From Kitasatospora phosalacinea (GTDB taxonomy: Bacteria > Actinomycetota > Actinomycetes > Streptomycetales > Streptomycetaceae), in contig NZ_JNWZ01000018.1 in assembly GCF_000716545.1 (NCBI RefSeq), positions 33,339 through 97,338 of the forward strand: 64,000 nucleotides of DNA, in the 5' to 3' direction. The notes beneath the pieces are model-generated. The model searched no databases and was not told the DNA's origin. It saw nothing but the letters and a program-made list of their open reading frames with translations. This document shows, piece by piece, positions 1-64,000 of the stretch (the stretch's first letter is position 1; each line of letters opens with the position of its first letter). Both the position numbers and the translations under genes were made by a program.

Positions 1-1065
1 TGCATCGGCTACGACGCGGTCACCGGCTTCGAACGGCTCGTCCTGCAGCCGTCGACGCTGCCGACCTACGACCTGTTCCTGCCCGAGGTGCTGGTCCGCT
101 TCGGCCCGACCGGGACCACGGTGATCGGCCGCGGGGCCACCGCCGCGGCGGCCCGCGCCGCCGCCGAGCGCACCGAGCGGACCCTCGCCCGGGCCGGGCG
201 CTTCCCGGCCCCGGAGTCCCGGGTCGGCCGGGGCGCGTTCGCGCACGAGCCGGGCGAGTACCTGGAGTCGGTGCGCCGGGCCAAGGAGCACATCCTGGCG
301 GGCGACATCTTCCAGGTGGTGCTCTCGGTCCGGTACTCGGCGCCGGGCGAGGCCGACGGCCTGACGCTCTACCGGCGGCTGGCGGAGTTCAACCGCTCGC
401 CGTACCACTTCTGGTACCGCGGCGGGGACTTCGAGGTGGTCGGGGCCTCGCCGGAGCCGTGCGTCACGCTCACCGACGGCGACGTGCTGATCCGCCCGCT
501 GGCCGGCACCCGGCCGCGCGGCGCGGACCGGGCCGCCGACCTGGCCGCCGAACGCGACCTGGTCACCTCGGAGAAGGAGCTGGCCGAGCACCGGATGCTG
601 GTCGACCTGGCCCGCAACGACCTCGGCCGGGTCTGCGTGCCGCACAGCGTCCGGGTGCCGCGGCTGATGGAGGTCGAACGGTACTCCCACGTCATGCACC
701 TGACCTCGGACGTCCACGGCCTGCTGCGCCCCGAGTGCCGCACCGACGACCTGCTGCGGGCCGGCTTCCCGGCCGGCACCATGACCGGCGCCCCCAAACT
801 GCGGGCGATCGAGATCATCGACGAGCTCGAACCCGTCGGCCGCGGCCTCTACTCCGGTGCGGTCGGTTCCTTCGGCACCCACCACGCCGACCTCTACCTG
901 ACCATCCGCGCCCTCGTCCTGCACCGGGGCGAACTGCACCTGCAGGCCGGCGGCGGCATCGTCCACGACTCCGACCCGCTCGCCGAGCGCGAGGAGTGCG
1001 TGGCCAAGCTCCGGGCCGCCGCCCGCGCCGCCGACGTCAGCCTCGGACCGGGAGTGCGCCCGTGA
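1..1065 (+). CDS. Anthranilate/ADIC synthase component I, 5'-truncated by window edge
   Basis: The frame is open from base 1, so the gene begins upstream of the window. The visible part is the chorismate-binding domain of the TrpE/PabB/PhzE family: SPEP, the AGTRPRG motif, the metal/chorismate segment MLVDLARNDLGRV, GTMTGAPK, and a C-terminal AGGGIV with an EREE cluster. The enzyme adds ammonia, delivered by the adjacent amidotransferase, to chorismate. The product is anthranilate, or 2-amino-2-deoxyisochorismate (ADIC) if the pyruvate-eliminating step is absent; sequence alone does not settle which. It overlaps the next gene by GTGA, implying translational coupling. The neighbouring secondary-metabolic genes indicate a pathway copy rather than the housekeeping trpE. 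Confidence 0.88.
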   Translation, partial: CIGYDAVTGFERLVLQPSTLPTYDLFLPEVLVRFGPTGTTVIGRGATAAAARAAAERTERTLARAGRFPAPESRVGRGAFAHEPGEYLESVRRAKEHILAGDIFQVVLSVRYSAPGEADGLTLYRRLAEFNRSPYHFWYRGGDFEVVGASPEPCVTLTDGDVLIRPLAGTRPRGADRAADLAAERDLVTSEKELAEHRMLVDLARNDLGRVCVPHSVRVPRLMEVERYSHVMHLTSDVHGLLRPECRTDDLLRAGFPAGTMTGAPKLRAIEIIDELEPVGRGLYSGAVGSFGTHHADLYLTIRALVLHRGELHLQAGGGIVHDSDPLAEREECVAKLRAAARAADVSLGPGVRP

Positions 1066-1643
1066 TCGTCATCATCGACAACTACGACTCCTTCGTCTAC
1101 AACCTCGCCCAGTACGCGGGCCAACTCGGCCGCGAGTGCCGGGTGGTGCGCAACAACGAGCTCACCGCCGAAGAGGTCCTGCGGCTCGATCCGAGCCTGC
1201 TGCTGATCTCGCCCGGCCCCGGCGGCCCGCAGGACGCCGGGATCTCGCTCGACCTGATCCGCGACCGCGGCCACCGGGTGCCCATCCTCGGCGTCTGCCT
1301 CGGCCACCAGTGCATCGCCGAGGCGTTCGGCGCCCGGGTGGTCCGGGCCGCGGTGCCGATGCACGGCAAGCTCAGCCCCGTCACGCACCGGGGCGTCGGC
1401 GCCTTCGCCGGGCTGCCCAGCCCGATCGAGGTCACCCGCTACCACTCGCTGACCGTCGACCCGGACTCCGTACCGGACGAACTGGTCGTCACCGCCTGGA
1501 CCGACACCGGCGAGGTCATGGGACTGCGCCACCGCGAACTGCCCATCGAAGGCGTGCAGTTCCATCCCGAATCGCTGTTCACCGAAAGGGGCTTCGACAT
1601 GGTGGCCAACGCGCTGCAGGCAGCCGAGCAGGTGCTCGCGTGA
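1062..1643 (+). CDS. Glutamine amidotransferase, anthranilate/ADIC synthase component II
   Basis: This 193-residue class I glutamine amidotransferase (TrpG/PabA type) supplies ammonia to the chorismate-binding subunit encoded just upstream. It begins VIVIIDNYDSFVYNL, has the oxyanion strand SPGPGGPQDAG, the nucleophile in GVCLGHQ, and the His-Glu pair in VQFHPES, so the whole Cys-His-Glu triad is present. The GTG start overlaps the upstream stop (GTGA). Separate subunits argue against a canonical phenazine PhzE, which is a fusion of both. It is likely co-transcribed with the genes on either side. Confidence 0.93.
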   Translation: MIVIIDNYDSFVYNLAQYAGQLGRECRVVRNNELTAEEVLRLDPSLLLISPGPGGPQDAGISLDLIRDRGHRVPILGVCLGHQCIAEAFGARVVRAAVPMHGKLSPVTHRGVGAFAGLPSPIEVTRYHSLTVDPDSVPDELVVTAWTDTGEVMGLRHRELPIEGVQFHPESLFTERGFDMVANALQAAEQVLA

Positions 1644-2698
1644 GCGGCCGCCGGGACACCGAAGCGCTCGCGCACCTGCGCTCCGTGCTGGAGTGGCACT
1701 TCGGCCCCGAGACCGGCTCGCCGTTCTGGCTCAAGCGCCTGGACTCCCTCGGCTTCGACCCGCTGCGCGACGTCCGGGACTTCGCCGACCTGCGGAAGTT
1801 CCCCGACCTCAGCGACGAACTGCGCACCGTCCCGGTCGACGACCTGGTGCCGGCCGGCTCCGCCCACCTCCCCTTCGAGGTCTACGAGTCCGGCGGCACG
1901 CTCGGCGCGCCCAAGCGGGTCGTCGAGCACCTCTCCCGGCAGGAGGGCGTCGACTGGGTCGAGACGGTCCTCCCCGACTTCGACGGCGGCGGCCACTGGC
2001 TGCACATCGGTCCCACCGGCCCGCACATCGTCGGCCGCTCGGTGCGCCGCCTCGCCCAGCTGCGCGGCGCCAAGTTCCTCACGGTGGACTTCGACCCGCG
2101 CTGGGTGAAGCTGCTGATCCGCACCGACCGCCGCCCGCTGGCCGACGAGTACGTGCAGCACGTCCTCGACCAGGTCGAGACGATCGCCGAGTCCCAGGAC
2201 GTCCGGGTGCTGTTCGTCACCCCGCCCGTGCTGGAGGCGCTGTGCGCCCGCGACCGGCTGTACGGCCTGCTCGCCGACCGCCTCACCGGCATCATCTGGA
2301 GCGGCACCAGCATCAGCGGCACCGCGCTGCGCCTGCTGGAGACCGAGTTCTTCCCGAACGCCCGCGTCCGGGGCATCTACGGCAACAGCCTGATGGGCAT
2401 CGCCCCGCAGCGCCCGCCGCGGCCCGGCGACACCCACCCGTGCGTCTTCCGCACCTTCCGGCCCCGCTCGGTGGTCGAGGTCGTCGACCCCGCCACCGGC
2501 GAGCGGGTCGCCCCCGGCGAACGCGGCCGCGTCCTGGTCCACCTGCTCACCGAGGACCTGTTCCTGCCGAACGTCGCCGAGCGCGACACCGCGGTCCGGA
2601 TCGTCCCCGACGACCCGGACCTCCCCGGCGACGACCTCGCCGACGTGCAGCCCTACCGGGCCACCGCCGACACCCAGGTGATCGAGGGCGTGTACTAG
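1640..2698 (+). CDS. LuxE/GriD-like acyl-activating component of an aromatic carboxylic acid reductase
   Basis: A 352-residue member of the LuxE acyl-protein synthetase/phenylacetate-CoA-ligase-like group. The nucleotide-binding loop reads ESGGTLGAPKRVV, a variant of the adenylation SGTTGxPK motif. Later come IIWSGTSISG, GIYGNSLMG and GRVLVHLLTEDLFLPN, typical of the fold. Together with the LuxC-like dehydrogenase immediately downstream (start shared with this stop, TAGTG) it matches the organisation of GriD-GriC, which reduces 3-amino-4-hydroxybenzoate to the aldehyde in grixazone biosynthesis. Here the likely substrate is the aminobenzoate made by the preceding enzymes; that assignment is inference. 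It should activate the acid as an acyl-adenylate and hand it to its partner. Confidence 0.8.
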   Translation: MSGRRDTEALAHLRSVLEWHFGPETGSPFWLKRLDSLGFDPLRDVRDFADLRKFPDLSDELRTVPVDDLVPAGSAHLPFEVYESGGTLGAPKRVVEHLSRQEGVDWVETVLPDFDGGGHWLHIGPTGPHIVGRSVRRLAQLRGAKFLTVDFDPRWVKLLIRTDRRPLADEYVQHVLDQVETIAESQDVRVLFVTPPVLEALCARDRLYGLLADRLTGIIWSGTSISGTALRLLETEFFPNARVRGIYGNSLMGIAPQRPPRPGDTHPCVFRTFRPRSVVEVVDPATGERVAPGERGRVLVHLLTEDLFLPNVAERDTAVRIVPDDPDLPGDDLADVQPYRATADTQVIEGVY

Positions 2699-4032
2699 TG
2701 GACGCACCCACCCTCCAACCGCTCGTCGCGGGCGAACACCTCGCCTGCGACGAGACCGTGGACCTGCCCGCCACCGACGGCACCCCGCTGGCCCGGGTCG
2801 GCGCCGCCCCGACCCTGCTGCTGCACCTCGCGGTGCGGCGCCTGCGCGGCGCGGCCGTCCCGCCCGAGGTCCTCGACCGGGCCGGCGCGCTGTTCGCCGA
2901 GGCCGAACTGGCCGGCGAGAGCGCCGACGCCTACCGGGCCCGGACCGTCGCCGCCACCGGCCTGCCGGAGCGGGTGGTCGCCGCCGGGCTGCACAGCGTC
3001 CGCACCGGACTGGCCCGGCTGGCCGAGAGCAACGCCCGCCAACTCCCGGCGCCCGCCCCGGGCGTGCGCTGGCTGCCGCGCGGGCGGACGCTGGGCGTCG
3101 TCACCCCGTCCAACCACGTCGACCCGCACCTGACCTGGGCCCGGGCGCTGTCGCTCGGCTACGGCGTCGTCGTCCGGCCCGGCACCCGGGATCCGTTCAC
3201 GCCCTTCCGGCTCGCCGCCGCCCTGCTGGCGGCCGGACTGCCCCCGGCCGCCCTGGCCGTGCTGCCCGGCGACCACGCCCTCGGCGAACGCCTGCTGGAG
3301 ACCACGGACCTGGGCATCGTGTACGGCGGCCCGGGCGCCGTCGCCCGCTGGGCCGACCGGCCCCGGGTGCTGACCCGGGGGCCCGGCCGCAGCGCCGCCC
3401 TGCTCGACCGGCCGCTGACGCCCGACCTGCTCGACGCCCTCGCCCGCGCGGTCGCCGCCGACGCGGGCGTCCGGTGCGCCAACACCTCGGTGATCCGCAC
3501 CACCGGATCCCCGGCGCGGGCCGCCGAGGCGCTCGCCGAACGGCTCGACGCGCTGCCCGCGCACCCGGCGACCCACCCCGAGGCCGTCCTGCCGGTGTTC
3601 CCCGCCACCCAGGCGGCCCGGCTCCGGCAGACCCTCGCCGACCTGGAACGCGCCGGGCTGCGCCGCCACACCGCCGCCGACGGCCCCGCCCCGCTGCCCG
3701 ACGGCACCTGGGTCGGGCGCCCGGTGGTGCTCAGCACCGGCGACCCCGACCACCCGGCGATCGGCACCGAACTGCCGTTCCCGTTCGTCGTCGTCGCGCC
3801 CTACGCGCCCGCCGCCGGACCGCGGCAGTTCGGCCGGACCCTGGTGCTCTCCCTGCACAGCGACGACCCCGACCTGCCGGACGCCGCGCTCGCCGAACCG
3901 GGAGTGCGCCGGGTCGTCGTCGGCGGCGCGCCGCCGTGGACCGGCGCACCCCAACTACCGCACGACGGCAGCCTGCTCGACTTCCTGCTGGAGCCCAAGG
4001 CGCTGCTCTCCGACAAGGAGCCCCTGACATGA
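2698..4032 (+). CDS. LuxC/GriC-like acyl reductase (aldehyde dehydrogenase fold)
   Basis: A 444-residue ALDH-superfamily protein of the LuxC acyl reductase type. It carries the cofactor-binding stretch VVTPSNHVDPHL, a GGPGAVARW loop, and the acyl-accepting cysteine at residue 260 in RCANTSVIRT. The expected reaction is NADPH-dependent reduction of an activated aromatic acid to an aldehyde, with the acyl group first loaded by the LuxE/GriD-like partner. The GTG start shares its G with the upstream TAG. The 3' end overlaps the SDR gene (ATGA), so reductase pair and SDR form a coupled block. A role in aldehyde oxidation cannot be excluded from the fold, but the pairing makes reduction more likely. 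Confidence 0.8.
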   Translation: MDAPTLQPLVAGEHLACDETVDLPATDGTPLARVGAAPTLLLHLAVRRLRGAAVPPEVLDRAGALFAEAELAGESADAYRARTVAATGLPERVVAAGLHSVRTGLARLAESNARQLPAPAPGVRWLPRGRTLGVVTPSNHVDPHLTWARALSLGYGVVVRPGTRDPFTPFRLAAALLAAGLPPAALAVLPGDHALGERLLETTDLGIVYGGPGAVARWADRPRVLTRGPGRSAALLDRPLTPDLLDALARAVAADAGVRCANTSVIRTTGSPARAAEALAERLDALPAHPATHPEAVLPVFPATQAARLRQTLADLERAGLRRHTAADGPAPLPDGTWVGRPVVLSTGDPDHPAIGTELPFPFVVVAPYAPAAGPRQFGRTLVLSLHSDDPDLPDAALAEPGVRRVVVGGAPPWTGAPQLPHDGSLLDFLLEPKALLSDKEPLT

Positions 4033-4721
4033 AGCACGTGGTCGTCACCGGCGCGTCCGGCGACCTCGGCACCGCCGTCGTCGCCCGGGCGGTGGCCGCG
4101 GGCGCCGAGGTCCTCGCCCAGTACCACTCCCGGCCGCCGGGCGTCGCCCACCCCGCGGTCACCCCGGTCCGGGTGGACCTGACCGCGGACGGCGGCCCCG
4201 CGGAACTCGCCGCGGCCGTCCCGTGGGACGGCGTCGACCTGCTGGTGCACTGCGTCGGCGGCGCCCGGGCCACCCCGTTCGGCGAACTGGGCACCGCCGC
4301 CTGGCGGGACTCCCTGCAGCTGAACGTCGAGGTGCCGTTCACCGTCACCCGCGAACTGCTCGGCCCGCTGGCCGCGGCCGGCGGCGCGGTGGTCAACCTC
4401 TCCAGCGTCGCCGCGTTCACCGGCGGCGCCTTCGGCCCGCACTACGCCGCCGCCAAGGCCGCCGTGGTCGGCCTGACCAGGTCCGCCGCCCGCGAGCTCG
4501 GCGAGCGCGGCATCCGGGTCAACTGCGTCGCGCCCGGCCCGGTCGCCTCGGCGATGACCGACTCGCTGCCCGCGGAGGTGCTGGCCGGGCTGCTGGCCTC
4601 CACCGCGCTGCGCCGGGTGGTGACGCCCGAGGAGGTCGCCGACACCGTGTTCGCGATCGGCGCGGCCACCGGCGTCACCGGCCAGACCCTGGTCGTCGAC
4701 GGCGGCCGCTTCCTGCACTGA
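4029..4721 (+). CDS. Short-chain dehydrogenase/reductase (FabG-like)
   Basis: A 230-residue classical SDR. The Rossmann glycine motif is TGASGDLG near the N-terminus, the catalytic Ser lies in NLSSVAAF, the Tyr and Lys in HYAAAKAA, followed by GIRVNCVAPGPV and the C-terminal VDGG. Two roles fit the cluster. It could aromatise a dihydro-hydroxyanthranilate, as SDRs do in 3-hydroxyanthranilate routes; that would need an isochorismatase, not seen in this window. Alternatively it could act on a carbonyl of the ACP-bound or aldehyde intermediate. The start overlaps the upstream gene by four bases. Confidence 0.87.
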   Translation: MKHVVVTGASGDLGTAVVARAVAAGAEVLAQYHSRPPGVAHPAVTPVRVDLTADGGPAELAAAVPWDGVDLLVHCVGGARATPFGELGTAAWRDSLQLNVEVPFTVTRELLGPLAAAGGAVVNLSSVAAFTGGAFGPHYAAAKAAVVGLTRSAARELGERGIRVNCVAPGPVASAMTDSLPAEVLAGLLASTALRRVVTPEEVADTVFAIGAATGVTGQTLVVDGGRFLH

Positions 4722-4767
4722 GCACCATCCCGCCCAGCCAACTTCCCCAGTACACGAAGGAGTTCCG

Positions 4768-5862
4768 GTGCTGTTCATCTGCAGGGCTGTCGACGAGGAC
4801 GCGGTGCGCGAGCGGATCCACGCCCGCGTCCCCACCCCGCACGGCGCGGTGGTCTGCCGGGTCGGCGACCGGCTGCTGGTGCACGTGCCCGACGGCCGGT
4901 CGGTGGCCGCCGAGGTGCTGCACGACTCCGGCCTGGTGCAGCAGGTGCTGGACGACCACTCGGACGCGCCGCTGACCGACCGGGCCGCCGCACCGCTCGG
5001 CTCGCTGGTGCGCCTCGGCGGCCAGGCCACCGTCGGCGGCGTCGACTTCGCGCTGATCGCCGGGCCGTGCGCGGTCGAGAGCGCCGAGCAGATGGCGGCC
5101 TCGGCGCGGCTGGCCAAGGACGGCGGCGCGGTCGCGCTGCGCGGCGGCGCCTACAAGCCGCGCAGCTCGGTGTACAGCTTCCAGGGCCTGGGCGAGGAGG
5201 GCCTGCGGATCATGGCCGAGGCCGGGCGGGCGGCCGGACTGCCGGTGGTCACCGAGGTCCTGGACCCGGCCACCGTCGACCTGGTCGCCGAGCACGCCGA
5301 CGTGCTGCAGGTCGGTACCCGCAACGCGCAGAACTTCAGCCTGCTCAAGGCCGTCGGCCGGGCCGGGCGCCCGGTGCTGCTCAAGCGCGGCTTCGGCTGC
5401 ACCGTGGGCGAGTGGCTGCAGGCCGCCGAGTACGTGCTCGCCGCGGGCAACCCCGACGTGGTGCTCTGCGAGCGCGGCATCCGCACCTTCGAACCGGCCA
5501 CCCGCTTCACCCTGGACCTGGGCGCCGTCGCGGTCGTCAAGCACCGCAGCCACCTGCCCGTCATCGTCGACCCCAGCCACGGGGTCGGCCACCGCCACCT
5601 GGTCAAGCCGATGGCGCTGGCCGCCGCCGCGGCCGGCGCCGACGGACTGCTGGTCGACATCCACCCCGACCCGGCCGCCGCGCTCTGCGACGCCGACCAG
5701 GCCCTCGACCGGGAGCGCTGGTTCGACCTGGCCGGCGCCGTCCGTGACGTCCTCACCGGCCTGGGCCGCGGACTGGCCATCTCCCAGCCCGAGCCCGCGA
5801 CCGGCCCCGCGACCGGCCCCGCGACCGGCCCCGCGCCCGAGCCCGCCGGGCGGGCCCGGTGA
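4768..5862 (+). CDS. DAHP synthase, type I-beta with N-terminal ferredoxin-like domain
   Basis: Condenses phosphoenolpyruvate and erythrose-4-phosphate, the entry step to chorismate. About 70 N-terminal residues form a small FL/ACT-like regulatory domain of the Thermotoga-type enzyme. The TIM barrel follows with AGPCAVES, GGAYKPRSS, GTRNAQNF, LLKRGFG, VKHRSHLPVIVDPSHG and DIHP. Streptomycetes normally use a type II enzyme for primary metabolism, so this copy probably feeds the cluster. The GTG start has AAGGAG five bases upstream. The last 25 residues are an ATGP-type low-complexity tail made by a 12-bp tandem repeat. The gene overlaps the next by GTGA. Confidence 0.92.
   Translation: MLFICRAVDEDAVRERIHARVPTPHGAVVCRVGDRLLVHVPDGRSVAAEVLHDSGLVQQVLDDHSDAPLTDRAAAPLGSLVRLGGQATVGGVDFALIAGPCAVESAEQMAASARLAKDGGAVALRGGAYKPRSSVYSFQGLGEEGLRIMAEAGRAAGLPVVTEVLDPATVDLVAEHADVLQVGTRNAQNFSLLKAVGRAGRPVLLKRGFGCTVGEWLQAAEYVLAAGNPDVVLCERGIRTFEPATRFTLDLGAVAVVKHRSHLPVIVDPSHGVGHRHLVKPMALAAAAAGADGLLVDIHPDPAAALCDADQALDRERWFDLAGAVRDVLTGLGRGLAISQPEPATGPATGPATGPAPEPAGRAR
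5797..5832 (+). repeat. 12-bp tandem repeat, three copies, inside the DAHP synthase 3' end
   Basis: The unit GCGACCGGCCCC occurs three times without mismatch and stays in frame, adding Ala-Thr-Gly-Pro blocks to the C-terminal tail. The array lies beyond the catalytic barrel, so changes in copy number should be tolerated. Confidence 0.9.
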
Positions 5863-6950
5863 CGCCCCGACCGGACCTCGCCGTGATCGGCGGCGGCGTG
5901 GTCGGGCTGTCCGTCGCCTGGCGGTGCGCGCAGCGCGGCCTGACCGTCGAGGTGCACCACGAGGAGCTCCCCGGCACCGCCTCCGCGGTCGCGCCCGGCA
6001 TGCTCTCGCCGGTCAGCGCCGCAGACTTCCCCGCCCCCGAACTGCTGGCCTTCGCCCACCGGGCCCGGCACCGCTGGCCCGCCTTCGCCGCCGAACTCGC
6101 CGAGGCGAGCGGCACCGACCTCGGGTACGGGGCCGACGGCATGCTGCTGGTCGCCCACCGGCCGTCCGACCGCGAACGGGTCGCCGCCATGTACGCCTTC
6201 CGGGAGGGCCACGACGCCCCGCCGAAGGCCCTGGACGCCGCCGGGCTGCGCGCCCTGGAACCCCTGCTGTCGCCCGACGCGGACGGCGGCGGCTTCGTCA
6301 CCGAGGACCACCACGTGGACGCCCAGCGCGTCCGCGCGGCCCTGCGGACGGCCGGGGAGGCGGCCGGGGTTCGCTTCGTCGCGGGCCGGGTCGGCGCCCT
6401 GGACGAGGTGCGGGCGGGGGCGGTGCTGGTCGCCGCCGGGTCCTGGTCGCCCGACCTGCACCCGTGGCCGGTCACCCCGGTGCGCGGCCAGGTCGTGCTG
6501 CTGCGCGACCCGGACGGCGGCCCCGGGCTCCGGCACGGCATCCGGGGCGTGGTGGACGGGCAACCGGTGTTCCTGGCCGGCCGCCACGGCCACGAGACGG
6601 TCGTCGCCGCCACCCTCGACCACACCGGCTTCGACGTGCGGCCCTCCGCGCAGGCCACCGAGGGACTGCTGCGCAGCGCGGTCGCCCTGGTGCCCGCCCT
6701 GGCCCGGCACCGGGTGGTGGAGACCCGGGTCGGGCTGCGGCCCGACACCCCGGACCACCTGCCCGTCATGGGACGCGTCCCGGGCCGCCCGGACACCTAC
6801 GCGGCCACCGGCCACTACCGGCACGGCGTCCTGCTGGCCCCCCTCACGGCCGACCTGCTCGCCGACCTGGTCGCCACCGGCACCGACGCCGTCCCCGCCG
6901 CCTTCAGCCCCGAACGGTTCCGCACAGCGAAGGAAAGCACCCCCCGATGA
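5859..6950 (+). CDS. FAD-dependent oxidoreductase, glycine oxidase (ThiO)/DAO family
   Basis: A 363-residue flavoprotein with the N-terminal dinucleotide-binding motif VIGGGVVGLSVAW, a central VLVAAGSWSPDL, and the C-terminal GLRPDTPDHLPVMG and ATGHYRHGVLLAP that are characteristic of D-amino-acid oxidase-fold enzymes of the ThiO group. It should oxidise an amine to an imine with release of hydrogen peroxide. ThiO itself makes iminoglycine for thiazole synthesis, but no thiamine gene is nearby, so this is more likely a pathway amine oxidase. The GTG start overlaps the DAHP synthase stop, and the 3' end overlaps the exporter gene. Confidence 0.82.
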   Translation: MTPRPDLAVIGGGVVGLSVAWRCAQRGLTVEVHHEELPGTASAVAPGMLSPVSAADFPAPELLAFAHRARHRWPAFAAELAEASGTDLGYGADGMLLVAHRPSDRERVAAMYAFREGHDAPPKALDAAGLRALEPLLSPDADGGGFVTEDHHVDAQRVRAALRTAGEAAGVRFVAGRVGALDEVRAGAVLVAAGSWSPDLHPWPVTPVRGQVVLLRDPDGGPGLRHGIRGVVDGQPVFLAGRHGHETVVAATLDHTGFDVRPSAQATEGLLRSAVALVPALARHRVVETRVGLRPDTPDHLPVMGRVPGRPDTYAATGHYRHGVLLAPLTADLLADLVATGTDAVPAAFSPERFRTAKESTPR

Positions 6951-8356
6951 CACCTCCACCCGCACCCACCGCGGCACCGGCCGAGAACCGGACGGTGTTC
7001 GGCCGGCTGGACCCGGCGCGCCTGCTGCCGGTCGCCTGGCCGGTCTACATCGAGCTGATGTCGGGCGTCATCGCCGGCATCATCTCGGTGGTCTGGATCG
7101 CCCGGCTCGGCGCGTCCGCGCTGGCCACCGTCACCATGGCCAGCACCCTGGAGAACGTCCTGACCAGCGTCGTCCTGGCGGTCAGCGGCGGCACCACCAT
7201 CCTGCTGTCGCAGGCCGTCGGCGCGAACGACCACGCCCGGCTGCGCCCGGTGCTGCGGGCCGCCTTCCGCCTCACCCTGCTGGTCACCGTGGTGATCTGC
7301 GCGGTGCTGTTCGTGCTGCGCGAACCGCTGGCGAAGCTGATCCTCGGCTCCGACGAGCACGACGCGGTCGGCCTGTCGGTCGACTACCTGACCGTCACCG
7401 TGCCCGGCATCGCGGTCTTCTACGGCCAGTACCTGGTGGACAGCACCTTCAAGGCCAACGGCGACACCCGCACGCCGATGCGGATGGCCCTGCTGTCGAA
7501 CCTGATCCTGGTGGTCGCCGACCCGGTCCTCATCTACGGCTGGCTGGGCGCGCCCAAGCTGGGGGTGACCGGCTCCGCGCTGGCCCTGGTCGGCTCCCGG
7601 GCGGTCACGCTGGCGGTGACCTGGTGGCTGTACCGCAGGTCCGCGCTGGCCGCGCAGCTGGCCGCCGCGCCCGAGACCGCCACCGAGAGTCCGGGGAAGG
7701 GCCCGGTCCGCGAGATCCTGGCGGCCGGACTCCCGCTCGGGGTGGACTTCCTGGTGCGGATGGCCGCCGGGATGCTGATCGTCGGCGTGGTGGCCCGGTT
7801 CGGCACCGACCAGGTCGCCGCGTACGGCACCGTGACCCGCACCCTGCTGTTCCTCACCATGGCCGCGTACGCGATGCGGCAGGCCGCGACCATCATCGCC
7901 GCCCGGGCCAAGGGCGCCGACGACGAGGAACTGCTGGCGGCCAGCCGCACCTCCTCGGTGCGCCTGGGCATCGCCTGGTCGCTGCTCGGCGGCCTCGCGG
8001 TGCTCACCCTCGGCGGCCTCGCCGCGGACGCCGTCACCGGCGACGCGGCGGTGCGCAGCGCCGCCCACGGCCAGGTCCCGTGGCTGGCGGTCTACATCAC
8101 GCTGCTGCTGTGCAACGTCACGCTCAGCGGCATCTTCCTCGGCGGCGGCCACGGCAAGGCCCTGGCCACCTCCACCACCGCCGGCGCCGTCCTGCAGCTC
8201 GTCCTGGCCCCGCTGCTCGCCCTGACGCCGCTGGGCCTGACCGGCGCCTGGATCGCCATGATCGTCAACGCCGGCACGCAGACCACCGTGCTGCTCGTGC
8301 TGGCGACCCGTCAGATGTCCGCCCCCAAGCTCGAAGCCAAGGAGGTCGCGGCATGA
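6947..8356 (+). CDS. MATE-family efflux transporter
   Basis: A 469-residue multidrug and toxic compound extrusion protein with about twelve hydrophobic segments arranged as two six-helix halves around a charged linker near residues 235-250. Features include WPVYIELMSG in helix 1, GDTRTPM after helix 5, and a second-half repeat beginning LPLGVDFLVRM. It is expected to export the cluster product, or a toxic aldehyde or amine intermediate, in exchange for Na+ or H+. The gene overlaps both neighbours by four bases, placing it inside the biosynthetic operon. Confidence 0.88.
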   Translation: MTPPPAPTAAPAENRTVFGRLDPARLLPVAWPVYIELMSGVIAGIISVVWIARLGASALATVTMASTLENVLTSVVLAVSGGTTILLSQAVGANDHARLRPVLRAAFRLTLLVTVVICAVLFVLREPLAKLILGSDEHDAVGLSVDYLTVTVPGIAVFYGQYLVDSTFKANGDTRTPMRMALLSNLILVVADPVLIYGWLGAPKLGVTGSALALVGSRAVTLAVTWWLYRRSALAAQLAAAPETATESPGKGPVREILAAGLPLGVDFLVRMAAGMLIVGVVARFGTDQVAAYGTVTRTLLFLTMAAYAMRQAATIIAARAKGADDEELLAASRTSSVRLGIAWSLLGGLAVLTLGGLAADAVTGDAAVRSAAHGQVPWLAVYITLLLCNVTLSGIFLGGGHGKALATSTTAGAVLQLVLAPLLALTPLGLTGAWIAMIVNAGTQTTVLLVLATRQMSAPKLEAKEVAA

Positions 8357-9366
8357 CCGCGCCCGTGACGCTCGGAATCTCCGCCCTCGCGCACGTCCTG
8401 GGCGAGCCCCAGGACGTGGCCGCCACGGCCGGCTCGTACGTCGACGACCCCGAGCGGGTGATCCGCTGGGGCTACCGCACCTACCACCGGGCCGCCCCCG
8501 GCGTCGGCCAGACGCTGATGGCCGCCGACGCCGCCCGGCGGGCGATGGACGCCGCCGGGCTGGGCCCCGCCGACATCGACTACCTCGTGGTCGCGGACAG
8601 CGGCGTGCCGGAGTACCTCAACTGGGACGCCTCCGCCGCCGTCGCCCGCGAACTCGGCCTCGGCCCCACCCCGACCCTGCTCGCCACCCAGGGCTGCTCC
8701 TCCGCGGTGACGGCGCTGCAGCAGGTCGCCGGGCTGATGGCGGTCCGCGAGGACGTCCACCGGGTGCTGCTGGTCGCCGTCCACCGGGTCAGCGAGGCGC
8801 ACATCAACCGGATGCGCAACAACACCTGCCTGGGCAGCGACGGCGCGGCGGCCGCGGTGCTGGAGCGCGGACACGGGCGGCTGCGCTGGCTGGCCACCGA
8901 CCAGATCGTCGACCCGCGCTACGTCGACTTCTTCCGGGTCGAGTACGGCGGCGGCGCGGCCCCGGAGGGCGCCAACCTGGAGGTCGACCAACTCGCCCTG
9001 GTCCACCAGTACTTCCGCCGCGAACCGGAGCAGCTCGCCGAGTTCGTCAAGGACGTCGACCACAAGGTCGCCGCCGTCGTGGAGCGCGCCTGCAAGCGCG
9101 CCGGGGTCTCCCCGTCGGAGATCCGGCGGCTGATCTACCTGAACGACAACCAGCACTCGCTGGCCGGGGTCGCCAAGGCCACCGGCATCCCGCTGGAGCG
9201 CACCAACGCGGACCTCTCCGCCGAGCTGAGCCACGTCGGCTGCGCCGACCAACTGCTCTGCCTGAGCCTGTACGACGAGCGCGGGGACCTGGAGGCCGGC
9301 GACCTGGTCGCGCTGGCCGGACTCTCCGGCGGCATGCAGTGGTTCTGCAGCCTGGTGCGGGTCTGA
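8353..9366 (+). CDS. KAS III-like (FabH-fold) acyltransferase with altered active site
   Basis: A 337-residue thiolase-fold protein of the beta-ketoacyl-ACP synthase III group. The acyl-accepting Cys115 sits in ATQGCSSAV. At the place of the FabH histidine (HQAN motif) the sequence reads LNDNQH, giving Asn264. At the place of the FabH asparagine (GNTS) it reads SHVGC, giving His293. The His and Asn of the usual Cys-His-Asn triad therefore seem exchanged. This could mean acyl transfer rather than decarboxylative condensation, as in KAS III relatives that form esters or load starter units, or a different condensation. An ACP lies 1.1 kb downstream and is the natural partner. The start overlaps the MATE stop. 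Confidence 0.83.
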   Translation: MTAPVTLGISALAHVLGEPQDVAATAGSYVDDPERVIRWGYRTYHRAAPGVGQTLMAADAARRAMDAAGLGPADIDYLVVADSGVPEYLNWDASAAVARELGLGPTPTLLATQGCSSAVTALQQVAGLMAVREDVHRVLLVAVHRVSEAHINRMRNNTCLGSDGAAAAVLERGHGRLRWLATDQIVDPRYVDFFRVEYGGGAAPEGANLEVDQLALVHQYFRREPEQLAEFVKDVDHKVAAVVERACKRAGVSPSEIRRLIYLNDNQHSLAGVAKATGIPLERTNADLSAELSHVGCADQLLCLSLYDERGDLEAGDLVALAGLSGGMQWFCSLVRV

Positions 9367-9370
9367 GACG

Positions 9371-10432
9371 GTGTCAGGCATGATCGACGACCACGCCACC
9401 GAGCGCACCGACGAGATCCCCCTCGACCAGGGCCGCACCGCCCGGCTGCGGCTGCCCGTCGCCGGGCCCGACGGCCGCCCCGCCCCGGCCGTGGTGCTGC
9501 TGCACCCGTACGGGGTCTGGGACCGCGACGCCTACCTGCCCGCCGAGGCCTCCGGCAACGGGCCGGTCCGGCTCTTCGCCGACCTCGGCACCGCCCTGAC
9601 CGCCGCCGGGACGGGCGCCCTCTCCTACGACACCCGCTTCCTCACCGAGGACCCGCACGGCGGCGCGGGCTCGCCCCGGTTCACCTTCACCGGGCTGGTC
9701 GACGACGCCGTCCGGGCGGTCGAGCAGCTGCGCGCCCACCCCGCGGTGGACGCCGACCGGGTGCTGCTCCTGGGCGTCTCGATGGGCGCCGAGGTCGCGC
9801 TGGCCGCCGCCGAACGCCTCGGCGGCGAGAGCCGCCTGGTGGTGGTGGCGCCCAGCGCCGAGGCCCGCCCGGTGTTCCAGCGCTGGATGGGCCTGGACCG
9901 GCGGCTGGAGTGGCTGGCCGCGGGCTTCACCGCCGCCGACGGCACCGTCGACCTCGCCGCCGCGCTGGCCGACACCACCGGCCGCAGCGGCTGGTGGGAG
10001 CCGTTCGACCTGGTCGAGCGCTTCGGCCCGCAGGCCGGCCTCGAAGTGCTGCGCGCCGAACTGGCGCTGGAGTACGACGCCTGGGAGGACGCGGCGCTGG
10101 CCGGGAAGGACGAGACCGCGCCCGCCTCGTTCTGGCGCGACTGGTTCGCCCAGCCCGCCCCGTACCGCCGCCTGGCCGGGATCACCGGCCGGCTCGCCGT
10201 CCACGTGGGCGCCGAGGACTGGACCACCCCCACCCGGCAGGCCCACCTGCTGCACCGCGCCGCGCTGGCGCGCGGCCTGCGCTCGCAGCTGCACGTCCAC
10301 CCGGGGCTGGGCCACCTGATGTCGCCCCGCACCGCGGACGGACTGCGCACCTACGGGCCGTTCGACCCGGACTTCCAGCGGGCCCTCGTCGCCTCGGTCG
10401 ACGAGGTGCTCCGCCCCGGCCCGACCCACTGA
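9371..10432 (+). CDS. Alpha/beta hydrolase
   Basis: A 353-residue hydrolase, or 350 residues if ATG 9380 is used instead of GTG 9371. The N-terminal strand ends in VVLLHPYGVWD, the nucleophile elbow is GVSMGAE, and a C-terminal histidine lies in HPGLGHLMSP after an acidic residue in GAEDWTTP. It could act as a thioesterase releasing the product from the ACP, or as an editing hydrolase. The position between the KAS III-like gene and the ACP supports a link to acyl chemistry, but the substrate is unknown. Confidence 0.8.
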   Translation: MSGMIDDHATERTDEIPLDQGRTARLRLPVAGPDGRPAPAVVLLHPYGVWDRDAYLPAEASGNGPVRLFADLGTALTAAGTGALSYDTRFLTEDPHGGAGSPRFTFTGLVDDAVRAVEQLRAHPAVDADRVLLLGVSMGAEVALAAAERLGGESRLVVVAPSAEARPVFQRWMGLDRRLEWLAAGFTAADGTVDLAAALADTTGRSGWWEPFDLVERFGPQAGLEVLRAELALEYDAWEDAALAGKDETAPASFWRDWFAQPAPYRRLAGITGRLAVHVGAEDWTTPTRQAHLLHRAALARGLRSQLHVHPGLGHLMSPRTADGLRTYGPFDPDFQRALVASVDEVLRPGPTH

Positions 10433-10493
10433 ACCCACCCACCGAACCCACCCGCGGACCCACCCCGGTCCCACCCTCACGGAAGGCCCCGCC

Positions 10494-10745
10494 ATGGCGA
10501 ACCTGACGCTCGCGGAACTGATCGAGCTGCTCAACGAGTGCAACGACTGGGAGGACCCGGTCGAGCCGACCGAGGACGTCCTCGACGAGCCGTACGACGC
10601 CCTCGGCTACGACTCGCTGACCCTGCTCAACGCGATCTCCAAGCTGGAGCGCGCCCGCGGCATCGAACTGCCCGCCACCATCACCTCCGAGGCCAAGACG
10701 CCCCGCGAGCTGCTCGCCGCCGTCAACTCCGCCCCCGCCGCGTGA
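10494..10745 (+). CDS. Acyl carrier protein
   Basis: An 83-residue acidic four-helix carrier. The phosphopantetheine attachment serine is Ser41 in LGYDSLTLLN, close to type II polyketide ACPs. It has GGAAGG-like ribosome binding at about 10481 and stands alone: no KS-alpha/KS-beta pair or PKS module is visible. It probably carries a short acyl unit, perhaps malonyl or malonamoyl given the asparagine-synthase-like gene next to it. The 61-base gap before it is C-rich and holds nothing else recognisable. Confidence 0.9.
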   Translation: MANLTLAELIELLNECNDWEDPVEPTEDVLDEPYDALGYDSLTLLNAISKLERARGIELPATITSEAKTPRELLAAVNSAPAA

Positions 10746-10815
10746 GCACCGCCGCCCGCGGCGACCGCGCGACGACCACCGCGTAACGACACTCGAAGAA
10801 CGGAGGAACACCGAC

Positions 10816-12669
10816 GTGTGCGGAATCACCGGCTGGTACGACCGGGACGGCGGACTGGAGCGCTCGCACGAACTGGTCCGACAGATGACCCGGACCATGG
10901 AGTGCCGAGGGCCGGACGAGGAGGGGATGTGGATCTCCGGTCCGGTCGCGCTCGGGCACCGGCGCCTGTCGATCATCGACCTGGAGGGCGGCAAGCAGCC
11001 GATGGTCGCCGACCAGGACGGCGACCGCACGCTGGCGGCCCTCACCTTCTGCGGCGAGGTCTACAACTACCGCGAGCTGCGGACCGAACTGGTCGCCCAC
11101 GGGCACAGCTTCCGGACCGACAGCGACACCGAGGTCGTGCTGCGCGCCTACCTGCAGTGGGGCACCGACTTCGCCTCCCGCCTCAACGGCATGTTCGCCA
11201 TCGGCATCTGGGACGCCCGCAGCCAGGAACTCGTCCTGGTCCGCGACCGGATGGGCGTCAAGCCGCTGCACTACTACCCGACGCCGGGCGGCGTGCTGTT
11301 CGGCTCCGAGCCCAAGGCGATCCTCGCCAACCCGCAGGCCCGCCGCACCGTCGACCGGGTCGGCCTGTGCGAGGCCCTGGACATGGTGAAGACGCCCGGC
11401 GCGGCCGTGTTCAGCGGCATGCACGAGGTCATCCCCGGCGAGATCGTCCGGGTCGACGCCAACGGCATCCACCGGTCCCGCTACTGGACCCTGGAAGCCG
11501 CCCCGCACACCGACACCCGCGAGCAGAGCATCGGCCACGTCCGCGAACTGCTGGAAGACATCGTCGCCCGCCAGCTGATCTCCGACGTCCCGGTCTGCAC
11601 CCTGCTCTCCGGCGGCCTCGACTCCTCCACCATCACCGCGCTCGCCGCCCAGGTGCTCGAACGCGAGGGCCGCGGCCGGGTCAACTCCTTCTCGGTGGAC
11701 TTCCGCGGCTCGGTCGACAGCTTCGAACCCGACGCGGTGCGCGGCGCGCCCGACGCCCCGTTCGTCCGGGACCTCTCCGCGCACGTCGGCACCAACCACC
11801 AGGAGATCCTGCTGGACAGCGCCGACCTGTCCCGGCCCGAGGTCCGGGCCGCGGTGCTGCGGGCCACCGACGTGCCCCCGGCGTTCTGGGGCGACATGTG
11901 GCCCTCGCTGTACCTGCTGTTCCGCGCGGTGCGCCGGCACTCCACGGTGGCGCTGTCCGGCGAGTCCGCCGACGAACTGTTCGGCGGCTACCTCTGGTTC
12001 CACCGCCCCGAGGCGGTCGACGCCGACACCTTCCCCTGGCTCACCTCCGGCTCCGCCCGCTACTTCGGCGGCACCTCGCTGCTCGACGGCGGTCTGCGGG
12101 AGAAGCTCGACATACCCGGCTACCGGGCCGAACGCTACGCCGAGGCCCTCGCCGAGGTCCCGTCCCTGCCCGGCGAGAGCGACACCGACCGGCGGATGCG
12201 CAAGGTCACCTACCTCAACCTCACCCGGTTCGTGCAGACCCTGCTGGACCGCAAGGACCGGATGAGCATGGCGGTCGGCCTGGAGGTCCGGGTGCCGTTC
12301 TGCGACCACCGCCTGGTCGAGTACGTGTTCAACACCCCGTGGGAGACCAAGACCTTCGACGGCCAGGAGAAGAGCCTGCTGCGCGCCGCGGCCCGCGACC
12401 TGCTGCCGGCCTCGATCCTGGAGCGCAAGAAGACCCCGTACCCGGCCACCCAGGACCCCGGCTACGAGGCCGCGCTGCGCGCCGAGATGGCCCAGGTGCT
12501 GGCCGACCCGAACGCGCCGGTGCTGCCGCTGCTGGACCGGGCCCGGCTCGGCAAGGTGCTGGACCGCTCGCTGAGCGCCACCAGCCTGCCGTACAGCCGC
12601 GGCGGCCTGGAGATGGCGCTGTGGCTGAACCGCTGGCTGTCGGCCTACGACGTGACACTCGACATCTGA
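10816..12669 (+). CDS. Asparagine synthase (glutamine-hydrolysing) family amidotransferase
   Basis: A 617-residue AsnB-type enzyme. Cys2 of the N-terminal nucleophile glutaminase follows a GTG start (residues CGITGWYDRDG), then RGPDEEG, GHRRLSIIDL and GEVYNYREL. The synthetase half has the ATP pyrophosphatase loop LLSGGLDSSTI and GESADELFGGY. Housekeeping AsnB makes asparagine. In oxytetracycline biosynthesis a relative (OxyD) amidates a malonyl starter, and a comparable amidation of an ACP-bound acid is the most attractive role here. It lies 70 bp after the ACP with a GGAGG-type ribosome site. Confidence 0.9.
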   Translation: MCGITGWYDRDGGLERSHELVRQMTRTMECRGPDEEGMWISGPVALGHRRLSIIDLEGGKQPMVADQDGDRTLAALTFCGEVYNYRELRTELVAHGHSFRTDSDTEVVLRAYLQWGTDFASRLNGMFAIGIWDARSQELVLVRDRMGVKPLHYYPTPGGVLFGSEPKAILANPQARRTVDRVGLCEALDMVKTPGAAVFSGMHEVIPGEIVRVDANGIHRSRYWTLEAAPHTDTREQSIGHVRELLEDIVARQLISDVPVCTLLSGGLDSSTITALAAQVLEREGRGRVNSFSVDFRGSVDSFEPDAVRGAPDAPFVRDLSAHVGTNHQEILLDSADLSRPEVRAAVLRATDVPPAFWGDMWPSLYLLFRAVRRHSTVALSGESADELFGGYLWFHRPEAVDADTFPWLTSGSARYFGGTSLLDGGLREKLDIPGYRAERYAEALAEVPSLPGESDTDRRMRKVTYLNLTRFVQTLLDRKDRMSMAVGLEVRVPFCDHRLVEYVFNTPWETKTFDGQEKSLLRAAARDLLPASILERKKTPYPATQDPGYEAALRAEMAQVLADPNAPVLPLLDRARLGKVLDRSLSATSLPYSRGGLEMALWLNRWLSAYDVTLDI

Positions 12670-12686
12670 CGGAGGGCGGCAAGACG

Positions 12687-13745
12687 ATGGAGTTCAGCCT
12701 CTTCTACTTCGCCAACGAGCAGGAGGACACCGGTTCGACCGACCGGTACGGCCTCCTGCTGGAGGGTGCGAAGTTCGCCGACGCCCACGGCTTCACCGCC
12801 GTGTGGACGCCCGAGCGGCACTTCCACGAGTTCGGCGGCATCTACCCCAACCCGGCCGTGCTCGGGGCGGCCGTCGCGGCCGTCACCGAACGGGTCGGCA
12901 TCCGCGCGGGCAGCGTGGTCGCCCCGCTGCACCACCCCGTCCGGATCGCCGAGGAGTGGGCGGTGGTCGACAACCTGTCCGGCGGCCGGGTCGGCGTGTC
13001 CTTCGCCTCCGGCTGGCACCCGCAGGACTTCGCCCTGCGCCCGGAGAACTTCGCCGACCGCAAGGAGAAACTGGAGCGCACTATCGCGGACGTCCGCGAA
13101 CTGTGGCGCGGCGGCACGCTCGCCGTGCTCGACGGCGCGGGCGAACAGCAGCACGTGCGCTCCTACCCCCGCCCGCTCCAGGCCGAACTGCCGGTGTGGA
13201 TCACCAGCTCCGGCGGCCCGGAGACCTTCCGGGCCGCCGGCCGCGCCGGGGCCGGGCTGCTCACCCACCTGGTCGGGCAGAGCCTGGACGAACTCGCCGA
13301 CAAGGTCGCGCTCTACCGCGAGGAGTACGCGGCCCGCTCCGGCGATCCGCAGGACCGCGGCCACGTCGTCCTGATGCTGCACACCTACCTGCACGAGGAC
13401 GAGGAGACCGCCCGGGCGGCCGTCCGGGCGCCGCTCACCGCCTACCTGCGCAGCTTCGCCGGGCTCACCATGACCTCCGGGCCGAAGGGCCGCCGGATCG
13501 ACCCGGCCACGCTCAGCCCCCGGCACTTCGACGCCATGGTCGAGCGCTCCTTCGAGCGGTACTTCGACGAGGGCGGCCTGCTCGGCACCGTCGAGAAGGC
13601 CGTCGACGTGGTCGAGCGGGTCCGCAAGGCCGACGTCGACGAGATCGCCTGCCTGATCGACTTCGGGGTGGCCCGGGAGCAGGTCGTGGCGGGCTTCGGG
13701 CCGCTGGCCCGGCTGCGCGAGGCCACCGCGGACGCCGGCCGGTGA
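12687..13745 (+). CDS. LLM-class (luciferase-like) FMN-dependent monooxygenase
   Basis: A 352-residue bacterial-luciferase-fold enzyme of the subgroup found in natural-product clusters (MupA/TIGR04020 type). Recognisable segments are SLFYFANEQ at the N-terminus, WTPERHFHEFGG, the ASGWHPQDFALRPENF stretch, and WITSSGGPETFRAAG. It uses reduced FMN and oxygen. The flavin reductase overlapping it by GTGA is the obvious supplier, giving a two-component monooxygenase. Possible chemistry is N- or C-hydroxylation or a Baeyer-Villiger-like step on the carrier-bound or aromatic intermediate. Confidence 0.88.
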   Translation: MEFSLFYFANEQEDTGSTDRYGLLLEGAKFADAHGFTAVWTPERHFHEFGGIYPNPAVLGAAVAAVTERVGIRAGSVVAPLHHPVRIAEEWAVVDNLSGGRVGVSFASGWHPQDFALRPENFADRKEKLERTIADVRELWRGGTLAVLDGAGEQQHVRSYPRPLQAELPVWITSSGGPETFRAAGRAGAGLLTHLVGQSLDELADKVALYREEYAARSGDPQDRGHVVLMLHTYLHEDEETARAAVRAPLTAYLRSFAGLTMTSGPKGRRIDPATLSPRHFDAMVERSFERYFDEGGLLGTVEKAVDVVERVRKADVDEIACLIDFGVAREQVVAGFGPLARLREATADAGR

Positions 13746-14311
13746 CCCGGGCCGCCGGTGCGGACCGGCTGCGGCTGCCGGAACTCCCCGCCACGGAGTT
13801 CCGGCGCGCGGCCGGCCGCTTCCCCACGGGGGTGACGGTGCTGAGCTGCGTGCGCGACGGGCAGGCGCACGGCATGACGGTGAACGCCTTCAGCACCGTC
13901 TCGCTCGACCCGCTGCTGGTCCTGGCGGTGCTCGGCAACCGCTCCCTGACGACCCGCCGGCTGCTGGCCGGCGACGGGTTCGCGGTGACCGTGCTGAGCG
14001 CCGGCCAGGAGGCGGTGGCCCGGGCGTTCGCGGACTCCGCCCGGGCCCGCGACGGCTCGCTGTTCGACGGCGTCGCGCACGCCCCGGCCCCGGGCACCGG
14101 CTCGCCGGTCCTCACCGGCGGCGTCGCGTACTTCGACTGCACGGTCGACGCCGTCCACCCGGCCGGCGACCACACCGTCCTGGTGGGCGCCGTCCGGGCG
14201 TTCGGCCCGCTGTCGGAGGAGCCCGCCCTGCTGTTCAGCCGCAGCCGCCTGGGCGCCGAACCGGACTTCGCCGAACCGGCCCTCGCCGTCCCGCCGGGGC
14301 CGCCGCGGTGA
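13742..14311 (+). CDS. Flavin reductase family protein (HpaC/ActVB type)
   Basis: A 189-residue FMN-binding split-barrel reductase. FRRAAGRFPTGVTVLSC is the signature start of the domain, followed by GMTVNAFSTVSLDPLLVL and the ligand loop NRSLTTRRL. It reduces free flavin with NAD(P)H for the adjacent LLM monooxygenase, which it overlaps by four bases. The GTG start was chosen because of that overlap. Its 3' end overlaps the permease gene, so the three genes are translationally coupled. Confidence 0.88.
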   Translation: MTRAAGADRLRLPELPATEFRRAAGRFPTGVTVLSCVRDGQAHGMTVNAFSTVSLDPLLVLAVLGNRSLTTRRLLAGDGFAVTVLSAGQEAVARAFADSARARDGSLFDGVAHAPAPGTGSPVLTGGVAYFDCTVDAVHPAGDHTVLVGAVRAFGPLSEEPALLFSRSRLGAEPDFAEPALAVPPGPPR

Positions 14312-15066
14312 CCGCCCACGGATGGGACCTGGGGCTGCTGACCGCCGCCGCGACGGGGGCGGGCGCCGTCAACGCGGTGGTCGGCTCGGGGTCGCTGATC
14401 ACCTTCCCCGCCCTGGTCGCGATGGGGTACCCGCCGATCCTCGCCACCGTGTCCAACAACGTCGGACTGGTCCCGGGCATGGGGGCCGCCGCGTACGGGT
14501 ACCGGCGGGAACTCCGCGGCCAGGGCCCGCTGGTGCGCGGCCTCGCGGCGGTGGCGGGCGTCGGCGCGCTGGTCGGCAGCCTGCTGCTGCTCGCCCTGCC
14601 CCCGACCTGGTTCCGGGCGGTGGTCCCGGTGCTGGTCGTCGCGGCCTGCCTGCTGGTGCTGCTGCAACCGGTGCTCTCCCGCCGCGGCGCCGCGCCCCCC
14701 GCCCGGGCCCCCCGCCCGGGTCCGCTCCGGTGGGGCGTCCTCGGCACCGGCGTCTACGGCGGCTACTTCGGCGCCGCCCAGGGCGTCCTGCTGATCGGCC
14801 TGCTCGGAGCGCTGACCACCGAGCACCTCCAGCGCCTGAACGCGGTGAAGAACGTCCTCGCCCTGACGGTCAACCTGGTCGCCGCCGTCGTCTTCGTCTG
14901 CGCCACCTCCGTCGACTGGACGGTGGCCGCCCTGGTCGCGGCCGGCTCCACCGTCGGCGGCCTGCTCGGCGCCCGCTACGGCAGACGCCTGCCCCCCGCC
15001 GGCCTGCGCTGGACCATCGCGGCGGTCGGCCTGCTCGCGGTGCTCCGGCTGACCGCCTGGTCCTGA
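14308..15066 (+). CDS. TauE/SafE-family permease
   Basis: A 252-residue membrane protein with about seven hydrophobic segments and the two TauE/SafE half-repeats. The first has GAGAVNAVVGSGSLITFPAL with TVSNNVGLVPG. The second has YGGYFGAAQGVLLIG with LNAVKNVLAL. Members export or import sulfonates and small organic anions. As the last gene of the coupled operon it is a second candidate exporter for the cluster product. It starts by GTG within the flavin reductase stop. Confidence 0.85.
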   Translation: MTAHGWDLGLLTAAATGAGAVNAVVGSGSLITFPALVAMGYPPILATVSNNVGLVPGMGAAAYGYRRELRGQGPLVRGLAAVAGVGALVGSLLLLALPPTWFRAVVPVLVVAACLLVLLQPVLSRRGAAPPARAPRPGPLRWGVLGTGVYGGYFGAAQGVLLIGLLGALTTEHLQRLNAVKNVLALTVNLVAAVVFVCATSVDWTVAALVAAGSTVGGLLGARYGRRLPPAGLRWTIAAVGLLAVLRLTAWS

Positions 15067-15193
15067 CCGTCCGGTGACCCGCCGGCGGTCGCCGTCCGCG
15101 GCCTCGTCGCCGACGGCGTCCACCGGATCACCGCGCAGGTCGACCGGACCACCCGCCGCTCCTTCTCCACCGCCCGCGCCCGTCGGCGGGGCG
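15067..15193. other. Intergenic end of the biosynthetic operon
   Basis: A short GC-rich spacer between the plus-strand operon and the minus-strand STAS gene. It should hold the operon terminator, but I see no stem followed by a T-run. The plus strand could encode a short peptide here without a recognisable family. Confidence 0.4.
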
Positions 15194-15520
15194 TCAACGC
15201 CCCGGTCCGGCGGCGTCCCCGCCGGCTCCCCTCCCGGTGGCGGACCTGGCGATGAGGTCGGTGAGGCCGGAGATCGCCAGGACGGGGTCCAGCAGGGGAC
15301 TGGCGACGAGTTCGATGCGGCCCGCTCGGGAGAAGAGCACGCTCAGGCCCGCGCTGTCGAGGTACTCGTCCCCGGAGAGGTCGAGCACCAGGGGCCCGGT
15401 CGTGCTGTCGATGGCCACTGCCAGTTCGTGCGTGTTGCTCATGTCGATCTCGCCGACCGCGGCGAGCACGGCGGTGCCGTCGGACCGTCGGCCGGGCGTG
15501 AGGGTCAGGGGCGTGGTCAT
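15194..15520 (-). CDS. STAS-domain anti-sigma-factor antagonist
   Basis: A 108-residue single STAS domain of the SpoIIAA/RsbV type. The phosphorylatable serine region reads GDEYLDSAGLSVL, preceded by LVLDLS. The ATG (complement of 15518-15520) overlaps the stop of the upstream ATPase gene by one base (TGATG), so the pair is translationally coupled. The expected role is to release a sigma factor by binding its anti-sigma kinase when dephosphorylated. The partner kinase is probably the truncated protein next door. Confidence 0.86.
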   Translation of the reverse strand: MTTPLTLTPGRRSDGTAVLAAVGEIDMSNTHELAVAIDSTTGPLVLDLSGDEYLDSAGLSVLFSRAGRIELVASPLLDPVLAISGLTDLIARSATGRGAGGDAAGPGR

Positions 15521-16045
15521 CAGGCGATCCTCGTGCGCATGTCGACGGTGGTTCCGGTCGGTCCGGGGGTGACGCTGACGTGGTGCATCAGGGCGCGCAT
15601 CAGGTCCATGCCGCGTCCCCGGCGGGCGTCGCGCTCGGGCCGGGGCGGCTTCCAGCACCCGGTGTCCACGATGGTGAGGCGCAGGTCGTCCACGAGCGCC
15701 TCGGCGCGGAAGCAGACGGTGTCCCCGGGGGCGTCGCGGTGGCCGTGCTCGACGGCGTTGGCGCACGCCTCGCCCGCGGCGACGAGGACGTTCTGCACCG
15801 TCGCCTGCGGGAGGCCGCACCGGGCGAGCCAGCCCCGCAGGGCCTTGCGGACCGGGGCGAGCTGCGAGGACTCGGCGGGGAAGGACATCTCCAGCGGGGC
15901 GGGGTGCCGGTACAGCAGCAGGGCGACGTCGTCGTCGTAGCCGTCGGCGGGCGCCAGGCGGGCCATGACGTCGGTGGCGAGCTCGTCGACGGCCGTGTCG
16001 CGTCCCTGCTGGAGCGCCTCGCCGGCCTGGCCGATGCCGACGGTG
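15520..16045 (-). pseudogene. 3' remnant of a SpoIIE-type PP2C phosphatase fused to a HATPase (anti-sigma) domain
   Basis: Reading the minus strand from 16045, the frame carries only the last strand of a PP2C domain (AVDELATDVMARL then DDDVALLLYR) followed by a complete HATPase_c_2 domain with N-box EACANAVEHG and RGRGMDLMRALM. The phosphatase upstream of this point is missing: at about 16046 the sequence switches to a plus-strand PP2C end. From ATG 15966 a 148-residue protein could still be made, and it may work as a stand-alone anti-sigma kinase with the STAS protein. Sibling proteins of this architecture normally exceed 500 residues, hence the call of a truncated gene. Confidence 0.7.
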
Positions 16046-16294
16046 ATCGGGCTCGACCCCGGTCAGAGCCTGGTCCTCTACACCGACGGCATCACCGAAG
16101 CCCGCAACAGCGACGGGGAACAGTTCGGCGAGGACCGCCTGCTCCACGCCCTCACCCCGTCCCCGGGAAACGCCCCGACCGCCCTGGAGGCGATCACGAA
16201 GGCGGTCCGCGCCTTCACCGGCGACAGCGGCACCGACGACGACCAGGCCGTCCTCGTCCTCACCGCCACCGCGCCCGCCGACGACCGCCGGTGA
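16046..16294 (+). pseudogene. 3' remnant of a second SpoIIE-type PP2C phosphatase
   Basis: The plus strand reads the end of another PP2C domain: LDPGQSLVLYTDGITEARN, GEQFGEDRLLHAL, then TDDDQAVLVLT near the stop. The N-terminal two-thirds of the domain, including the first metal-binding aspartates, is absent. It abuts the minus-strand PP2C remnant head-on, so the two fragments cannot derive from one gene. Reading frames that extend further left are the complement of the other gene. Confidence 0.75.
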
Positions 16295-16507
16295 CGTGGC
16301 CCGGCCTCGAACGGCCGGGGACGGGACCCGTGGCGCCAGCCGGTGAGTCCCGTCCCCGCTGTGCGCGAGATGGCCGATCCCGGCTCCGCACCGACCTGGT
16401 CCAGGCCCTCGCCACCGATCCGCGGTTCGACCCGCTCCAGGCGCCCCCGGCCCGGGAGGCGTTCTGCCGGGGCGCCGGCGGCCCGGTGGTGTTCCGCTCC
16501 CGAGCCG

Positions 16508-16528
16508 CCGAAGCTACTCTTCGGTAGC
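16508..16528. promoter_or_regulatory. Overlapping inverted repeats upstream of the DoxX-like gene
   Basis: Two interlocked dyads, CCGAAG(5 bp)CTTCGG at 16508-16524 and GCTAC(6 bp)GTAGC at 16513-16528, sit 34-54 bp before the ATG at 16562. They could form alternative hairpins in a leader or be a dimer operator. The rest of 16295-16507 shows nothing I recognise. Confidence 0.4.
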
Positions 16529-16561
16529 AAATCCCTCCGCCGACCCGCACCGGGAGCACCG

Positions 16562-16924
16562 ATGGCATCCGACCGTTCCGCCCGCCTACTGGGCGGACTG
16601 CTGCTGACCGCCGGGATCGCGCACTTCGCGGCACCGAAGCCCTTCGACGCGATCGTCCCGCGCAGTCTGCCCGGCTCGCCCCGGACCTGGACCCGGGTGA
16701 GCGGCGTCGCCGAACTGGCCGTCGGCGCGGCCGTCCTCCACCCGCGCAGCCGGCGCACGGGCGGCCTGGCGGCCGTGGGCCTGTTCGCGGCGGTCTTCCC
16801 CGCCAACGTGAAGATGGCCTACGACTGGCGCCACCGCCCGGCTCCGCAGCGCGCGGCCGCCCTGGCCCGGCTGCCGCTCCAGGCGCCGCTGATCGCCTGG
16901 GCGGTCCGGGTCGCCCGGAGCTGA
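16562..16924 (+). CDS. DoxX-like small membrane protein
   Basis: A 120-residue protein with four hydrophobic segments, containing the typical GLLLTAGIAHFAAPKPFDAIVP opening split over helix 1 and its loop, SGVAELAVGAAVL, and FPANVKMAYDW near the C-terminus. The DoxX family is linked to quinone/thiol redox processes in some bacteria, but most actinobacterial members are uncharacterised. The ATG at 16562 was preferred over a longer frame because the family alignment begins there. Confidence 0.72.
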   Translation: MASDRSARLLGGLLLTAGIAHFAAPKPFDAIVPRSLPGSPRTWTRVSGVAELAVGAAVLHPRSRRTGGLAAVGLFAAVFPANVKMAYDWRHRPAPQRAAALARLPLQAPLIAWAVRVARS

Positions 16925-17195
16925 CCGGACGTCGGGCGCCGGGGGCCGGGGGAGCGGGCCGCACCGGGTTCGGTTCGCTCGGACCCAGGACGGGGGCGAG
17001 GAGCCGGAGTTCCGCGGCGGTCGGTCTCCGCGAGGGGTTCCGCGTTCCGGGCCCTGTTCACCCCGTTCGCCCCGTCCGGCCCGTCCGCCCCGTCCGGCCC
17101 ACCAGGCCGAGCACCTGTCCGGACGCCGCGTCGTACGGCGCGGAGAAGGCGTCCCGGCATCACGTGCTCGGAACGGGGGGTCCGAGCGCGGCGGC
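16925..17195. other. Intergenic, low-complexity GC-rich spacer
   Basis: Contains a run of CCGTCCGGCCC-like units around 17060-17105. In the complementary strand these would read as Gly-Pro-Asp triplets, but I find no supported gene there. Confidence 0.4.
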
Positions 17196-17366
17196 CTACT
17201 CCGCGGCCCCGGTGCCGGGCCGGGCGTGGCGCGGCGCGCGGGCCCGCTCGCCGCGGAGCGCGGCGGCGCGGGGGCGGCGGTGGCGGTGGGCCAGCGAGGG
17301 GGCGGTGACGGTGAGGATCGCCGCGAGAGCGAGGGGAGTCAGCAACAACACCATGGCTGCGGGCAC
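17196..17366 (-). CDS. Small single-span membrane peptide, unknown
   Basis: A 56-residue peptide starting at GTG (complement of 17364-17366), with AGGAGG five bases upstream, which decides the start over the internal ATG. Residues 5-25 form one hydrophobic helix (MVLLLTPLALAAILTVTAP), followed by an Arg/His-rich tail. No family is recognised. It is divergent from the cyclopropane synthase gene. The strong ribosome site and clear helix suggest a real gene, but codon bias alone cannot prove it. Confidence 0.45.
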   Translation of the reverse strand: MPAAMVLLLTPLALAAILTVTAPSLAHRHRRPRAAALRGERARAPRHARPGTGAAE

Positions 17367-17599
17367 GTGCACCTCCTGGGAACGGGCGGGGACCTGCCCG
17401 GGGCGTCTGCCCCGGACCGGTGCGGCCATGTCGGCGGCTGCCGGAAAACCGCTCGCCGCCGGTGGTGCGCCGGTCGTACGCGGGGCCGACCGGGACGACG
17501 GCGCGAGGAACGACCGATCCGCGCCGGGCGCCGCTCCGAATGCCGGTAGGCAGACGACCGCGACGGCCGCCCGGCGGCCCCGTCCCACGGAGGGGAACC

Positions 17600-17653
17600 A
17601 TGACCGCGAACGCGGGCACGACGACGCCACGACCGCCGGGGGAGCGCGGATGA
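17600..17653 (+). CDS. 17-residue upstream peptide coupled to the CFA synthase
   Basis: ATG 17600 has a strong GGAGGGG ribosome site four to five bases upstream and encodes MTANAGTTTPRPPGERG. It stops in a TGA that overlaps the ATG of the next gene (ATGA). It could be a leader peptide that couples translation into the CFA synthase, or the relic of a longer upstream gene. Confidence 0.4.
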   Translation: MTANAGTTTPRPPGERG

Positions 17654-18903
17654 GCGCGGCAGGGGTGCTCGAACCGGCCCTCGCCGACCTGTTCGGCGGG
17701 CCGCCGCCGTTCGCCCTCCGGCTCTGGGACGGCTCGACGACCGGACCGGCGGACGGGCCCCGGGTGGTGGTGCGCCACCGCCGGGCGCTGCGGCGGCTGT
17801 TGTGGCAGCCGGGCGAACTCGGACTCGCCGACGCCTGGATCAGCGGCGAGCTCGACGTCGAGGGCGACCTCGCGCAGGCGCTGTCCGCCGTCCGGCAGGG
17901 GCTCGCCGGACGGACGGTCGGACGCCCCTCCCCGCGCGGCTGGCCGGCCCTGGCGACCGCCGCCCTGCGGCTCGGCGTCCTCGGCCCGCCGCCACCCGGG
18001 CCCGGCGGCCGGGCCCGGGTGCGCGGGGCCCTGCACAGCCGGAGCCGCGACCGGGCGGTGATCAGCCACCACTACGACCTGTCGAACGAGTTCTACGCCC
18101 TGCTGCTCGGACCGGCCATGGCCTACTCGTGCGCCTACTACACCTCCGACGGACAGCCCCTGGAGGAGGCCCAGGAAGCCAAGTTCGACCTGATCTGCCG
18201 CAAGCTCGACCTGCGCCCCGGCACGCGCCTGCTCGACGTCGGCTGCGGCTGGGGCGCGCTCGCCCGGCACGCCGCCCGCCAGTACGGGGCCCGCGTCACC
18301 GCCGTGACCCTCTCCGCCCGCCAGCACGCGCACGCCCGCTCCCTGGTGGCCGGGGCGGGCGTCGCCGACCTGGTCGACGTCCGGTTGTGCGACTACCGGG
18401 AGATCGTCCCGGACGCCTACGACGCCGTCAGCTGCGTGGAGATGGGCGAACACGTCGGCAAGGACCAGTACCCCGCCTTCGCCGCCCGCCTGCACGCGCT
18501 GCTGCGCCCCGGCGGACGGCTGCTGGTCCAGCAGATGTCCCGCGGGGCCGCCGCGCCCGGCGGCGGCGCGTTCATCGAGGCGTACGTCGCACCCGACATG
18601 CACATGCGTCCGCTCGGGCAGACCGTCGACCTGATCGAGGCCGCCGGCCTGGAGGTGTTGCACGCCGAGGCGATGCGCCCGCACTACGCCCGCACCGTCG
18701 ACGCCTGGCGGGCCACCCTCACGCAGCACCGGGACCGCTTCACCACCCTGGTGGGGCGGCCCGCGGTACGGCTGTGGGACCTCTACCTGGCCGGGAGCTC
18801 GCTGGCCTTCTCCGAAGGGCGGATGGGTGTGGACCAGATCCTCGCCCGCCGCCCCGGCGACGCGGACCGAACCGTCAGACCCGCGGAACGGCACGGAAAC
18901 TGA
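17650..18903 (+). CDS. Cyclopropane-fatty-acyl-phospholipid synthase family methyltransferase
   Basis: A 417-residue SAM-dependent enzyme of the CFA/mycolic acid methyltransferase family. The N-terminal lipid-binding part contains ELGLADAWISGELD. It is followed by SRDRAVISHHYDLSNEFYALL split across the hinge, MAYSCAYY, the SAM motif LLDVGCGWGALA, and VEMGEHVGKDQYPAF. It probably adds a methylene bridge to, or methylates, unsaturated phospholipid acyl chains. It may be co-transcribed with the hydrolase 90 bp downstream. Confidence 0.88.
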   Translation: MSAAGVLEPALADLFGGPPPFALRLWDGSTTGPADGPRVVVRHRRALRRLLWQPGELGLADAWISGELDVEGDLAQALSAVRQGLAGRTVGRPSPRGWPALATAALRLGVLGPPPPGPGGRARVRGALHSRSRDRAVISHHYDLSNEFYALLLGPAMAYSCAYYTSDGQPLEEAQEAKFDLICRKLDLRPGTRLLDVGCGWGALARHAARQYGARVTAVTLSARQHAHARSLVAGAGVADLVDVRLCDYREIVPDAYDAVSCVEMGEHVGKDQYPAFAARLHALLRPGGRLLVQQMSRGAAAPGGGAFIEAYVAPDMHMRPLGQTVDLIEAAGLEVLHAEAMRPHYARTVDAWRATLTQHRDRFTTLVGRPAVRLWDLYLAGSSLAFSEGRMGVDQILARRPGDADRTVRPAERHGN

Positions 18904-18993
18904 CGACGCGCCACACGTCCTCGACCCCACGTGCCCGGGAACGGGGCGGCGCCCCCGGGAGCCGGTACGCCGACCACCACGACGGAGAGTCCC

Positions 18994-19638
18994 ATGCCCC
19001 CACGCACCCGTCACCTCCCCGCCGGCACCCGGTCCGTGCTGCTCGTCCTGCACGGGGGCAGGGCCGAGAGCCTCGCCCGCCAGCCCCGCCTGGGGCTGGC
19101 CCGGCTCCGCATGCGGGCCTTCGGCGCGGCGGTCCGGCGCCTGGCCGCCGACCCGTCGCTCGCGGAGATCGAGGTCAACTACCGCTACCGGGGGTGGAAC
19201 GGCGCGCACGCGCACCCCGCCGCCGACGCGCACCGGACCCTGCGAGAACTCGCGCTCCAGGCACCCGACGCGAAGGTGGTGCTGCTCGGGCACTCCATGG
19301 GCGGACGGGCGGCGCTCGCCGTCGCCGGTCACCCGCAGGTCGTCGGCGCCGTCCTGCTGGCGCCGTGGTGCCGACCCGGCGACCCGGTGGAGCACCTGCG
19401 CGGCAGGCGCCTCGTGATCCTCCACGACCCGTCCGACCGGGTCACCGGCGCGGAGGGCTCCCGCGCCCTCGCGGCCCGGGCCCGGCGCGCGGGAGCGGAC
19501 GTGCGGTTCGTCGCGATGCCCCGGGGCGGACACGCCATGATCGCCGGGGCCGGGGCCTGGCAGCGCCTCGCCGCCCGCGCGGTCACGGCGATCCTCGCCG
19601 GGGAGCCGCTGCCGGACCTTCCCCCGGGCACGTCGTGA
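18994..19638 (+). CDS. Alpha/beta hydrolase (dienelactone hydrolase-like)
   Basis: A 214-residue small hydrolase: LLVLHGGRAES near the N-terminus, the nucleophile elbow GHSMGGRAAL, an acidic residue in HDPSDRVTG, and the histidine in MPRGGHAMI. All three triad candidates are present. ATG 18994 is preceded by GGAGA and fits the family start better than an upstream in-frame ATG at 18931. The substrate is unknown. Co-location with the CFA synthase suggests a lipid or ester substrate. Confidence 0.78.
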   Translation: MPPRTRHLPAGTRSVLLVLHGGRAESLARQPRLGLARLRMRAFGAAVRRLAADPSLAEIEVNYRYRGWNGAHAHPAADAHRTLRELALQAPDAKVVLLGHSMGGRAALAVAGHPQVVGAVLLAPWCRPGDPVEHLRGRRLVILHDPSDRVTGAEGSRALAARARRAGADVRFVAMPRGGHAMIAGAGAWQRLAARAVTAILAGEPLPDLPPGTS

Positions 19639-19664
19639 CGCCGCGCCGTCCGGGCCCGGCCGGG

Positions 19665-20306
19665 TCAGCGTGCCAGGGAGACGGCGAAGGGCTCGAAGCC
19701 GTGCCGGCGCAGGACGTGGGGGACCACGAGGATCATGGCCTCGGTGGCGCGGGCGGTGGTGACGCCGCCGAGGTCCTCGACCCGTCCGGGCTGCCAGCCG
19801 AGGTCGCCGAGGAGGGCGGTGACGGTCTTCTTCGCCCGCTCGTCGTCGCCGGAGAGGTAGGCGGTGGGCGGGGTGGACAGGGAGCCCGGGGAGGTCATGA
19901 CCATGAACAGCATGGTGTTGAGCGTCTTGACGACGTGGGTGTCGGGGAGGGCGGCCTGGAGCCGCTCGGCGAGGCTGCCGCCGGGGTAGCACAGGTCGCC
20001 GGGCAGGCCGTCGGCGTCGTCGCGGGTGGCGTTGGAGACGTCGACGAGGATCTTGCCGGCCAGTTCGGCCTGCAGGGCGGTCAGGCGCTCCAGGGAGGTG
20101 TCGCCGGGGGTGGCGTTGATCACGATGTCCGCGGTGCGGGCGGTGGTGCGGTGGTCGGCGTGGTGGATGCCGGCGCCGTGCGCCGGCGGCGCGCCCGGTT
20201 CGCCGTCGTCGCGGCGGCCGAGGGTGACGTGGTGTCCGGCGGCGGCGAAGGCGCGGGCGAGGTTGGTGCCGACGCGGCCGGCGCCCAGGATGCCGATGTG
20301 TGCCAT
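19665..20306 (-). CDS. NADP/F420-dependent oxidoreductase-like protein (Npd/Fno family)
   Basis: A 213-residue Rossmann protein beginning MAHIGILGAGRVGTNLARAF with NADPH-binding LGRRD after strand 2. VVKTLNTMLFMVM lies in the middle, and a helix-rich C-terminal segment contains VEDLGGVTTARATEAM. This is the NADPH-dependent F420 reductase/pyrroline-5-carboxylate reductase-like family (often annotated NADP oxidoreductase). It lies 49 bp after the inositol-phosphatase-like gene in the same direction, likely one operon controlled by the divergent LysR regulator. Confidence 0.82.
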   Translation of the reverse strand: MAHIGILGAGRVGTNLARAFAAAGHHVTLGRRDDGEPGAPPAHGAGIHHADHRTTARTADIVINATPGDTSLERLTALQAELAGKILVDVSNATRDDADGLPGDLCYPGGSLAERLQAALPDTHVVKTLNTMLFMVMTSPGSLSTPPTAYLSGDDERAKKTVTALLGDLGWQPGRVEDLGGVTTARATEAMILVVPHVLRRHGFEPFAVSLAR

Positions 20307-20355
20307 GGGGCGGTGCTCCTTGCGGGTCTTGGCGGGGCGGGGAGGTCGCGGGCGG

Positions 20356-21165
20356 TCAGATCGCGGCCAGGACGTCGAGGGCGGCGGTGTGGATGCCGGG
20401 GGCGGCGGCCAGGAAGTCGCGGCTGCCGGCGTTCCAGGGCTCGCCCGCCAGGTCGGTGACGGTGCCTCCGGCCTCGGCGACCAGCAGTGCGCCGGCGACC
20501 AGGCCGGAGCGGACGTCGGAGAACTGCCAGAAGGCGTCGGTGCGTCCGGCCGCGACGTGGATGAGCTGCATCGTGGCGGGGACCGACACCCGTACGACCA
20601 GACCGTTGATCAGCATCGCCGTGACCGAGTCGCCGATCCGCCGGAAGGTGCGCTCGTCCTCGCCGGGCCGGGCCTGGCCGGTGCCGACGAGCGCGGCGCC
20701 CAGGTCGGTCTTGGCGGACACCCGCAGGGGCCGGCCGTCGAGGTGGGCGCCGCCGCCGGCGACGGCGGTGTAGGTGTCGCCGGTCAGCGGGAGGTGGACG
20801 ACGGTGAGCACCGGCAGGTTGTCGCTCACCAGGGTCGCGGTCACGGCCCAGTCGTCCGTGCCGTGGACGTGGTTGATGTTGCCCTCGGCGGGGTCGACGA
20901 TCCACCACTCGCCGGGCGGGAGCGCCCCGCCGGCCAGCTCGTCCTCGACCCACCGCGATCCCGGACGGGCCCGCAGCAGCGGCTCCTTCAGCACGTCCAG
21001 CACCGCGTCGTCGTTGGCGTGGATCTCGGCGACGATCTCGGCCAGGCTCACGCCCCGGGCGTGGGTGGTGTGGCGCTCGCGCAGGGTGCGGCCCGCGGTC
21101 CCCACCGCCGCGGTCACCTCGGGCAGGAGGGCGGTACCGGCGGCGAAAGGCGTGGCGGCGTTCAT
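20356..21165 (-). CDS. Inositol monophosphatase family protein with variant metal motif
   Basis: A 269-residue protein of the FIG/IMPase fold. The usual DPxDGT signature reads DPAEGN (WWIVDPAEGNINHVHG), replacing the second metal-binding aspartate by glutamate and Thr by Asn. The upstream acidic WVEDE and the C-terminal SDVRSGLVAGALL still match the family. It might be a phosphatase with shifted metal use or a different sugar or nucleotide phosphatase. It starts at ATG 21165 and runs away from the LysR gene. Confidence 0.8.
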   Translation of the reverse strand: MNAATPFAAGTALLPEVTAAVGTAGRTLRERHTTHARGVSLAEIVAEIHANDDAVLDVLKEPLLRARPGSRWVEDELAGGALPPGEWWIVDPAEGNINHVHGTDDWAVTATLVSDNLPVLTVVHLPLTGDTYTAVAGGGAHLDGRPLRVSAKTDLGAALVGTGQARPGEDERTFRRIGDSVTAMLINGLVVRVSVPATMQLIHVAAGRTDAFWQFSDVRSGLVAGALLVAEAGGTVTDLAGEPWNAGSRDFLAAAPGIHTAALDVLAAI

Positions 21166-21244
21166 GGGGACTCCCTGGATCCGGTGGGTGCGGGCGGTTC
21201 GTTCCCTGCCCGCACTCCGAAGGTAGGCTCCCCCATGGTTAACA

Positions 21245-21267
21245 ACAAGTGCATGCTATTCACTTGT
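21245..21267. promoter_or_regulatory. LysR-type operator in divergent intergenic region
   Basis: Perfect 7-bp arms ACAAGTG and CACTTGT separated by 9 bp lie 13 bp upstream of the LysR ATG, in a locally AT-rich stretch of an otherwise GC-rich genome. The position between LysR and the divergent phosphatase gene fits autoregulation plus control of the minus-strand pair. Confidence 0.6.
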
Positions 21268-21279
21268 AGAGTTACCGCC

Positions 21280-22221
21280 ATGCAACTGGATCTGAACCTG
21301 CTCACCGCCCTGGACGCGCTGCTGGAAGAAGGCAGCGTCACCGGCGCCGCAGCCCGGCTCCACGTCACCGCACCGGCGATGAGCCGCTCCCTGGGCCGCA
21401 TCCGCAAGGCCACCGGCGACCAGATCCTGGTCCGCACCGGCCGCACCATGGTCCCCACCACCCGCGCCCTGGCCATGCACGCCCAGGTCCACGCCCTCGT
21501 CCAGCAGGCCCACCAACTGCTGTCCGCGCGGCAGGAACTCGACCTGACGACCCTGGACCGGGTCTTCACCCTGCGCTGGCACGACGCCCTGACCGCCGCC
21601 TGCGGCACCGCCCTGCTCACCGCCGTCCACCGGCAGGCCCCCGGCGTCCGGCTCCGCCTGCCGGCCGAACCCGGCACGGACGACGCCGAACTGCGCCGGG
21701 GCGAGGTCGACCTCGAATCCAGCTCCGGCCCCCCGACGCTCCCCGACATCCGCCACCGGCTCCTCGGCACCGACCGGCTCGTCGTCGCCGTCCGGGCAGG
21801 CCACCCCCTCGCCGAAGGCCCGCCGAGCGTCGAGCGCTACGCCGCCGCCGACCACCTCACCGTCTCCAGGCGCGGAAGCCTGCGCGACCCGGTCGACGAC
21901 GCCCTCGCCACCCGCGGCCTGCAACGGCGCGTCGTCGCCGCCGGGCCCACCGCGGCCTTCGCCCTGCAACTCGCCCACGACACCGACCTGGTCGTCACCC
22001 TCCCCGACGCGGTCACCCGCACCGCCCGGGAACGGCTCGGCCTCACCACCCTGCCGGTGCCGCTGCCACTGCCCGGGATCCCCCTCCACCTGCTGTGGCA
22101 CCAGCGCTACGACGAGGACCGCGCCCACGCCTGGCTGCGCGACCTCGCCACCGCGACCGTCCGGGCGCTGTTCGCGCCGGCGGACGCCCCCCGCACCACC
22201 GCCGGCCGGACCGGGCGGTGA
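21280..22221 (+). CDS. LysR-family transcriptional regulator
   Basis: A 313-residue regulator. The N-terminal winged helix (residues about 5-60) contains LLTALDALLEEGSVTGAA and the recognition helix VTAPAMSRSLGRIR. The effector domain follows with LLGTDRLVVAVRAGHPLAEG. The ATG at 21280 directly follows the palindromic operator. LysR regulators generally control divergently transcribed neighbours, here the phosphatase/F420-reductase-like pair. The ligand is unknown. Confidence 0.88.
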   Translation: MQLDLNLLTALDALLEEGSVTGAAARLHVTAPAMSRSLGRIRKATGDQILVRTGRTMVPTTRALAMHAQVHALVQQAHQLLSARQELDLTTLDRVFTLRWHDALTAACGTALLTAVHRQAPGVRLRLPAEPGTDDAELRRGEVDLESSSGPPTLPDIRHRLLGTDRLVVAVRAGHPLAEGPPSVERYAAADHLTVSRRGSLRDPVDDALATRGLQRRVVAAGPTAAFALQLAHDTDLVVTLPDAVTRTARERLGLTTLPVPLPLPGIPLHLLWHQRYDEDRAHAWLRDLATATVRALFAPADAPRTTAGRTGR

Positions 22222-22262
22222 CGGAGGCGCCCGGACGGATCCACGGCGCCGCACCTCGGTGA

Positions 22263-22309
22263 ACAACCGGTGGTTGTGGATTCGTGGCAGGTCGTTTGTT
22301 TGACCTGCC
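22263..22309. promoter_or_regulatory. Two adjacent inverted repeats between LysR and the MFS gene
   Basis: The first dyad is ACAACC(3 bp)GGTTGT at 22263-22277. The second is GGCAGGTC(8 bp)GACCTGCC at 22286-22309, with perfect arms and a GTTTGTTT spacer. They lie 67-113 bp before the exporter start. No T-run follows, so operator function for the exporter is as likely as a terminator for the LysR gene. Confidence 0.5.
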
Positions 22310-22375
22310 GTCACCCCACCCGCTTACCTCTCGTCACACAACGCCGGTCTGTCCGGGTGGAGCTGCGAGGGGAGC

Positions 22376-23629
22376 GTGCAGGGCATGGTGGCCAGGAGGC
22401 GGCTGGGCCGGCGGTTCGGCTGGCTGTGGGCGTCGTACGCGGTGAGCGCGTACGGGTCCGGGCTGGGGTTCGGGGCGCTGCCGCTGATCGCCGTGCTGGT
22501 GCTGCACGCCGGGCCCGCCGAGGTGTCCGCGCTGTCCGCGGTCGGCCCCGCGGTGGGCGCGCTGATCGCGCTGCCGCTCGCGCCGTGGGTGGAGTTCCGG
22601 CGCAAGCGCCCGGTCATGATCACGATGGACCTGGTCCGGTTCGCCGCCATGGCGACCATCCCCGTCGCCTACGCCTTCGAGCGGCTCGCCCTCGTCCAGC
22701 TGTTCGCGGTCTCGGCCGTGGCCTCCGCGGCCAAGATCGCCTTCACCGCGGCCGGTGGCGCCTACCTCAAGGCCCTCGTCCGACCGGACGACCTGCTGGT
22801 GGCCAACTCCCGCTTCGAATCCACGAACTGGAGCTCCATCGCGATCGGCCCACCGCTGGGCGGAGCGGCGATCGGCCTGTTCGGACCGGTGGTCACCGTG
22901 CTGGCCGACGCGCTCAGCTACCTGCTCTCCGCCCTGGGCATCACCGCGATCCGCGACCGGGAACAAGCACCGCACCCGCCCGACCGCGGCCCCCTCCGGG
23001 CGGACGCCCTGCTCGACGGCTGGCGACACCTCCTCGGCCACCCCGGCCTGCGCCGGCTCTACCTCGACCAACTGCTCGTCTCCGGCCTGATCATGGCCAC
23101 CGAGCCGCTGCTCGCCGTCCTGCTCCTGCGCCAACTCGGCTTCCCGCCCTGGCAGTACGCCCTCGCCTTCGCCGCCCCCTGCCTCGGCGGACTCCTCGGC
23201 TCCCGACTGGCCCCCCGGGTCGTGGCCCGCTACGGCCGGCCCCGGGTCATCCGGACCGTCGGCGCCCTGCGCGGCATCTGGCTGATCGGCCTGGCACTCG
23301 TCCGCCCCGGCACCCCCGGCCTCGTCACCGTGATGGCCGTCGAACTCGCGATCATCGTCAACATGAGCCTGTACACCCCGGTACTCGCCACCCACCGCCT
23401 CGAACACACCCCCCGGCACCTCGTCGCCCGCACCCTGACGGCCTGGTCGATCGGCCAGCAGGCGTCCGTCGCCACCCTCACCGCGCTCGCCGGACTGCTC
23501 GCCGACGCCACCGGCCCCCGCACCGCCCTCACCGTCGTAGGACTGCTCGCCCTGACCGCACCCCTCCTGCTCGCCCGGCCGGACCGGACACCGCGGCACG
23601 AACCGGAACCGTCCCCCGGCCACTCGTGA
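22376..23629 (+). CDS. MFS transporter
   Basis: A 417-residue major facilitator with about twelve hydrophobic segments. Cytoplasmic loop 2-3 reads EFRRKRPVMI, a degenerate motif A, and a central loop lies near residues 200-220. It resembles macrolide-type/enterobactin exporters (MFS_3 group). GTG 22376 follows GAGGGG closely; ATG 22385 is an alternative. It ends convergently with the minus-strand signalling genes. The substrate is unknown. Confidence 0.85.
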   Translation: MQGMVARRRLGRRFGWLWASYAVSAYGSGLGFGALPLIAVLVLHAGPAEVSALSAVGPAVGALIALPLAPWVEFRRKRPVMITMDLVRFAAMATIPVAYAFERLALVQLFAVSAVASAAKIAFTAAGGAYLKALVRPDDLLVANSRFESTNWSSIAIGPPLGGAAIGLFGPVVTVLADALSYLLSALGITAIRDREQAPHPPDRGPLRADALLDGWRHLLGHPGLRRLYLDQLLVSGLIMATEPLLAVLLLRQLGFPPWQYALAFAAPCLGGLLGSRLAPRVVARYGRPRVIRTVGALRGIWLIGLALVRPGTPGLVTVMAVELAIIVNMSLYTPVLATHRLEHTPRHLVARTLTAWSIGQQASVATLTALAGLLADATGPRTALTVVGLLALTAPLLLARPDRTPRHEPEPSPGHS

Positions 23630-23711
23630 GGCGCCGCGACCCACCCGGTGCCGGTGGCCGCTCGCACCCCGAGGAGGCGGGGCGGACACCGGAGGAGGGG
23701 GCGGGCCGCGG

Positions 23712-24677
23712 TCACGGGAACAGCCTGGTGTGCAGCCGGATGGTGGTGCCGGCCTCCGCGGTGGAACGGATCTGGACGAGGTCGCAGAGCTGGTGGACGA
23801 GCCAGAGCCCGCGGCCGCCCACTTGGTCGACGGTGGGCCTGAACCGGCCGACCAGCGGGTCCTTGAGGTGGCCGGAGTCGTGGAACTCGCAGATCAGGTC
23901 CTCGCCCTCCACCCACGTCCGCAGGACGCCCCGGCCGCCGCCGTGCTTGATGCTGTTGCCGGCGATCTCGCAGGCGGCGATCAGCAGTTCGCGAAGGCGC
24001 GCGCCGTCCAGGCCGTGCCGGGTCGCGCAGGCGGCGATGTGGGCGCGCACCGCCGAGAGCAGCCCCCGCTGGTAGGGGAGTTCCTGGGGGTGGTCGGCGG
24101 CGGGGGCGAACTCGGGGAAGGCGTAGGGCTCCTGGACGTAGGAGCCGTTGGGGCCGTGGGTGCCGTCGCTGAGGAGCAAGGGGTGGCAGCGGCGGGCCGC
24201 TTCCAGCGTGGCGGGTTCCAGTGCGGCGGTGTCGTAGGGGCACATCAGCCACCAGGTGGGGGACTCGGCGAACGCGAGGTTCAGCAGCCACTCGTGGTAG
24301 CCGAACTCGGTGCTCTCCGCCGGGGAACGGCCGTTCCATGCGGATTCGCTGATGCCGCGGACCGGGTGGCCCTCCGCGGCCTTGGACACCCAGTCCCGCC
24401 ACGCGGGGATCAGCCGACCGGGGTTGCGCCCGAGGGCGGCGGTGTCGAGGAACGTGACGCCCCCGGCGGCGTCCGTCCCCTCCAGCTCGGTGCGCAGCAT
24501 GCGCTCCTTCGGCTCCGCGACCGCGACCAGGACCAACTCGCTCCCGGCGCGGGCGTCGCGGATGAAGGACATGACGCCGTCGAGGAACTGCGCGTCCCCC
24601 TCGTAGGGGTACAGCTCGTGCCGGAACGGGGAGTCCTGGTGGGAGGCTTCCGGGGACGTCGTGCTGTTCTCGCTCAC
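23712..24677 (-). CDS. MEDS-domain sensor with C-terminal HATPase (anti-sigma-kinase-like)
   Basis: A 321-residue protein. Residues about 15-175 match the MEDS (DcmR-like sensory) domain: HELYPYEGDAQFLDGVMSFI, LNLAFAESPTWWLMCPYDTA. The C-terminal part is a HATPase_c_2 domain with N-box AACEIAGNSIKHG and GGRGLWLVHQLCD. GTG at 24677 overlaps the upstream gene's stop by four bases. It probably switches a sigma factor or antagonist in response to the sensor. Streptomycetes carry many such MEDS-ATPase proteins. Confidence 0.8.
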   Translation of the reverse strand: MSENSTTSPEASHQDSPFRHELYPYEGDAQFLDGVMSFIRDARAGSELVLVAVAEPKERMLRTELEGTDAAGGVTFLDTAALGRNPGRLIPAWRDWVSKAAEGHPVRGISESAWNGRSPAESTEFGYHEWLLNLAFAESPTWWLMCPYDTAALEPATLEAARRCHPLLLSDGTHGPNGSYVQEPYAFPEFAPAADHPQELPYQRGLLSAVRAHIAACATRHGLDGARLRELLIAACEIAGNSIKHGGGRGVLRTWVEGEDLICEFHDSGHLKDPLVGRFRPTVDQVGGRGLWLVHQLCDLVQIRSTAEAGTTIRLHTRLFP

Positions 24678-25492
24678 GGCGCCAGCTCCACGGGGATCTG
24701 CGGGACGTCGTAGCCGAGCAGCGACCAGCAGCGCCGGAACGTCTCGTCCGCGTTCTCGATCACGATCCGGCGGCCGGGGCTCTCCCGGGCCGCGTCGACC
24801 AGGGCGCGCATGCCCGCGGCGTCCATCAGCTCGAGGTCCTCGCAGCGCAGTCGCACGGTCGCGCAGCGCGCGACCAGCTCGTCGAGGGCCGTGCGGAACG
24901 CCCCGGCGCCCTCGAAGTCCACCACGCCGCTCACGCTCCAGCTGTCCGTTCCTGCGCTGTACATCCGAAAATCCGGCATCTCCGCGTGTGTGCCCAGTTG
25001 GTGCGGATGTACTCCGACCGCCTGCTCCAGGGCGGTGGGGTGGAAGCCGACGTGGTGGTACGCGCAGACGACGACGGCCGACCCGGCGAGGAGCAGACCG
25101 TCCAGTCCCAGTTCGTGCTGGGCGATCTCCCGCGGGCTCGCCCCGCCGGGCCACACGCGGTCCATCCGGGCCAGTACCCGCAGCGCGCGGAACCCCTGGC
25201 GGGACGCGGCGTCCGCCTCGCGGCGCACCGTCTCCAGCATCGCCGCCGGGTCCCAGGCCGCCCCGCCCACCCGCTCGGCGACGGGGTCGAGGACCAGCCC
25301 CTGGGGCGCGCCGCCCAGCGACCAGCGGGTGTCGGGCGCGCCGATGAGCAACACCTTGTCACCGAAGAGGGCGCCGTCCGCGGCGAAGGCCCGGGCCGTC
25401 GTGGTGAAGTCGTCGTCGGGACCGACCAGCCAGCAGACGTGGTCGCCCACTTCGACGGGGTCCAGGGTCGGCACAGCGCGCGAGTTCCTCAT
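24674..25492 (-). CDS. MEDS-domain protein with C-terminal STAS domain
   Basis: A 272-residue protein: an N-terminal MEDS domain (GDHVCWLVGPDDDF, KVLLIGAPDTRW, AYHHVGFHPTALEQAVGVHP) followed by a STAS domain with DLELMDAAGMRALVDAA near residue 230. It overlaps the MEDS-HATPase gene, giving a coupled antagonist/kinase pair sharing the same sensor domain. ATG 25492 is preferred because GAGAGG precedes it and the MEDS domain starts shortly after. An upstream in-frame ATG adds 18 residues without family support. Confidence 0.8.
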   Translation of the reverse strand: MRNSRAVPTLDPVEVGDHVCWLVGPDDDFTTTARAFAADGALFGDKVLLIGAPDTRWSLGGAPQGLVLDPVAERVGGAAWDPAAMLETVRREADAASRQGFRALRVLARMDRVWPGGASPREIAQHELGLDGLLLAGSAVVVCAYHHVGFHPTALEQAVGVHPHQLGTHAEMPDFRMYSAGTDSWSVSGVVDFEGAGAFRTALDELVARCATVRLRCEDLELMDAAGMRALVDAARESPGRRIVIENADETFRRCWSLLGYDVPQIPVELAP

Positions 25493-25912
25493 GTGCCTCT
25501 CTTTCCACCCCGGCCCGCTCGGGATCATCTTACCGGCCACGGTCACGGCCTCCGGAGGAAGAAGGCGCAGCGGGAGCGCCGACGGCGAGGGGCCCGTACG
25601 GGCCCGGGGCGGGCCGGCGCGGCGGGGGAGTCCCTGCGGCCCGTGGTGCCCGCACCGCGGCGGTGTCCGGGTTCGGCACGGAGACCGCCTCCCGCGTTCC
25701 GGGGGCCGTGGGGCGGAGGCGCGCCCGGAGCGCCGGGCCCGACCGCGCGATCCGGACGATCGGGGAGCGGTTCCCGCCGGTCAGTGGTCTGCCGCGGCGC
25801 AGGCGGGGTAGGCGGGGCACCGGATGCCGGAACAGCGGGAGAGGAGCGGATCGATGGGGACGGACGCGGTTGCGCCGCCCCGCCCGGTGCGGCGGGGCGG
25901 GATGGCGGGAGT
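25493..25912. other. Intergenic region with a terminator-like hairpin
   Basis: Contains a GC-rich perfect 9-bp stem CCGCCCCGC/GCGGGGCGG at 25875-25900, 13 bp beyond the stop of the minus-strand STAS gene, a good candidate terminator for it. The remaining ~350 bp upstream of the MEDS-STAS gene shows no gene I can support. Confidence 0.5.
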
Positions 25913-26308
25913 TCAGCGCCCCGCGCCGATCGAGGGCGCGTCGATCCGCGGTTCCGGGCGGGGCGGGGCGATCGGAGCCGCCAGGCCCAGGGTGGCGCTG
26001 GTGCCGGTGAGGGCCGCCAGGCGGACGAGTCGGGGGGAGGGGTTCTCCAGGTGGAAGACGCCGCCGGTGTCGATGACGCGCCGACGGGCGCGCAGGAGCG
26101 CGCTGAGGCCGGCGCAGTCGCAGAAGGACAGGTCGGAGGCCTCGATGATCACGATCCGGGGGTGGCCCAGGAAGGCCGTTCGGACAGCGGTTTCGAGCTC
26201 GGGGACGGTGTCCACGTCCAGCTCGCCGGACAGGCGCAGGTGAGCGACGGCCGCATGGACGGTGACCGCTGCGGTCAGTTGCTCCGGTGGTGCCGGTTGT
26301 TCGGCCAT
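25913..26308 (-). CDS. STAS-domain anti-anti-sigma factor
   Basis: A 131-residue protein with one STAS domain. VAHLRLSGELDVDTVPELETA is split by the first strand, and the phosphorylation segment reads SDLSFCDCAGLSALL, where the usual Asp-Ser pair is replaced by Asp-Cys. That replacement may remove control by phosphorylation. A Pro-rich C-terminal tail follows. It is a single gene with its own upstream leader. Confidence 0.82.
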   Translation of the reverse strand: MAEQPAPPEQLTAAVTVHAAVAHLRLSGELDVDTVPELETAVRTAFLGHPRIVIIEASDLSFCDCAGLSALLRARRRVIDTGGVFHLENPSPRLVRLAALTGTSATLGLAAPIAPPRPEPRIDAPSIGAGR

Positions 26309-26348
26309 ACAGGCCTCCCTTCACCGGGCGCCACGCAGAGTGATGCCC

Positions 26349-26402
26349 GGGACCGCGCGTTGCGGTCCCTCCACCCTAGAGGGAACATTTGCACTTCGAC
26401 AA
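26349..26402 (-). promoter_or_regulatory. Candidate promoter and leader hairpin of the STAS gene
   Basis: On the minus strand, TTGTCG (26397-26402) and TAGGGT (26373-26378) are spaced by 18 bp, resembling a HrdB-type promoter. Between it and the start codon lies a perfect 8-bp dyad GGGACCGC(5 bp)GCGGTCCC at 26349-26369, which could be an operator or a transcript hairpin. Confidence 0.38.
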
Positions 26403-26466
26403 CATTCCACGTCCGGCAACGATTTTCGGGTCGTCGCACGGAGCCGGTGCGGCCGGGCCCGACGGC

Positions 26467-26958
26467 TCAGGCCGTCCGCGCGACCGGCACGACGTCGGCG
26501 CCTGCCTCGGCACGGCGGGCCGCGGCGGTCCGGAAGGCGTTCAACCCCGTCAGCAGCGCACCGCGCTCGGCCGGGGACATGTCGTCGAGCACTTCCGCGA
26601 GCGCCCGCTCCCGAGCGCTGCGCAGATCGGCCAGGAAGGCCAGCCCGGTCGGCGTCAGGTGGAGCTCCAGCTCCCGGCGGCTGGTCGTGCTGGCCGTGCG
26701 CTGCACCAGCCCGGCCGCCTCCAGGCGGTCGCACAGCCGACTGACCGACGAGGGACTCGAGTCCAGGGCCCCGGTGAGCGTGCGGAGGTTGATGCCGCCA
26801 CTCTCCGCCAGCACGTAGAGGACGCGCAGCTGGGACACGGACACGGGCCTGGCGTCCATCTCGCGCCCGCCGCCCCAGAGCACTTCCAGTAGTTCCACCA
26901 CCGACGACACGGTCGCCGTGTCGTCGGCGCGGTCCGGGAACGGGGGGACGAGGGCCAT
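26467..26958 (-). CDS. MarR-family transcriptional regulator
   Basis: A 163-residue MarR protein: SVSQLRVLYVLAESGGINL, recognition helix SSPSSVSRLCDRLEAAGL, and the wing STTSRRELELHLTPTG. ATG 26958 with AGGA upstream gives a protein of normal family length. It is divergent from the GAF-PP2C gene with only 85 bp between starts, so it may control that phosphatase. Confidence 0.85.
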   Translation of the reverse strand: MALVPPFPDRADDTATVSSVVELLEVLWGGGREMDARPVSVSQLRVLYVLAESGGINLRTLTGALDSSPSSVSRLCDRLEAAGLVQRTASTTSRRELELHLTPTGLAFLADLRSARERALAEVLDDMSPAERGALLTGLNAFRTAAARRAEAGADVVPVARTA

Positions 26959-27043
26959 GGGTCCATCCTGACATCCCCCTCCCGGCACACGACAACCCGT
27001 CGGCACGATCCGGTCGACGCCGCAGAGGAGAAGGAGCACACAG

Positions 27044-28243
27044 ATGACCGCGAACCTGTCCGCGGTGGAGCGCGCACTGCGCACCGCCGCCCCGTACGCA
27101 CTGCTGGACGCGGTGCGGGAGGTCCTCATCCGGCTGTACGGCGTACCAAGGGTCGAACTGCAGCTCGCCGACTACAGCCTGACCGTGCTCCAGCGGGTCA
27201 CCGACCTGCCGCACACCGCCCGGCCGATCCCGGTGCACACCAGCGCTCCCGGACGGGCCTTCGGCTCCCAGCAGCCCTTCGCCGAAACCGGGCCGGACGG
27301 CGGCCCGGCCGTGCTGCATCTGCCGGTGACCGTGCGCGGCGACCGCCTCGGCGTCCTGAGCCTCGACGTGGACGGCGTCCACCTCACGCCGCAGCGGCAG
27401 GAGGAGTTCCGCGAGATCGCCGAGATGCTCGGCCACCACATCGTGGTGGCCGAGCGGGACACCGACCTCTACCTCCAGGCCCGCCGCAAGAACCGCCTCA
27501 CCCTCGCCGCCGAGATGCAGTGGCAACTGCTGCCCGCCCGTGCCTGCGCCCGGGAGGAGTACGCCATCGGCGCCCAGCTGGAACCGGCCTACGCCATCCG
27601 CGGCGACAACTTCGACTGGTCCGCCACCGAGGACCGGCTCACCCTGACCATCACCAACGGCATGGGGGAGGGCATCGACGCCTCGCTGCTCACCAACCTC
27701 GCCGTCAACGCGCTGCGCAACGCACGCCGCGCCGGCGTCGACATCGCCGACCAGGCGGCGCTGGCCGACCAGGCCGTGTACGGGCAGTACCGGGGCGAGG
27801 CGTACGTCTCCGTGCTGCTGCTGGAGTTCCACCTGGACACCGGCCTGGTCGAGATCGTCGACGCGGGCTCCCCGCAGCTGCTCCTCCTACGGGACGGCGC
27901 CGTCCGGCACGTGCCCTTCGAGGCGCAGCTGCCGCTCGGCCTGGCCGACGGCACCCCGTACCGGGCGCAGCGCATCCGGGTGGAGCGCGGCGACCGGCTG
28001 ATCTTCGTCAGCGACGGCGTGCACGCCGTCGCCTCGGCCTCCGGTGAGGCGTACGGCGCGGCGAGGCTGCCCCGTGCCATCCAGGAGACCCGGCTGCTGC
28101 CGGCGGCCGAGGTGCCCCGGGCGATCCTGACCGCCCTCGCCGCCCACCGCGACGACGACGACCGGGACGACGCCCTCGTCGTCTGCCTCGACTGGAACGG
28201 CCGCCACCCCGCACCGGCCGACCTGGGGATCGAGAGCTCGTAG
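27044..28243 (+). CDS. GAF-domain PP2C (SpoIIE-like) protein phosphatase
   Basis: A 399-residue serine phosphatase. Residues about 20-150 form a GAF-like sensor. The SpoIIE domain starts around LTLAAEMQWQLLPARA and continues EPAYAIRGDNFDW, ITNGMGEGIDASLLTNL, VDAGSPQLLLL, and ends DRDDALVVCLDW. In typical members the second motif is GDxYD; here GDNFDW keeps the aspartate. It would dephosphorylate STAS antagonists such as those encoded just upstream. A strong GAGGAGAAGG ribosome site precedes the ATG. Confidence 0.87.
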   Translation: MTANLSAVERALRTAAPYALLDAVREVLIRLYGVPRVELQLADYSLTVLQRVTDLPHTARPIPVHTSAPGRAFGSQQPFAETGPDGGPAVLHLPVTVRGDRLGVLSLDVDGVHLTPQRQEEFREIAEMLGHHIVVAERDTDLYLQARRKNRLTLAAEMQWQLLPARACAREEYAIGAQLEPAYAIRGDNFDWSATEDRLTLTITNGMGEGIDASLLTNLAVNALRNARRAGVDIADQAALADQAVYGQYRGEAYVSVLLLEFHLDTGLVEIVDAGSPQLLLLRDGAVRHVPFEAQLPLGLADGTPYRAQRIRVERGDRLIFVSDGVHAVASASGEAYGAARLPRAIQETRLLPAAEVPRAILTALAAHRDDDDRDDALVVCLDWNGRHPAPADLGIESS

Positions 28244-28271
28244 GCCGGCACCCCCTCCCGCCACGGGTGCG

Positions 28272-28808
28272 TCAGGTGAGGGTGAGGGTCAGCAGGCCCG
28301 ACTGCTGGGTGACGGTGGAGCCGAGGCAGCTCAGGAGGTCGAGGCTGGGGTAGGCGGCGACGCGGGTGGAGGCCGAACCCAGGCCGTAGCCGGCGGTGAC
28401 GGTGCCGAGGGAGGTGACGACCTCCTGGCCGGCGGCGTGTTCGACGAGGGTCACCGGGTAGGTGATGGTGCTGCTCTGCCCGTTCTGCCAGTGGTAGGTC
28501 ACCACGTTCTGCACCAGGGTGTCGCCGAGCCCCTGGACCAGGCAGCTGACCTGCTGGTCGAAGACGGTCCGGGCGGTGCCGGAGGTGAAGGGCCCGGTGC
28601 AGGTGCCGCCACCGGAGGTGCCGAGGCTCTCGGTGACGCTCTGCGAGGTCTGCCGGGGGACGGCGCCCAGGGGCGGGTCGTAGTGGACGGTGACCGACCC
28701 CGTGCACAGCAGGAGGTCGCCGTCGGCCCGGGCGGGTGCGGCGGTGGCGAGGGCGGCTGCGAGCAGCGTCAGGACGCTCGCGGCGGCGGCGAGGGCGTGG
28801 GCGCGCAT
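28272..28808 (-). CDS. Secreted hypothetical protein
   Basis: A 178-residue protein with a clear Sec signal peptide (Met-Arg start, Ala/Leu-rich core, cleavage after APARA near residue 28). The mature part has four cysteines (LLLCTGSV, GGTCTGP, VSCLVQG, LLSCLGS), suggesting two disulfides, and is rich in Thr/Ser/Val beta-strand segments. I do not recognise a family. It ends convergently with the phosphatase gene, 28 bp apart. Confidence 0.72.
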   Translation of the reverse strand: MRAHALAAAASVLTLLAAALATAAPARADGDLLLCTGSVTVHYDPPLGAVPRQTSQSVTESLGTSGGGTCTGPFTSGTARTVFDQQVSCLVQGLGDTLVQNVVTYHWQNGQSSTITYPVTLVEHAAGQEVVTSLGTVTAGYGLGSASTRVAAYPSLDLLSCLGSTVTQQSGLLTLTLT

Positions 28809-29224
28809 GGCGGGGTCTCCTTACGGCGGGGATCGGCCGGGCCGCCCCGGGTGGAGCGGCGGGCTCGACGGCTGGAACAGCGGGTGCCCGGCCTCCGGCG
28901 GCAGGGCCGCAGGAGCCGGCCCCTGGAAGGATCCCCATCGTGTGCGCGTCCCGGTCGCGCGTCCAAGGGGAGCCGGGACGCGAGTGCACTGCGCGGGCCC
29001 GCTGTGGCTGCTGAGGTGGCGCACACGCGTCCGAGCGGCGCTCGGCCGCGGTCACGCGCCCCCTGATGCGCCTACCGGTGGCGGGCTCCGCACCGGGTCG
29101 CGGCCCGACGGGACGGTCCTCGTGTGTCAGGCGCGATGCCGGGCCGACAGCACGACCCCGCCGGAGCCACCGGCAGGCCCGACCACCGGCAGACCCGGCG
29201 CCCCGCAGCCCCACCCGGCCTCGC
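28809..29224. other. Intergenic, no gene recognised
   Basis: About 415 bp holding the promoters of the divergent secreted protein and PAP2 genes. I see no conserved motif or supported coding frame. Confidence 0.4.
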
Positions 29225-29806
29225 ATGAAGCGCGGCGACCTGGGCACGCGTCCCCGGGTGAACACGATGGAGAAGATCGACTCGGCGGGCCTGCGCGAAG
29301 CCGTCTCCTGGCAGGACCACTCGCTGCGCCGCGTCCTGGTCGGGGCCCAGGAGGCCGCCGAACACGGCACGCTGTGGTGGGCGACGGCCGCGCTGGCCGC
29401 CGCCACCGGCCGGGCCCACTCACGGCGCTGGGCCGCGCAGGCGCTCGCCGCGATGCTCACCGCCCAACTGCTGGCCAACGGCGTCGCCAAGCAACTCGTC
29501 CGGCGCCGCCGCCCGCCCGCCCACCTGCTGCGCCGCGAGGACCTGGAGGAACGGCCCGGCAGTTCCTCCTTCCCCTCCGGGCACACCGCGGCGGCCGTCG
29601 CGTTCTCGGCCACCACCGTCGGCCACTCGCTCCCCTGGGGAACGGCCGCCGGGGCGGCCACCGCGGCCGTCGCCGTCGCCCGCGTCCACACCGGCGCGCA
29701 CTACCCCAGCGACGTCGCCGCCGGCACCGCCCTCGGCCTGGCCGCCGCCGGCCTCGTCCACTGGGCGAGCCGCCCCGTGTCCTGGCCCGGGTGCTGCGCC
29801 GAGTGA
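29225..29806 (+). CDS. PAP2-superfamily phosphatase
   Basis: A membrane phosphatidate-phosphatase-type enzyme with all three catalytic motifs: KQLVRRRRPP (KX6RP), FPSGHTAAA (PSGH), and ARVHTGAHYPSDV (SRX5HX3D type). Three to four hydrophobic helices surround them. The start is uncertain: ATG 29225, GTG 29258 and ATG 29267 are in frame and none has a convincing ribosome site. Likely substrates are lipid phosphates such as undecaprenyl pyrophosphate or phosphatidic acid. Confidence 0.8.
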   Translation: MKRGDLGTRPRVNTMEKIDSAGLREAVSWQDHSLRRVLVGAQEAAEHGTLWWATAALAAATGRAHSRRWAAQALAAMLTAQLLANGVAKQLVRRRRPPAHLLRREDLEERPGSSSFPSGHTAAAVAFSATTVGHSLPWGTAAGAATAAVAVARVHTGAHYPSDVAAGTALGLAAAGLVHWASRPVSWPGCCAE

Positions 29807-29943
29807 CCTGACCGGCCACCGAGCCGGCGGTCGGCCGGGTGCCCGCCCGATCGAACCGCGCACCCGGGCCGGACCGCGCGATCCCGTCGTCCACCGCACG
29901 CTCCCGCACCCGGGCCCAACCGCCGCCCTGCTCCGGCCAGTCC

Positions 29944-30002
29944 GGGCCCGCCCGTGCACCGACCGGGCCCGCCCGTGCACCGACCGAGCCCGTCCGTGAC
30001 CG
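29944..30002. repeat. 21-bp tandem repeat
   Basis: The unit GGGCCCGCCCGTGCACCGACC occurs twice without change (29944-29964, 29965-29985), followed by a degenerate third copy to about 30002. It lies in the spacer downstream of the PAP2 gene. The rest of 29807-30124 has no recognised feature. Confidence 0.85.
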
Positions 30003-30124
30003 CAGACGGCGACCCCATCGGGACGGGGCGATGCGACGGAGGCCGGGAACGGCCGCGCCGTACAATCCGCGGAGGGTGAAGCGCCAGGCCGGGATCCCGG
30101 CACCGGCGTGAGGGAGGGGGCGGG

Positions 30125-30604
30125 ATGTTCGGCAGGGTGTTCAGCGGAGTGTTCGGCAGGATGTTCGGTTCGAGTGAGAAGCTCAACGATCTGGTGGCAC
30201 AGCTCAGACCCGACCTGAGCCGGGAATCGCTCGGCGTCGGGCCCGCCTTCCCGGGCGTCGTCCCGAACCCGCTCCTGAGCAGTGACGCGCGGAAGCGCAA
30301 TGCGGAACTGCGCACGGGGACGCTCGCGCTCGGCGTTCTCGTCGGCTGGCGGGAGGTCGGCGGCGACGGCAGCCCGCGCGTGGTCCTGATGTTCGACGTG
30401 GAGACCGCCGACGGCGTCTCGTTCCGAGGTGTCGCGGACGAAGACCTCACGATCACCGAACTCACCCGACTCGCCCCGGGGCGGACGTTGCCCGTGCGCT
30501 ACCGGCCGGCCGTCATGGACCACTACGTCGCCCTTGCCCGGGACGCGGACCCCGCCCACGTGCAGCGGCTCTCCGACGAGATCGCGAGCCGCAAGCGGAC
30601 CTGA
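30125..30604 (+). CDS. Hypothetical protein
   Basis: A 159-residue protein starting after a GGAGGGGGCGGG ribosome site. The N-terminus repeats a short amphipathic motif (MFGRVF, VFGRMF). Residues about 60-130 look like a small beta-rich domain (LGVLVGWREV, VVLMFDVETADG, ITELTRLAPGRTLPVRYRP). The middle resembles the compact domain seen in actinobacterial proteins of unknown function. No catalytic motif is seen. Confidence 0.6.
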   Translation: MFGRVFSGVFGRMFGSSEKLNDLVAQLRPDLSRESLGVGPAFPGVVPNPLLSSDARKRNAELRTGTLALGVLVGWREVGGDGSPRVVLMFDVETADGVSFRGVADEDLTITELTRLAPGRTLPVRYRPAVMDHYVALARDADPAHVQRLSDEIASRKRT

Positions 30605-31250
30605 CCCGGAGCCTCCGGCCGGATCCCTGACCGATCGTTTCCCAGCGAATTCGGTTCGAGGGCTCGGCGGTCGAGGCGCCGGGGCGGCAGAGCCCTGCCC
30701 GTGCCCGATGATCCTGCGCCGGACGACCCGGGGGAGCGGTTGGCCCGCCGAGGCGTCATCGCCGTCCCGGGAGGCTGCCCGCGGACGACCGGGCCGCACC
30801 GCGCGGCATCGTGTACGTGCGGTGCAAGGGCGTGGGCCGATGGGACGTACCTGCGGAACGGACCAGGTGCAGCGGGATCGCGGCCTGGTGGTGACTGCTG
30901 CCGCGGCTGGACGCGATCCCGCTCGTCCGGAGCTTGCGCGGACGGCCAGTTGACCCCGTGTCGGTCAGGTGCCGTCTTTGCCCTGTGCAAGGACCGGAGG
31001 GCCCTCGGGTGCTCTTGAGTCCGGCGTCGCGGATCCGCCCCGCCGGGCGACGGGCCGATGTGCTCCGGGAGCCGCGTCCGGTCGGTGCGGGCTTGTCCAT
31101 TCTTTGCACTGTGCAATAAAGTCGGCTGCGGGCGGTCGTTCGTGCCTCCCCGAGGCCGTACTCGACCACCTTGGAAACCGAAGGTCCCGCGCCGCGTGGC
31201 CCGACGACGGGGAGCCGTCCGGAGAAGCCGAAACTGCAAGGAGCGGTGGC
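30605..31250. other. Intergenic region with repeated palindromic element
   Basis: No gene supported across about 640 bp. The sequence TCTTTGC(C/A)CTGTGCAA occurs at 30975-30990 and 31101-31116 with a single mismatch. The second copy contains the perfect dyad TTGCAC-T-GTGCAA (31104-31116). Confidence 0.55.
30975..31116. promoter_or_regulatory. Pair of TTGCACTGTGCAA-type operator candidates
   Basis: Two 16-bp copies 126 bp apart, the right one a perfect 13-bp palindrome and the left with one altered base in an arm. TTGCA-type dyads are common among MarR-family operators, and a MarR gene starts 550 bp downstream, after a small coiled-coil gene that may share its promoter. Confidence 0.45.
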
Positions 31251-31472
31251 GTGGAACGCATCCCCACGGGCCCTGGGGAGCCGGGTGAGCACGAGGACGC
31301 CGACAAGGTCGCCGCCCGTCTCCTCGCGGAGGTCGCCGCCGCCAAGGCCCGTCTGGCCGAAGCGGCCAAGGCCATCAACGAGATCGACCGCTCCCTGGCC
31401 GCCGGACCCCAGCGGCCCGCGTCCGGACGTCCGAGGGATTCGGACCCGGCCCCAGGCGCGGGATCCGGATAG
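31251..31472 (+). CDS. Small coiled-coil protein, unknown
   Basis: A 73-residue peptide from GTG 31251 with AAGGAG eight bases upstream. Residues about 15-50 form a regular Ala/Leu/Lys helix (LLAEVAAAKARLAEAAKAI) suited to a coiled coil, and the C-terminus is Pro/Ser-rich. No family is recognised. It lies downstream of the palindromic operator pair and upstream of the MarR gene. Confidence 0.5.
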   Translation: MERIPTGPGEPGEHEDADKVAARLLAEVAAAKARLAEAAKAINEIDRSLAAGPQRPASGRPRDSDPAPGAGSG

Positions 31473-31663
31473 AACCGGCAGGCGAGGCGGCGGCCGGTGG
31501 AGCACCCGTGCGAGGCGGACGACCTCGTCGCCGGGGAGACCTCTGCGCCGTGCGAAGGAAATACCGCGTGCGCCAGGCCCGATACGCGAAAAGGCGGCTC
31601 GCGAGCGGACTCCGAGCGCACTCCGCGCTCCGCGTGCCGGGGCGCAAGATGTAGAAAGGACCC

Positions 31664-32176
31664 ATGCCGGACGATCACTCGCCATCACAACCCGACGTCC
31701 CGAACCAGGGGGGAGCCGAGGAGGACCTGGTCACCGCGGTCCTGACCGCCTCCCGCGTCCTGGTCGCCATCTCGGCGCGCTCGCTCGGCGAGGTGGCCGA
31801 ATCGCTGACGCTCCCCCAGTTCCGCATGCTCGTGCTGCTGCACTCCAGAGGCGCGATGAGTCTCTCGCGGCTGGCCGAGCACCTCGCCGTCAACCCGTCC
31901 ACCGCGATGCGCATGCTGGAGCGGCTCACCGCCGCCGGCATGGTGGTGCGCGACACCCGCCCCGAGGACCGGCGCGAGGTGCGCGCCGCCCTCACCGAAC
32001 AGGGCGCCCGCACCGTCGTCGGGGCCACGGAGCGCCGCCGCGAGGAGATCCGCCGCATCGTTCAGGCCATGCCGGCCCGTCAGCGCACCGGCCTCGTCCA
32101 GGCCCTGCGGGCCTTCGCCGACGCCGGAGCCGAACCCGCGGCCCCCCACCGGCAGCCCGAACCGCTCGGCTGGTAG
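31664..32176 (+). CDS. MarR-family transcriptional regulator
   Basis: A 170-residue MarR protein: LTLPQFRMLVLLHSRGAMSL, recognition helix VNPSTAMRMLERLTAAGM, and wing TRPEDRREVRAALTEQG. A GAAAGGA ribosome site precedes the ATG. The C-terminal tail is Pro-rich. It converges on the SLC13-type permease gene. The TTGCAC dyads upstream are candidate autoregulatory sites. Confidence 0.86.
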   Translation: MPDDHSPSQPDVPNQGGAEEDLVTAVLTASRVLVAISARSLGEVAESLTLPQFRMLVLLHSRGAMSLSRLAEHLAVNPSTAMRMLERLTAAGMVVRDTRPEDRREVRAALTEQGARTVVGATERRREEIRRIVQAMPARQRTGLVQALRAFADAGAEPAAPHRQPEPLGW

Positions 32177-32332
32177 CCGCGCTGGTCCTCGGGACGCCGG
32201 ATCCCGACGCGGCCGCCGCCCCGGGTGGCGCCGAGGAATCCGGGGGGCAGGGTCCAGGCGGCGGCGAGGGCGGCGACTCGGCGGAGGCGGCACAGAGCGT
32301 CCTGTTCGGCGGGGTGCGGGGCGGGGTCTTGG

Positions 32333-33631
32333 TCAGGCGAGGGCGAAGTAGCGCAGCCACAGGTAGATAGCCGAGACGGCGACGGTGACAGCGGTGACGG
32401 GGATGCCGTAGCGGGTGAAGGTCCAGAAGCTGATGGGCTGTCGGTTGCGTTCGGCGATGCCGAGGACGACGACGTTGGCGGAGGCGCCGATGGCGGTGGC
32501 GTTGCCGCCGAGGTCGGCGCCCAGGGCCAGCGCCCACCAGAGCACCGCGCCGTAGGGCTGGCCGACGGTGTGGGCGAGGTCGGCGGTGATGGGGGCCATG
32601 GTGGCGACGTAGGGGATGTTGTCGACGACGCCGGACAGGACGGCGGAGGCGGCCAGCAGGAGCATGACGGCGCCGAGCGGGCTGCCGCCGGTGGCGTCGG
32701 CGAGGGCCTTGGAGACGGTTTCGATGACGCCGGTCTCGATGAGGGCGCCGACCATGACGAACAGGCCGGCGAAGAAGGCGAGGGTGGGCCACTCGACCTC
32801 GGCGAGGACGTCCTTGACCTCGGCCTTGGAGACCGCGACCAGGACCCCGGCGCCGAGCAGGGCGACCACGGACGGGGCGTAGTGGACGACGGGGTGCAGG
32901 ACGAAGCCGGTGATCACCAGGGCCAGGACGGCGAGCCCCTGGGCGAGCAGGCGGCGGTCGTGGATCGCCTCGCGCTCGTTCAGCGCCATCACCTCGGCGG
33001 CGCGCTGCTCGTCGTAGGTGAAGTGTTCCCGGAACAGGAAGCGGCACATCGCCAGCAGGACGGCGGTCAGGACGATGGCGAGCGGGGCGAGGTGGACGAG
33101 GAAGTCGTTGAAGGTCAGGCCGCCGCGGCTGGCGATGATGATGTTCGGCGGGTCGCCGACCAGGGTGGCGGTGCCGCCGATGTTGGAGGCGAAGACCTCG
33201 GCGATCAGGAACGGTGCGGCCTTCAGGCCCAGGCGTTTGCAGACCAGCAGGGTGACGGGGGCGACGAGGAGCACGGTGGTGACGTTGTCGAGCAGCGCGG
33301 ACGCGGCGGCGGTGATGACCACCAGCATGGCCATGACGCGGAAGGGCTTGGCGCGGGCGCGTTTGACGGACCAGATGGCCAGGTACTCGAACAGGCCGGT
33401 GCGCTTGAGCACGCCGACGATCATCATCATGCCCGCGAGGAGGAAGATGACGTTCCAGTCGATGCCGGAGTCGGTGGAGAAGAACGCGGCCTCGTCGTCG
33501 GTGGCGCCGAGGGCGAGCATCGCGGCGGCGCCGCCGAGGGCGGCGGCGACGCGGTGGACCCACTCGGTGATGATCAGGACGTAGGCGGCGGCGAAGACCG
33601 CCAGGGCCGCCCAGGCGTGCCAGTCGTTCAC
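32333..33631 (-). CDS. ArsB/NhaD-type (SLC13) ion permease
   Basis: A 432-residue ion transporter superfamily protein with ten or more hydrophobic segments. It carries FLLAGMMMIVGVLKRTGLFE, SALLDNVTTVLLVAPVT, the signature FASNIGGTATLVGDPPNI, and near the C-terminus LSGVVDNIPYVATMAPI and GADLGGNATAIGASANV. The paired DN/GD re-entrant motifs are those of ArsB/NhaD/CitM permeases. It overlaps the CBS gene by four bases and is the last gene of a minus-strand operon with a CPA antiporter, which favours sodium or another ion as substrate. Confidence 0.87.
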   Translation of the reverse strand: MNDWHAWAALAVFAAAYVLIITEWVHRVAAALGGAAAMLALGATDDEAAFFSTDSGIDWNVIFLLAGMMMIVGVLKRTGLFEYLAIWSVKRARAKPFRVMAMLVVITAAASALLDNVTTVLLVAPVTLLVCKRLGLKAAPFLIAEVFASNIGGTATLVGDPPNIIIASRGGLTFNDFLVHLAPLAIVLTAVLLAMCRFLFREHFTYDEQRAAEVMALNEREAIHDRRLLAQGLAVLALVITGFVLHPVVHYAPSVVALLGAGVLVAVSKAEVKDVLAEVEWPTLAFFAGLFVMVGALIETGVIETVSKALADATGGSPLGAVMLLLAASAVLSGVVDNIPYVATMAPITADLAHTVGQPYGAVLWWALALGADLGGNATAIGASANVVVLGIAERNRQPISFWTFTRYGIPVTAVTVAVSAIYLWLRYFALA

Positions 33632-34101
33632 GCGTCCCCCAGGAGTCGGTGCAGCAGGTTCGAGGCGGTGATCACGCCGAGCAGCCGCCCCCCGGCGGCT
33701 GCTCGGCTGCCGGGGGGCCGCTCCACGACGGCGACCAGCGGGCTGCGGGCGCGGGCCATCAGCGCGGCGACCTCCACCGCGGTGTCCTCGGCGTCGGCGA
33801 CCGGCGGCGGGGGCGCGTCCTTGGGCAGGCACTCGCGCACCCGCACGCCGATCAGCTCCTCGCAGAGCCGGTCGGCGTGCGCCTCGTCGATCACCGCGGC
33901 GAGCGAGGGGTCCTCGATGACGTAGCCGGGCACCAGCAGGCGAACCAGCTGGGAGGCGGGCAGCACGGCCCGGGGCGTGGCGGGGCCGTCGACGACCAGC
34001 ACGCCGGGCAGGCGGTGCTCGGCGAGCAGCCGGGCGGCGTCCAGGGCCTGGTCGTCGAGGCCGACGGTGGGGAAGGGTTCGGCGAGGTCACGCGCGCGCA
34101 T
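33628..34101 (-). CDS. CBS-domain pair protein
   Basis: A 157-residue protein consisting of a CBS pair: first repeat FPTVGLDDQALDAARLLAEH with LPGVLVVDG, second repeat DAEDTAVEVAALMARARSPLVAVVE with LLGVITASNLLHRLL. CBS pairs bind adenine nucleotides, and in some proteins c-di-AMP. The gene sits between and overlaps both membrane transporter genes, so it probably regulates one or both by ligand binding. Confidence 0.84.
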   Translation of the reverse strand: MRARDLAEPFPTVGLDDQALDAARLLAEHRLPGVLVVDGPATPRAVLPASQLVRLLVPGYVIEDPSLAAVIDEAHADRLCEELIGVRVRECLPKDAPPPPVADAEDTAVEVAALMARARSPLVAVVERPPGSRAAAGGRLLGVITASNLLHRLLGDA

Positions 34102-35329
34102 CGGGCGCCTCCGGGGTGAGGGTGCGGGGCTGGGCCGGGAGCGGGACCGCTCCCGGCCCGGGTTCGTCGAGGTGGAAGAGTCGGGCGACGGGGACGTCGG
34201 TGCTGGAGTGCACGACGATCGAGGCGGCGATGCACACCGCGATGAGGGTGTAGGCCCGCTCGCCCTGCGGGATGCCGGCTTGCAGCACGAGCAGCCCGTA
34301 GACCACGGAGGCGAAGCCCTTCGGCCCGAACCAGGCCGCCACCAGCTGCTCGCGCCGGTCGATGCGGGAGCGCACCAGCGAGAGCAGCAGCGAGGCGGGG
34401 CGGATCAGCACGATCGCCAGCACCACCGCCGCGTACCCGCCCAGCGACAGGCCGCCGAACAGGGCGGGGGTGAGCAGGGCGCCGAAGACCAGCAGCGCGG
34501 CGAACTTCGACAGCTCCGCGAGCGCCTCGCCGAGCGGCTCGAACGCGGCCTTCGAGTCGGGTGCGACGGAGGCGAGGACGGCCCCGGCGGAGAACGCGGC
34601 GAGGTAGGGGTTGGCGTGGGTGAGGTGGCAGGCCGCGTACAGGATCACCCCGGTGGCCAGCGGCAGCAGCGGCTGCAGTCTCGCCTCCGCGCCCAGACCC
34701 GGTACCCGCACCAGCGCGTTGACGGCCAGCGGCAGCACCACGCCCAGGGCCAGGCCCCCGACGAGTTCCAGGCCGATGGTGGGCAGCGACGCCTCGAAGT
34801 CCGGGGAGGTGGGGCCGGCCGCGGCGATCAGCACCAGCACCACCGGCAGCGCCAGTCCGTCGTTCAGCCCGGACTCGACGTTCAGCAACTGCCGCAGCCG
34901 CGCCGGGACTTCCTTGCGTCCCACGATCGCGGAGGCGAACACCGGGTCGGTGGGGGCGAGGACCGCGCCGACCAGCAGCGAGGTCGTCCAGTCCAGACCG
35001 ACCAGCACGTGCGCCACGAGCGCCATGCCGGCGAACGCCAGCGGCATGCCCAGGCCCAGCGCGCGGGCGGGGTGGCGCCAGGCGGCGCGCAGGGCGGGGA
35101 AGGCGACGTGCATGCCGTCGGTGAACAGCACCGTGAACAGCGCCAGGTCCGCGGTCACGGCGACGATCGGGCTGGCGGGCGTGGTGTGGATCAGGCCCAG
35201 GAACCCGTCGCTGACCAGGGCACCCGCAGCCAGGAACAGCAGCGAGGTGGACAGGACGGTGCGGGCGGCCAGGCCCGACAGCAGGACCGCGACGAGCAGC
35301 GCGGCCCCGAACACGGCGACGAGCACCAC
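34088..35329 (-). CDS. CPA1/CPA2-type Na+(K+)/H+ antiporter
   Basis: A 413-residue cation:proton antiporter with about twelve helices. Key ion-path residues fit: LLVGAVLAPTDPVFASAIVG and LLNVESGLNDGLALPVVLV with the paired acidic residues, and FGPKGFASVVYGLL near the end. The hydrophilic C-terminal tail is short. It starts at GTG 35329 (or the next GTG), preceded by a structured leader. It leads the minus-strand operon with CBS and SLC13 genes and is divergent from kdp, so the locus as a whole handles monovalent cations. Confidence 0.87.
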   Translation of the reverse strand: MVLVAVFGAALLVAVLLSGLAARTVLSTSLLFLAAGALVSDGFLGLIHTTPASPIVAVTADLALFTVLFTDGMHVAFPALRAAWRHPARALGLGMPLAFAGMALVAHVLVGLDWTTSLLVGAVLAPTDPVFASAIVGRKEVPARLRQLLNVESGLNDGLALPVVLVLIAAAGPTSPDFEASLPTIGLELVGGLALGVVLPLAVNALVRVPGLGAEARLQPLLPLATGVILYAACHLTHANPYLAAFSAGAVLASVAPDSKAAFEPLGEALAELSKFAALLVFGALLTPALFGGLSLGGYAAVVLAIVLIRPASLLLSLVRSRIDRREQLVAAWFGPKGFASVVYGLLVLQAGIPQGERAYTLIAVCIAASIVVHSSTDVPVARLFHLDEPGPGAVPLPAQPRTLTPEAPDARA

Positions 35330-35344
35330 GAAGGGAACCCCCGG

Positions 35345-35425
35345 ATCGGCTGAGGAGCAAGAGGGCTGTCCCCTTGCTCGCCGACCAGGCTTCCCGGCAC
35401 ACCGAGAGCGACTTTATACGACTCT
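35345..35425 (-). promoter_or_regulatory. Structured 5' leader of the antiporter operon
   Basis: On the minus strand a TATAAA-like element near 35413-35418 is followed by GTGCCGGGAAGCCTGGTCGGC and then a strong hairpin: GAGCAAG/CTTGCTC (35355-35361 with 35373-35379), extended by GGG/CCC across a bulge. The start codon is about 26 bases beyond the hairpin. Position and compact folding suggest a cis-regulatory RNA, possibly ion- or nucleotide-responsive, or an attenuator. I cannot assign it to a named riboswitch class. Confidence 0.45.
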
Positions 35426-35429
35426 TACG

Positions 35430-35867
35430 GCTCCTTGACAGACCCTTTGCGGCCGACACGGCCGGCCGGCCGCCCGCACGGCCTTCCGCCCCGGCCCCGC
35501 CCGACAGGGGGGAACGGGGTGGCCAGCGGCCGCAGGACGGTGCGTGGTGAGGCCGTGGCCGGCGGGACACCACCCGTTCGGGATCCATGTCCTCCTCCTC
35601 TCGGACGGGCCGGGAAACGGCGGAGCGCCGGGACCCGCGGCACCGGCGAACCGGCCCCGGCCCGCTGCGGTGGGATCGGCCCAACGGCGCGGGCGTCAAG
35701 GCGGCGTCAATGCCGGCGGTCCATCCGTATGGAGGGCGTCAGGAAACCGGGAACAGCGCTGACCTGCTGGTTCGCTGCTCTCGCCGGTACTTCACCGGCC
35801 CCGCCCGGAGACTCCCCGGATCTCCGGCGGTGACAGCCCCCTTCGACCAGTTGGTGGAGCGATAGCC
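35430..35867. other. kdp upstream region with two dyads
   Basis: No gene is supported. Dyads GCCGGT(5 bp)ACCGGC at 35783-35799 and CCGGAGA(9 bp)TCTCCGG at 35805-35827 lie 40-85 bp before the first kdp peptide. They are candidate regulator sites or leader hairpins for the kdp operon. Confidence 0.4.
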
Positions 35868-35951
35868 ATGCTCGATCTCGTCTTCGTCGGTGTCACGGTC
35901 GCCGTGTTCGCCGTCATAGCCCTCATCGCGAAGGGGGTCGAGAAGCTGTGA
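35868..35951 (+). CDS. 27-residue membrane peptide preceding KdpF
   Basis: MLDLVFVGVTVAVFAVIALI is a single hydrophobic helix, followed by a short AKGVEKL tail. The stop overlaps the GTG of the next gene (GTGA), so it is coupled to kdpF. The size and topology match KdpF-like accessory peptides, which suggests a second small subunit of the K+-ATPase. It is not one of the classical kdp genes. Confidence 0.6.
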   Translation: MLDLVFVGVTVAVFAVIALIAKGVEKL

Positions 35952-36037
35952 GCGCCGAGCACGTCGCAGGTCTCATCGTCGCCGTCGCACTCGTCGGCTA
36001 CCTCGTCGTCGCGCTGATCTACCCGGAGAAGTTCTGA
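35948..36037 (+). CDS. kdpF: KdpF, small stabilising subunit of the Kdp K+-ATPase
   Basis: A 29-residue single-helix peptide ending [13 protein letters not shown], the usual KdpF C-terminus (GYL..AL..PE.F). In the complex it lies against KdpA and stabilises it. It overlaps the upstream peptide by four bases and precedes kdpA by one base. Confidence 0.85.
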
Positions 36038-36038
36038 C

Positions 36039-37700
36039 ATGAGCTCCACTCTCGCCGGGTGGCTGCAGGCGCTCGCGCTGGTCGGCGCGCTGGCCCTCTG
36101 CTACCGCCCTCTGGGCGACTACATCGCCCACCTGCTCACCTCCGCGAAGCACCTCGGAGCCGAGCGCGGTCTCTACAAGGTGGTCGGCGTCGACGGCGAC
36201 GCCGACCAGCGCTGGCCGGTCTACCTGCGCTCGGTGCTGGCCTTCTCCGCCCTGTCGATCCTCTTCCTGTACGGGCTGATCCGGCTGCAGACCCACCTGC
36301 TGCTCAGCCTGGGCGTGCCGGAGACGGAGGCGCACCAGGCTTGGAACACCGCGGTCTCGTTCACCACGAACACCAACTGGCAGTCGTACAGCGGCGAAGC
36401 CGCGATGGGCCACCTGGTGCAGATGGCCGGGCTGGCGGTGCAGAACTTCGTCTCGGCGGCGGTCGGCATCGCGGTGGTCGCGGCGCTGATCCGCGGCTTC
36501 GCCCGCAACCGCACCGACCGGGTCGGCAACTTCTGGGTCGACCTCACCCGCATCGTCCTGCGACTGCTGCTGCCGATCTCGGTCGTCTTCGCGCTCGTGC
36601 TGGTCGCCAACGGCGTGGTCCAGAACTTCCACGGCTTCCACGACCTCGCCACCCTCGGCGGCGACACCCAGTCGATCCCGGGCGGGCCGGTGGCCTCGCA
36701 GGAGGTCATCAAGGAGCTCGGCACCAACGGCGGCGGCTTCTTCAACGCCAACTCCGCCCACCCGTTCGAGAACCCGAACGGCTTCACCAACTGGCTGGAG
36801 GTCTTCCTGCTGCTGGTGATCTCCTTCTCGCTGCCGCGCACCTTCGGCAAGATGGTCGGCGACCACCGCCAGGGCTACGCGATCGTCGCCGTGATGGGCC
36901 TGTTCTGGGTCGCCTCCGCGGCGCTGATCACCTTCTCCGAGGCGCACCACTCGGGCACCGCGCTGAACGCGGCCGGCGGGGCGATGGAGGGCAAGGAGCA
37001 GCGCTTCGGCGTGGCAGCTTCGAGCCTGTTCGCGGCCTCCACGACGTTGACCTCGACCGGCGCGGTGGACTCCTTCCACGACTCGTTCACGCCGTTCGGC
37101 GGCGGCCTCACGATGTTCGACATGATGCTCGGTGAGATCGCGCCCGGCGGCACCGGCTCGGGCCTGTACGGCATGCTGGTCCTGGCGATCGTCGCCGTCT
37201 TCGTGGCGGGCCTGATGGTCGGCCGCACCCCCGAGTACCTGGGCAAGAAGCTCGGCGGCCGGGAGATGAAGTTCGCCTCCCTCTACATCCTCACCACCCC
37301 CGCCCTGGTACTCATCGGCACGGGTGTCGCGATGGCCCTGCCGGGCGAGCGCGCCGGGATGCTCAACTCCGGCGCGCACGGCTTCTCCGAGGTGCTGTAC
37401 GCCTTCACCTCCGCGAGCAACAACAACGGATCGGCGTTCGCCGGCATCACCGTGAACACGCCGTGGTACGACACCGCGCTCGGCCTGTGCATGGCCTTCG
37501 GCCGGTTCCTGCCGATGGTGTTCGTGCTGGCACTGGCGGGTTCGCTCGCCCGGCAGCAGCCGGTCCCCGCGAGCGCGGGCACCCTGCCCACCCACAAGCC
37601 CCTGTTCGTCGGCCTGTTGTCGAGCGTCGTCCTGATCGTCGTCGGCCTCACCTACTTCCCGGCCCTCGCTCTCGGGCCGATCGCGGAAGGTCTCCACTGA
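36039..37700 (+). CDS. kdpA: KdpA, K+-binding channel-like subunit
   Basis: A 553-residue membrane protein of the superfamily of K+ transporters with four selectivity-filter-like loops: [39 protein letters not shown], and [11 protein letters not shown]. It takes up potassium at high affinity, powered by KdpB. Length is normal for the family. Its stop overlaps the kdpB start (TGATG). Confidence 0.97.
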
Positions 37701-39793
37701 TGTCCAGCACCCTCACCCCCGCACCGGCCGAGCAGGGCAACAAGCCGCACAGAGTCCGGTCCGGGCTGCTCGACCCGAAGCTGATCGCCAAGTCCCTGCC
37801 CGACGCGGTGCGCAAGCTCGACCCCCGCGCCATGGTCAAGAACCCGGTCATGTTCGTGGTCGAGGTCGGCTCGGTCGTCACCACGATCTCGGCCATCGCT
37901 TCGCCTTCGGTGTTCGCCTGGTCGATCACCGTGTGGCTGTGGCTCACCACGGTCTTCGCCAACCTGGCCGAGGCCGTCGCCGAGGGCCGGGGCAAGGCCC
38001 AGGCCGACACCCTGCGCAAGACCAAGACCGAGGCCGTCGCCCGACGCCTCGTCAACTGGCCCGTCAGCGAGGCCGAGGAGGAAGTGCCCGGTACCGCGCT
38101 GCGCCTGGGCGACCACGTCGTCGTGGAGGCCGGGCAGACCATCCCCGGTGACGGCGACGTCGTCGAGGGCGTGGCCAGCGTCGACGAGTCGGCGATCACA
38201 GGCGAGTCCGCGCCGGTCATCCGCGAGTCCGGCGGCGACCGCTCCGCGGTGACCGGCGGCACCAAGGTGCTCTCCGACCGGATCGTGGTGAAGATCGCCT
38301 CCGAGCCGGGCAAGTCGTTCATCGACCGGATGATCGCGCTGGTGGAGGGCGCGGCCCGGCAGAAGACGCCCAACGAGATCGCGCTGAACATCCTGCTGGC
38401 CTCGCTCACGATCGTGTTCCTGGTCGCGGTGGTCACCCTGCAGCCGATGGCGACCTACGCGGGCGCCCCGCAGTCGATGATCGTGCTGGTGGCGCTGATC
38501 GTGGCGCTGATCCCGACCACCATCGGCGCGCTGCTCTCGGCGATCGGCATCGCCGGCATGGACCGGCTGGTGCAGCGCAACGTGCTCGCCATGTCCGGCC
38601 GGGCCGTCGAGGCCGCCGGCGACGTCAACACCCTGCTGCTCGACAAGACCGGCACCATCACCCTCGGCAACCGGCAGGCCGCCGAGTTCCAGCCCGCCAC
38701 CGGTGTGGAGATCGGCGAGCTCGCGGACGCCGCGCAGCTGTCCTCGCTCGCGGACGAGACCCCCGAGGGGCGTTCGATCGTCGTCCTCGCCAAGACCGAG
38801 TACGGCCTGCGGGCCCGCGCCCAGGGCGAGTTGGCGCACGCCACCTGGGTGCCGTTCGCCGCCCAGACCCGCATGTCGGGTGTCGACGTGGACGGCCGCC
38901 AGGTCCGCAAGGGCGCGGCCGGCTCCGTCGCCAACTGGGTCACCGGCAACGGCGGCACTGTCGGCTCGGACGTCGTGGCGCTGGTCGACGGCATCTCCGC
39001 TGCGGGCGGCACGCCGCTGGTCGTCGCGGAGAAGGACGGTGCCAAGGCTCCCCGCGTCCTGGGTGTGATCCACCTGAAGGACGTGGTCAAGGAGGGCATG
39101 CGCGAACGCTTCGAGGAGCTGCGGCGGATGGGCATCAGGACCGTGATGATCACGGGCGACAACCCGCTGACCGCCCGGGCGATCGCGGAGGAGGCGGGCG
39201 TCGACGACTTCCTCGCCGAGGCCACCCCCGAGGACAAGATGGCGCTGATCAAGAAGGAGCAGGCCGGCGGCAAGCTGGTCGCGATGACCGGCGACGGCAC
39301 CAACGACGCCCCCGCGCTCGCCCAGGCCGACGTCGGCGTCGCGATGAACACCGGCACCATGGCGGCCAAGGAGGCCGGCAACATGGTCGACCTCGACTCC
39401 GACCCCACCAAGCTGATCGAGATCGTCGAGATCGGCAAGCAACTCCTGATCACCCGGGGCGCGTTGACGACCTTCTCGATCGCCAACGACGTCGCCAAGT
39501 ACTTCGCGATCATCCCGGCGATGTTCGCCGGTGTCTATCCGGGCCTGCGGCACCTGAACGTCATGGGCCTGCACAGCCCGACCTCCGCGATCACCTCGGC
39601 GATCGTCTTCAACGCCCTGGTCATCGTCGGCCTGATCCCGCTCGCCCTGCGCGGCGTCAAGTACCGCCCCACCGACGCCAGTTCCCTACTCGCCCGGAAC
39701 ATCGGCGTCTACGGGATCGGCGGCCTGATCGTCCCGTTCGTCGGCATCAAGGCGATCGACCTGATCGTCCGGTTCATCCCCGGCCTGAGCTGA
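37700..39793 (+). CDS. kdpB: KdpB, P-type ATPase subunit
   Basis: A 697-residue P-type ATPase. TGES lies in the actuator domain ([11 protein letters not shown]), the phosphorylated Asp315 in DKTGTITLG, nucleotide-binding residues follow, and the hinge is [11 protein letters not shown]. Ion-path residues are in [18 protein letters not shown]. It hydrolyses ATP to drive K+ import through KdpA. All catalytic residues are present and the length is standard. Confidence 0.97.
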
Positions 39794-39810
39794 GAGAGGC
39801 CAGCCACCCC

Positions 39811-40428
39811 ATGCCCACCTTTCTGCGCACCCACCTCACCGCGCTGCGGATGCTGCTGGTGATGACCGCCGTCCTCGGCCTCGCCTACCCGCTGCTGGTC
39901 ACCGGCGTCAGCCAACTCGCCTTCGCCGACAAGGCCAACGGCTCGATCGTGACGTCCGACGGCAAGGAGATCGGCTCCAGCCTGCTCGGCCAGAACTACA
40001 ACCTCCCGAAGAAGGACCCCGGCGACGCCGACGAACAGGCCCAGCCGGACCCGAAGTTCTTCCAGCCGCGCTTCTCCGCCGGCGGTTACGACCCGAAGGC
40101 GTCCGGCGCCTCCAACCTGGGCCCGAACGACGAGAAGATGACCCAGGCGATCGAGGACCGCCGCGCCGCGATCGCCGCCTTCGACGGCGTCGATCCGGTC
40201 AGCGTCCCGCCGGACGCGGTCACCTCCTCCGGCTCCGGCCTCGACCCGCACATCTCCGTCGCCTACGCCAAGGAACAGGTGGACCGGGTCGCCCAGGCCC
40301 GCGGCCTGTCCACCGACGCGCTGAACCGCCTGATCGACACGTGCACCGAGGGCCGCTCGCTCGGCTTCCTCGGCGAGGACGGCGTCAACGTCGTCCTGCT
40401 GAACAAGGCGATCAGCGAGCAGAAGTGA
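39811..40428 (+). CDS. kdpC: KdpC, K+-ATPase accessory subunit
   Basis: A 205-residue protein with one N-terminal transmembrane helix (LLVMTAVLGLAYPLLVTG) and an extracellular domain with the family motifs FQPRFS, SGASNLGP, and a C-terminal VNVVLLNKAI. It joins the KdpFABC complex and helps ATP binding by KdpB. It follows kdpB by 17 bp. Confidence 0.96.
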   Translation: MPTFLRTHLTALRMLLVMTAVLGLAYPLLVTGVSQLAFADKANGSIVTSDGKEIGSSLLGQNYNLPKKDPGDADEQAQPDPKFFQPRFSAGGYDPKASGASNLGPNDEKMTQAIEDRRAAIAAFDGVDPVSVPPDAVTSSGSGLDPHISVAYAKEQVDRVAQARGLSTDALNRLIDTCTEGRSLGFLGEDGVNVVLLNKAISEQK

Positions 40429-40633
40429 CGGTGTTCGGCGGAGTCGAGGCGATGCCTCGGACGACCGGCCGATGACAGGCCGACCCGGGCGAGGGACGTG
40501 GATCCCGCGCCCGGGTCGGCCTGCCGCGTTCGGCCCACAGCCGGCCTCCGCCCGGCGGAACGACTCAATCCGCGCAGTCGCTGTCGCTGACAGCCCCCTC
40601 CCCGGCCGCCTTCGCACGGAAAGAGCAGCGCCC

Positions 40634-43213
40634 ATGTCCCGTGACCTCACCCCCGGCACCACCGCGCGCCGGGGGCAGTTGAGGGTCTACCTCGGTTCGG
40701 CCCCCGGCGTCGGCAAGACCTACCGGATGCTCGACGAGGCCCGCCGCAGACGGGACCGGGGTGCGGACGTGGTGGTCGGTTTCATCGAGTGCCACGGCCG
40801 CCAGCACACCGAGAGCATGCTCCAGGGCTTGGAGACGGTACCGCGCCTGACCCGGACCTACCGGGGCGGCGACTTCCAGGAGATGGACCTCGACGCGATC
40901 CTCGCCCGCCGCCCGCAGGTCGCCCTGGTGGACGAGCTCGCGCACACCAACATCCCCGGCGGCCGCAACGCCAAGCGCTGGCAGGACATCGAGGAACTCC
41001 TCGCCGCGGGCATCGACGTGGTCACCACCGTCAACGTCCAGCACCTCGAGTCGCTCAACGACGTCGTCCAGAAGATCACCGGCATCCCGCAGCGCGAGAC
41101 CGTCCCCGACGAGGTCGTCCGCCGCGCGGACCAGATCGAACTGGTGGACATGGCCCCGCAGGCACTGCGCCGCCGCCTCGCCCACGGCAACGTCTACCAG
41201 GCGGAGAAGGTGGACGCCGCGCTCTCCAACTACTTCCGGGTCGGCAACCTGACGGCCCTTCGGGAGCTCGCCCTGCTGTGGGTGGCCGGACGGGTCGACG
41301 AGGGCCTGCGCGACTACCGCGCCAGCCACGACATCGACCGCGTCTGGGAGACCCGCGAACGCGTCGTCGTCGCCCTCACCGGCGGTCCCGAAGGCGAGAC
41401 GCTGATCCGGCGCGCCGCCCGCATCGCCGACCGCACCGTCGGCGGCGAACTGCTCGCCGTGCACATCAGCCGCAGCGACGGCCTCGCGGGCGCCTCCCCG
41501 GGCACCCTCGCCCGACAGCGGCAACTGGTCGAGAACCTCGGCGGCAGCTACCACGTGGTGGTCGGCGACGACGTCCCGACCGCGCTGCTGGCCTTCGCCC
41601 GGGCGCACCACGCCACCCAGCTGGTCCTGGGCACGAGCCGCCGCGGGCGGCTGAACCGCTTCCTGACCGGACCCGGCACCGGCCAGACCACCGTGGACGG
41701 CTCCGAGGACATCGACGTCCACATGGTCACCCACGAGTTCACCGGCCGCGGCCGGCTCCCCTCCCTCGGCCGCCGCCACTCCCGGCGGCGCACCGTCGTG
41801 GGAATCCTCGCCGGCCTCGTGGTGCCCGCGGTCCTGACGGCGGTGCTCTCGCAGTTCCACAGCCAGGTCAACCTGACCACGGACGCGCTCGTCTTCCAAC
41901 TCGGCGTCGTGGGTGTGGCGCTGCTCGGGGGCGCGACCTCCGCCCTGCTGGCGTCGCTGGTCGCCTCGCTCCTGCTCAACTACTCCTTCATCCCCCCGGT
42001 CCACACCTTCACCATCGGTGAACCCAACAACGTCATCGCGCTGCTGGTGTTCGCGGTGGTCGCGCTGACGGTCTCCACGGTGGTCGACCACGCCGCCCGG
42101 CTCACCCGACGGGCCGCCCGCGCGACGGCCGAGGCCGAGACGCTGTCCACGCTGGCCGGAAGCGTCCTGCGGGGCGCGGACGCGCTGCCCGCACTGCTGG
42201 ACAAGACCCGCACCGCCTTCGCACTGGACTCGGTCGCCCTGCTCGACCGCGTGAGTGGTGAGGCACTGGGCCGCAGCGACGCCGAGGGCGCCCCGGCCCC
42301 GGACCGCACGGTCACCGAACTGCCGGTCGGCCCAGGCGCGTTGCTGGTCCTGGCCGGGCGCCGCCTGCCCGCCGCCGACCAGCGCGTGCTCACCGCCTTC
42401 GCCGCCCACATCGCCGCCGCCCTGGAACGCGACCGACTCGCCACCGCCGCCGCCGAGGTCGAGCCGATCAAGGCCGCGGACCGGATGCGCACCGCGCTCC
42501 TCGCCGCGGTCAGCCACGACCTGCGCACCCCGCTCGCCGCCGCCCTCGCCTCCGTCGGCTCGCTGCGCAGCCCCGACGTCGAGTTCTCGCCCGAGGACCA
42601 GGCCGAACTCCTCGCCACCGCCGACGAATCGCTGGCCAAGCTGACCCGCCTGGTCGACAACCTGCTCGACATGAGCCGCCTGCAGGCCGGCGTCCTCACC
42701 CTGCACCTCGAACCCGCCCACCTGGACGAGGTGCTGCCCCGCGTCCTCGACTCCCTGCTCGACGCCCACGCGCCCGTCCAGCCGCTCGACCTCGACACCG
42801 CGCCGCCCGTGCTCGCCGACCTGCCCCTGCTGGAGCGGGTGCTGGCCAACGTCATCACCAACGCGCTCCGGTACAACGCGCCCGGCGCGCCCGTCCTGGT
42901 CGCCGCCAGCCACCACCTCGACCGGGTCGAGATCCGGGTGATCGACCGCGGCCCCGGCATCCCGCCGGACGACCGCGACCGGGTCTTCCTGCCCTTCCAG
43001 CGCCTCGGCGACACCGACAACACCACCGGCGTCGGCCTCGGCCTCGCCCTCTCCCGCGGCCTCGCCGAAGCGATGGGCGGCTCCCTGGAGGTCGAGGACA
43101 CCCCGGGCGGCGGCACCACGATGCTGCTCACCCTGCCCGCCGCCGAACTGAGCGTGGACGGCCCGGCCGTGGACGATCTGACCGAGGGCGAGAACGGAGG
43201 GCCGGGAGAGTGA
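40634..43213 (+). CDS. kdpD: KdpD, osmosensitive K+ channel sensor histidine kinase
   Basis: An 859-residue sensor kinase. The KdpD N-domain has Walker A GSAPGVGKTYRM and Walker B LVDELAHTN. A universal-stress-like domain follows (around residues 235-370), then the DUF4118 four-helix membrane domain, a GAF-like segment, the histidine in VSHDLRTPLAAAL, and the ATPase motifs NVITNALRYN, DRGPGIPP and GVGLGLALSRGLAEA. Everything needed for kinase function is intact. The start at ATG 40634 matches the family N-terminus. Its stop overlaps the decayed kdpE. Confidence 0.94.
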   Translation: MSRDLTPGTTARRGQLRVYLGSAPGVGKTYRMLDEARRRRDRGADVVVGFIECHGRQHTESMLQGLETVPRLTRTYRGGDFQEMDLDAILARRPQVALVDELAHTNIPGGRNAKRWQDIEELLAAGIDVVTTVNVQHLESLNDVVQKITGIPQRETVPDEVVRRADQIELVDMAPQALRRRLAHGNVYQAEKVDAALSNYFRVGNLTALRELALLWVAGRVDEGLRDYRASHDIDRVWETRERVVVALTGGPEGETLIRRAARIADRTVGGELLAVHISRSDGLAGASPGTLARQRQLVENLGGSYHVVVGDDVPTALLAFARAHHATQLVLGTSRRGRLNRFLTGPGTGQTTVDGSEDIDVHMVTHEFTGRGRLPSLGRRHSRRRTVVGILAGLVVPAVLTAVLSQFHSQVNLTTDALVFQLGVVGVALLGGATSALLASLVASLLLNYSFIPPVHTFTIGEPNNVIALLVFAVVALTVSTVVDHAARLTRRAARATAEAETLSTLAGSVLRGADALPALLDKTRTAFALDSVALLDRVSGEALGRSDAEGAPAPDRTVTELPVGPGALLVLAGRRLPAADQRVLTAFAAHIAAALERDRLATAAAEVEPIKAADRMRTALLAAVSHDLRTPLAAALASVGSLRSPDVEFSPEDQAELLATADESLAKLTRLVDNLLDMSRLQAGVLTLHLEPAHLDEVLPRVLDSLLDAHAPVQPLDLDTAPPVLADLPLLERVLANVITNALRYNAPGAPVLVAASHHLDRVEIRVIDRGPGIPPDDRDRVFLPFQRLGDTDNTTGVGLGLALSRGLAEAMGGSLEVEDTPGGGTTMLLTLPAAELSVDGPAVDDLTEGENGGPGE

Positions 43214-43536
43214 CGCGGATCTTGGGCGTGGACGACGAACCGCAGCTGCTGCGCGCACTGGAGATCGACCTGCACGCCCGTCGCCACGCTGCGCCCACAC
43301 CGTCGACCTCCCCGCCGCCGTCGTCACCGGCCCGAGCGGACCGGTGCGGCTCACCTCCACCGAGTGGAAGGTCACGCGGCTGCTGCCGGCCGGCCCGGGC
43401 CGCCTGGTGCCCGGCAGGCAGATGCTGCGCGAGGTCCGGGGCCCGGACGCGGAGGGCCACGGCAACTACCTGCGGGTCCACCCGCCCCCGCCACCTGATC
43501 ACCGAGCCCGGCACCGGCTACCACTTCGAACCGTGA
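43210..43536 (+). pseudogene. kdpE: kdpE response regulator relic
   Basis: The first ~26 codons in frame 1 are a good KdpE start (VTRILGVDDEPQLLRALEIDL). About 100 residues of the receiver domain, including the phosphoacceptor Asp and the conserved Lys, are missing. From about 43290 the winged-helix domain continues in another frame (RLTSTEWKV, GHGNYLRVH). A further ~12-residue deletion and frame return then give RHLITEPGTGYHFEP at the end. At least two deletions and two frameshifts rule out a working regulator, though the GTGA overlap with kdpD is preserved. Confidence 0.88.
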
Positions 43537-43895
43537 CGGCCCCGCAGGCCCGCCAACGTGGCGTCAAGACCCGCCCCACCGGCGCAGCCGGCTACGCCCG
43601 GCGAGGGGCGGGTGCGCGAGCGCGGCGAAGTCAGCCACCCTCCGGCCCGGTGCCCGTCGTTCCCACCGGTCCGGAGGGGTTCACCACCGATCCTCCGTCT
43701 CCGTGCCGGGCGCTGCTGCGTGGTCCATCGCCCGCCCACCCCGTTCTCCCGCACCCGCCCACGACGGCCGACGGGCCCGACCGGGCCCGGTCTCCGTACG
43801 GAAAGGGCCGTTCGGACCAAGCAGCGCCGCGCGGGTCGCCGGGAGGCTGGAGAGGAGGACACGGGGGAGCCCGGCCGGCTGAGGAGGCGGACGTC
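43537..43895. other. Intergenic region after kdpE relic
   Basis: No gene is supported. It contains two palindromic boxes described separately (43774-43787, 43805-43818) ahead of the Rv1733c-like gene. Confidence 0.5.
43774..43818. promoter_or_regulatory. Two DosR-type box candidates upstream of the Rv1733c-like gene
   Basis: GGCCCGACCGGGCC (43774-43787) and GGGCCGTTCGGACC (43805-43818) both fit GGNCCGNNCGGNCC and are 31 bp apart, near three helical turns. The proximal box ends 77 bp before the ATG. The mycobacterial DosR box has the same symmetry (GGGACnnnnGTCCC). Confidence 0.5.
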
Positions 43896-44450
43896 ATGCG
43901 CACGCGACCGAGGCAGCGGGAGAACCCGCTCAGGCGTGGCAGCGACCGCGTCCAGTGGTGGCTGTCCCGCCTCCTGCTGGCCCTCGCGCTCGCCGGCCTC
44001 CCGGTGGCACTCGTCGCCGGCCTGGGGACCTACCACGCCCAGACCCGGGCGGCCCAGGCCCAGGCCGCCACCCGGCACCCGGTGACGGCGCGGCTCGCCG
44101 AGGAGGTCTCCGCCGGACTCGCCACCCGCACCGTGCCGGCCACCGTCACCTGGAACGACGGCGGCACCGTCCACAAGGCCGTCGTCGAGGTGGAGACCGG
44201 TCAGGGCGTCGGTGCCCCGGTGCGGATCTGGCTGGACGCGAACGGCGAGGTCGCCCACGCGCCCGCCACCGCCGGCCAGGCCGCCGCGGCGGCCTGGACC
44301 AGGGCCCTGGTCACTGCCACGGCCCTGCCCCTGGTCAGCGTGCTCGCCTGGAAGGGCACGCTGTGCGTCCTCGACCGGCGCCGCTACGCCCGCTGGGACG
44401 CCGAGTGGCAGCAGGTCGAACCCCGCTGGACCCGCAGCCAGCCGAGCTGA
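43896..44450 (+). CDS. Rv1733c-family membrane protein
   Basis: A 184-residue protein with two transmembrane helices (residues about 25-47 and 138-160) enclosing an extracytoplasmic domain (VPATVTWNDGGTVHKAVVEV, VRIWLDANGEV) and a C-terminal cytoplasmic WDAEWQQVEPRWTRS. This is the layout of the Rv1733c family, a DosR-regulon member in mycobacteria with unknown function. A GAGGAGGCGG ribosome site precedes the ATG. Its neighbours (DosS-like kinase, Acg-like protein) support membership of a hypoxia/redox regulon. Confidence 0.82.
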   Translation: MRTRPRQRENPLRRGSDRVQWWLSRLLLALALAGLPVALVAGLGTYHAQTRAAQAQAATRHPVTARLAEEVSAGLATRTVPATVTWNDGGTVHKAVVEVETGQGVGAPVRIWLDANGEVAHAPATAGQAAAAAWTRALVTATALPLVSVLAWKGTLCVLDRRRYARWDAEWQQVEPRWTRSQPS

Positions 44451-44588
44451 CGCCCCCGCCCGCTGCGGACACTCCGGCGGGCGGTGCCCGCACGCACCCG
44501 ACCGGCCGGGAGGACGTCGGGCCACGGGCCGCGAGCTCCGGCCCGAGTCGGGGCCGGCGGCGGCCGGGCGGGTTCACCTGGAGGACAG

Positions 44589-44730
44589 GTACGAACACCC
44601 CGCACCACGGCCGAGCGGAGAGCACTGCGACGGCACCCGGGTGCGTTCGACGCGGTGGTGATCGGACCCGGCTCGGTGACCGGAGCGGGCGTCTTCGCCG
44701 TGCTCGCCCCGGCCGCTGCCGCCGCCGGCG
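44589..44730 (+). pseudogene. N-terminal relic of an APC amino-acid permease
   Basis: The plus strand reads RTPRTTAERRALRR then AFDAVVIGPGSVTGAGVFAVL and APAAAAAGE, the unmistakable first helix of an APC-superfamily permease. At about 44730 it switches to the complement of the alcohol dehydrogenase relic. No start codon is seen; a GTA at 44588 placed after GGAGGACA could be a mutated GTG. Only about 47 residues of an expected 450 or more remain. Confidence 0.65.
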
Positions 44731-45255
44731 AACACGCCGTACGCCTCCCGCATCTCACCGAGGCCGAACCGGTGGATGACCGGTCCGCCCGCGTCGAGCC
44801 GCTCCGCGGTGAGCAGGTCGAGCAGCAGCGGGGTGCTGCTGGTCTCGACCGGGCCCGTGGTGGTGACGTCCTCGGCCCACAGGTCTTCCAGGGGCCCACA
44901 GGTCTTCCAGGTGGAGCACGGCGGGCCTGCCGTGCACGCCGACGTCGGCAGCCCGCCCGCCGGGGCGCACCACCCGGGTGCACAGTTCGAAGGCGCCGGG
45001 GACGCCGACCGCCTCGATCGCCACGTCCGCGCCCAGCCCGTCGGGGCCCGGCACGCGCACCGCGCCGTCGGTGTCGTGGCCCGGCACCCGGCCCTCGGCG
45101 ACCTCGGGGACGCCGCCCTTCAGGATGTGCAGGTCGGTGCCGCAGATGGTGACGGCGTCCACCCGGACGATCGCGTCCTCCGGGTCGCGCAGCGCCGGGA
45201 ACGGGACCTCGCCCCAGGTGCGGCCGCCGGGCCCGTGGTGGGTCAGTGCCGGCAT
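44731..45255 (-). pseudogene. Zinc-dependent alcohol dehydrogenase relic
   Basis: From ATG 45255 the minus strand reads MPALTHHGPGGRTWGEVPFP and ICGTDLHILKGGVPEV, with catalytic-zinc Cys, then VPGHDTDG. It jumps directly to DGLGADVAIEAVGVPGAFEL and CTRVVRPGG, so about 180 residues including the structural-zinc loop and the Rossmann core are deleted. A 19-bp tandem duplication then shifts the frame, after which the family C-terminus continues (VIHRFGLGEMREAYGVFA) and is cut off. Confidence 0.82.
44874..44911. repeat. 19-bp tandem duplication causing a frameshift
   Basis: GGCCCACAGGTCTTCCAGG occurs twice, back to back, without mismatch (44874-44892, 44893-44911). Removing one copy restores the alcohol dehydrogenase frame (HLEDLWAEDVTTTGPVE). 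Confidence 0.93.
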
Positions 45256-45348
45256 CGCTCTCACATCCTCGTGCCGATCGCAGGCGCTTCCACCTCCAGC
45301 CTCACAGCGGTCCGGACACCGGCCACGGGCCTGCCGGGATCCGGTGCG

Positions 45349-45362
45349 GGGCCGACCGGCCC
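45349..45362. promoter_or_regulatory. DosR-type box candidate upstream of the kinase gene
   Basis: GGGCCGACCGGCCC fits GGNCCGNNCGGNCC and ends 70 bp before the kinase GTG, a spacing close to that of the other copies. Confidence 0.5.
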
Positions 45363-45432
45363 CACCGGACGGCGGCCCCCGGACGGCGCGCCTACGCTGG
45401 AAGACGCCGTCACCGAGCCCGGAGGACCAACG

Positions 45433-47151
45433 GTGAGCAGCGCAGAGGAGAGCCCGACCCCGTTGCCGCAGCTCAAGCTCGACGACCTGCTGGACGAGCT
45501 GCAGAGCCAGCTCGACGCTGCGCGCGATACCCGGGACCGGGTGCACAGCCTGCTGGAGGCCGTCCTGGAGGTCGGTCGCGACCTGGACCTGACCCAGGTG
45601 CTGCGGCACATCGTCGAGGCCGCGGTGACCCTGGTCGACGCCGAGTACGGGGCGCTCGGCGTGATCGGCGAGGACCGCAAGCTGTCGCAGTTCGTCCCGG
45701 TCGGCCTCACCGAGGAGCGGGCCCGCCGGATCGGTCCGCTGCCTTCGGGCCACGGCATCCTCGGCGAACTGATCCGCTACCCCGAGCCGCTGCGCCTGCC
45801 CCGGCTCGCCGACCACCCCGCCTCCTACGGCTTCCCGCCGAACCACCCGCCGATGGGCAGCTTCCTGGGCGTGCCGATCCGCATCCGCGGCAAGGTGTTC
45901 GGCAACCTCTACCTGACCGAGAAGCGCGGCGCGGACGAGTTCGACGCCGCGGACGAATCCGTGCTGGAGACGCTCGCCGTCGCGGCCGGCGTGGCCATCG
46001 AGAACGCCCGGCTGTACGCCCGGGCCCGGCTGCGCGAGCAGTGGCTCGCCGCCGGGGCGGCCGTCACCAACAGCCTGCTGTCCGGCAGCGCCGAGCAGGA
46101 GGTCCTCGACCTGCTGGTGGCCCGCGCCGCCGCGATCGCCCGCGCCGACCTGGCGGTGGTCGCTCTGCCGCTGCCCGGCAGCAGCGAGCTGGAGGTGCGG
46201 ATCGCCCTCGGCCACGGCGCCCGGGAGCACCACGGGCTGGTGCTCCCGCTGGAGGGCACCTTCATGGGTGCGGCCGCCTGCACCGGCACCCTGATCACCA
46301 GCACCGACGTCCACCACGATCCGCGGATCACCGCTGGGCCGCCCCGCTGGGAAGGTCTGGGCCCGGCCGTCGCGGTGCCCATCGGCGCCGCCGACCTGGG
46401 CGTGCGCGGCGTGCTGATGCTGGCCCGGACGGCCGGATCGCCGCTCTTCGAACCGGACGAGTCCACGCCGCTGACCGCCTTCGCCGGACAGGCCGCCCTC
46501 GCCATGGAACTCGCCGAGCGCCGCCGCGACTCCGAACAGGTCGCCCTGCTGCAGGAACGCGACCGGATCGCCCGCGACCTGCACGACCTGGCCATCCAGC
46601 GGCTGTTCGCCGTCGGCATGACCCTGCAGGGCGCCACCCGGTTCATCGACCACCCCGAGGCCCGGGAACGGGTGCTGCGGGCCATCGACGAACTCGACGA
46701 GACCGCCAGGACCATCCGCGCCACCATCTTCGGACTGCGGACCCGCGACGCCGGACCGGCCGCCCACGGCCTGCGCGCCGCCGTGGCGACGGCCCTCGAA
46801 CGGGCCACCGCCCTGCTGGGCTTCGCCCCCGCCCTGCGCATGACCGGCCTGCTCGACGTGGGCGTGCCCGAACAGGTCGCCGACGAGGCCGCCGCCGTCC
46901 TCCAGGAGGCGCTGTCCAACGCGGCCAAGCACGCCAAGGCGAACACCGTCGAGGTGGCGGTCGAGACGGGCGAGGGGCACCTGACGGTCACCGTGACCGA
47001 CGACGGCGTGGGCCTGTCCGAGGGGGGCCGGCGCAGCGGCCTGGCGAACCTGGCCGAGCGGGCCGCCGCGCTCGGCGGCGGGTTCCGCGCGCAGGCCCGC
47101 CCCACCGGCGGCACCGAACTGGTCTGGAAGGTCCCGCTGCCCGACGACTGA
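45433..47151 (+). CDS. DosS/DevS-like GAF-GAF sensor histidine kinase
   Basis: A 572-residue kinase. GAF-A (residues about 45-190) includes the FPPNHPPMGSFLGVPIRI segment, equivalent to the region carrying the haem-ligating histidine in DosS/DosT, then GNLYLTEK. GAF-B follows (about 215-355). The HisKA_3 H-box is ERDRIARDLHDLAIQRL, the N-box EALSNAAKHAKA, and a C-terminal DDGVGL with GLANLAERA. It probably senses O2, NO, CO or redox state through haem and phosphorylates the DosR-type regulator encoded 1.4 kb away. GTG 45433 has GGAGGA upstream; longer frames run into the antisense of the dehydrogenase relic. Confidence 0.88.
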   Translation: MSSAEESPTPLPQLKLDDLLDELQSQLDAARDTRDRVHSLLEAVLEVGRDLDLTQVLRHIVEAAVTLVDAEYGALGVIGEDRKLSQFVPVGLTEERARRIGPLPSGHGILGELIRYPEPLRLPRLADHPASYGFPPNHPPMGSFLGVPIRIRGKVFGNLYLTEKRGADEFDAADESVLETLAVAAGVAIENARLYARARLREQWLAAGAAVTNSLLSGSAEQEVLDLLVARAAAIARADLAVVALPLPGSSELEVRIALGHGAREHHGLVLPLEGTFMGAAACTGTLITSTDVHHDPRITAGPPRWEGLGPAVAVPIGAADLGVRGVLMLARTAGSPLFEPDESTPLTAFAGQAALAMELAERRRDSEQVALLQERDRIARDLHDLAIQRLFAVGMTLQGATRFIDHPEARERVLRAIDELDETARTIRATIFGLRTRDAGPAAHGLRAAVATALERATALLGFAPALRMTGLLDVGVPEQVADEAAAVLQEALSNAAKHAKANTVEVAVETGEGHLTVTVTDDGVGLSEGGRRSGLANLAERAAALGGGFRAQARPTGGTELVWKVPLPDD

Positions 47152-47198
47152 CCGCCCGGCGGACGCCCGGGCCGCCGGGGCACCGGTCCGGCGGCCCG

Positions 47199-48176
47199 TC
47201 AGCCGTCGATCACCTCGGCGACCGGCAGCCGCGGGGTCGGCGCGCCTTCCGGGCCGTAGCCGAACCGGACCAGCATCTGCGCGAACGCGGGCCCGTGCCG
47301 GACGTCCCTGGCCTCCCACCGCAGGAACCGCCACTCCATCGCCTGGTGCAGCAGCGAGACCCGCACGCCGTGCACCGTCGCCGCCAGCAGCACGTGCTCC
47401 AGCGCGAGTCCGGCCCGCAGCCAGTCCTCCGGCCCGTCGCCGCGGGTCAGCAGGACGGCGATCCGCGGGTGCGCCTCGAACGGCACCGGCGCGAGGTGCC
47501 GCTCCGGGGCGAGCGCGCCGAAGTCCCGCATCGGCAGGCGTCCGCCCGCGTCCTGCGGGCCCAGCGCGGCGGCCGGGATGCCGTCGGGCCGCGCGTCGGG
47601 CCCCTGGACCCAGCGGCGGCTCTCGGCCCGATGGGCGGGGTCGACGGTGTTGCGGCGCTCGGCCTCGGCGGTCAGCCGCAGCAGCCGCGCGGTCTCCTCC
47701 CCGTCGGGCAGCAGCAGCTCCGCGCCCTCGGCCCGGGCCGCGTCCGCGAACCCGTCGAGCACGCCCTCGGGCACCGGCGGGCCGGTGAACGGCGAGCGGG
47801 CCGAGTGCCGCCGCCAGATCGCGTCGTACAGCGCGTCGACGGCGGGGAGGCGACAGGGCGCGGCCTCGTCGAGCCGTACCCCGGCCAGCAGTCCGGGCTC
47901 CGCCGGGTCGGGCCGCAGCCGCACCCCGGGGGCCCAGCCGAGGTGGCGGGCGGCGGTGCGCAGGTTGAGCACCGCCGCGCCCACCGAGACGTGCAGTGCC
48001 CGGCCCTGCGGATCGGTGGCCGGCAGGGCGCGTTCGGCGGCGGCCCGCACCTCCAGCACGGAGGTCTCGGGCACCAGACGGAAGCGCCACGGTTGGGTGT
48101 TGTGGACGGACGGCGCCGCGACCGCGGCGGAGACCAGCGTCTCCAGAGCGGGGGCGTCCAGCACCGGGGCGGTCAT
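47199..48176 (-). CDS. Acg-type nitroreductase-fold protein (Rv2032 family)
   Basis: A 325-residue tandem nitroreductase-fold protein: AAVAAPSVHNTQPWRF at the N-terminus (FMN-binding signature), IWRRHSARSPFTGPPVPE, and near the C-terminus LLAATVHGVRVSLLHQAME. Acg proteins occlude their own flavin site and are DosR-regulated in mycobacteria, where they are thought to store or sequester flavin. It overlaps the SHOCT gene by four bases (ATGA-type), and the two form an operon. Confidence 0.86.
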   Translation of the reverse strand: MTAPVLDAPALETLVSAAVAAPSVHNTQPWRFRLVPETSVLEVRAAAERALPATDPQGRALHVSVGAAVLNLRTAARHLGWAPGVRLRPDPAEPGLLAGVRLDEAAPCRLPAVDALYDAIWRRHSARSPFTGPPVPEGVLDGFADAARAEGAELLLPDGEETARLLRLTAEAERRNTVDPAHRAESRRWVQGPDARPDGIPAAALGPQDAGGRLPMRDFGALAPERHLAPVPFEAHPRIAVLLTRGDGPEDWLRAGLALEHVLLAATVHGVRVSLLHQAMEWRFLRWEARDVRHGPAFAQMLVRFGYGPEGAPTPRLPVAEVIDG

Positions 48177-48454
48177 GGTGCCCACCCCGCTCCGCCCTTG
48201 CCGGTCGTACCGCGCAGGGCGTCCAACCGTTGCCGGTACTCGTCGGGGTCGATCTCGCCGCGGGCCAGACGGTCGGCGAGCACCTGCTCCGGTTCCGGCC
48301 GCCGCTGCGCCGGGTGCTGCCCGCCCGAGTGCCCCAGGTAACGGAGGAGCACGACCGCCGCGGCGACCAGCAGGCCCAGCACCAGCAGGGTGATCAGCGC
48401 CATCAGGCCGACGCCCCACCCGTTCATCCCCTCGTGATCGTGCCAGTACATCAT
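48173..48454 (-). CDS. SHOCT-domain small membrane protein
   Basis: A 93-residue protein: a His/Asp-containing N-terminus (MMYWHDHEGMNGWG), one transmembrane helix (LMALITLLVLGLLVAAAVVLL), and a C-terminal SHOCT motif (VLADRLARGEIDPDEYRQRL). GGGAGG precedes the start. SHOCT helices often mediate oligomerisation. In this operon it may anchor or regulate the Acg-like protein. Confidence 0.8.
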   Translation of the reverse strand: MMYWHDHEGMNGWGVGLMALITLLVLGLLVAAAVVLLRYLGHSGGQHPAQRRPEPEQVLADRLARGEIDPDEYRQRLDALRGTTGKGGAGWAP

Positions 48455-48474
48455 CACGGCCTCCCGGGGCCGGT

Positions 48475-48493
48475 GGGCGCCGGTTCGGCGCCC
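48475..48493. promoter_or_regulatory. Inverted repeat 21 bp upstream of the SHOCT gene
   Basis: GGGCGCC(5 bp)GGCGCCC is a perfect 7-bp dyad between the DosR-type box and the start codon. It could be a leader hairpin or a second operator. Confidence 0.45.
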
Positions 48494-48533
48494 TTCACCT
48501 CCCACGGTGCGGCGGGGGAGCGGTACGGCGCAT

Positions 48534-48557
48534 GGGCCGGACGGTCCCGTCCGGCCC
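48534..48557. terminator. Strong hairpin after the response regulator, overlapping a DosR-type box
   Basis: A perfect 10-bp stem with a 4-base loop lies 12 bp past the stop of the minus-strand response regulator, a good intrinsic-terminator-like structure though without a T-run. Its left part, GGGCCGGACGGTCC (48534-48547), also fits GGNCCGNNCGGNCC and lies 79 bp before the SHOCT-Acg operon start. The element may serve both as terminator and as operator. Confidence 0.55.
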
Positions 48558-48568
48558 GCCGGTCGGGT

Positions 48569-49261
48569 TCAGTGCGGCCGCGCCGGGCGGTGCTCGTCCT
48601 CGGCGTGCGCGGCCAGCACCGCGGCCTGGAGACGGCGCTCCACACCCAGCTTGCCGAGCATCCGGGAGATGTGGTTCTTGACGGTCTTCTCCGACAGGTA
48701 CAGCTCGTGGCCGATCTCCCGGTTGGTCCTCCCCTCGCCGATCAGCGCCAGGATCTCCCGCTCGCGCGGGGTCAGCCGGGAGAGCGCCGCCTCCGCGCCG
48801 CTCTCCTCGTGGTGGCGCAGGCTCTCCATCAGCTTGCGGGTGGTGACCGGGTCGAGCATCGACTGTCCGGTGGCCACCGTGCGCACCGCGGCGACCAGGT
48901 CCGCGCCCTTGACCTGCTTGAGCACGTAGCCGGCGGCCCCCGCCATGATCGAGTCCAGCAGGGCGTCGTCGTCGTCGAACGACGTCAGCATCAGGCAGGC
49001 CAGCTCCGGCATCCGGTCCCGCAGCTCCCGGCAGACCGTCACGCCGTCGCCGTCCGGCAGCCGCACGTCCAGCAACGCCACCCGCGGCCGGAGCGCCGGG
49101 ACGCGCGCCAGCGCCTGCGCGCAGCTGTCCGCCTCGCCGACCACCTCGATGTCGGGTTCGGCCTCCAACAGGTCCCTCACCCCGCGGCGGACCACCTCGT
49201 GGTCGTCGAGCAGGAACACCGTCACGCGCTGCCCGGCCCCGCCGGACTGGGTCTCGTCCAT
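48569..49261 (-). CDS. DosR/DevR-like NarL-family response regulator
   Basis: A 230-residue regulator. The receiver has the acidic pair in LLDDHEVVRRG, the phosphoacceptor Asp in ALLDVRLPDGDG, and the conserved Lys in AGYVLKQVKG. The LuxR-type HTH reads LTPREREILALIGEGRTN and LSEKTVKNHISRML. Sequence and context match DosR/DevR, the dormancy regulator paired with DosS-type kinases. It would bind the palindromic boxes found before the neighbouring operons. Confidence 0.9.
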   Translation of the reverse strand: MDETQSGGAGQRVTVFLLDDHEVVRRGVRDLLEAEPDIEVVGEADSCAQALARVPALRPRVALLDVRLPDGDGVTVCRELRDRMPELACLMLTSFDDDDALLDSIMAGAAGYVLKQVKGADLVAAVRTVATGQSMLDPVTTRKLMESLRHHEESGAEAALSRLTPREREILALIGEGRTNREIGHELYLSEKTVKNHISRMLGKLGVERRLQAAVLAAHAEDEHRPARPH

Positions 49262-49339
49262 GTCGGCTCCCGGGAACGTCCGGTGCGGTCACCTCCGATT
49301 CTGCCCGCCGCCCGGCCGACCCGCGCGACTCGCGGGGCG

Positions 49340-49640
49340 GAACCACCCACGAGGGCGTCCGCCTCGGAGCGATGGCCGGCGCGGCCGGCCTGCCGCAACG
49401 CGGCTACACCGGCCCGGAACCGCGCTAGGACGCCCTGTGGCTGGACCCCCGGCTGCCCTCCGCGCTCGGGAGCCTCGCCATGGAGTTGCGCTACCGGGGC
49501 CACTGGGGGCGCGGGTCACCGTCGACCGGAAGAACGTCACGGTCGCCCTCGGTCCGGACCACCATGAGCCCGTCGCGGTGCGCCTGCGCGGCACGGCCGC
49601 CCGGGTGGGGCCCGGCGAGAGCCACACCCCCCACGCTCTG
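49340..49640 (+). pseudogene. C-terminal relic of a GH65 glycoside phosphorylase/hydrolase
   Basis: Frame 1 reads TTHEGVRLGAMAGAAGLPQR then GYTGPEPR, a TAG stop at 49426, then DALWLDPRLPSAL and MELRYRGHWG. After a one-base shift near 49505 another frame continues ARVTVDRKNVTVALGPD and EPVAVRLRG. This order (THEGIHLGAMAG, LWLDPRLP, YRGHWG, beta-rich tail) is the C-terminus of GH65 enzymes such as trehalose or kojibiose phosphorylase. The catalytic domain is absent. Confidence 0.78.
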
Positions 49641-49672
49641 ACCAACGGCAGGCCCGGTGGCCCGCAGGCAGG

Positions 49673-49686
49673 GGCCGGTCGGCCCT
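49673..49686. promoter_or_regulatory. DosR-type box candidate upstream of the universal stress gene
   Basis: GGGCCGGTCGGCCC, a GGNCCGNNCGGNCC match, ends 80 bp before the ATG at 49767. Confidence 0.5.
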
Positions 49687-49766
49687 CGCCCGTTCCGGGA
49701 GCCGCGCCTAGCGTGGAAGTGATCCGGCCTTCACCGGACAGCGGCCGCCACAGCGGTGGAGGAGCC

Positions 49767-50657
49767 ATGACATCGCCCACCGAACCCCGCCCGATCGTGC
49801 TGGGCGTCGACGCCCGGCAGGTCAGCCCGATGGTCGTCGACTGGGCCGCCGACGAGGCCGAACGGCGCGGACTGCCGCTGCGGCTGGTGCACGCCGTCCC
49901 CGACGAGCCCCGCGACCGACGCGGCGACGGCCCCGGATACCTCCAGTCCCTGCGCGAGGCCGGGGGCGCCGCGTTGGAGAAGGCCGAGGGCGTCGCCGCC
50001 GAACGCCACCCGGGGCTGCGCCTGCGGCCGGTCCTGCGCGACGGGCCCCCGGCCCCGGTGCTGTGCGCGGAGTCCGAACGGGCCGCGCTGGTGGTGCTCG
50101 GCTCGCGCCGCCTGGGCCGCCTGGAGGAGGTGCTGAGCCGCTACTCCGTGACCGTGCCCGTCAGCGCCCAGGCGCACTGCCCGGTCGCGGTGGTGCGGGA
50201 GCCCGAGCACACCACCCTCCAACCGCCGTACGTCGTGGTCGGCGTCGACGGCTCCCCGGCCTGCGGGCCCGCGGTGCGCTTCGCCGCCGACCTGGCCGCC
50301 CGCCGGGGGGCGGCCCTGCGCGCCGTGTGGGTCCGGCGCACCCCCGTGCGGCCGTTCGAGCCCCTGGAGGACGAGGCGGAGGTCCGGCGGCGGCTGTTCG
50401 AGTCCACCGCGGGCTGCGTCGCCGACGAACCCGACCTCGACCTCACCCACGAGGTCGTCCCGGGCGACCCGGTGGAGGAGCTGGTCCGGGTCTCCGCCCA
50501 CGCCCTGGCCGTCGTGGTCGGCCGCCACGGCCGCGGCGGCCTCACCGGGATGCGGCTGGGCACCGTCCCGCACGGCCTGATCCGCGGCGCGCCCTGCCCC
50601 GTGGTCACCGTCCCCGCCGGTCCCCGGGCCGACGAACCGCTGAACAGGGAGAGGTGA
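49767..50657 (+). CDS. Universal stress protein, tandem UspA domains
   Basis: A 296-residue protein with two Usp domains. Each starts with a beta strand and a VLGVDA or VVVGVDGSPACGP motif and ends with the ATP-binding stretch: GSRRLGRLEEVLSRYSVTV in domain 1 and GRHGRGGLTGMRLGTV in domain 2. Tandem Usp proteins such as Rv2623 belong to the mycobacterial DosR regulon. A GGTGGAGGAG ribosome site precedes the ATG. It is seven bases ahead of the flavodoxin gene, likely the same operon. Confidence 0.9.
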   Translation: MTSPTEPRPIVLGVDARQVSPMVVDWAADEAERRGLPLRLVHAVPDEPRDRRGDGPGYLQSLREAGGAALEKAEGVAAERHPGLRLRPVLRDGPPAPVLCAESERAALVVLGSRRLGRLEEVLSRYSVTVPVSAQAHCPVAVVREPEHTTLQPPYVVVGVDGSPACGPAVRFAADLAARRGAALRAVWVRRTPVRPFEPLEDEAEVRRRLFESTAGCVADEPDLDLTHEVVPGDPVEELVRVSAHALAVVVGRHGRGGLTGMRLGTVPHGLIRGAPCPVVTVPAGPRADEPLNRER

Positions 50658-50664
50658 ACGGGCG

Positions 50665-51177
50665 GTGCGTGCCTTGATCGTCTACGAGAGTTCGTACGGC
50701 AACACCGGACAGGTCGCCGCCGCGATCGCCGCCGGTGTCCGGCGGGCCGACCCGGGCGCCGAGGTGCGGTGCCTGCCGGTCGCCGAGGCCGGGACCGTCG
50801 AGGACGTCGACCTGCTGGTGGTCGGCGGCCCCACCCACATGCGGGGGATGTCCACCGGTCTCAGCCGCACCCTGGCCGCCAAGGCGGGCGCACCGGAGCA
50901 CGGCCCCGGCCTGCGGTCCTGGCTCCGCACGCTGCCCGACGGCGGCCCGGGTGCCCGCGCCGCCGCGTTCGACACCCGCGCCGAGGTGAAGCACGCCGGC
51001 GCGGCGGCCGACGGCATCGCCGCCCGCCTCACCAAGCACCACTGGGACCTCGCGGCCGAGCCCGCCGGCTTCCTGGTGGAGGACACCGACGGGCCGCTGC
51101 GCGAGGGCGAGACGGGCCGGGCGGAAGCCTGGGGCGCGGCGCTCGCCGACGCTCACCGGCAGCGGGGCCTGACGTGA
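50665..51177 (+). CDS. Flavodoxin-domain protein
   Basis: A 170-residue FMN-binding flavodoxin-like protein: the phosphate loop YESSYGNTGQVA at the N-terminus, VVGGPTHMRGMS around the isoalloxazine loop, and AAFDTRAEVKHAG. GTG 50665 follows the Usp stop after a GGGAGAGG ribosome site. It probably serves as an electron carrier or flavin-dependent reductase in the stress operon. Confidence 0.84.
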   Translation: MRALIVYESSYGNTGQVAAAIAAGVRRADPGAEVRCLPVAEAGTVEDVDLLVVGGPTHMRGMSTGLSRTLAAKAGAPEHGPGLRSWLRTLPDGGPGARAAAFDTRAEVKHAGAAADGIAARLTKHHWDLAAEPAGFLVEDTDGPLREGETGRAEAWGAALADAHRQRGLT

Positions 51178-51199
51178 CGGCCCCGGCGCCGTCGCGCGG

Positions 51200-51637
51200 T
51201 CAGGCGACGGACGGCTGTGCCACCCGCCGCGGCCGGCGCAGCAGGCCGCTCAGCGTGAGGCCGCCCGGACCGGCCGCGGCGATCAGCAGGAACGTCCAGC
51301 AGAACATCGCGGCCGGCTCGCCGCCGTTCTGGATCGGCCACAGCGCGTGCTCCTGGTGCACGCTGAAGTACGCGTACGCCATCGACCCCGAGCACACCAG
51401 CGCCGCCGGGCGGACGGCCAGCCCGACCAGTACCAGGACGCCGCCTGCCAGCTGGATCAGCGCCGCCCACCAGTCCGGCCACTCGCCGACCTGCGGTGCC
51501 TTGCCGTGGGCGCCGCCCAGGACGCCGAACAGGCTGGCCGCCCCGTGGCAGGCGAACAGCAACGCCACGGCGATGCGGGCCAGGCCGAGCACGGTGGGAC
51601 GGGCGCGCTCGGCGAGCCGGGAAAGGTCTTCGGACAT
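51200..51637 (-). CDS. DoxX-family membrane protein
   Basis: A 145-residue four-helix membrane protein: LGLARIAVALLFACHGAASL, WPDWWAALIQLAGGVLVLVG, SMAYAYFSVHQ, and FLLIAAAGPGG. Mycobacterial DoxX works with superoxide dismutase and a sulfurtransferase in redox defence, and the placement beside the stress operon fits. It converges on the flavodoxin gene with 22 bp between stops. Confidence 0.82.
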   Translation of the reverse strand: MSEDLSRLAERARPTVLGLARIAVALLFACHGAASLFGVLGGAHGKAPQVGEWPDWWAALIQLAGGVLVLVGLAVRPAALVCSGSMAYAYFSVHQEHALWPIQNGGEPAAMFCWTFLLIAAAGPGGLTLSGLLRRPRRVAQPSVA

Positions 51638-51768
51638 GACGACTCCTCGTGTGGGGACGGAACCTTCGGGCAGATGCGGGGAGCTTCCGGCGACCGAGAG
51701 GGGAACGCCGCCAGGTTTGATGGAGCGCCGACAATTCTGACGGGGAGTCAGCCCGCCCGCCAAGCTCG

Positions 51769-51790
51769 GAATCCTCTGAGAATCCTCTGA
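51769..51790. repeat. 11-bp tandem repeat upstream of the DHA2 exporter
   Basis: GAATCCTCTGA occurs twice in tandem, followed by a partial third copy (GAATC) to about 51795, about 40 bp before the exporter ATG. It could be a direct-repeat operator. Confidence 0.7.
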
Positions 51791-51832
51791 GAATCGGCTG
51801 GCACCCGCCGGGCCGGAGACCGGGAGACGGAG

Positions 51833-53476
51833 ATGAACAAGGCGAACACCTGGAAACCGCTGGTCGTCCTCGGCACCGCGCAGTTCCTGATGGTGCTCGA
51901 CGCCTCGGTGATGAACGTGTCGATCAGCCAGCTCGTCGAGGACTTCGACACCGAGGTCACCACCATCCAGGCCGTCATCACCCTCTACACCCTGGTGATG
52001 GCGGCCTTCATGCTGACCGGCGGCAAGATCGGCGACATGTTCGGCCGCCGCCGCGTCTTCGCGGTCGGCCTGGTCGTCTACGGCGTCGGCTCCGGGCTGA
52101 CCGCCGTCGCCCCCACCGTCGGCGTGCTCGCCCTCGGCTGGTCGGTGGTCGAGGGCCTGGGCGCAGCCCTGGTGCTGCCCGCCCTGGCCGCCCTGGTGGC
52201 CGGCACCTACCGGGGGCGCGAACGGGCGGTCGCCTACGGCGTCGTCGGCGGACTGGCGGGCGCCGGCATCGCGGTGGGGCCGCTGCTCGGCGGCTGGGTC
52301 ACCACCTACCTGACCTGGCGGCTGGTCTTCGCCGGCGAGGTGGTGCTGGTCGTCGCGATCCTGCTGCTGATGCGCTGGATCCCCGCGCAACCGGCCTCCA
52401 CCGACCGGCCCCGGCTCGACGTCCCCGGTGCCGTGCTCTCCGCCGTCGGTCTGGCCCTGGTGGTCCTGGCCGTGCTGCAGAGCGGCACCTGGGGCTGGAT
52501 CGAACCCCGCAACCCGCCGTTCACCGTCCTCGGCTTCGCCCCGACCCTGTTCGCCGTCGGCCTCGGCGCCGCCGTGCTGTACGCCTTCTGCGCCCACGAG
52601 CGCCGCCTGGAGCGCCGTGGCGCGAGCCCGCTGGTCTCGCTCGGCCTGTTCGCGAACCGGCCGCTGCGCGCCGGACTGATCGCGCTGTTCAACCAGAACA
52701 CCGTCCTGCTCGGGTTGTTCTTCGTCGTCCCGCTCTACCTCCAGGTCGTCCAGGGGCTGAACGCCTTCGAGACCGGGCTGCGCCTGCTCCCGGTCTCGGT
52801 GACCATGCTGGCCGCCTCGATGAGCGGCTCGCTGCTGCTGCGCCTGGCCTCGCCCCGGACCATCGTCCGGGCCGGACTGCTGGTGCTGCTCGCCGCCACC
52901 CTGTGGCTGATCACCGCGATCCGGCCGGACCTGGCGGGCGCCTCGTTCGCTGGGGCGATGGCCCTGCTCGGCCTCGGCCTGGGCATGCTCGCCTCGCAGC
53001 TCGGCAACACCGTGCAGTCCAGCGTGGGCCCCGCCGAGCGCAGCGAGGCCGGCGGGCTCCAGTACACCGCGCAGAACCTCGGTTCCTCGCTCGGCACGGC
53101 ACTGATCGGCGCGATCCTGGTCGGTGCGCTCGCCACCTCCGTCACCACCCGGATCGAGGGCGACCCGCAGGTCAGCGCGGCCGTCGCCCAGCAGGTCGGC
53201 ACCCAGGTCGAGGCGGGCATCTCGTTCGTCCCCGCCGACCAGGTCTCCGCCGCCCTCGCCGTGCATCCCGAGGTGCCCCCGCAGGAGGCCGCCGCCTTGG
53301 TCGACCACTACCGGGACGCGCAGATCCAGGGCCTGAAGTCCGCCGTCCTGGTCTGCGCGGTGATCGCCGGCGGCTCCCTGCTGTTCACCCGCCACCTCCC
53401 CGCCGACCGGCGCCCGTCCGCCCCGGAGCCGGACCCCGAGGAGGGCCGACCCGGGGCGGGCCCCGTCGAGCCGTAG
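51833..53476 (+). CDS. DHA2-family MFS drug exporter (14 TM)
   Basis: A 547-residue transporter of the EmrB/QacA group: helix 1 with QFLMVLDASVMNVSISQL, motif A GGKIGDMFGRRRVF, motif C GVVGGLAGAGIAVGPLLGGW, and about fourteen helices. Large C-terminal loop residues precede the last helix. It should expel hydrophobic drugs using the proton gradient. No adjacent regulator is present; the direct repeats upstream may be a binding site. Confidence 0.92.
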   Translation: MNKANTWKPLVVLGTAQFLMVLDASVMNVSISQLVEDFDTEVTTIQAVITLYTLVMAAFMLTGGKIGDMFGRRRVFAVGLVVYGVGSGLTAVAPTVGVLALGWSVVEGLGAALVLPALAALVAGTYRGRERAVAYGVVGGLAGAGIAVGPLLGGWVTTYLTWRLVFAGEVVLVVAILLLMRWIPAQPASTDRPRLDVPGAVLSAVGLALVVLAVLQSGTWGWIEPRNPPFTVLGFAPTLFAVGLGAAVLYAFCAHERRLERRGASPLVSLGLFANRPLRAGLIALFNQNTVLLGLFFVVPLYLQVVQGLNAFETGLRLLPVSVTMLAASMSGSLLLRLASPRTIVRAGLLVLLAATLWLITAIRPDLAGASFAGAMALLGLGLGMLASQLGNTVQSSVGPAERSEAGGLQYTAQNLGSSLGTALIGAILVGALATSVTTRIEGDPQVSAAVAQQVGTQVEAGISFVPADQVSAALAVHPEVPPQEAAALVDHYRDAQIQGLKSAVLVCAVIAGGSLLFTRHLPADRRPSAPEPDPEEGRPGAGPVEP

Positions 53477-54073
53477 CGGGCCGCCCGGTGCGTCCGGCCG
53501 GGTGCGGTTGCAGCGGGCGACGGCGTGCCGATGGCGCCCGGTGCGAGCGCCCGAGCTTCGCCGTGGAGGGGAGCGGTGCGGTGGAGAGCGGGTCCGTCGA
53601 GGAAGGCGCGCACCCGGGCCGGGCGGGGGAGCGGCTGACTGCGCCGAAATCGCTGCTCACGCGCGGAAGCAACACCTTCGGGGAGGCGCCCGCCCGGTCA
53701 TGGCGCGGATTTCTCTGAACAAATCCCCTGTAGGTGAAGAGAATTTCTCGGGTCGAACTGGCGATTCCGGTGTATGGCCCGATTTCGGCCGGGTGGTCGT
53801 CGACGAGTTGCGGCAGGTGTTGGATTTCCCGTAAGCCGCGCCTGACTGCCCTCGCGGAGTGGTCCGGAACGGCAATGTAAACGCAGGCGGGAAGCCGCGT
53901 ATCAGCAGCGGCCAGATGCCCTTGGCGGCCTCTCGTCCGTTGTGGTGCTGAGCAAGCCGGGGTACCCGGAGCGGCACCCCGGGGGCCGCCGCGCTTCCTG
54001 GGATGCGGTCGACAGCCAGAAGATGCAGAGTCGGAGTGTGTGTAGCCATAGATGACCGGGACGGGAGCCCGAG
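53477..54073. other. Intergenic, eroded
   Basis: A small frame at 53700-53834 (44 residues, MARISLNKSPVGEENF start) has no family support. The minus strand around 53640-53690 (VSSDFGAVSRS) resembles the longer relic at 55598-55960, suggesting an old duplicate fragment. GC content starts to fall here. Confidence 0.4.
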
Positions 54074-55597
54074 ATGAACGAGACGATTGAATGGCCGTTG
54101 CCTTGGAAAGAACCAGAGAAATCCGACCTGCTGACCTTCAGTCTGCTGGAGAACTTGCCGGAGTGGCGAGCCAGGTCAGTGGCGCGGATATCCCTCTCCA
54201 GCGCATTGTGGTCGGAGAGAAAACGTGAAATAATGGTACGCCCCATGAGGGGCGTCCAGGAGATAAATGGTTTCCTTCCCAGTGTCCCCTCTGGCAAAGA
54301 CTGTGCCTCGCTGATAATTCCGATCATCGACATACCCAAGGTGGCCTCGGTCAACTTCACCATCGAGGTGGCGGAGGGGACGGCCTACCGCCTCTCGCGG
54401 GGGGCCGTCAGTGAGCTCCAAGCTAGACATTTCCAGAAGCTGGCAGACCGCTTGAATCTCGATCATCCTGTCGACAGTCGGATCAGAGAATTGCTTGCCG
54501 CGATATTCCTCTTCAACCCGGTGAACCTCAAGGAGTTGATCAAGGGTCGACGTTGGGATCCCATCCGGTGTCTAACCCTCCGGTGCGCTTACGACCATGT
54601 CGACGACTTCCTCGACGAGTACCTGCCGGAAGCGTCCCGGATGGTCGGCAGGGATCTTCTCTTTCGGCTCAAGCGGGCCGCCAAGCCGATCCAGCGCTGT
54701 GTCGACCGCTACGTACGCCACGACTGCACGAGTTCTTCGGAGTATCCCCTTCTGGTGCTCCCTAATCTCGTCCGGAACGACAGCAGCCTGATCGGTAGCG
54801 AGCTATTGCCGGCAGTAAATGACCTGGCGGAGATGATCCAGGAGATTGACCGAAAGGCGCTGAACGGTTCCCGCGGAGCGGAGGAATTGCTCCGGCGATA
54901 CTACCTCTACGGGACGCGCTGGGAGATTTTGGCCAGGTGTGAGGTCCCGCTGGACGAGCCGTACATGATCGAGATCGGTGAGCGGCGCGAGATCTCCTTC
55001 GGCCCGGCTGGGCACCCGACCACCCCGGTTCGGAGCCGTAAGTGGATCTGGCCGACGGCCAGTACCCACCTCGCCTTTCACGACGCAACCACCAACCACG
55101 TCCACGTTTCGGTGTCCGACAGCAGCGTCGAACTGAAGCCGAGTGCCACCAGGGCCGTTTCCGAGCGAAGGGCGGGGAAACTCGCCCGCCCGGACGCCGA
55201 GCACCGGTCGGAGGAGCACTACGCCCGCTACGACGCGCGGGAGAAGCGCGATGGGAGGATCTGGATCGAGTGCCGTCTGCGCCAGCCGTTCCTGCGCCGA
55301 TGGACCACTCGTGGGGTGACCATGGGCATCCTTGCCGCGATCGCGTTGTTGGTGGACTTCGGAGTGGTTGGACAGGACGGCGCGCATCCGCACCCGCTGA
55401 ACGCCGGGGACGTGGTGGCGATCCTGATACCGGTGACAGTGGCCGCGTCCCTGCTATTGGCCAGGGACACGACCACTCTGGCAATGCACGTCAAAAGGCT
55501 CTCCCAGATCGCCCTCATGTTGTCCCTGGGCGCTCTGTGGGTGCTTACCGTGGTGCTGTACTTTACGGGCGCCATCAGTGTGGGCACGCCCGGGTAG
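54074..55597 (+). CDS. Unknown membrane-anchored protein of lower GC
   Basis: A 507-residue protein I do not recognise. The first ~400 residues are soluble with mixed charge, including EWPLPWKEPEKSDLL at the N-terminus, FQKLADRLNLDHPVDS, DDFLDEYLPEASRMVG and EEHYARYDAREKRDG. Three hydrophobic helices follow at about 412-432, 446-466 and 477-500. Codons with A or T in the third position are frequent and GC is visibly lower than in neighbours, which suggests horizontal acquisition. It is flanked by degenerate sequence on both sides. A defence or surface function is possible but unsupported. Confidence 0.65.
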   Translation: MNETIEWPLPWKEPEKSDLLTFSLLENLPEWRARSVARISLSSALWSERKREIMVRPMRGVQEINGFLPSVPSGKDCASLIIPIIDIPKVASVNFTIEVAEGTAYRLSRGAVSELQARHFQKLADRLNLDHPVDSRIRELLAAIFLFNPVNLKELIKGRRWDPIRCLTLRCAYDHVDDFLDEYLPEASRMVGRDLLFRLKRAAKPIQRCVDRYVRHDCTSSSEYPLLVLPNLVRNDSSLIGSELLPAVNDLAEMIQEIDRKALNGSRGAEELLRRYYLYGTRWEILARCEVPLDEPYMIEIGERREISFGPAGHPTTPVRSRKWIWPTASTHLAFHDATTNHVHVSVSDSSVELKPSATRAVSERRAGKLARPDAEHRSEEHYARYDAREKRDGRIWIECRLRQPFLRRWTTRGVTMGILAAIALLVDFGVVGQDGAHPHPLNAGDVVAILIPVTVAASLLLARDTTTLAMHVKRLSQIALMLSLGALWVLTVVLYFTGAISVGTPG

Positions 55598-55960
55598 CGC
55601 TCCAGGGCTTCGGCGAAGTCGGGGGCCGGCCGGTCGCTCCGGCTGGCCGGTTCACCGGTGAAGTCGTTGGCGAGATACGGCTCCTCGCCGATCTCGGTGA
55701 TCCGTTCCGCCCAGGTCTCCAGCTCGGCTCCGTGCCGCCGAACGCCGTTCTCCTCGCACCCTGCGCAGCCGGGCTCACGAGTTCGTGGAGCTGGCTGACA
55801 GCGCCGGAGTCGCTGCTCACGAGCTGGAGAAGCACGGCCGGGAAGTCGTCCGCCCCGGCGGCTGCCAGGAGTTCGCCAGCATGCTCCTGTCCCTCCCCAT
55901 CCAAGGGATGGCCGGTCGCGGGGCGGGGCGGGGCGGGGAGGGGAGCCGCCGGAAGGCCTG
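55598..55960 (-). pseudogene. Degenerate conserved hypothetical gene
   Basis: The minus strand reads GEGQEHAGELLAAAGADDF, then VLLQLVSSDSGAVSQLHELV, and after a frame change near 55745 ELETWAERITEIGEEPYLAN and FAEALERYPG. Both halves look like one continuous soluble protein broken by a frameshift. A similar VSSDFGAVS fragment occurs near 53660, on the other side of the unknown membrane gene. Family unknown. Confidence 0.5.
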
Positions 55961-56179
55961 CTGGGCCGGCGGCTCTGCTCGCGCACCCGGAAGGTCGGGT
56001 CGGTCGTACTGTGGCCCTCTCACCAACTTCCCTTCTTGCTAAGGAAGTTGATTGTCCTCCGCCGTGGCCGGGAGAGTTGGTGGGTGCGACGCGGTGCTGC
56101 TGGGGGAGGAGAGGTGGCGGGCGTGGCTCGGCAGTGGTGATGCTGTGGTGCTGGGCGCGGACCGTCGCCGCCTCGACCT
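55961..56179. other. Intergenic, no gene recognised
   Basis: Short degenerate spacer between two minus-strand relics. Confidence 0.35.
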
Positions 56180-56944
56180 GCGCCGGCGGTGCCGGTCGCG
56201 AGGACTGCCCGCCGGTTTCGGATCTCCCGGATGCCGGTGAGCGCGGTCTCGGCCTCGTCAAGTTGGCGCAGCCGGGGGCCGGTGGCGGGGTTGAGGTGAT
56301 CCTCGGCGGTGGTCACCGCCCGGATGCCTGTGAGGAGGTGGGGCCCTTGGTCTGCCGGGACGTCGAGGTGGCGCCAGGCGGTGTGGTTGCGGCCGCCGCG
56401 GACTCGAAGACGTCGACTTCCCCGAGGTGCCGGGTGTTCGGCGGGAGGATGTGCGCGCCGGTCAGGTCGTCCGAGATGAAGGCGTCTTCCACGGCGGCGG
56501 TTCGTGCCTGCCAGGCGGCCCGCCGGCAGGCGGGAGCGAGGTGCTTCGCGACCTCGGCCGCCATCGTGGCGGGGTCGCTGCCGACGGAGAACTCCACCGG
56601 GTCCGGCGGCCTCGCCGCCCAGAGGTTCTGGTGTTCGGGCGAGTCGTCGGGCCGTGCTGAGCGGAGGAAGACCCGCCCGTCGGGGTGCGGCGGCCTCGTC
56701 GAAGTGGACCTTGACCTCCCCGCGGTGGGCAGACGGGTGCCGCGGTCGCCGGTCGGGGGAGAGAGACCGCGAAGGAGTTCTGCTGTGCGCCGCCGAGGCG
56801 GCTGGTGTAGGCGGGTACGAGCTCCCGGTCGGGGGAGCGGTCATTGCCGTCGCGGCGGGCGGCGAGCAGCTGCTCGAAGGCCGGGAAGTCGGCCGCGGTG
56901 AGGTGGGAGTGGTCGAGGTGGGGCTCAGCAGCCTTGGAAGACAC
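56180..56944 (-). pseudogene. Degenerate hypothetical gene with multiple frameshifts
   Basis: Starting at ATG 56944 the minus strand gives MSSKAAEPHLDHSHLTAADF and PAFEQLLAARRDGN, then breaks. Another frame gives MEFSVGSDPATMAAEVAKHL and ISDDLTGAHILPPNTRHLG, and a third continues GIRAVTTAEDHLNPATGP and LDEAETALTGIREIRNRRA. The pieces are collinear and each reads like protein, so I interpret them as one decayed gene of unknown family. The 105 bp to the VOC gene show nothing else. Confidence 0.5.
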
Positions 56945-57049
56945 GGGTGTTCACGGTCCTCGATAACGGGCTGCCCCGCGATCGAGACGGGCGGAGCAGG
57001 CGGTGCCGGGTGCTGGCCCGCCTGATCTCCGTGCTGGCAGGATGGCGGC

Positions 57050-57403
57050 ATGGAACGTGTGCTTGGAATCGGTGGATACTTCGTGCGGGCCGCCGACCCG
57101 GAGGCCCTGAACGCCTGGTACCGCGACTGCCTGGGTCTGGACGTCGATGAGCACGGCTCGTGGCGCCAGGCAGCCGGGCCGACGGTGTTCGCGACGTTCG
57201 AGTCCGGGACCGACTACTTCGGGTCCCGTTCCCAGCAGACCATGCTCAACTTCCGGGTCCGCGACCTGGAAGCGATGCTCGCGCAGCTGCGCGCCAGGGG
57301 AGCGGACGCGTCCGAGGAGATCCAGGAGATGGAGGGCGTCGGTCGATTCGGCTGGGTCACCGATCCCGAGGGCAACCGGGTCGAGCTGTGGCAGCCTGCC
57401 TGA
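57050..57403 (+). CDS. VOC-family (glyoxalase/bleomycin-resistance-like) protein
   Basis: A 117-residue single-domain VOC protein: IGGYFVRAADPEALNAWYRD at the start, MLNFRVRDLEAMLAQL, and FGWVTDPEGNRVELWQP at the end with the metal-ligand glutamate. It could be a lyase, dioxygenase or binding protein; most such small members are unassigned. It appears intact although surrounded by decayed genes. Confidence 0.85.
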   Translation: MERVLGIGGYFVRAADPEALNAWYRDCLGLDVDEHGSWRQAAGPTVFATFESGTDYFGSRSQQTMLNFRVRDLEAMLAQLRARGADASEEIQEMEGVGRFGWVTDPEGNRVELWQPA

Positions 57404-57539
57404 GCCCGACGTCTCGCGGGTGACGACGTGTGGACGGACCACTGTGGTCCGGGCGTCGTCCTGCCGGATGCGGCTGTCGGTGCCCGCGTGCGGCAGCATC
57501 GCCGAGTGCCATTGCTCCGCGCCCGCCTTCGCTGCCCGC

Positions 57540-58368
57540 CGGTGGGCCGAACGGGACCCTCGTCGCCACCGCCCTCAGCAGCGACGAGTTGTTCGTCAAC
57601 ACCCGGGACGGCGCCGCGAACACCTGGACACGCATGCGTTCCAACGCAGGTGGCGGCTACAGCCGGGGTCTGCCGCCCCTGGCCGACGGCCACAGCCTGA
57701 TGGTGTTCAGCGCGGGCTTCGGCGGCGGCGACCGCCGCAACCCGGTCACCTACAGCACGGTCGACCTCGGTGGAGGCGTCTCCGACGGCGCCACCTACAC
57801 CATGACCAACCGCGTCAGTGGCAAGCGCCTCGACATACCCGGCGCCTCCACCACCGTCGGCACCACCGCCGTGCAGTGGAGCGCCACCACCTGCGACTGC
57901 CGACGCTGAAAGCTCCCCCAGACCGCCCTGCCGCCCCTGGACACCGGCCAGTACGTCCTGGTGAACAAGAACAGCGGCACGTACCTCGACATCCCGGGCG
58001 GCTCCACCACCGCAGGCGCCGCCATCGAGCAGTGGCAGAACACGGCCTGCGCCTGTCAGCTCTCCACCTTCCACCCCTCCGGCGGCGGCGCCTGGACCGT
58101 CAAGAACGTCGACAGCAACCCCAACCTGGATGCCCGCGACTCCTCCAGCGCCGCGGGCGCGGCCCTGGTCCAGAACGCGGCCTCCGGCGTCGGCTCCCAG
58201 AAGTGGACCCTCGTCGACGCGGGCGGTGGCTACTGCAAACTCCAGAACGCGAACAGCACCCTCGTCGCGGGCGTCGCCCAGTCCTCCACCGCCAACGGGG
58301 CAACCGTCGTCCAGTGGGACAACGCCAACCTCGACGACCGACTCTGGAAGACCGTCCGTATCAACTGA
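57540..58368 (+). pseudogene. Secreted hydrolase relic with ricin-type lectin domain and in-frame stop
   Basis: The frame reads NGTLVATALSSDELFVNTRD, then RNPVTYSTVDLGGG (end of a propeller-like catalytic domain), then a ricin B-type lectin with repeated motifs: RVSGKRLDIPGAST, NKNSGTYLDIPGGSTTAGA, NLDARDSSSAAGAALVQ. TGA at 57907-57909 interrupts it; the same frame continues without shift on the other side. The 5' end and signal peptide are missing. It probably once bound plant polysaccharide, like the mannanase downstream. Confidence 0.78.
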
Positions 58369-58414
58369 CCGCTCCAGTCCTGCCACGACCATGCGCAGGA
58401 GCCGCCGGCGAAGC

Positions 58415-58500
58415 GGTTCCTGCGCATGGCGTACCTGCGGCTCGGGGTGCCGCACCCGGCGCTCGCCCAGTCGTACAGAGTCGACCGCTCCACCGTCTCG
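58415..58500 (+). mobile_element. IS5-type transposase N-terminal remnant
   Basis: The plus strand reads MAYLRLGVPHPALAQSYRVD followed by RSTVS, close to the helix-turn-helix start of DDE (IS5-like) transposases of streptomycetes (LRLGLPHAALAELYGVDRSTV type). Nothing of the catalytic core follows. Sequence from 58500 to 58739 is unassigned. Confidence 0.5.
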
Positions 58501-58739
58501 GGTCTGTCCAGTGGAGCAGGCCACCCGCGCCGGTGAGCTGCAGCCCGCTCGCGGGTCCCGTCGACCAGTTGCCCGATCAACTGGTCGTCCAGCGCGTCCG
58601 GCTGCAACTCCACGGCCTGGACAGCACGGCCTCAGCCGAGACGGTCACACCTGTCATCAGGCCCCTGCCCGGTGGGGGAACGGACATGAAATGCCTCCTG
58701 CGGCGGTGGCTTCCGTGGGAGTATGCGGCTCCATGAGGT

Positions 58740-58753
58740 TGGGAGCGCTCCCA
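58740..58753. promoter_or_regulatory. CebR-type operator, distal copy
   Basis: TGGGAGCGCTCCCA, a perfect 14-bp palindrome identical to the operator of CebR, the LacI-family cellobiose-responsive repressor of streptomycetes. It is 672 bp upstream of the second copy and not directly before an intact gene. Confidence 0.88.
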
Positions 58754-59425
58754 TAGCTGAATGGGGAAGGTCGTGGGACTGTCCCGTTCAGGCCCTCGGC
58801 AGGTGACGGCGGTGGGGTCGCGTCGTCTTGCCAGGTCACCTATGTAGCCGCCCGTCCGTCAGGGGTGTCAACGAATTCACCGAAAAACGTGCGATGAGGG
58901 CGGATCGGGGCTCATCGGCGTGGATTTCCGCATTCGGATATGGTCGATCCTGGTTCTTTGGTTTCCGAGACCTGCTCTCCGCCTGTACGGGCCTCGACGT
59001 TTCCCCGTCGGCGCCCGGCCTGCGTCGCGTTTCGCTTCTGCCTCATGTGGTCTTTTGGTCTCTGCGCCGTGGGAATGACCAAGGTGAGCCCCTCACCAAG
59101 GGCCCCGCCGCGTGGAGGCTGGCGGGGGACAGGCGGGAAAACCGTAGTGACCGCTACGCCCGGTGTGCTTCCTGGCGAATGCGTCCCGGTGGCGGATTGC
59201 GGCGGAACCGGCGTGCTGCGGTCGCGCACGTCGAGCGGTCGGTGGAGGCGGGCGGAGGACGACGGTCGTGGGTGGCGGACCCCACGCTCTATTCGCGCGC
59301 ATTCACCTTCCTGTCCGTGGGAAACGGCCGGGGACCGGTCGTCGACCGCAAGCCGCGACCCGCTCCGGCCGGTCCGCCGAAATCCGCGTTCGACCCATTG
59401 ACGGCACCCTCCACGTCTGGCTTCA
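58754..59425. other. Upstream region of the mannanase gene
   Basis: About 670 bp without a supported gene; composition is less GC-rich than average. A candidate promoter with TTGACG at 59398-59403 overlaps the proximal CebR box downstream. Confidence 0.4.
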
Positions 59426-59439
59426 TGGGAGCGCTCCCA
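59426..59439. promoter_or_regulatory. CebR-type operator, proximal copy
   Basis: TGGGAGCGCTCCCA again, perfect, 47 bp before the mannanase TTG start and just after a TTGACG (-35-like, 59398-59403) element. Bound CebR would block transcription until cello-oligosaccharide is sensed. Confidence 0.93.
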
Positions 59440-59486
59440 GGCAAGTGTCATGTCGTTCCTCACCCACCCACACGAGGAGAAAGACG

Positions 59487-61535
59487 TTGGCCCCCCACAC
59501 CCCGCCCCTTCGCAAAGTCCTGCGGTTGGCGGTCGCCGGACTGCTCGCCGTACCGGCGGCCGCGGTCCTGCAACCGGCCGCCGCGCAGGCGGCCGACGCG
59601 GGTTCCGCGCAGGTCTACCAGGCCGAGGACGGCGCGCTGAACGGCGTGAGCGTCGCAACGTCGGTCGTCGGCTTCCAGGGCGCCGGCTACGTCGAGGGCT
59701 TCGACCAGTCGAGCGACAGCCTGACGGTCACCGTGCCCGACAGCCCCGGCGGCCTCTACAGCCTGTCGGTCCGCTACGCCGGACCGTACGGCGACAAGAA
59801 GGCGAACCTGCTGGTCAACGGCGCCGGCGTGGGGGAGGTTTCGCTTCCCTCCACCACCACCTGGACGGACGCCGCGGCCGGCAACGTGCTCCTGAACGCC
59901 GGCACCAACACCGTGACGGTCAGCAACGACTGGGGCTGGTACCTGATCGACTCGATCTCCCTCACCCCGGCCCCGGCCCGCCCGCCCCACGCCGTCACCG
60001 GAGGGCTGACCGACCCCCAGGCCACGCCCGAGGCCAAGTCGTTGATGACGTACCTGACGGCGAACTACGGCAAGGACATCCTCAGCGGCCAGCAGGACTC
60101 CGCGCACGAGCAGTGGATCGAGACCAACACCGGCAAGGCCCCGGCCATCGAGGGCCTGGACATGATGGACTACTCCCCCAGCCGGGTGGAGCGCGGAACC
60201 ACCGGCCACGACACCGACAACGCCATCGCCTGGGACGAGCGCGGCGGCATCGTCGCCTTCTGCTGGCACTGGAACGCCCCCACCGGCCTGATCGACCAGC
60301 CCGGCAAGGAGTGGTGGCGCGGCTTCTACACCGACGCCACCACCTTCGACGTCCAGGCGGCGCTGGCCGACCCGTCCTCGGACGACTACAAGCTGCTGCT
60401 GCGCGACATCGACGCCGTCTCCGTCCAGCTCAAGCGGCTGCAGGACGCGGGCGTGCCGGTCATCTGGCGGCCGCTGCACGAGGCCGAGGGCGGATGGTTC
60501 TGGTGGGGGGCCAAGGGGCCGGAGTCGGCCAAGGCCCTCTACCGGCTGGTGCACGACCGGCTCACCGGGGTCGACGGCATCCACAACCTGATCTGGCAGT
60601 GGAACTCCGTGGACCCGGCCTGGTACCCCGGTGACGACGTGGTCGACATGGTCAGCGCCGACTCCTACCCCACGGCCGGCGACCACGGCCCGGTCGCCCT
60701 CACCTACGACCGCGAGCTGGCGCTGACCGGCGACACCAAGGTCGCCGCCCTCTCCGAGGTCGGCACCGTCCCCGACCCCGACCTGCTGCGCGCCTACCGG
60801 GCCGACTGGTCGTACTTCGTGGCCTGGGCCGGCTTCGAGCAGGACACCGCCAGCAACTCGCTGGACTTCCTCAAGCGGGTGTACGACGACCCGTACGTCA
60901 TCACCCTCGACGAACTCGGCGACTTCAAGCACGCCGGCGGGGGCACGGGCGGCGACACCACCGCGCCCACCGCGCCCACCGGCCTGACCGGCACCGCGAC
61001 GGCCTCCACCGTGACGCTGTCCTGGACCGCCTCGAGCGACGACACCGGCGTCAGCGGCTACGACGTCTACCGCAGCGGCGACAAGGTCGCCAGCGCCACC
61101 GGCACCTCGTACACCGACACCGGTCTGGCGGCCGGCACCGCCTACACCTACACCGTCAAGGCCCGCGACGCCGCCGGGAACACCTCCGGCGCCTCCGCCC
61201 CGGTCACCGTCACCACCACCGCCGTTCCGGGCGACAAGGGGTGCACCGCGACCTACACCATCACCAACGACTGGGGCAGCGGCTTCACCGCCAACGTCAC
61301 CGTCAAGGCCGGCACCGCCGCGATCGGCTCCTGGAAGGTCACCTGGACCTACGGCGGCGACCAGAAGATCACCAACACCTGGAACGCCACGGCCACCCAG
61401 AGCGGAGCGTCGGTCACCGCCGTCAACCTGGGCTACAACGGGGCCCTGGCCGCGGGAGGCAGCACGTCCTTCGGCTTCCAGGGCACCCGCGGCGGCCCCA
61501 ACACCGCACCGACGCCCACCTGCACCGCGCACTGA
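59487..61535 (+). CDS. Secreted GH26 beta-mannanase with CBM35, FN3 and CBM2 modules
   Basis: A 682-residue secreted enzyme. TTG is the start, with GAGGAG seven bases upstream and no better codon. The signal peptide ends near residue 35 (AAAQA). Residues 40-165 are a CBM35-like module (YQAEDGALNGV). The GH26 catalytic domain (about 175-480) has the acid/base Glu332 in WRPLHEAEGG and the nucleophile Glu424 in ALSEVGTV. FN3 (about 495-580) and a C-terminal CBM2 (CTATYTITNDWGSGFTANV, two terminal cysteines) follow. It cleaves beta-1,4-mannan outside the cell, with the CBMs binding cellulose and mannan. Control by CebR links it to cellulose degradation. Confidence 0.94.
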   Translation: MAPHTPPLRKVLRLAVAGLLAVPAAAVLQPAAAQAADAGSAQVYQAEDGALNGVSVATSVVGFQGAGYVEGFDQSSDSLTVTVPDSPGGLYSLSVRYAGPYGDKKANLLVNGAGVGEVSLPSTTTWTDAAAGNVLLNAGTNTVTVSNDWGWYLIDSISLTPAPARPPHAVTGGLTDPQATPEAKSLMTYLTANYGKDILSGQQDSAHEQWIETNTGKAPAIEGLDMMDYSPSRVERGTTGHDTDNAIAWDERGGIVAFCWHWNAPTGLIDQPGKEWWRGFYTDATTFDVQAALADPSSDDYKLLLRDIDAVSVQLKRLQDAGVPVIWRPLHEAEGGWFWWGAKGPESAKALYRLVHDRLTGVDGIHNLIWQWNSVDPAWYPGDDVVDMVSADSYPTAGDHGPVALTYDRELALTGDTKVAALSEVGTVPDPDLLRAYRADWSYFVAWAGFEQDTASNSLDFLKRVYDDPYVITLDELGDFKHAGGGTGGDTTAPTAPTGLTGTATASTVTLSWTASSDDTGVSGYDVYRSGDKVASATGTSYTDTGLAAGTAYTYTVKARDAAGNTSGASAPVTVTTTAVPGDKGCTATYTITNDWGSGFTANVTVKAGTAAIGSWKVTWTYGGDQKITNTWNATATQSGASVTAVNLGYNGALAAGGSTSFGFQGTRGGPNTAPTPTCTAH

Positions 61536-61734
61536 ACCCGCCCGGCCGCGACAGCGCCCGCACCGGTGGTGCGGGCGCCAGGCCCGGCGGCAGGTGACGG
61601 GCAACCAACCAGGCTCTCCGGCGACCGGGTCGCGACGGCAGGCATCCCACCCGACCGCCGGAGAGCCCCGCCCGTCCCGCCGCCTGCCGACGCCGCCCAA
61701 CCGCGACCCGGTCGGTGCCCGGGCTGGAAACGCC

Positions 61735-62275
61735 CATTCCGTCCGGACGCCGTCGGCGCCCGCCCAGGACCCAGGACAAGCCGCCCAACAGGTGCGTGCG
61801 GAGAGCGGCTTCGTCGTAGGAGGAGGCGCGGTGGCCCCGCGCCGTGCAGACGACACGGCCGCGCCCCACGGTCGCCCAGGTGCGCCGTGCTCGGATGGGC
61901 GGTGCCCGCCACGACCACCACACCGGCCCGCCCCGGCCGGTGGCCCGCGAAGCGCGCACCGAGCGACTCCCCGCAGTACGGCCACGCGTGCTCCGTACGG
62001 GCCGTCGAGCGCGCGCCCGTGACACCGCCGCCCGCGTCCGCCCAGTACCGCAGGGCCCCCCGACCGGCGGTGGTGAGCACCTCGCCGCTGGTGGACAGGA
62101 ACACCACCGCGCTGAGCCCGATCATCGGCGCTGCGGTGAACACCGACGGATCCTCGCCCACCTCGTCCGCGAAGCCGTGTTCCTCGCCCAGCTCGCGCAT
62201 CGCCGCCACCCCTGCCTCGATGGGATCGGGCCGGCAAGCCGTGGCGCGGGTGCAGACCAGCACGGGCCGTCGCCC
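61735..62275 (-). pseudogene. ThuA-like domain relic
   Basis: The minus strand reads RRPVLVCTRATACRPDPIEA then GVAAMRELGEEHGF, VVFLSTSGEVLTTAGRGAL, TARTEHAWPYCGESLGARFA and AHPSTAHLG, which follows the ThuA fold (VLVFTRTxGFRHxSI, GVAALRELG, VVFLSTTGDVL, HPATAHL). After a deletion and frame change the end TARGHRASSYDEAALRTHLL appears. ThuA domains occur in secreted sugar-related proteins of actinobacteria. No intact start is present. The spacer 61536-61734 shows no gene. Confidence 0.7.
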
Positions 62276-62300
62276 ATAAAGACGGACACGCGGTTGGTCG

Positions 62301-62405
62301 TCACGCGGCGAGCATGAGCTTAGCCGCGTGGTGGCGGCGTTCGTATTCGTTGGGGCTGAGGTGACCGTTGGCGGAGTGGCGGCGGCGGGTGTTGTAGCGG
62401 GTCGG
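62301..62405 (-). mobile_element. IS3-family transposase C-terminal remnant
   Basis: The minus strand encodes TRYNTRRRHSANGHLSPNEY followed by ERRHHAAKLMLAA and a stop, the typical end of an IS3-family integrase core (YNTRRRHSALGHLSPAEYE type). Nothing of the rest of the element is recognisable; the match ends near 62405. Confidence 0.75.
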
Positions 62406-62541
62406 CCATCGGACGCTCGGTCGAGGAACTCGACCCCGTCCACACCGCGCTCGTGACCCTCCGAGGCGCAGGAGTCCAGCTCCTGACGTCAGCTACACCG
62501 CGCTCCCGCTGGCAGGCCATCCGGGGAACCAACCCACCGTC

Positions 62542-62742
62542 ATGACCGAGCCATCCACAGGTATTGGCTATTGCCCGAAGACCGGGGCCGGGGCCGGGGC
62601 CTATACAGTGCCTGCCGGCAAGTGCGGACATCTCGAGTCGTACTCGCTCCATGATGTCTACACCTTCGAGGTGAGCAACAACCCGCCCCCCTACGTCCAG
62701 GGGTACGGCCAAGTCAACCGCCCCGTTGGCTTCTGCTATTGA
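62542..62742 (+). CDS. Small cysteine-containing protein, unknown
   Basis: A 66-residue frame (MTEPSTGIGYCPKTGAGAGA start) with three cysteines and Tyr/Pro-rich segments (HDVYTFEVSNNPPPYVQGYG). No signal peptide or family is recognised, and composition is less GC-rich. Its present last residue (Tyr) and TGA stop come from the IS630 insertion. Joining the flanks restores a TAA stop one codon earlier. Confidence 0.4.
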   Translation: MTEPSTGIGYCPKTGAGAGAYTVPAGKCGHLESYSLHDVYTFEVSNNPPPYVQGYGQVNRPVGFCY

Positions 62743-63848
62743 CCCGAAACGGTAAGGATCCGGGCTCGTTGATCCGGGCGTGACGGATCTGGTGGGGGAC
62801 GCGCGGAGCCTGTCGCCGAAGGCTCAGGAAGCTCTGCGGATGCGGGCGGTTGCGGCGCTTCGGGCGGGCCGGGATCGGCGCGAGGTGGCAGAACTGCTCG
62901 GCGTCACTGTGGAGTCGGTGACCGACTGGTGGGCCGCCTGGCAGGCCGGCGGCCGGGAGGCGTTGGTGTCCAAGAGCCGCGGTCGGCGGGTGGGCGAGCA
63001 CCAGGTGCTCGATCCGGACCGGCAGCAGTGCGTCCGGCAGGCCCTGATCGACCACCGCCCCGAAGACCTGGGCCTGGGCGGGCAGTTGTGGACCCGCGCG
63101 ATCGTCGGCGACCTCATCGCCCTGCTGTATCGGGTGCGACTGACCGAGCAGGGCGTGGGCAAGTACCTCAAGCGCTGGGGGCTGTCGTTCCAGCGCCCGG
63201 ACAAGCGCGCGATCGAGCAGGACCCGGAGACGGTCCGCGCCTGGCGCGAGGAGAGGTGGCCCACGATCCGCGCGAAGGCCCGGGAAGAAGGCGCCGAAGT
63301 GCTGTTCGCCGACCAGACCGGCGTCCGCTCCGACCAGGTGTCCGGCCGAACCTGGGCACCGCGCGGCCAGGCACCGACCATGCGGCGCACGGGCAACCGC
63401 TTCTCGGTCAACGCGATGTCCGCGATCAGCCCGCGGGGCCGGATGTGGTTCACCGTTTACCGGGGATCGTTCACGGCCGAGGTGTTCTGCGACTTCCTCG
63501 ACCGCCTGAACAGGCAGTTCGACCGCCCGGTCCACCTCGTCGTCGACCGGCACTCCGTCCACCGCGGCAAGAAGGTCCGCACCTGGATCGCCGACCATCC
63601 CGGCCGCATCACCCTGCACCTGCCGCCTGCGTACGCGCCCGAGACCAACCCGGACGAGCTGGTCAACGCCGACCTGAAACGGACCCTGCTACCGGCCTCC
63701 CGAGCCCGCAACGCCGACCAGCTCGCCGACGAGGTCCGCCGCTTCTTCCGCCGCCGTCAAAAGCAGCCGCACATCGTCCGCGGCTACTTCCAGGGCCCGC
63801 ATGTCCGCTACATCACCGAGGCGCCGGAAATTTAGCGTTTCGGATCAA
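62739..63848 (+). mobile_element. Complete IS630-family insertion sequence
   Basis: An 1110-bp element with imperfect terminal inverted repeats: left TTGACCCGAAACGGTAAG (62739-62756), right complement TTGATCCGAAACGCTAAA (63831-63848), 15 of 18 identical. It is flanked by TA at 62737-62738 and 63849-63850, the TA target duplication expected for IS630/Tc1-mariner elements. One transposase gene fills it. Ends and gene look intact, so it may be active. Confidence 0.92.
62780..63835 (+). CDS. IS630-family transposase
   Basis: A 351-residue transposase. The N-terminal HTH reads RDRREVAELLGVTVESVTDW, followed by a winged-helix segment (LIALLYRVRLTEQGVGKYLK) and the DDE catalytic domain: FADQTGVRSD (first Asp), HLVVDRHSVHRGKKV (second Asp), and YAPETNPDELVNADLK (Glu). 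The GTG start is used. The stop lies inside the right terminal repeat. No frameshift is seen, in contrast to many IS630 elements with split genes. Confidence 0.94.
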   Translation: MTDLVGDARSLSPKAQEALRMRAVAALRAGRDRREVAELLGVTVESVTDWWAAWQAGGREALVSKSRGRRVGEHQVLDPDRQQCVRQALIDHRPEDLGLGGQLWTRAIVGDLIALLYRVRLTEQGVGKYLKRWGLSFQRPDKRAIEQDPETVRAWREERWPTIRAKAREEGAEVLFADQTGVRSDQVSGRTWAPRGQAPTMRRTGNRFSVNAMSAISPRGRMWFTVYRGSFTAEVFCDFLDRLNRQFDRPVHLVVDRHSVHRGKKVRTWIADHPGRITLHLPPAYAPETNPDELVNADLKRTLLPASRARNADQLADEVRRFFRRRQKQPHIVRGYFQGPHVRYITEAPEI

Positions 63849-63859
63849 TAATGCCGGTC

Positions 63860-64000
63860 ATGGCAGATCGCAGTCCGGTTCCCCGGATCATCACCTCGGC
63901 AGCGCGGGAGTCCCTGAAGCCGCTCGGCCTGGCCCAGCGTGGGCGGTCGCGGCTGTGGGTTGATGATCACGGGTGGTGGCTGGGGGTCGTGGAGTTCACC
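63860..64000 (+). CDS. Hypothetical protein, DUF4304-like, 3'-truncated by window edge
   Basis: From ATG 63860 (or 63851) the frame stays open to the end of the window: MADRSPVPRIITSAARESLK, PLGLAQRGRSRLWVDDHGWW, LGVVEFT. The pattern LKPLGxxRxGRSRLW..D.GWWL.VVEF resembles the N-terminus of DUF4304-type proteins of unknown function. It lies 10 bp beyond the IS630 element, whose insertion separated it from the small gene upstream. Confidence 0.6.
   Translation, partial: MADRSPVPRIITSAARESLKPLGLAQRGRSRLWVDDHGWWLGVVEFT

Follow-up and report, generated by a model that had tools for sequence, protein, structure and literature searches.

An 18-gene unit of Kitasatospora phosalacinea proposed to reduce an aminobenzoate and acylate the product

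The window, the whole stretch of 64,000 nucleotides of Kitasatospora phosalacinea DNA analyzed here, opens on a run of biosynthetic genes (Table 1). Gene content, order, conservation, family membership and aligned active-site residues were established computationally, and gene calling with Pfam and NCBIfam profiles recovered every enzyme that an initial annotation had named at positions 1-15066. Extension to the left, as that annotation had advised, placed the border 3.5 kb beyond the window, and added two ATP-grasp ligase genes (ATPg1 and ATPg2), a PF04199 hydrolase gene and the start of trpE. The run thus comprises 18 genes from window position -3509 to 15066 (G000:C18:29829-48404). As these are on the same strand, are separated by no more than 70 bp and keep their order across genomes, they were taken as one real unit; such conservation is not chance. 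Gene order was kept in two further genomes of the genus, G151 (85-97% identity per gene) and G181 (70-95%), and in Streptomyces prasinopilosus and Streptomyces sp. cf386 (72-90%, 17 genes compared). In G181 the MATE match was split in two pieces, and ATPg1 was not predicted by the gene caller.

Table 1. Genes of the unit that lie within the window, with the evidence for each assignment
Feature	Position	Strand	Evidence or remark
TrpE-like chorismate-aminating synthase, component I	1..1065 (461 aa, true start window -320)	+	PF00425 284 bits
TrpG/PabA-type glutamine amidotransferase	1062..1643	+	PF00117; TIGR00566 225 bits, above cut-off
EhpF-type adenylating enzyme, putative aryl acid activation for reduction	1640..2698	+	PDB EhpF 3l2k/3hgu 225 bits, best PDB match
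LuxC-like aldehyde dehydrogenase-fold acyl reductase, Cys260 present	2698..4032	+	PF00171 41 bits
SDR (FabG-like), proposed aldehyde or keto reductase	4029..4721	+	PF13561; YxxxK and TGASGDL motifs
Class I DAHP synthase, precursor supply	4768..5862	+	PF00793 236 bits
ThiO-type FAD amine/glycine oxidase (ThiO/DAO)	5883..6950	+	TIGR02352 264.8 bits, cut-off 250.8
MATE exporter	6995..8356	+	PF01554
KSIII-like acyltransferase (putative), proposed triad Cys115-His294-Asp299	8353..9366	+	Sequence alignment, predicted structure
Alpha/beta hydrolase	9380..10432	+	PF12146, weak; 45% relative in MAA4 variant cluster
Acyl carrier protein, DSL motif at residue 40	10494..10745	+	PF00550
AsnB-type glutamine-dependent amidotransferase (Cys2, SGGLDS)	10816..12669	+	TIGR01536 488 bits, above cut-off
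MupA/Atu3671-family FMN luciferase-like monooxygenase (LLM)	12687..13745	+	TIGR04020 479 bits, above cut-off
Flavin reductase	13742..14311	+	PF01613
TauE/SafE family permease	14308..15066	+	PF01925; right border of conserved unit

The two genes that follow the unit on the right (STAS, HATPase) had no match listed by tblastn in four loci (L038, L040, L058, L059). To the left, NRPS genes (C18:9346-26601) were not counted in, since no relative adjoined the cluster when the G151 and G181 stretches were searched with them by tblastn, and a permease gene (C18:27071-29110) likewise had no match there. The sole NRPS match was found in G181, where an adenylation sequence with 25% identity lies about 16 kb from the cluster. 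A Pfam scan of the 15 genes called on the left side between C18:6020 and the window start returned no isochorismatase family member, and none was seen among the 15 genes of Table 1; the 3-hydroxy variant of the aryl unit that had been entertained is therefore disfavored.

The reduction genes resemble those of known aryl acid pathways. The EhpF-type adenylase was 59-64% identical to proteins encoded beside PabAB, 53-56% to those in grixazone-like loci, 43% to Burkholderia EhpF and 36% to Pantoea EhpF. Ten loci of its relatives were fetched; a fused PabAB lay beside four of them (L114, L115, L116, L119), five had a grixazone-like look, and a relative of the LuxC-like dehydrogenase adjoined EhpF in all ten. 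The grixazone enzymes GriC and GriD, an adenylase and aldehyde dehydrogenase pair like ours, act on an aminobenzoate, whereas Pfam and NCBIfam recognized neither a tyrosinase gene nor genes for 3,4-AHBA formation among our 18. Given the best PDB match of the adenylase and the PabAB and grixazone-like settings of its relatives, an aminobenzoate is probably made and then reduced to the aldehyde, in keeping with the aminobenzaldehyde pathway first suggested for this locus. ATPg2 was related to solved L-amino acid ligases (30vh, 206 bits; 3vot, 59 bits), a PDB comparison that covers ATPg2 only; ATPg1 had weak ATP-grasp profile scores.

For the KSIII-like enzyme (KAS3), C115, H294 and D299 were invariant in all 26 aligned sequences; N264 is also invariant. 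The structure model (pLDDT 90.4) had ChlB3, NatS, DpsC and CerJ as its nearest folds. Like the acyltransferase ChlB3, KAS3 has the Cys-His-Asp set and lacks the condensing histidine, and it shares its fold with ChlB3 and CerJ (22% identity over the structural alignment), whereas partners and substrates differ. In comparison with a FabH sequence, the positions of His244 and Asn274 in the FabH Cys-His-Asn triad were not kept, and in the structural alignment N264 stands where ChlB3 has Asn and DpsC has His. The His-x4-Asp pair also occurs outside the acyltransferases: in the alignment it is seen, without the Cys, in DpsC, which has a fold score as high as that of CerJ; DpsC is classed with the Claisen-condensing enzymes in PMC9573744. 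Relatives of KAS3 occurred in 24 of 394 family genomes. The relatives mostly adjoined an acyl loader and a carrier, the loader being FkbH, an A domain or, as here, AsnB; no loader was found at 3 of 40 KAS3 loci (L046, L065 and L068, with L046 and L068 in one genome). Residues, nearest folds and neighbors together point to acyl transfer as the putative function. Two other ideas were set aside. An aldol with the aldehyde by a thiolase-like Cys-Asn-His enzyme was disfavored by the ChlB3 match and the fold ranking; streptophenazine does not serve as a precedent for a KAS III-aldehyde aldol, as the pathway proposed in PMC10817512 uses type I PKS genes.

Carrier and amidotransferase genes recur as neighbors across loci, so the coupling of ACP and AsnB that had been noted at the outset is borne out. 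The tetracycline-type malonamoyl starter (OxyD/DacD), a precedent for amidation of malonyl by an AsnB enzyme, is mentioned in PMC13122635; the AsnB substrate could be another carboxylate instead. No gene dedicated to acyl loading is present in the cluster.

Narrow literature searches recognized no characterized cluster matching this set, in line with the initial annotation. The closest relative with a known product is the D-alanylgriseoluteic acid (ehp) type cluster, represented here by Pantoea agglomerans plasmid pASB05p2, a record that is not labeled AGA and was identified by its genes and by a DUF2165 neighbor described in PMC11350110. As in our unit, an EhpF-type adenylase, ALDH, SDR, ACP and KAS III-like gene lie there in one run, with identities of 36% (EhpF), 27% (ALDH) and 31% (KAS III, in which C, H and D are kept in the alignment); between the two SDRs there was no match at E 1e-3. 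The phenazine core genes and AMP-ligase loader of ehp were not recognized among our 18 by Pfam and NCBIfam, whereas TrpE/TrpG, AsnB, two ATP-grasp genes and LLM/flavin reductase set ours apart. Judging from the gene set, the ehp KAS III would make the D-alanyl ester.

A variant cluster in Kitasatospora sp. MAA4 shares ATPg1, ATPg2, PF04199, EhpF, ALDH, SDR, DAHP, MATE, KAS3 and hydrolase genes at 43-63% identity, but has an isochorismate synthase (299 bits, cut-off 224.75) where ours has TrpE/TrpG, and FkbH with an ACP where ours has AsnB with an ACP. Its extra genes include TrpD, TrpC and tryptophan dioxygenase, and a kynureninase-like gene recognized by eye. The isochorismate synthase, which is the chorismate enzyme of this variant, weakens it as a proof of anthranilate. 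Since the MAA4 genome has other copies of TrpC and tryptophan dioxygenase besides those in the cluster, the cluster copies may serve to supply anthranilate or kynurenine. SDR (35%), KAS3 (62-63%), ACP (49-53%) and AsnB (69-70%) are also consecutive in a Streptomyces cinerochromogenes type I PKS cluster, and the same row was found in Streptomyces tricolor and two unclassified Streptomyces. Unlike ours, the S. cinerochromogenes cluster, the only one of these inspected for them, has modular PKS genes and a separate AT-like gene; EhpF and ALDH had no match in the compared stretches around these loci.

We consider it somewhat probable that the 18 genes form a reduce-then-acylate operon, in which an aminobenzoate becomes an aldehyde or alcohol, an acyl group is transferred by the KSIII-like enzyme and amino acids are added by the ligases. 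DAHP synthase and TrpE/TrpG would supply the aminobenzoate, most likely anthranilate, which the EhpF-type adenylase and LuxC-type dehydrogenase would convert to aminobenzaldehyde, and the SDR may carry this on to aminobenzyl alcohol. In a separate branch, the dedicated ACP would carry an acyl group that AsnB amidates, with malonyl to malonamoyl as the best guess. The KSIII-like enzyme would take this group onto Cys115 and pass it to the aryl unit, at a hydroxyl or an amine, with neither decarboxylation nor formation of a C-C bond. Addition of amino acids by the ATP-grasp ligases, oxidation by ThiO and LLM/flavin reductase and export by MATE and TauE would complete the scheme, into which ThiO, LLM, TauE, the hydrolases and the PF04199 protein fit only loosely. 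Ring position, acyl group, acceptor atom, order of steps and product are as we infer them from the genes.

One variant differs in ring position alone: TrpE/TrpG would be an aminodeoxychorismate synthase, and the aryl unit 4-aminobenzaldehyde or its alcohol. The nearest EhpF relatives adjoin PabAB, which favors para over ortho, and synthase trees, with long branches, did not tell TrpE and PabB apart. The ortho acid is nevertheless most likely the best fit to the synthase itself, which scored 351 bits with trpE_most (cut-off 517.7) and 287 with PabB-clade2, both under cut-off, and 220-239 bits in BLAST against TrpE-type compared with 178-198 against PabAB-type proteins; a Pfam scan of the 18 genes gave no PabC-type lyase. 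The best match to this protein in the other genomes was 46-52% identical in 24 of 24, with predicted lengths of 414-536 aa, and was taken as TrpE. We regard the para acid as rather unlikely, though it keeps appreciable weight. A trichostatin-like hydroxamate pathway, with AsnB moving hydroxylamine instead of ammonia, would suit the best PDB match of AsnB (7ylz TsnB9, 594 bits, the next at 160) and the oxygenase gene that follows it. TsnB9, however, stands out among solved structures only: 17 of 30 listed plasmid records were closer to AsnB (51.8-60.8%) than the Streptomyces angustmyceticus protein (46.6%) that we presume to be its TsnB9, and no TsnB6- or TsnB7-like gene (TsnB7 being AurF-like) was recognized among the 18 by Pfam and NCBIfam profiles. 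This route is very improbable.

The initial annotation suggested that 2-aminobenzaldehyde could condense with a malonamoyl-ACP-like unit to give, for example, a quinolone carboxamide; on this route the KAS III-like enzyme itself would carry out the condensation. The aldehyde-making pair, ACP, AsnB and KAS fold do share one operon, and DpsC, counted as condensing, is among the nearest folds with its His-x4-Asp pair, but the loss of both FabH positions, the ChlB3-like Asn at 264 and the pairing of the family with FkbH in clusters where no EhpF or ALDH was found nearby make this condensation improbable. A quinolone carboxamide could still arise if KAS3 N-acylated 2-aminobenzaldehyde with malonamoyl and a spontaneous Knoevenagel closure gave a 2-quinolone-3-carboxamide, later coupled to amino acids. 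N-acyl-2-aminobenzaldehydes of this sort cyclize, and the enzyme assignments are those of the reduce-then-acylate reading. The acyl group looks like a decoration, however, because MAA4 keeps the ten core genes yet has the FkbH/ACP pair, and a glyceryl group could not close in this way; the SDR could also remove the aldehyde. We consider this route unlikely, though less so than enzymatic condensation.

The reduce-then-acylate reading can be generalized, tentatively and with more doubt than attaches to the operon itself. ACP, AsnB and the KSIII-like enzyme may form a portable module that assembles an amidated dicarboxylate, e.g. malonamoyl, on a carrier and passes it to unrelated scaffolds, with the KSIII-like family as the common transfer head and the loader swapped between FkbH (glyceryl), an A domain (amino acid or other acid) and AsnB (amide). 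The scaffold here would be an aldehyde or alcohol derived from anthranilate and coupled to amino acids as well, and the outcome a new structural class, e.g. a malonamoyl aminobenzyl pseudopeptide or a quinolone carboxamide peptide. As the cluster is compact and is also carried by S. prasinopilosus NRRL B-2711, a strain with a collection number, its product can be sought. A KAS III gene is commonly taken as a carbon-carbon bond former; if the family is instead one of loader-swapped acyltransferases, product predictions would change for many unstudied clusters.

The window covers C18:33339-97338. Genes in the window region were predicted from codon usage and their domains assigned by Pfam and NCBIfam scans; every gene named in the initial annotation was recovered. 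Extension of the sequence to the left placed the border of the unit at window -3509, beyond the window edge, so that the unit is larger than its window portion. The observation is real and larger than that annotation described. The TrpE gene, cut by the window edge, directly follows the PF04199 hydrolase gene. All 18 genes lie on the + strand with gaps of ≤70 bp, and STAS and HATPase genes beyond the right end are on the opposite strand, 127 bp away.

Genes of the unit to the left of the window (ATPg, ATP-grasp gene)
Gene	Position	Strand	Length
ATPg1	first gene of unit, from window -3509	+	412 aa
ATPg2	after ATPg1	+	418 aa
PF04199 hydrolase	after ATPg2, before TrpE gene	+	230 aa

ATPg2 was closest to L-amino acid ligases in PDB comparison, and ATPg1 gave weak ATP-grasp scores. 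The PF04199 protein was closest to metal-dependent hydrolases and kynurenine formamidases, with an arylformamidase score below the cut-off. ThiO passed its NCBIfam cut-off, and the LLM protein fell in the MupA family (NCBIfam). Left of the unit, a separate NRPS cluster (C18:9346-26601, window -23992 to -6737) carries condensation, adenylation, MbtH, thioesterase/MFS and DMFA2_C domains; by tblastn, no relatives of its genes were found beside related clusters except a weak adenylation match.

With cluster proteins as tblastn queries, gene order was the same in two other Kitasatospora genomes, G151 (85-97% identity) and G181 (70-95%). The MATE match of G181 was split in two pieces; gene prediction there fused part of MATE to ThiO and left ATPg1 unpredicted. 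Streptomyces prasinopilosus NRRL B-2711 and Streptomyces sp. cf386 kept the same order at 72-90% across the 17 genes in view, ATPg1 lying beyond the fetched DNA and ATPg2 being cut at its edge. Relatives of KAS3, the KAS III-like protein, occurred in 4 of 70 genomes of the genus at E 1e-100 (own, G151, G181, G195) and in 24 of 394 genomes sampled from the family at E 1e-40; EhpF relatives were present in 114 of the 394. The two lay ≤7 kb apart in six of the 24 (own, G151, G181, G195, G133, G384), against a chance expectation of ~0.01-0.02 by rough arithmetic, three of the six being one cluster by descent.

The EhpF-type protein had its top PDB match, at 225 bits, in EhpF (3l2k/3hgu), an enzyme of D-alanylgriseoluteic acid biosynthesis. 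Among ten further loci fetched from the family-wide EhpF relatives, all held an aldehyde dehydrogenase relative; fused PabAB genes adjoined EhpF in four (L114, L115, L116, L119), grixazone-like neighbours, recognised by eye from first residues, in five (L117, L118, L120, L121, L123), and a phenazine cluster surrounded it in one (L122). Predicted aminobenzoate reduction is therefore well supported, and the aminobenzaldehyde part of the original proposal is supported. On ring position, the synthase scores favour an anthranilate synthase, both by NCBIfam profile (351 bits versus 287 for the PabB side) and by sequence comparison (220-239 bits to TrpE-type versus 178-198 to PabAB-type proteins), whereas the nearest EhpF relatives accompany PABA genes; in the tree, the synthase stood alone on a long branch. 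The suggested search of the left flank for an isochorismatase was made, but none was recognised among the genes scanned with Pfam (unit and left-hand genes), nor was a PabC-type gene among those scanned. The EhpF/ALDH pair with fused PabAB and AMP-binding proteins (L114, L115, L116, L119, L091), also seen on Streptomyces plasmids, has a DAHP synthase nearby, annotated as such in L091 and recognised by eye at the other loci, and is perhaps a 4-aminobenzaldehyde-type cluster.

Forty KAS3 loci were surveyed within 6 kb of KAS3, the own locus excluded and some being the same genome twice. FkbH was present in 21, AsnB with ACP in nine, an A domain without FkbH in seven, and none of these in three (L046, L065, L068). 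At L050:949-14768 and like loci, KAS3-FkbH-ACP lies near Lys/Orn monooxygenase, cupin, MetRS-like and DDAH-like genes, the first three of which make up a set known from N-N bond formation. FkbH-like enzymes are thought to form glyceryl-ACP, which a FabH-like protein uses in tetronates (PMC7489565). Consecutive SDR, KAS3, ACP and AsnB genes in S. cinerochromogenes, adjoined by an AT-like gene, and an AfsA-like gene followed by ACP and AsnB (61%) on a Klebsiella michiganensis plasmid support the pairing of ACP with AsnB. Their acyl group may, at a guess, be malonamoyl, given the tetracycline precedent mentioned in PMC13122635 and PMC5719088. The Klebsiella row (L154:5910-9684) starts with a HAD phosphatase gene, and its AsnB is cut at the record end. 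A Streptomyces sp. 769 plasmid (L155:6001-11391) holds AsnB (55%), an alpha/beta hydrolase without a match to the unit's, a DAO-family oxidase (26%) and LLM (31%), adjoined by an NRPS; a Streptomyces sp. KN37 plasmid (L153:546-9118) holds AsnB (57%) and a TauE protein (62%) close to a KAS III gene that did not match KAS3.

Among 72,556 plasmid records, nine held a KAS3 relative; an EhpF relative accompanied it in five, four from Pantoea and one from Burkholderia ubonensis. On pASB05p2 the order was DUF2165, KAS III, ACP, AMP-binding, hypothetical, SDR, MFS, methyltransferase, aldehyde dehydrogenase, EhpF and phenazine genes, which we take for the probable D-alanylgriseoluteic acid (ehp) cluster from its gene set and DUF2165 neighbour (the latter described in PMC11350110). 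According to PMC3175449, EhpA-E lead to phenazine-1,6-dicarboxylate, the remaining Ehp proteins except the transporter EhpJ convert it to D-alanylgriseoluteic acid, and griseoluteic acid bears a hydroxymethyl. The D-alanyl ester would be formed by the AMP ligase, ACP and KAS III. The window's cluster shares this cassette but lacks the phenazine core and AMP-ligase loader; it appears to work like the ehp cluster without being a member of it. Known cassettes are joined here in a combination that a narrow literature search did not find described.

KAS3 had been proposed to catalyse condensation; acyl transfer is the better reading. The triad argument for transfer is weakened because DpsC, one of the nearest folds to KAS3, shares the His-Asp pair, and the case is strengthened by the Asn/His difference at N264. 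A variant in Kitasatospora sp. MAA4 (G195), of the same genus, keeps ten unit genes at 43-63% identity but carries an isochorismate synthase, an ACP and an FkbH (NCBIfam 284 bits against a cut-off of 146.65), and so departs from the window's cluster in its aryl unit, its acyl group or both of these. An FkbH-like HAD protein, 48% identical to MAA4's, adjoins KAS III in the B. ubonensis phenazine cluster. The MAA4 locus (L042/L043) also has extra tryptophan-pathway genes and lies near LarC-like nickel-insertion, AIRC (LarB-like), Asn/NAD synthase (LarE-like) and DUF362 genes. That the acyl loader is exchanged while the core is retained makes the acyl group look like a decoration, and transfer to form an ester or amide is thereby favoured over the building of a ring.
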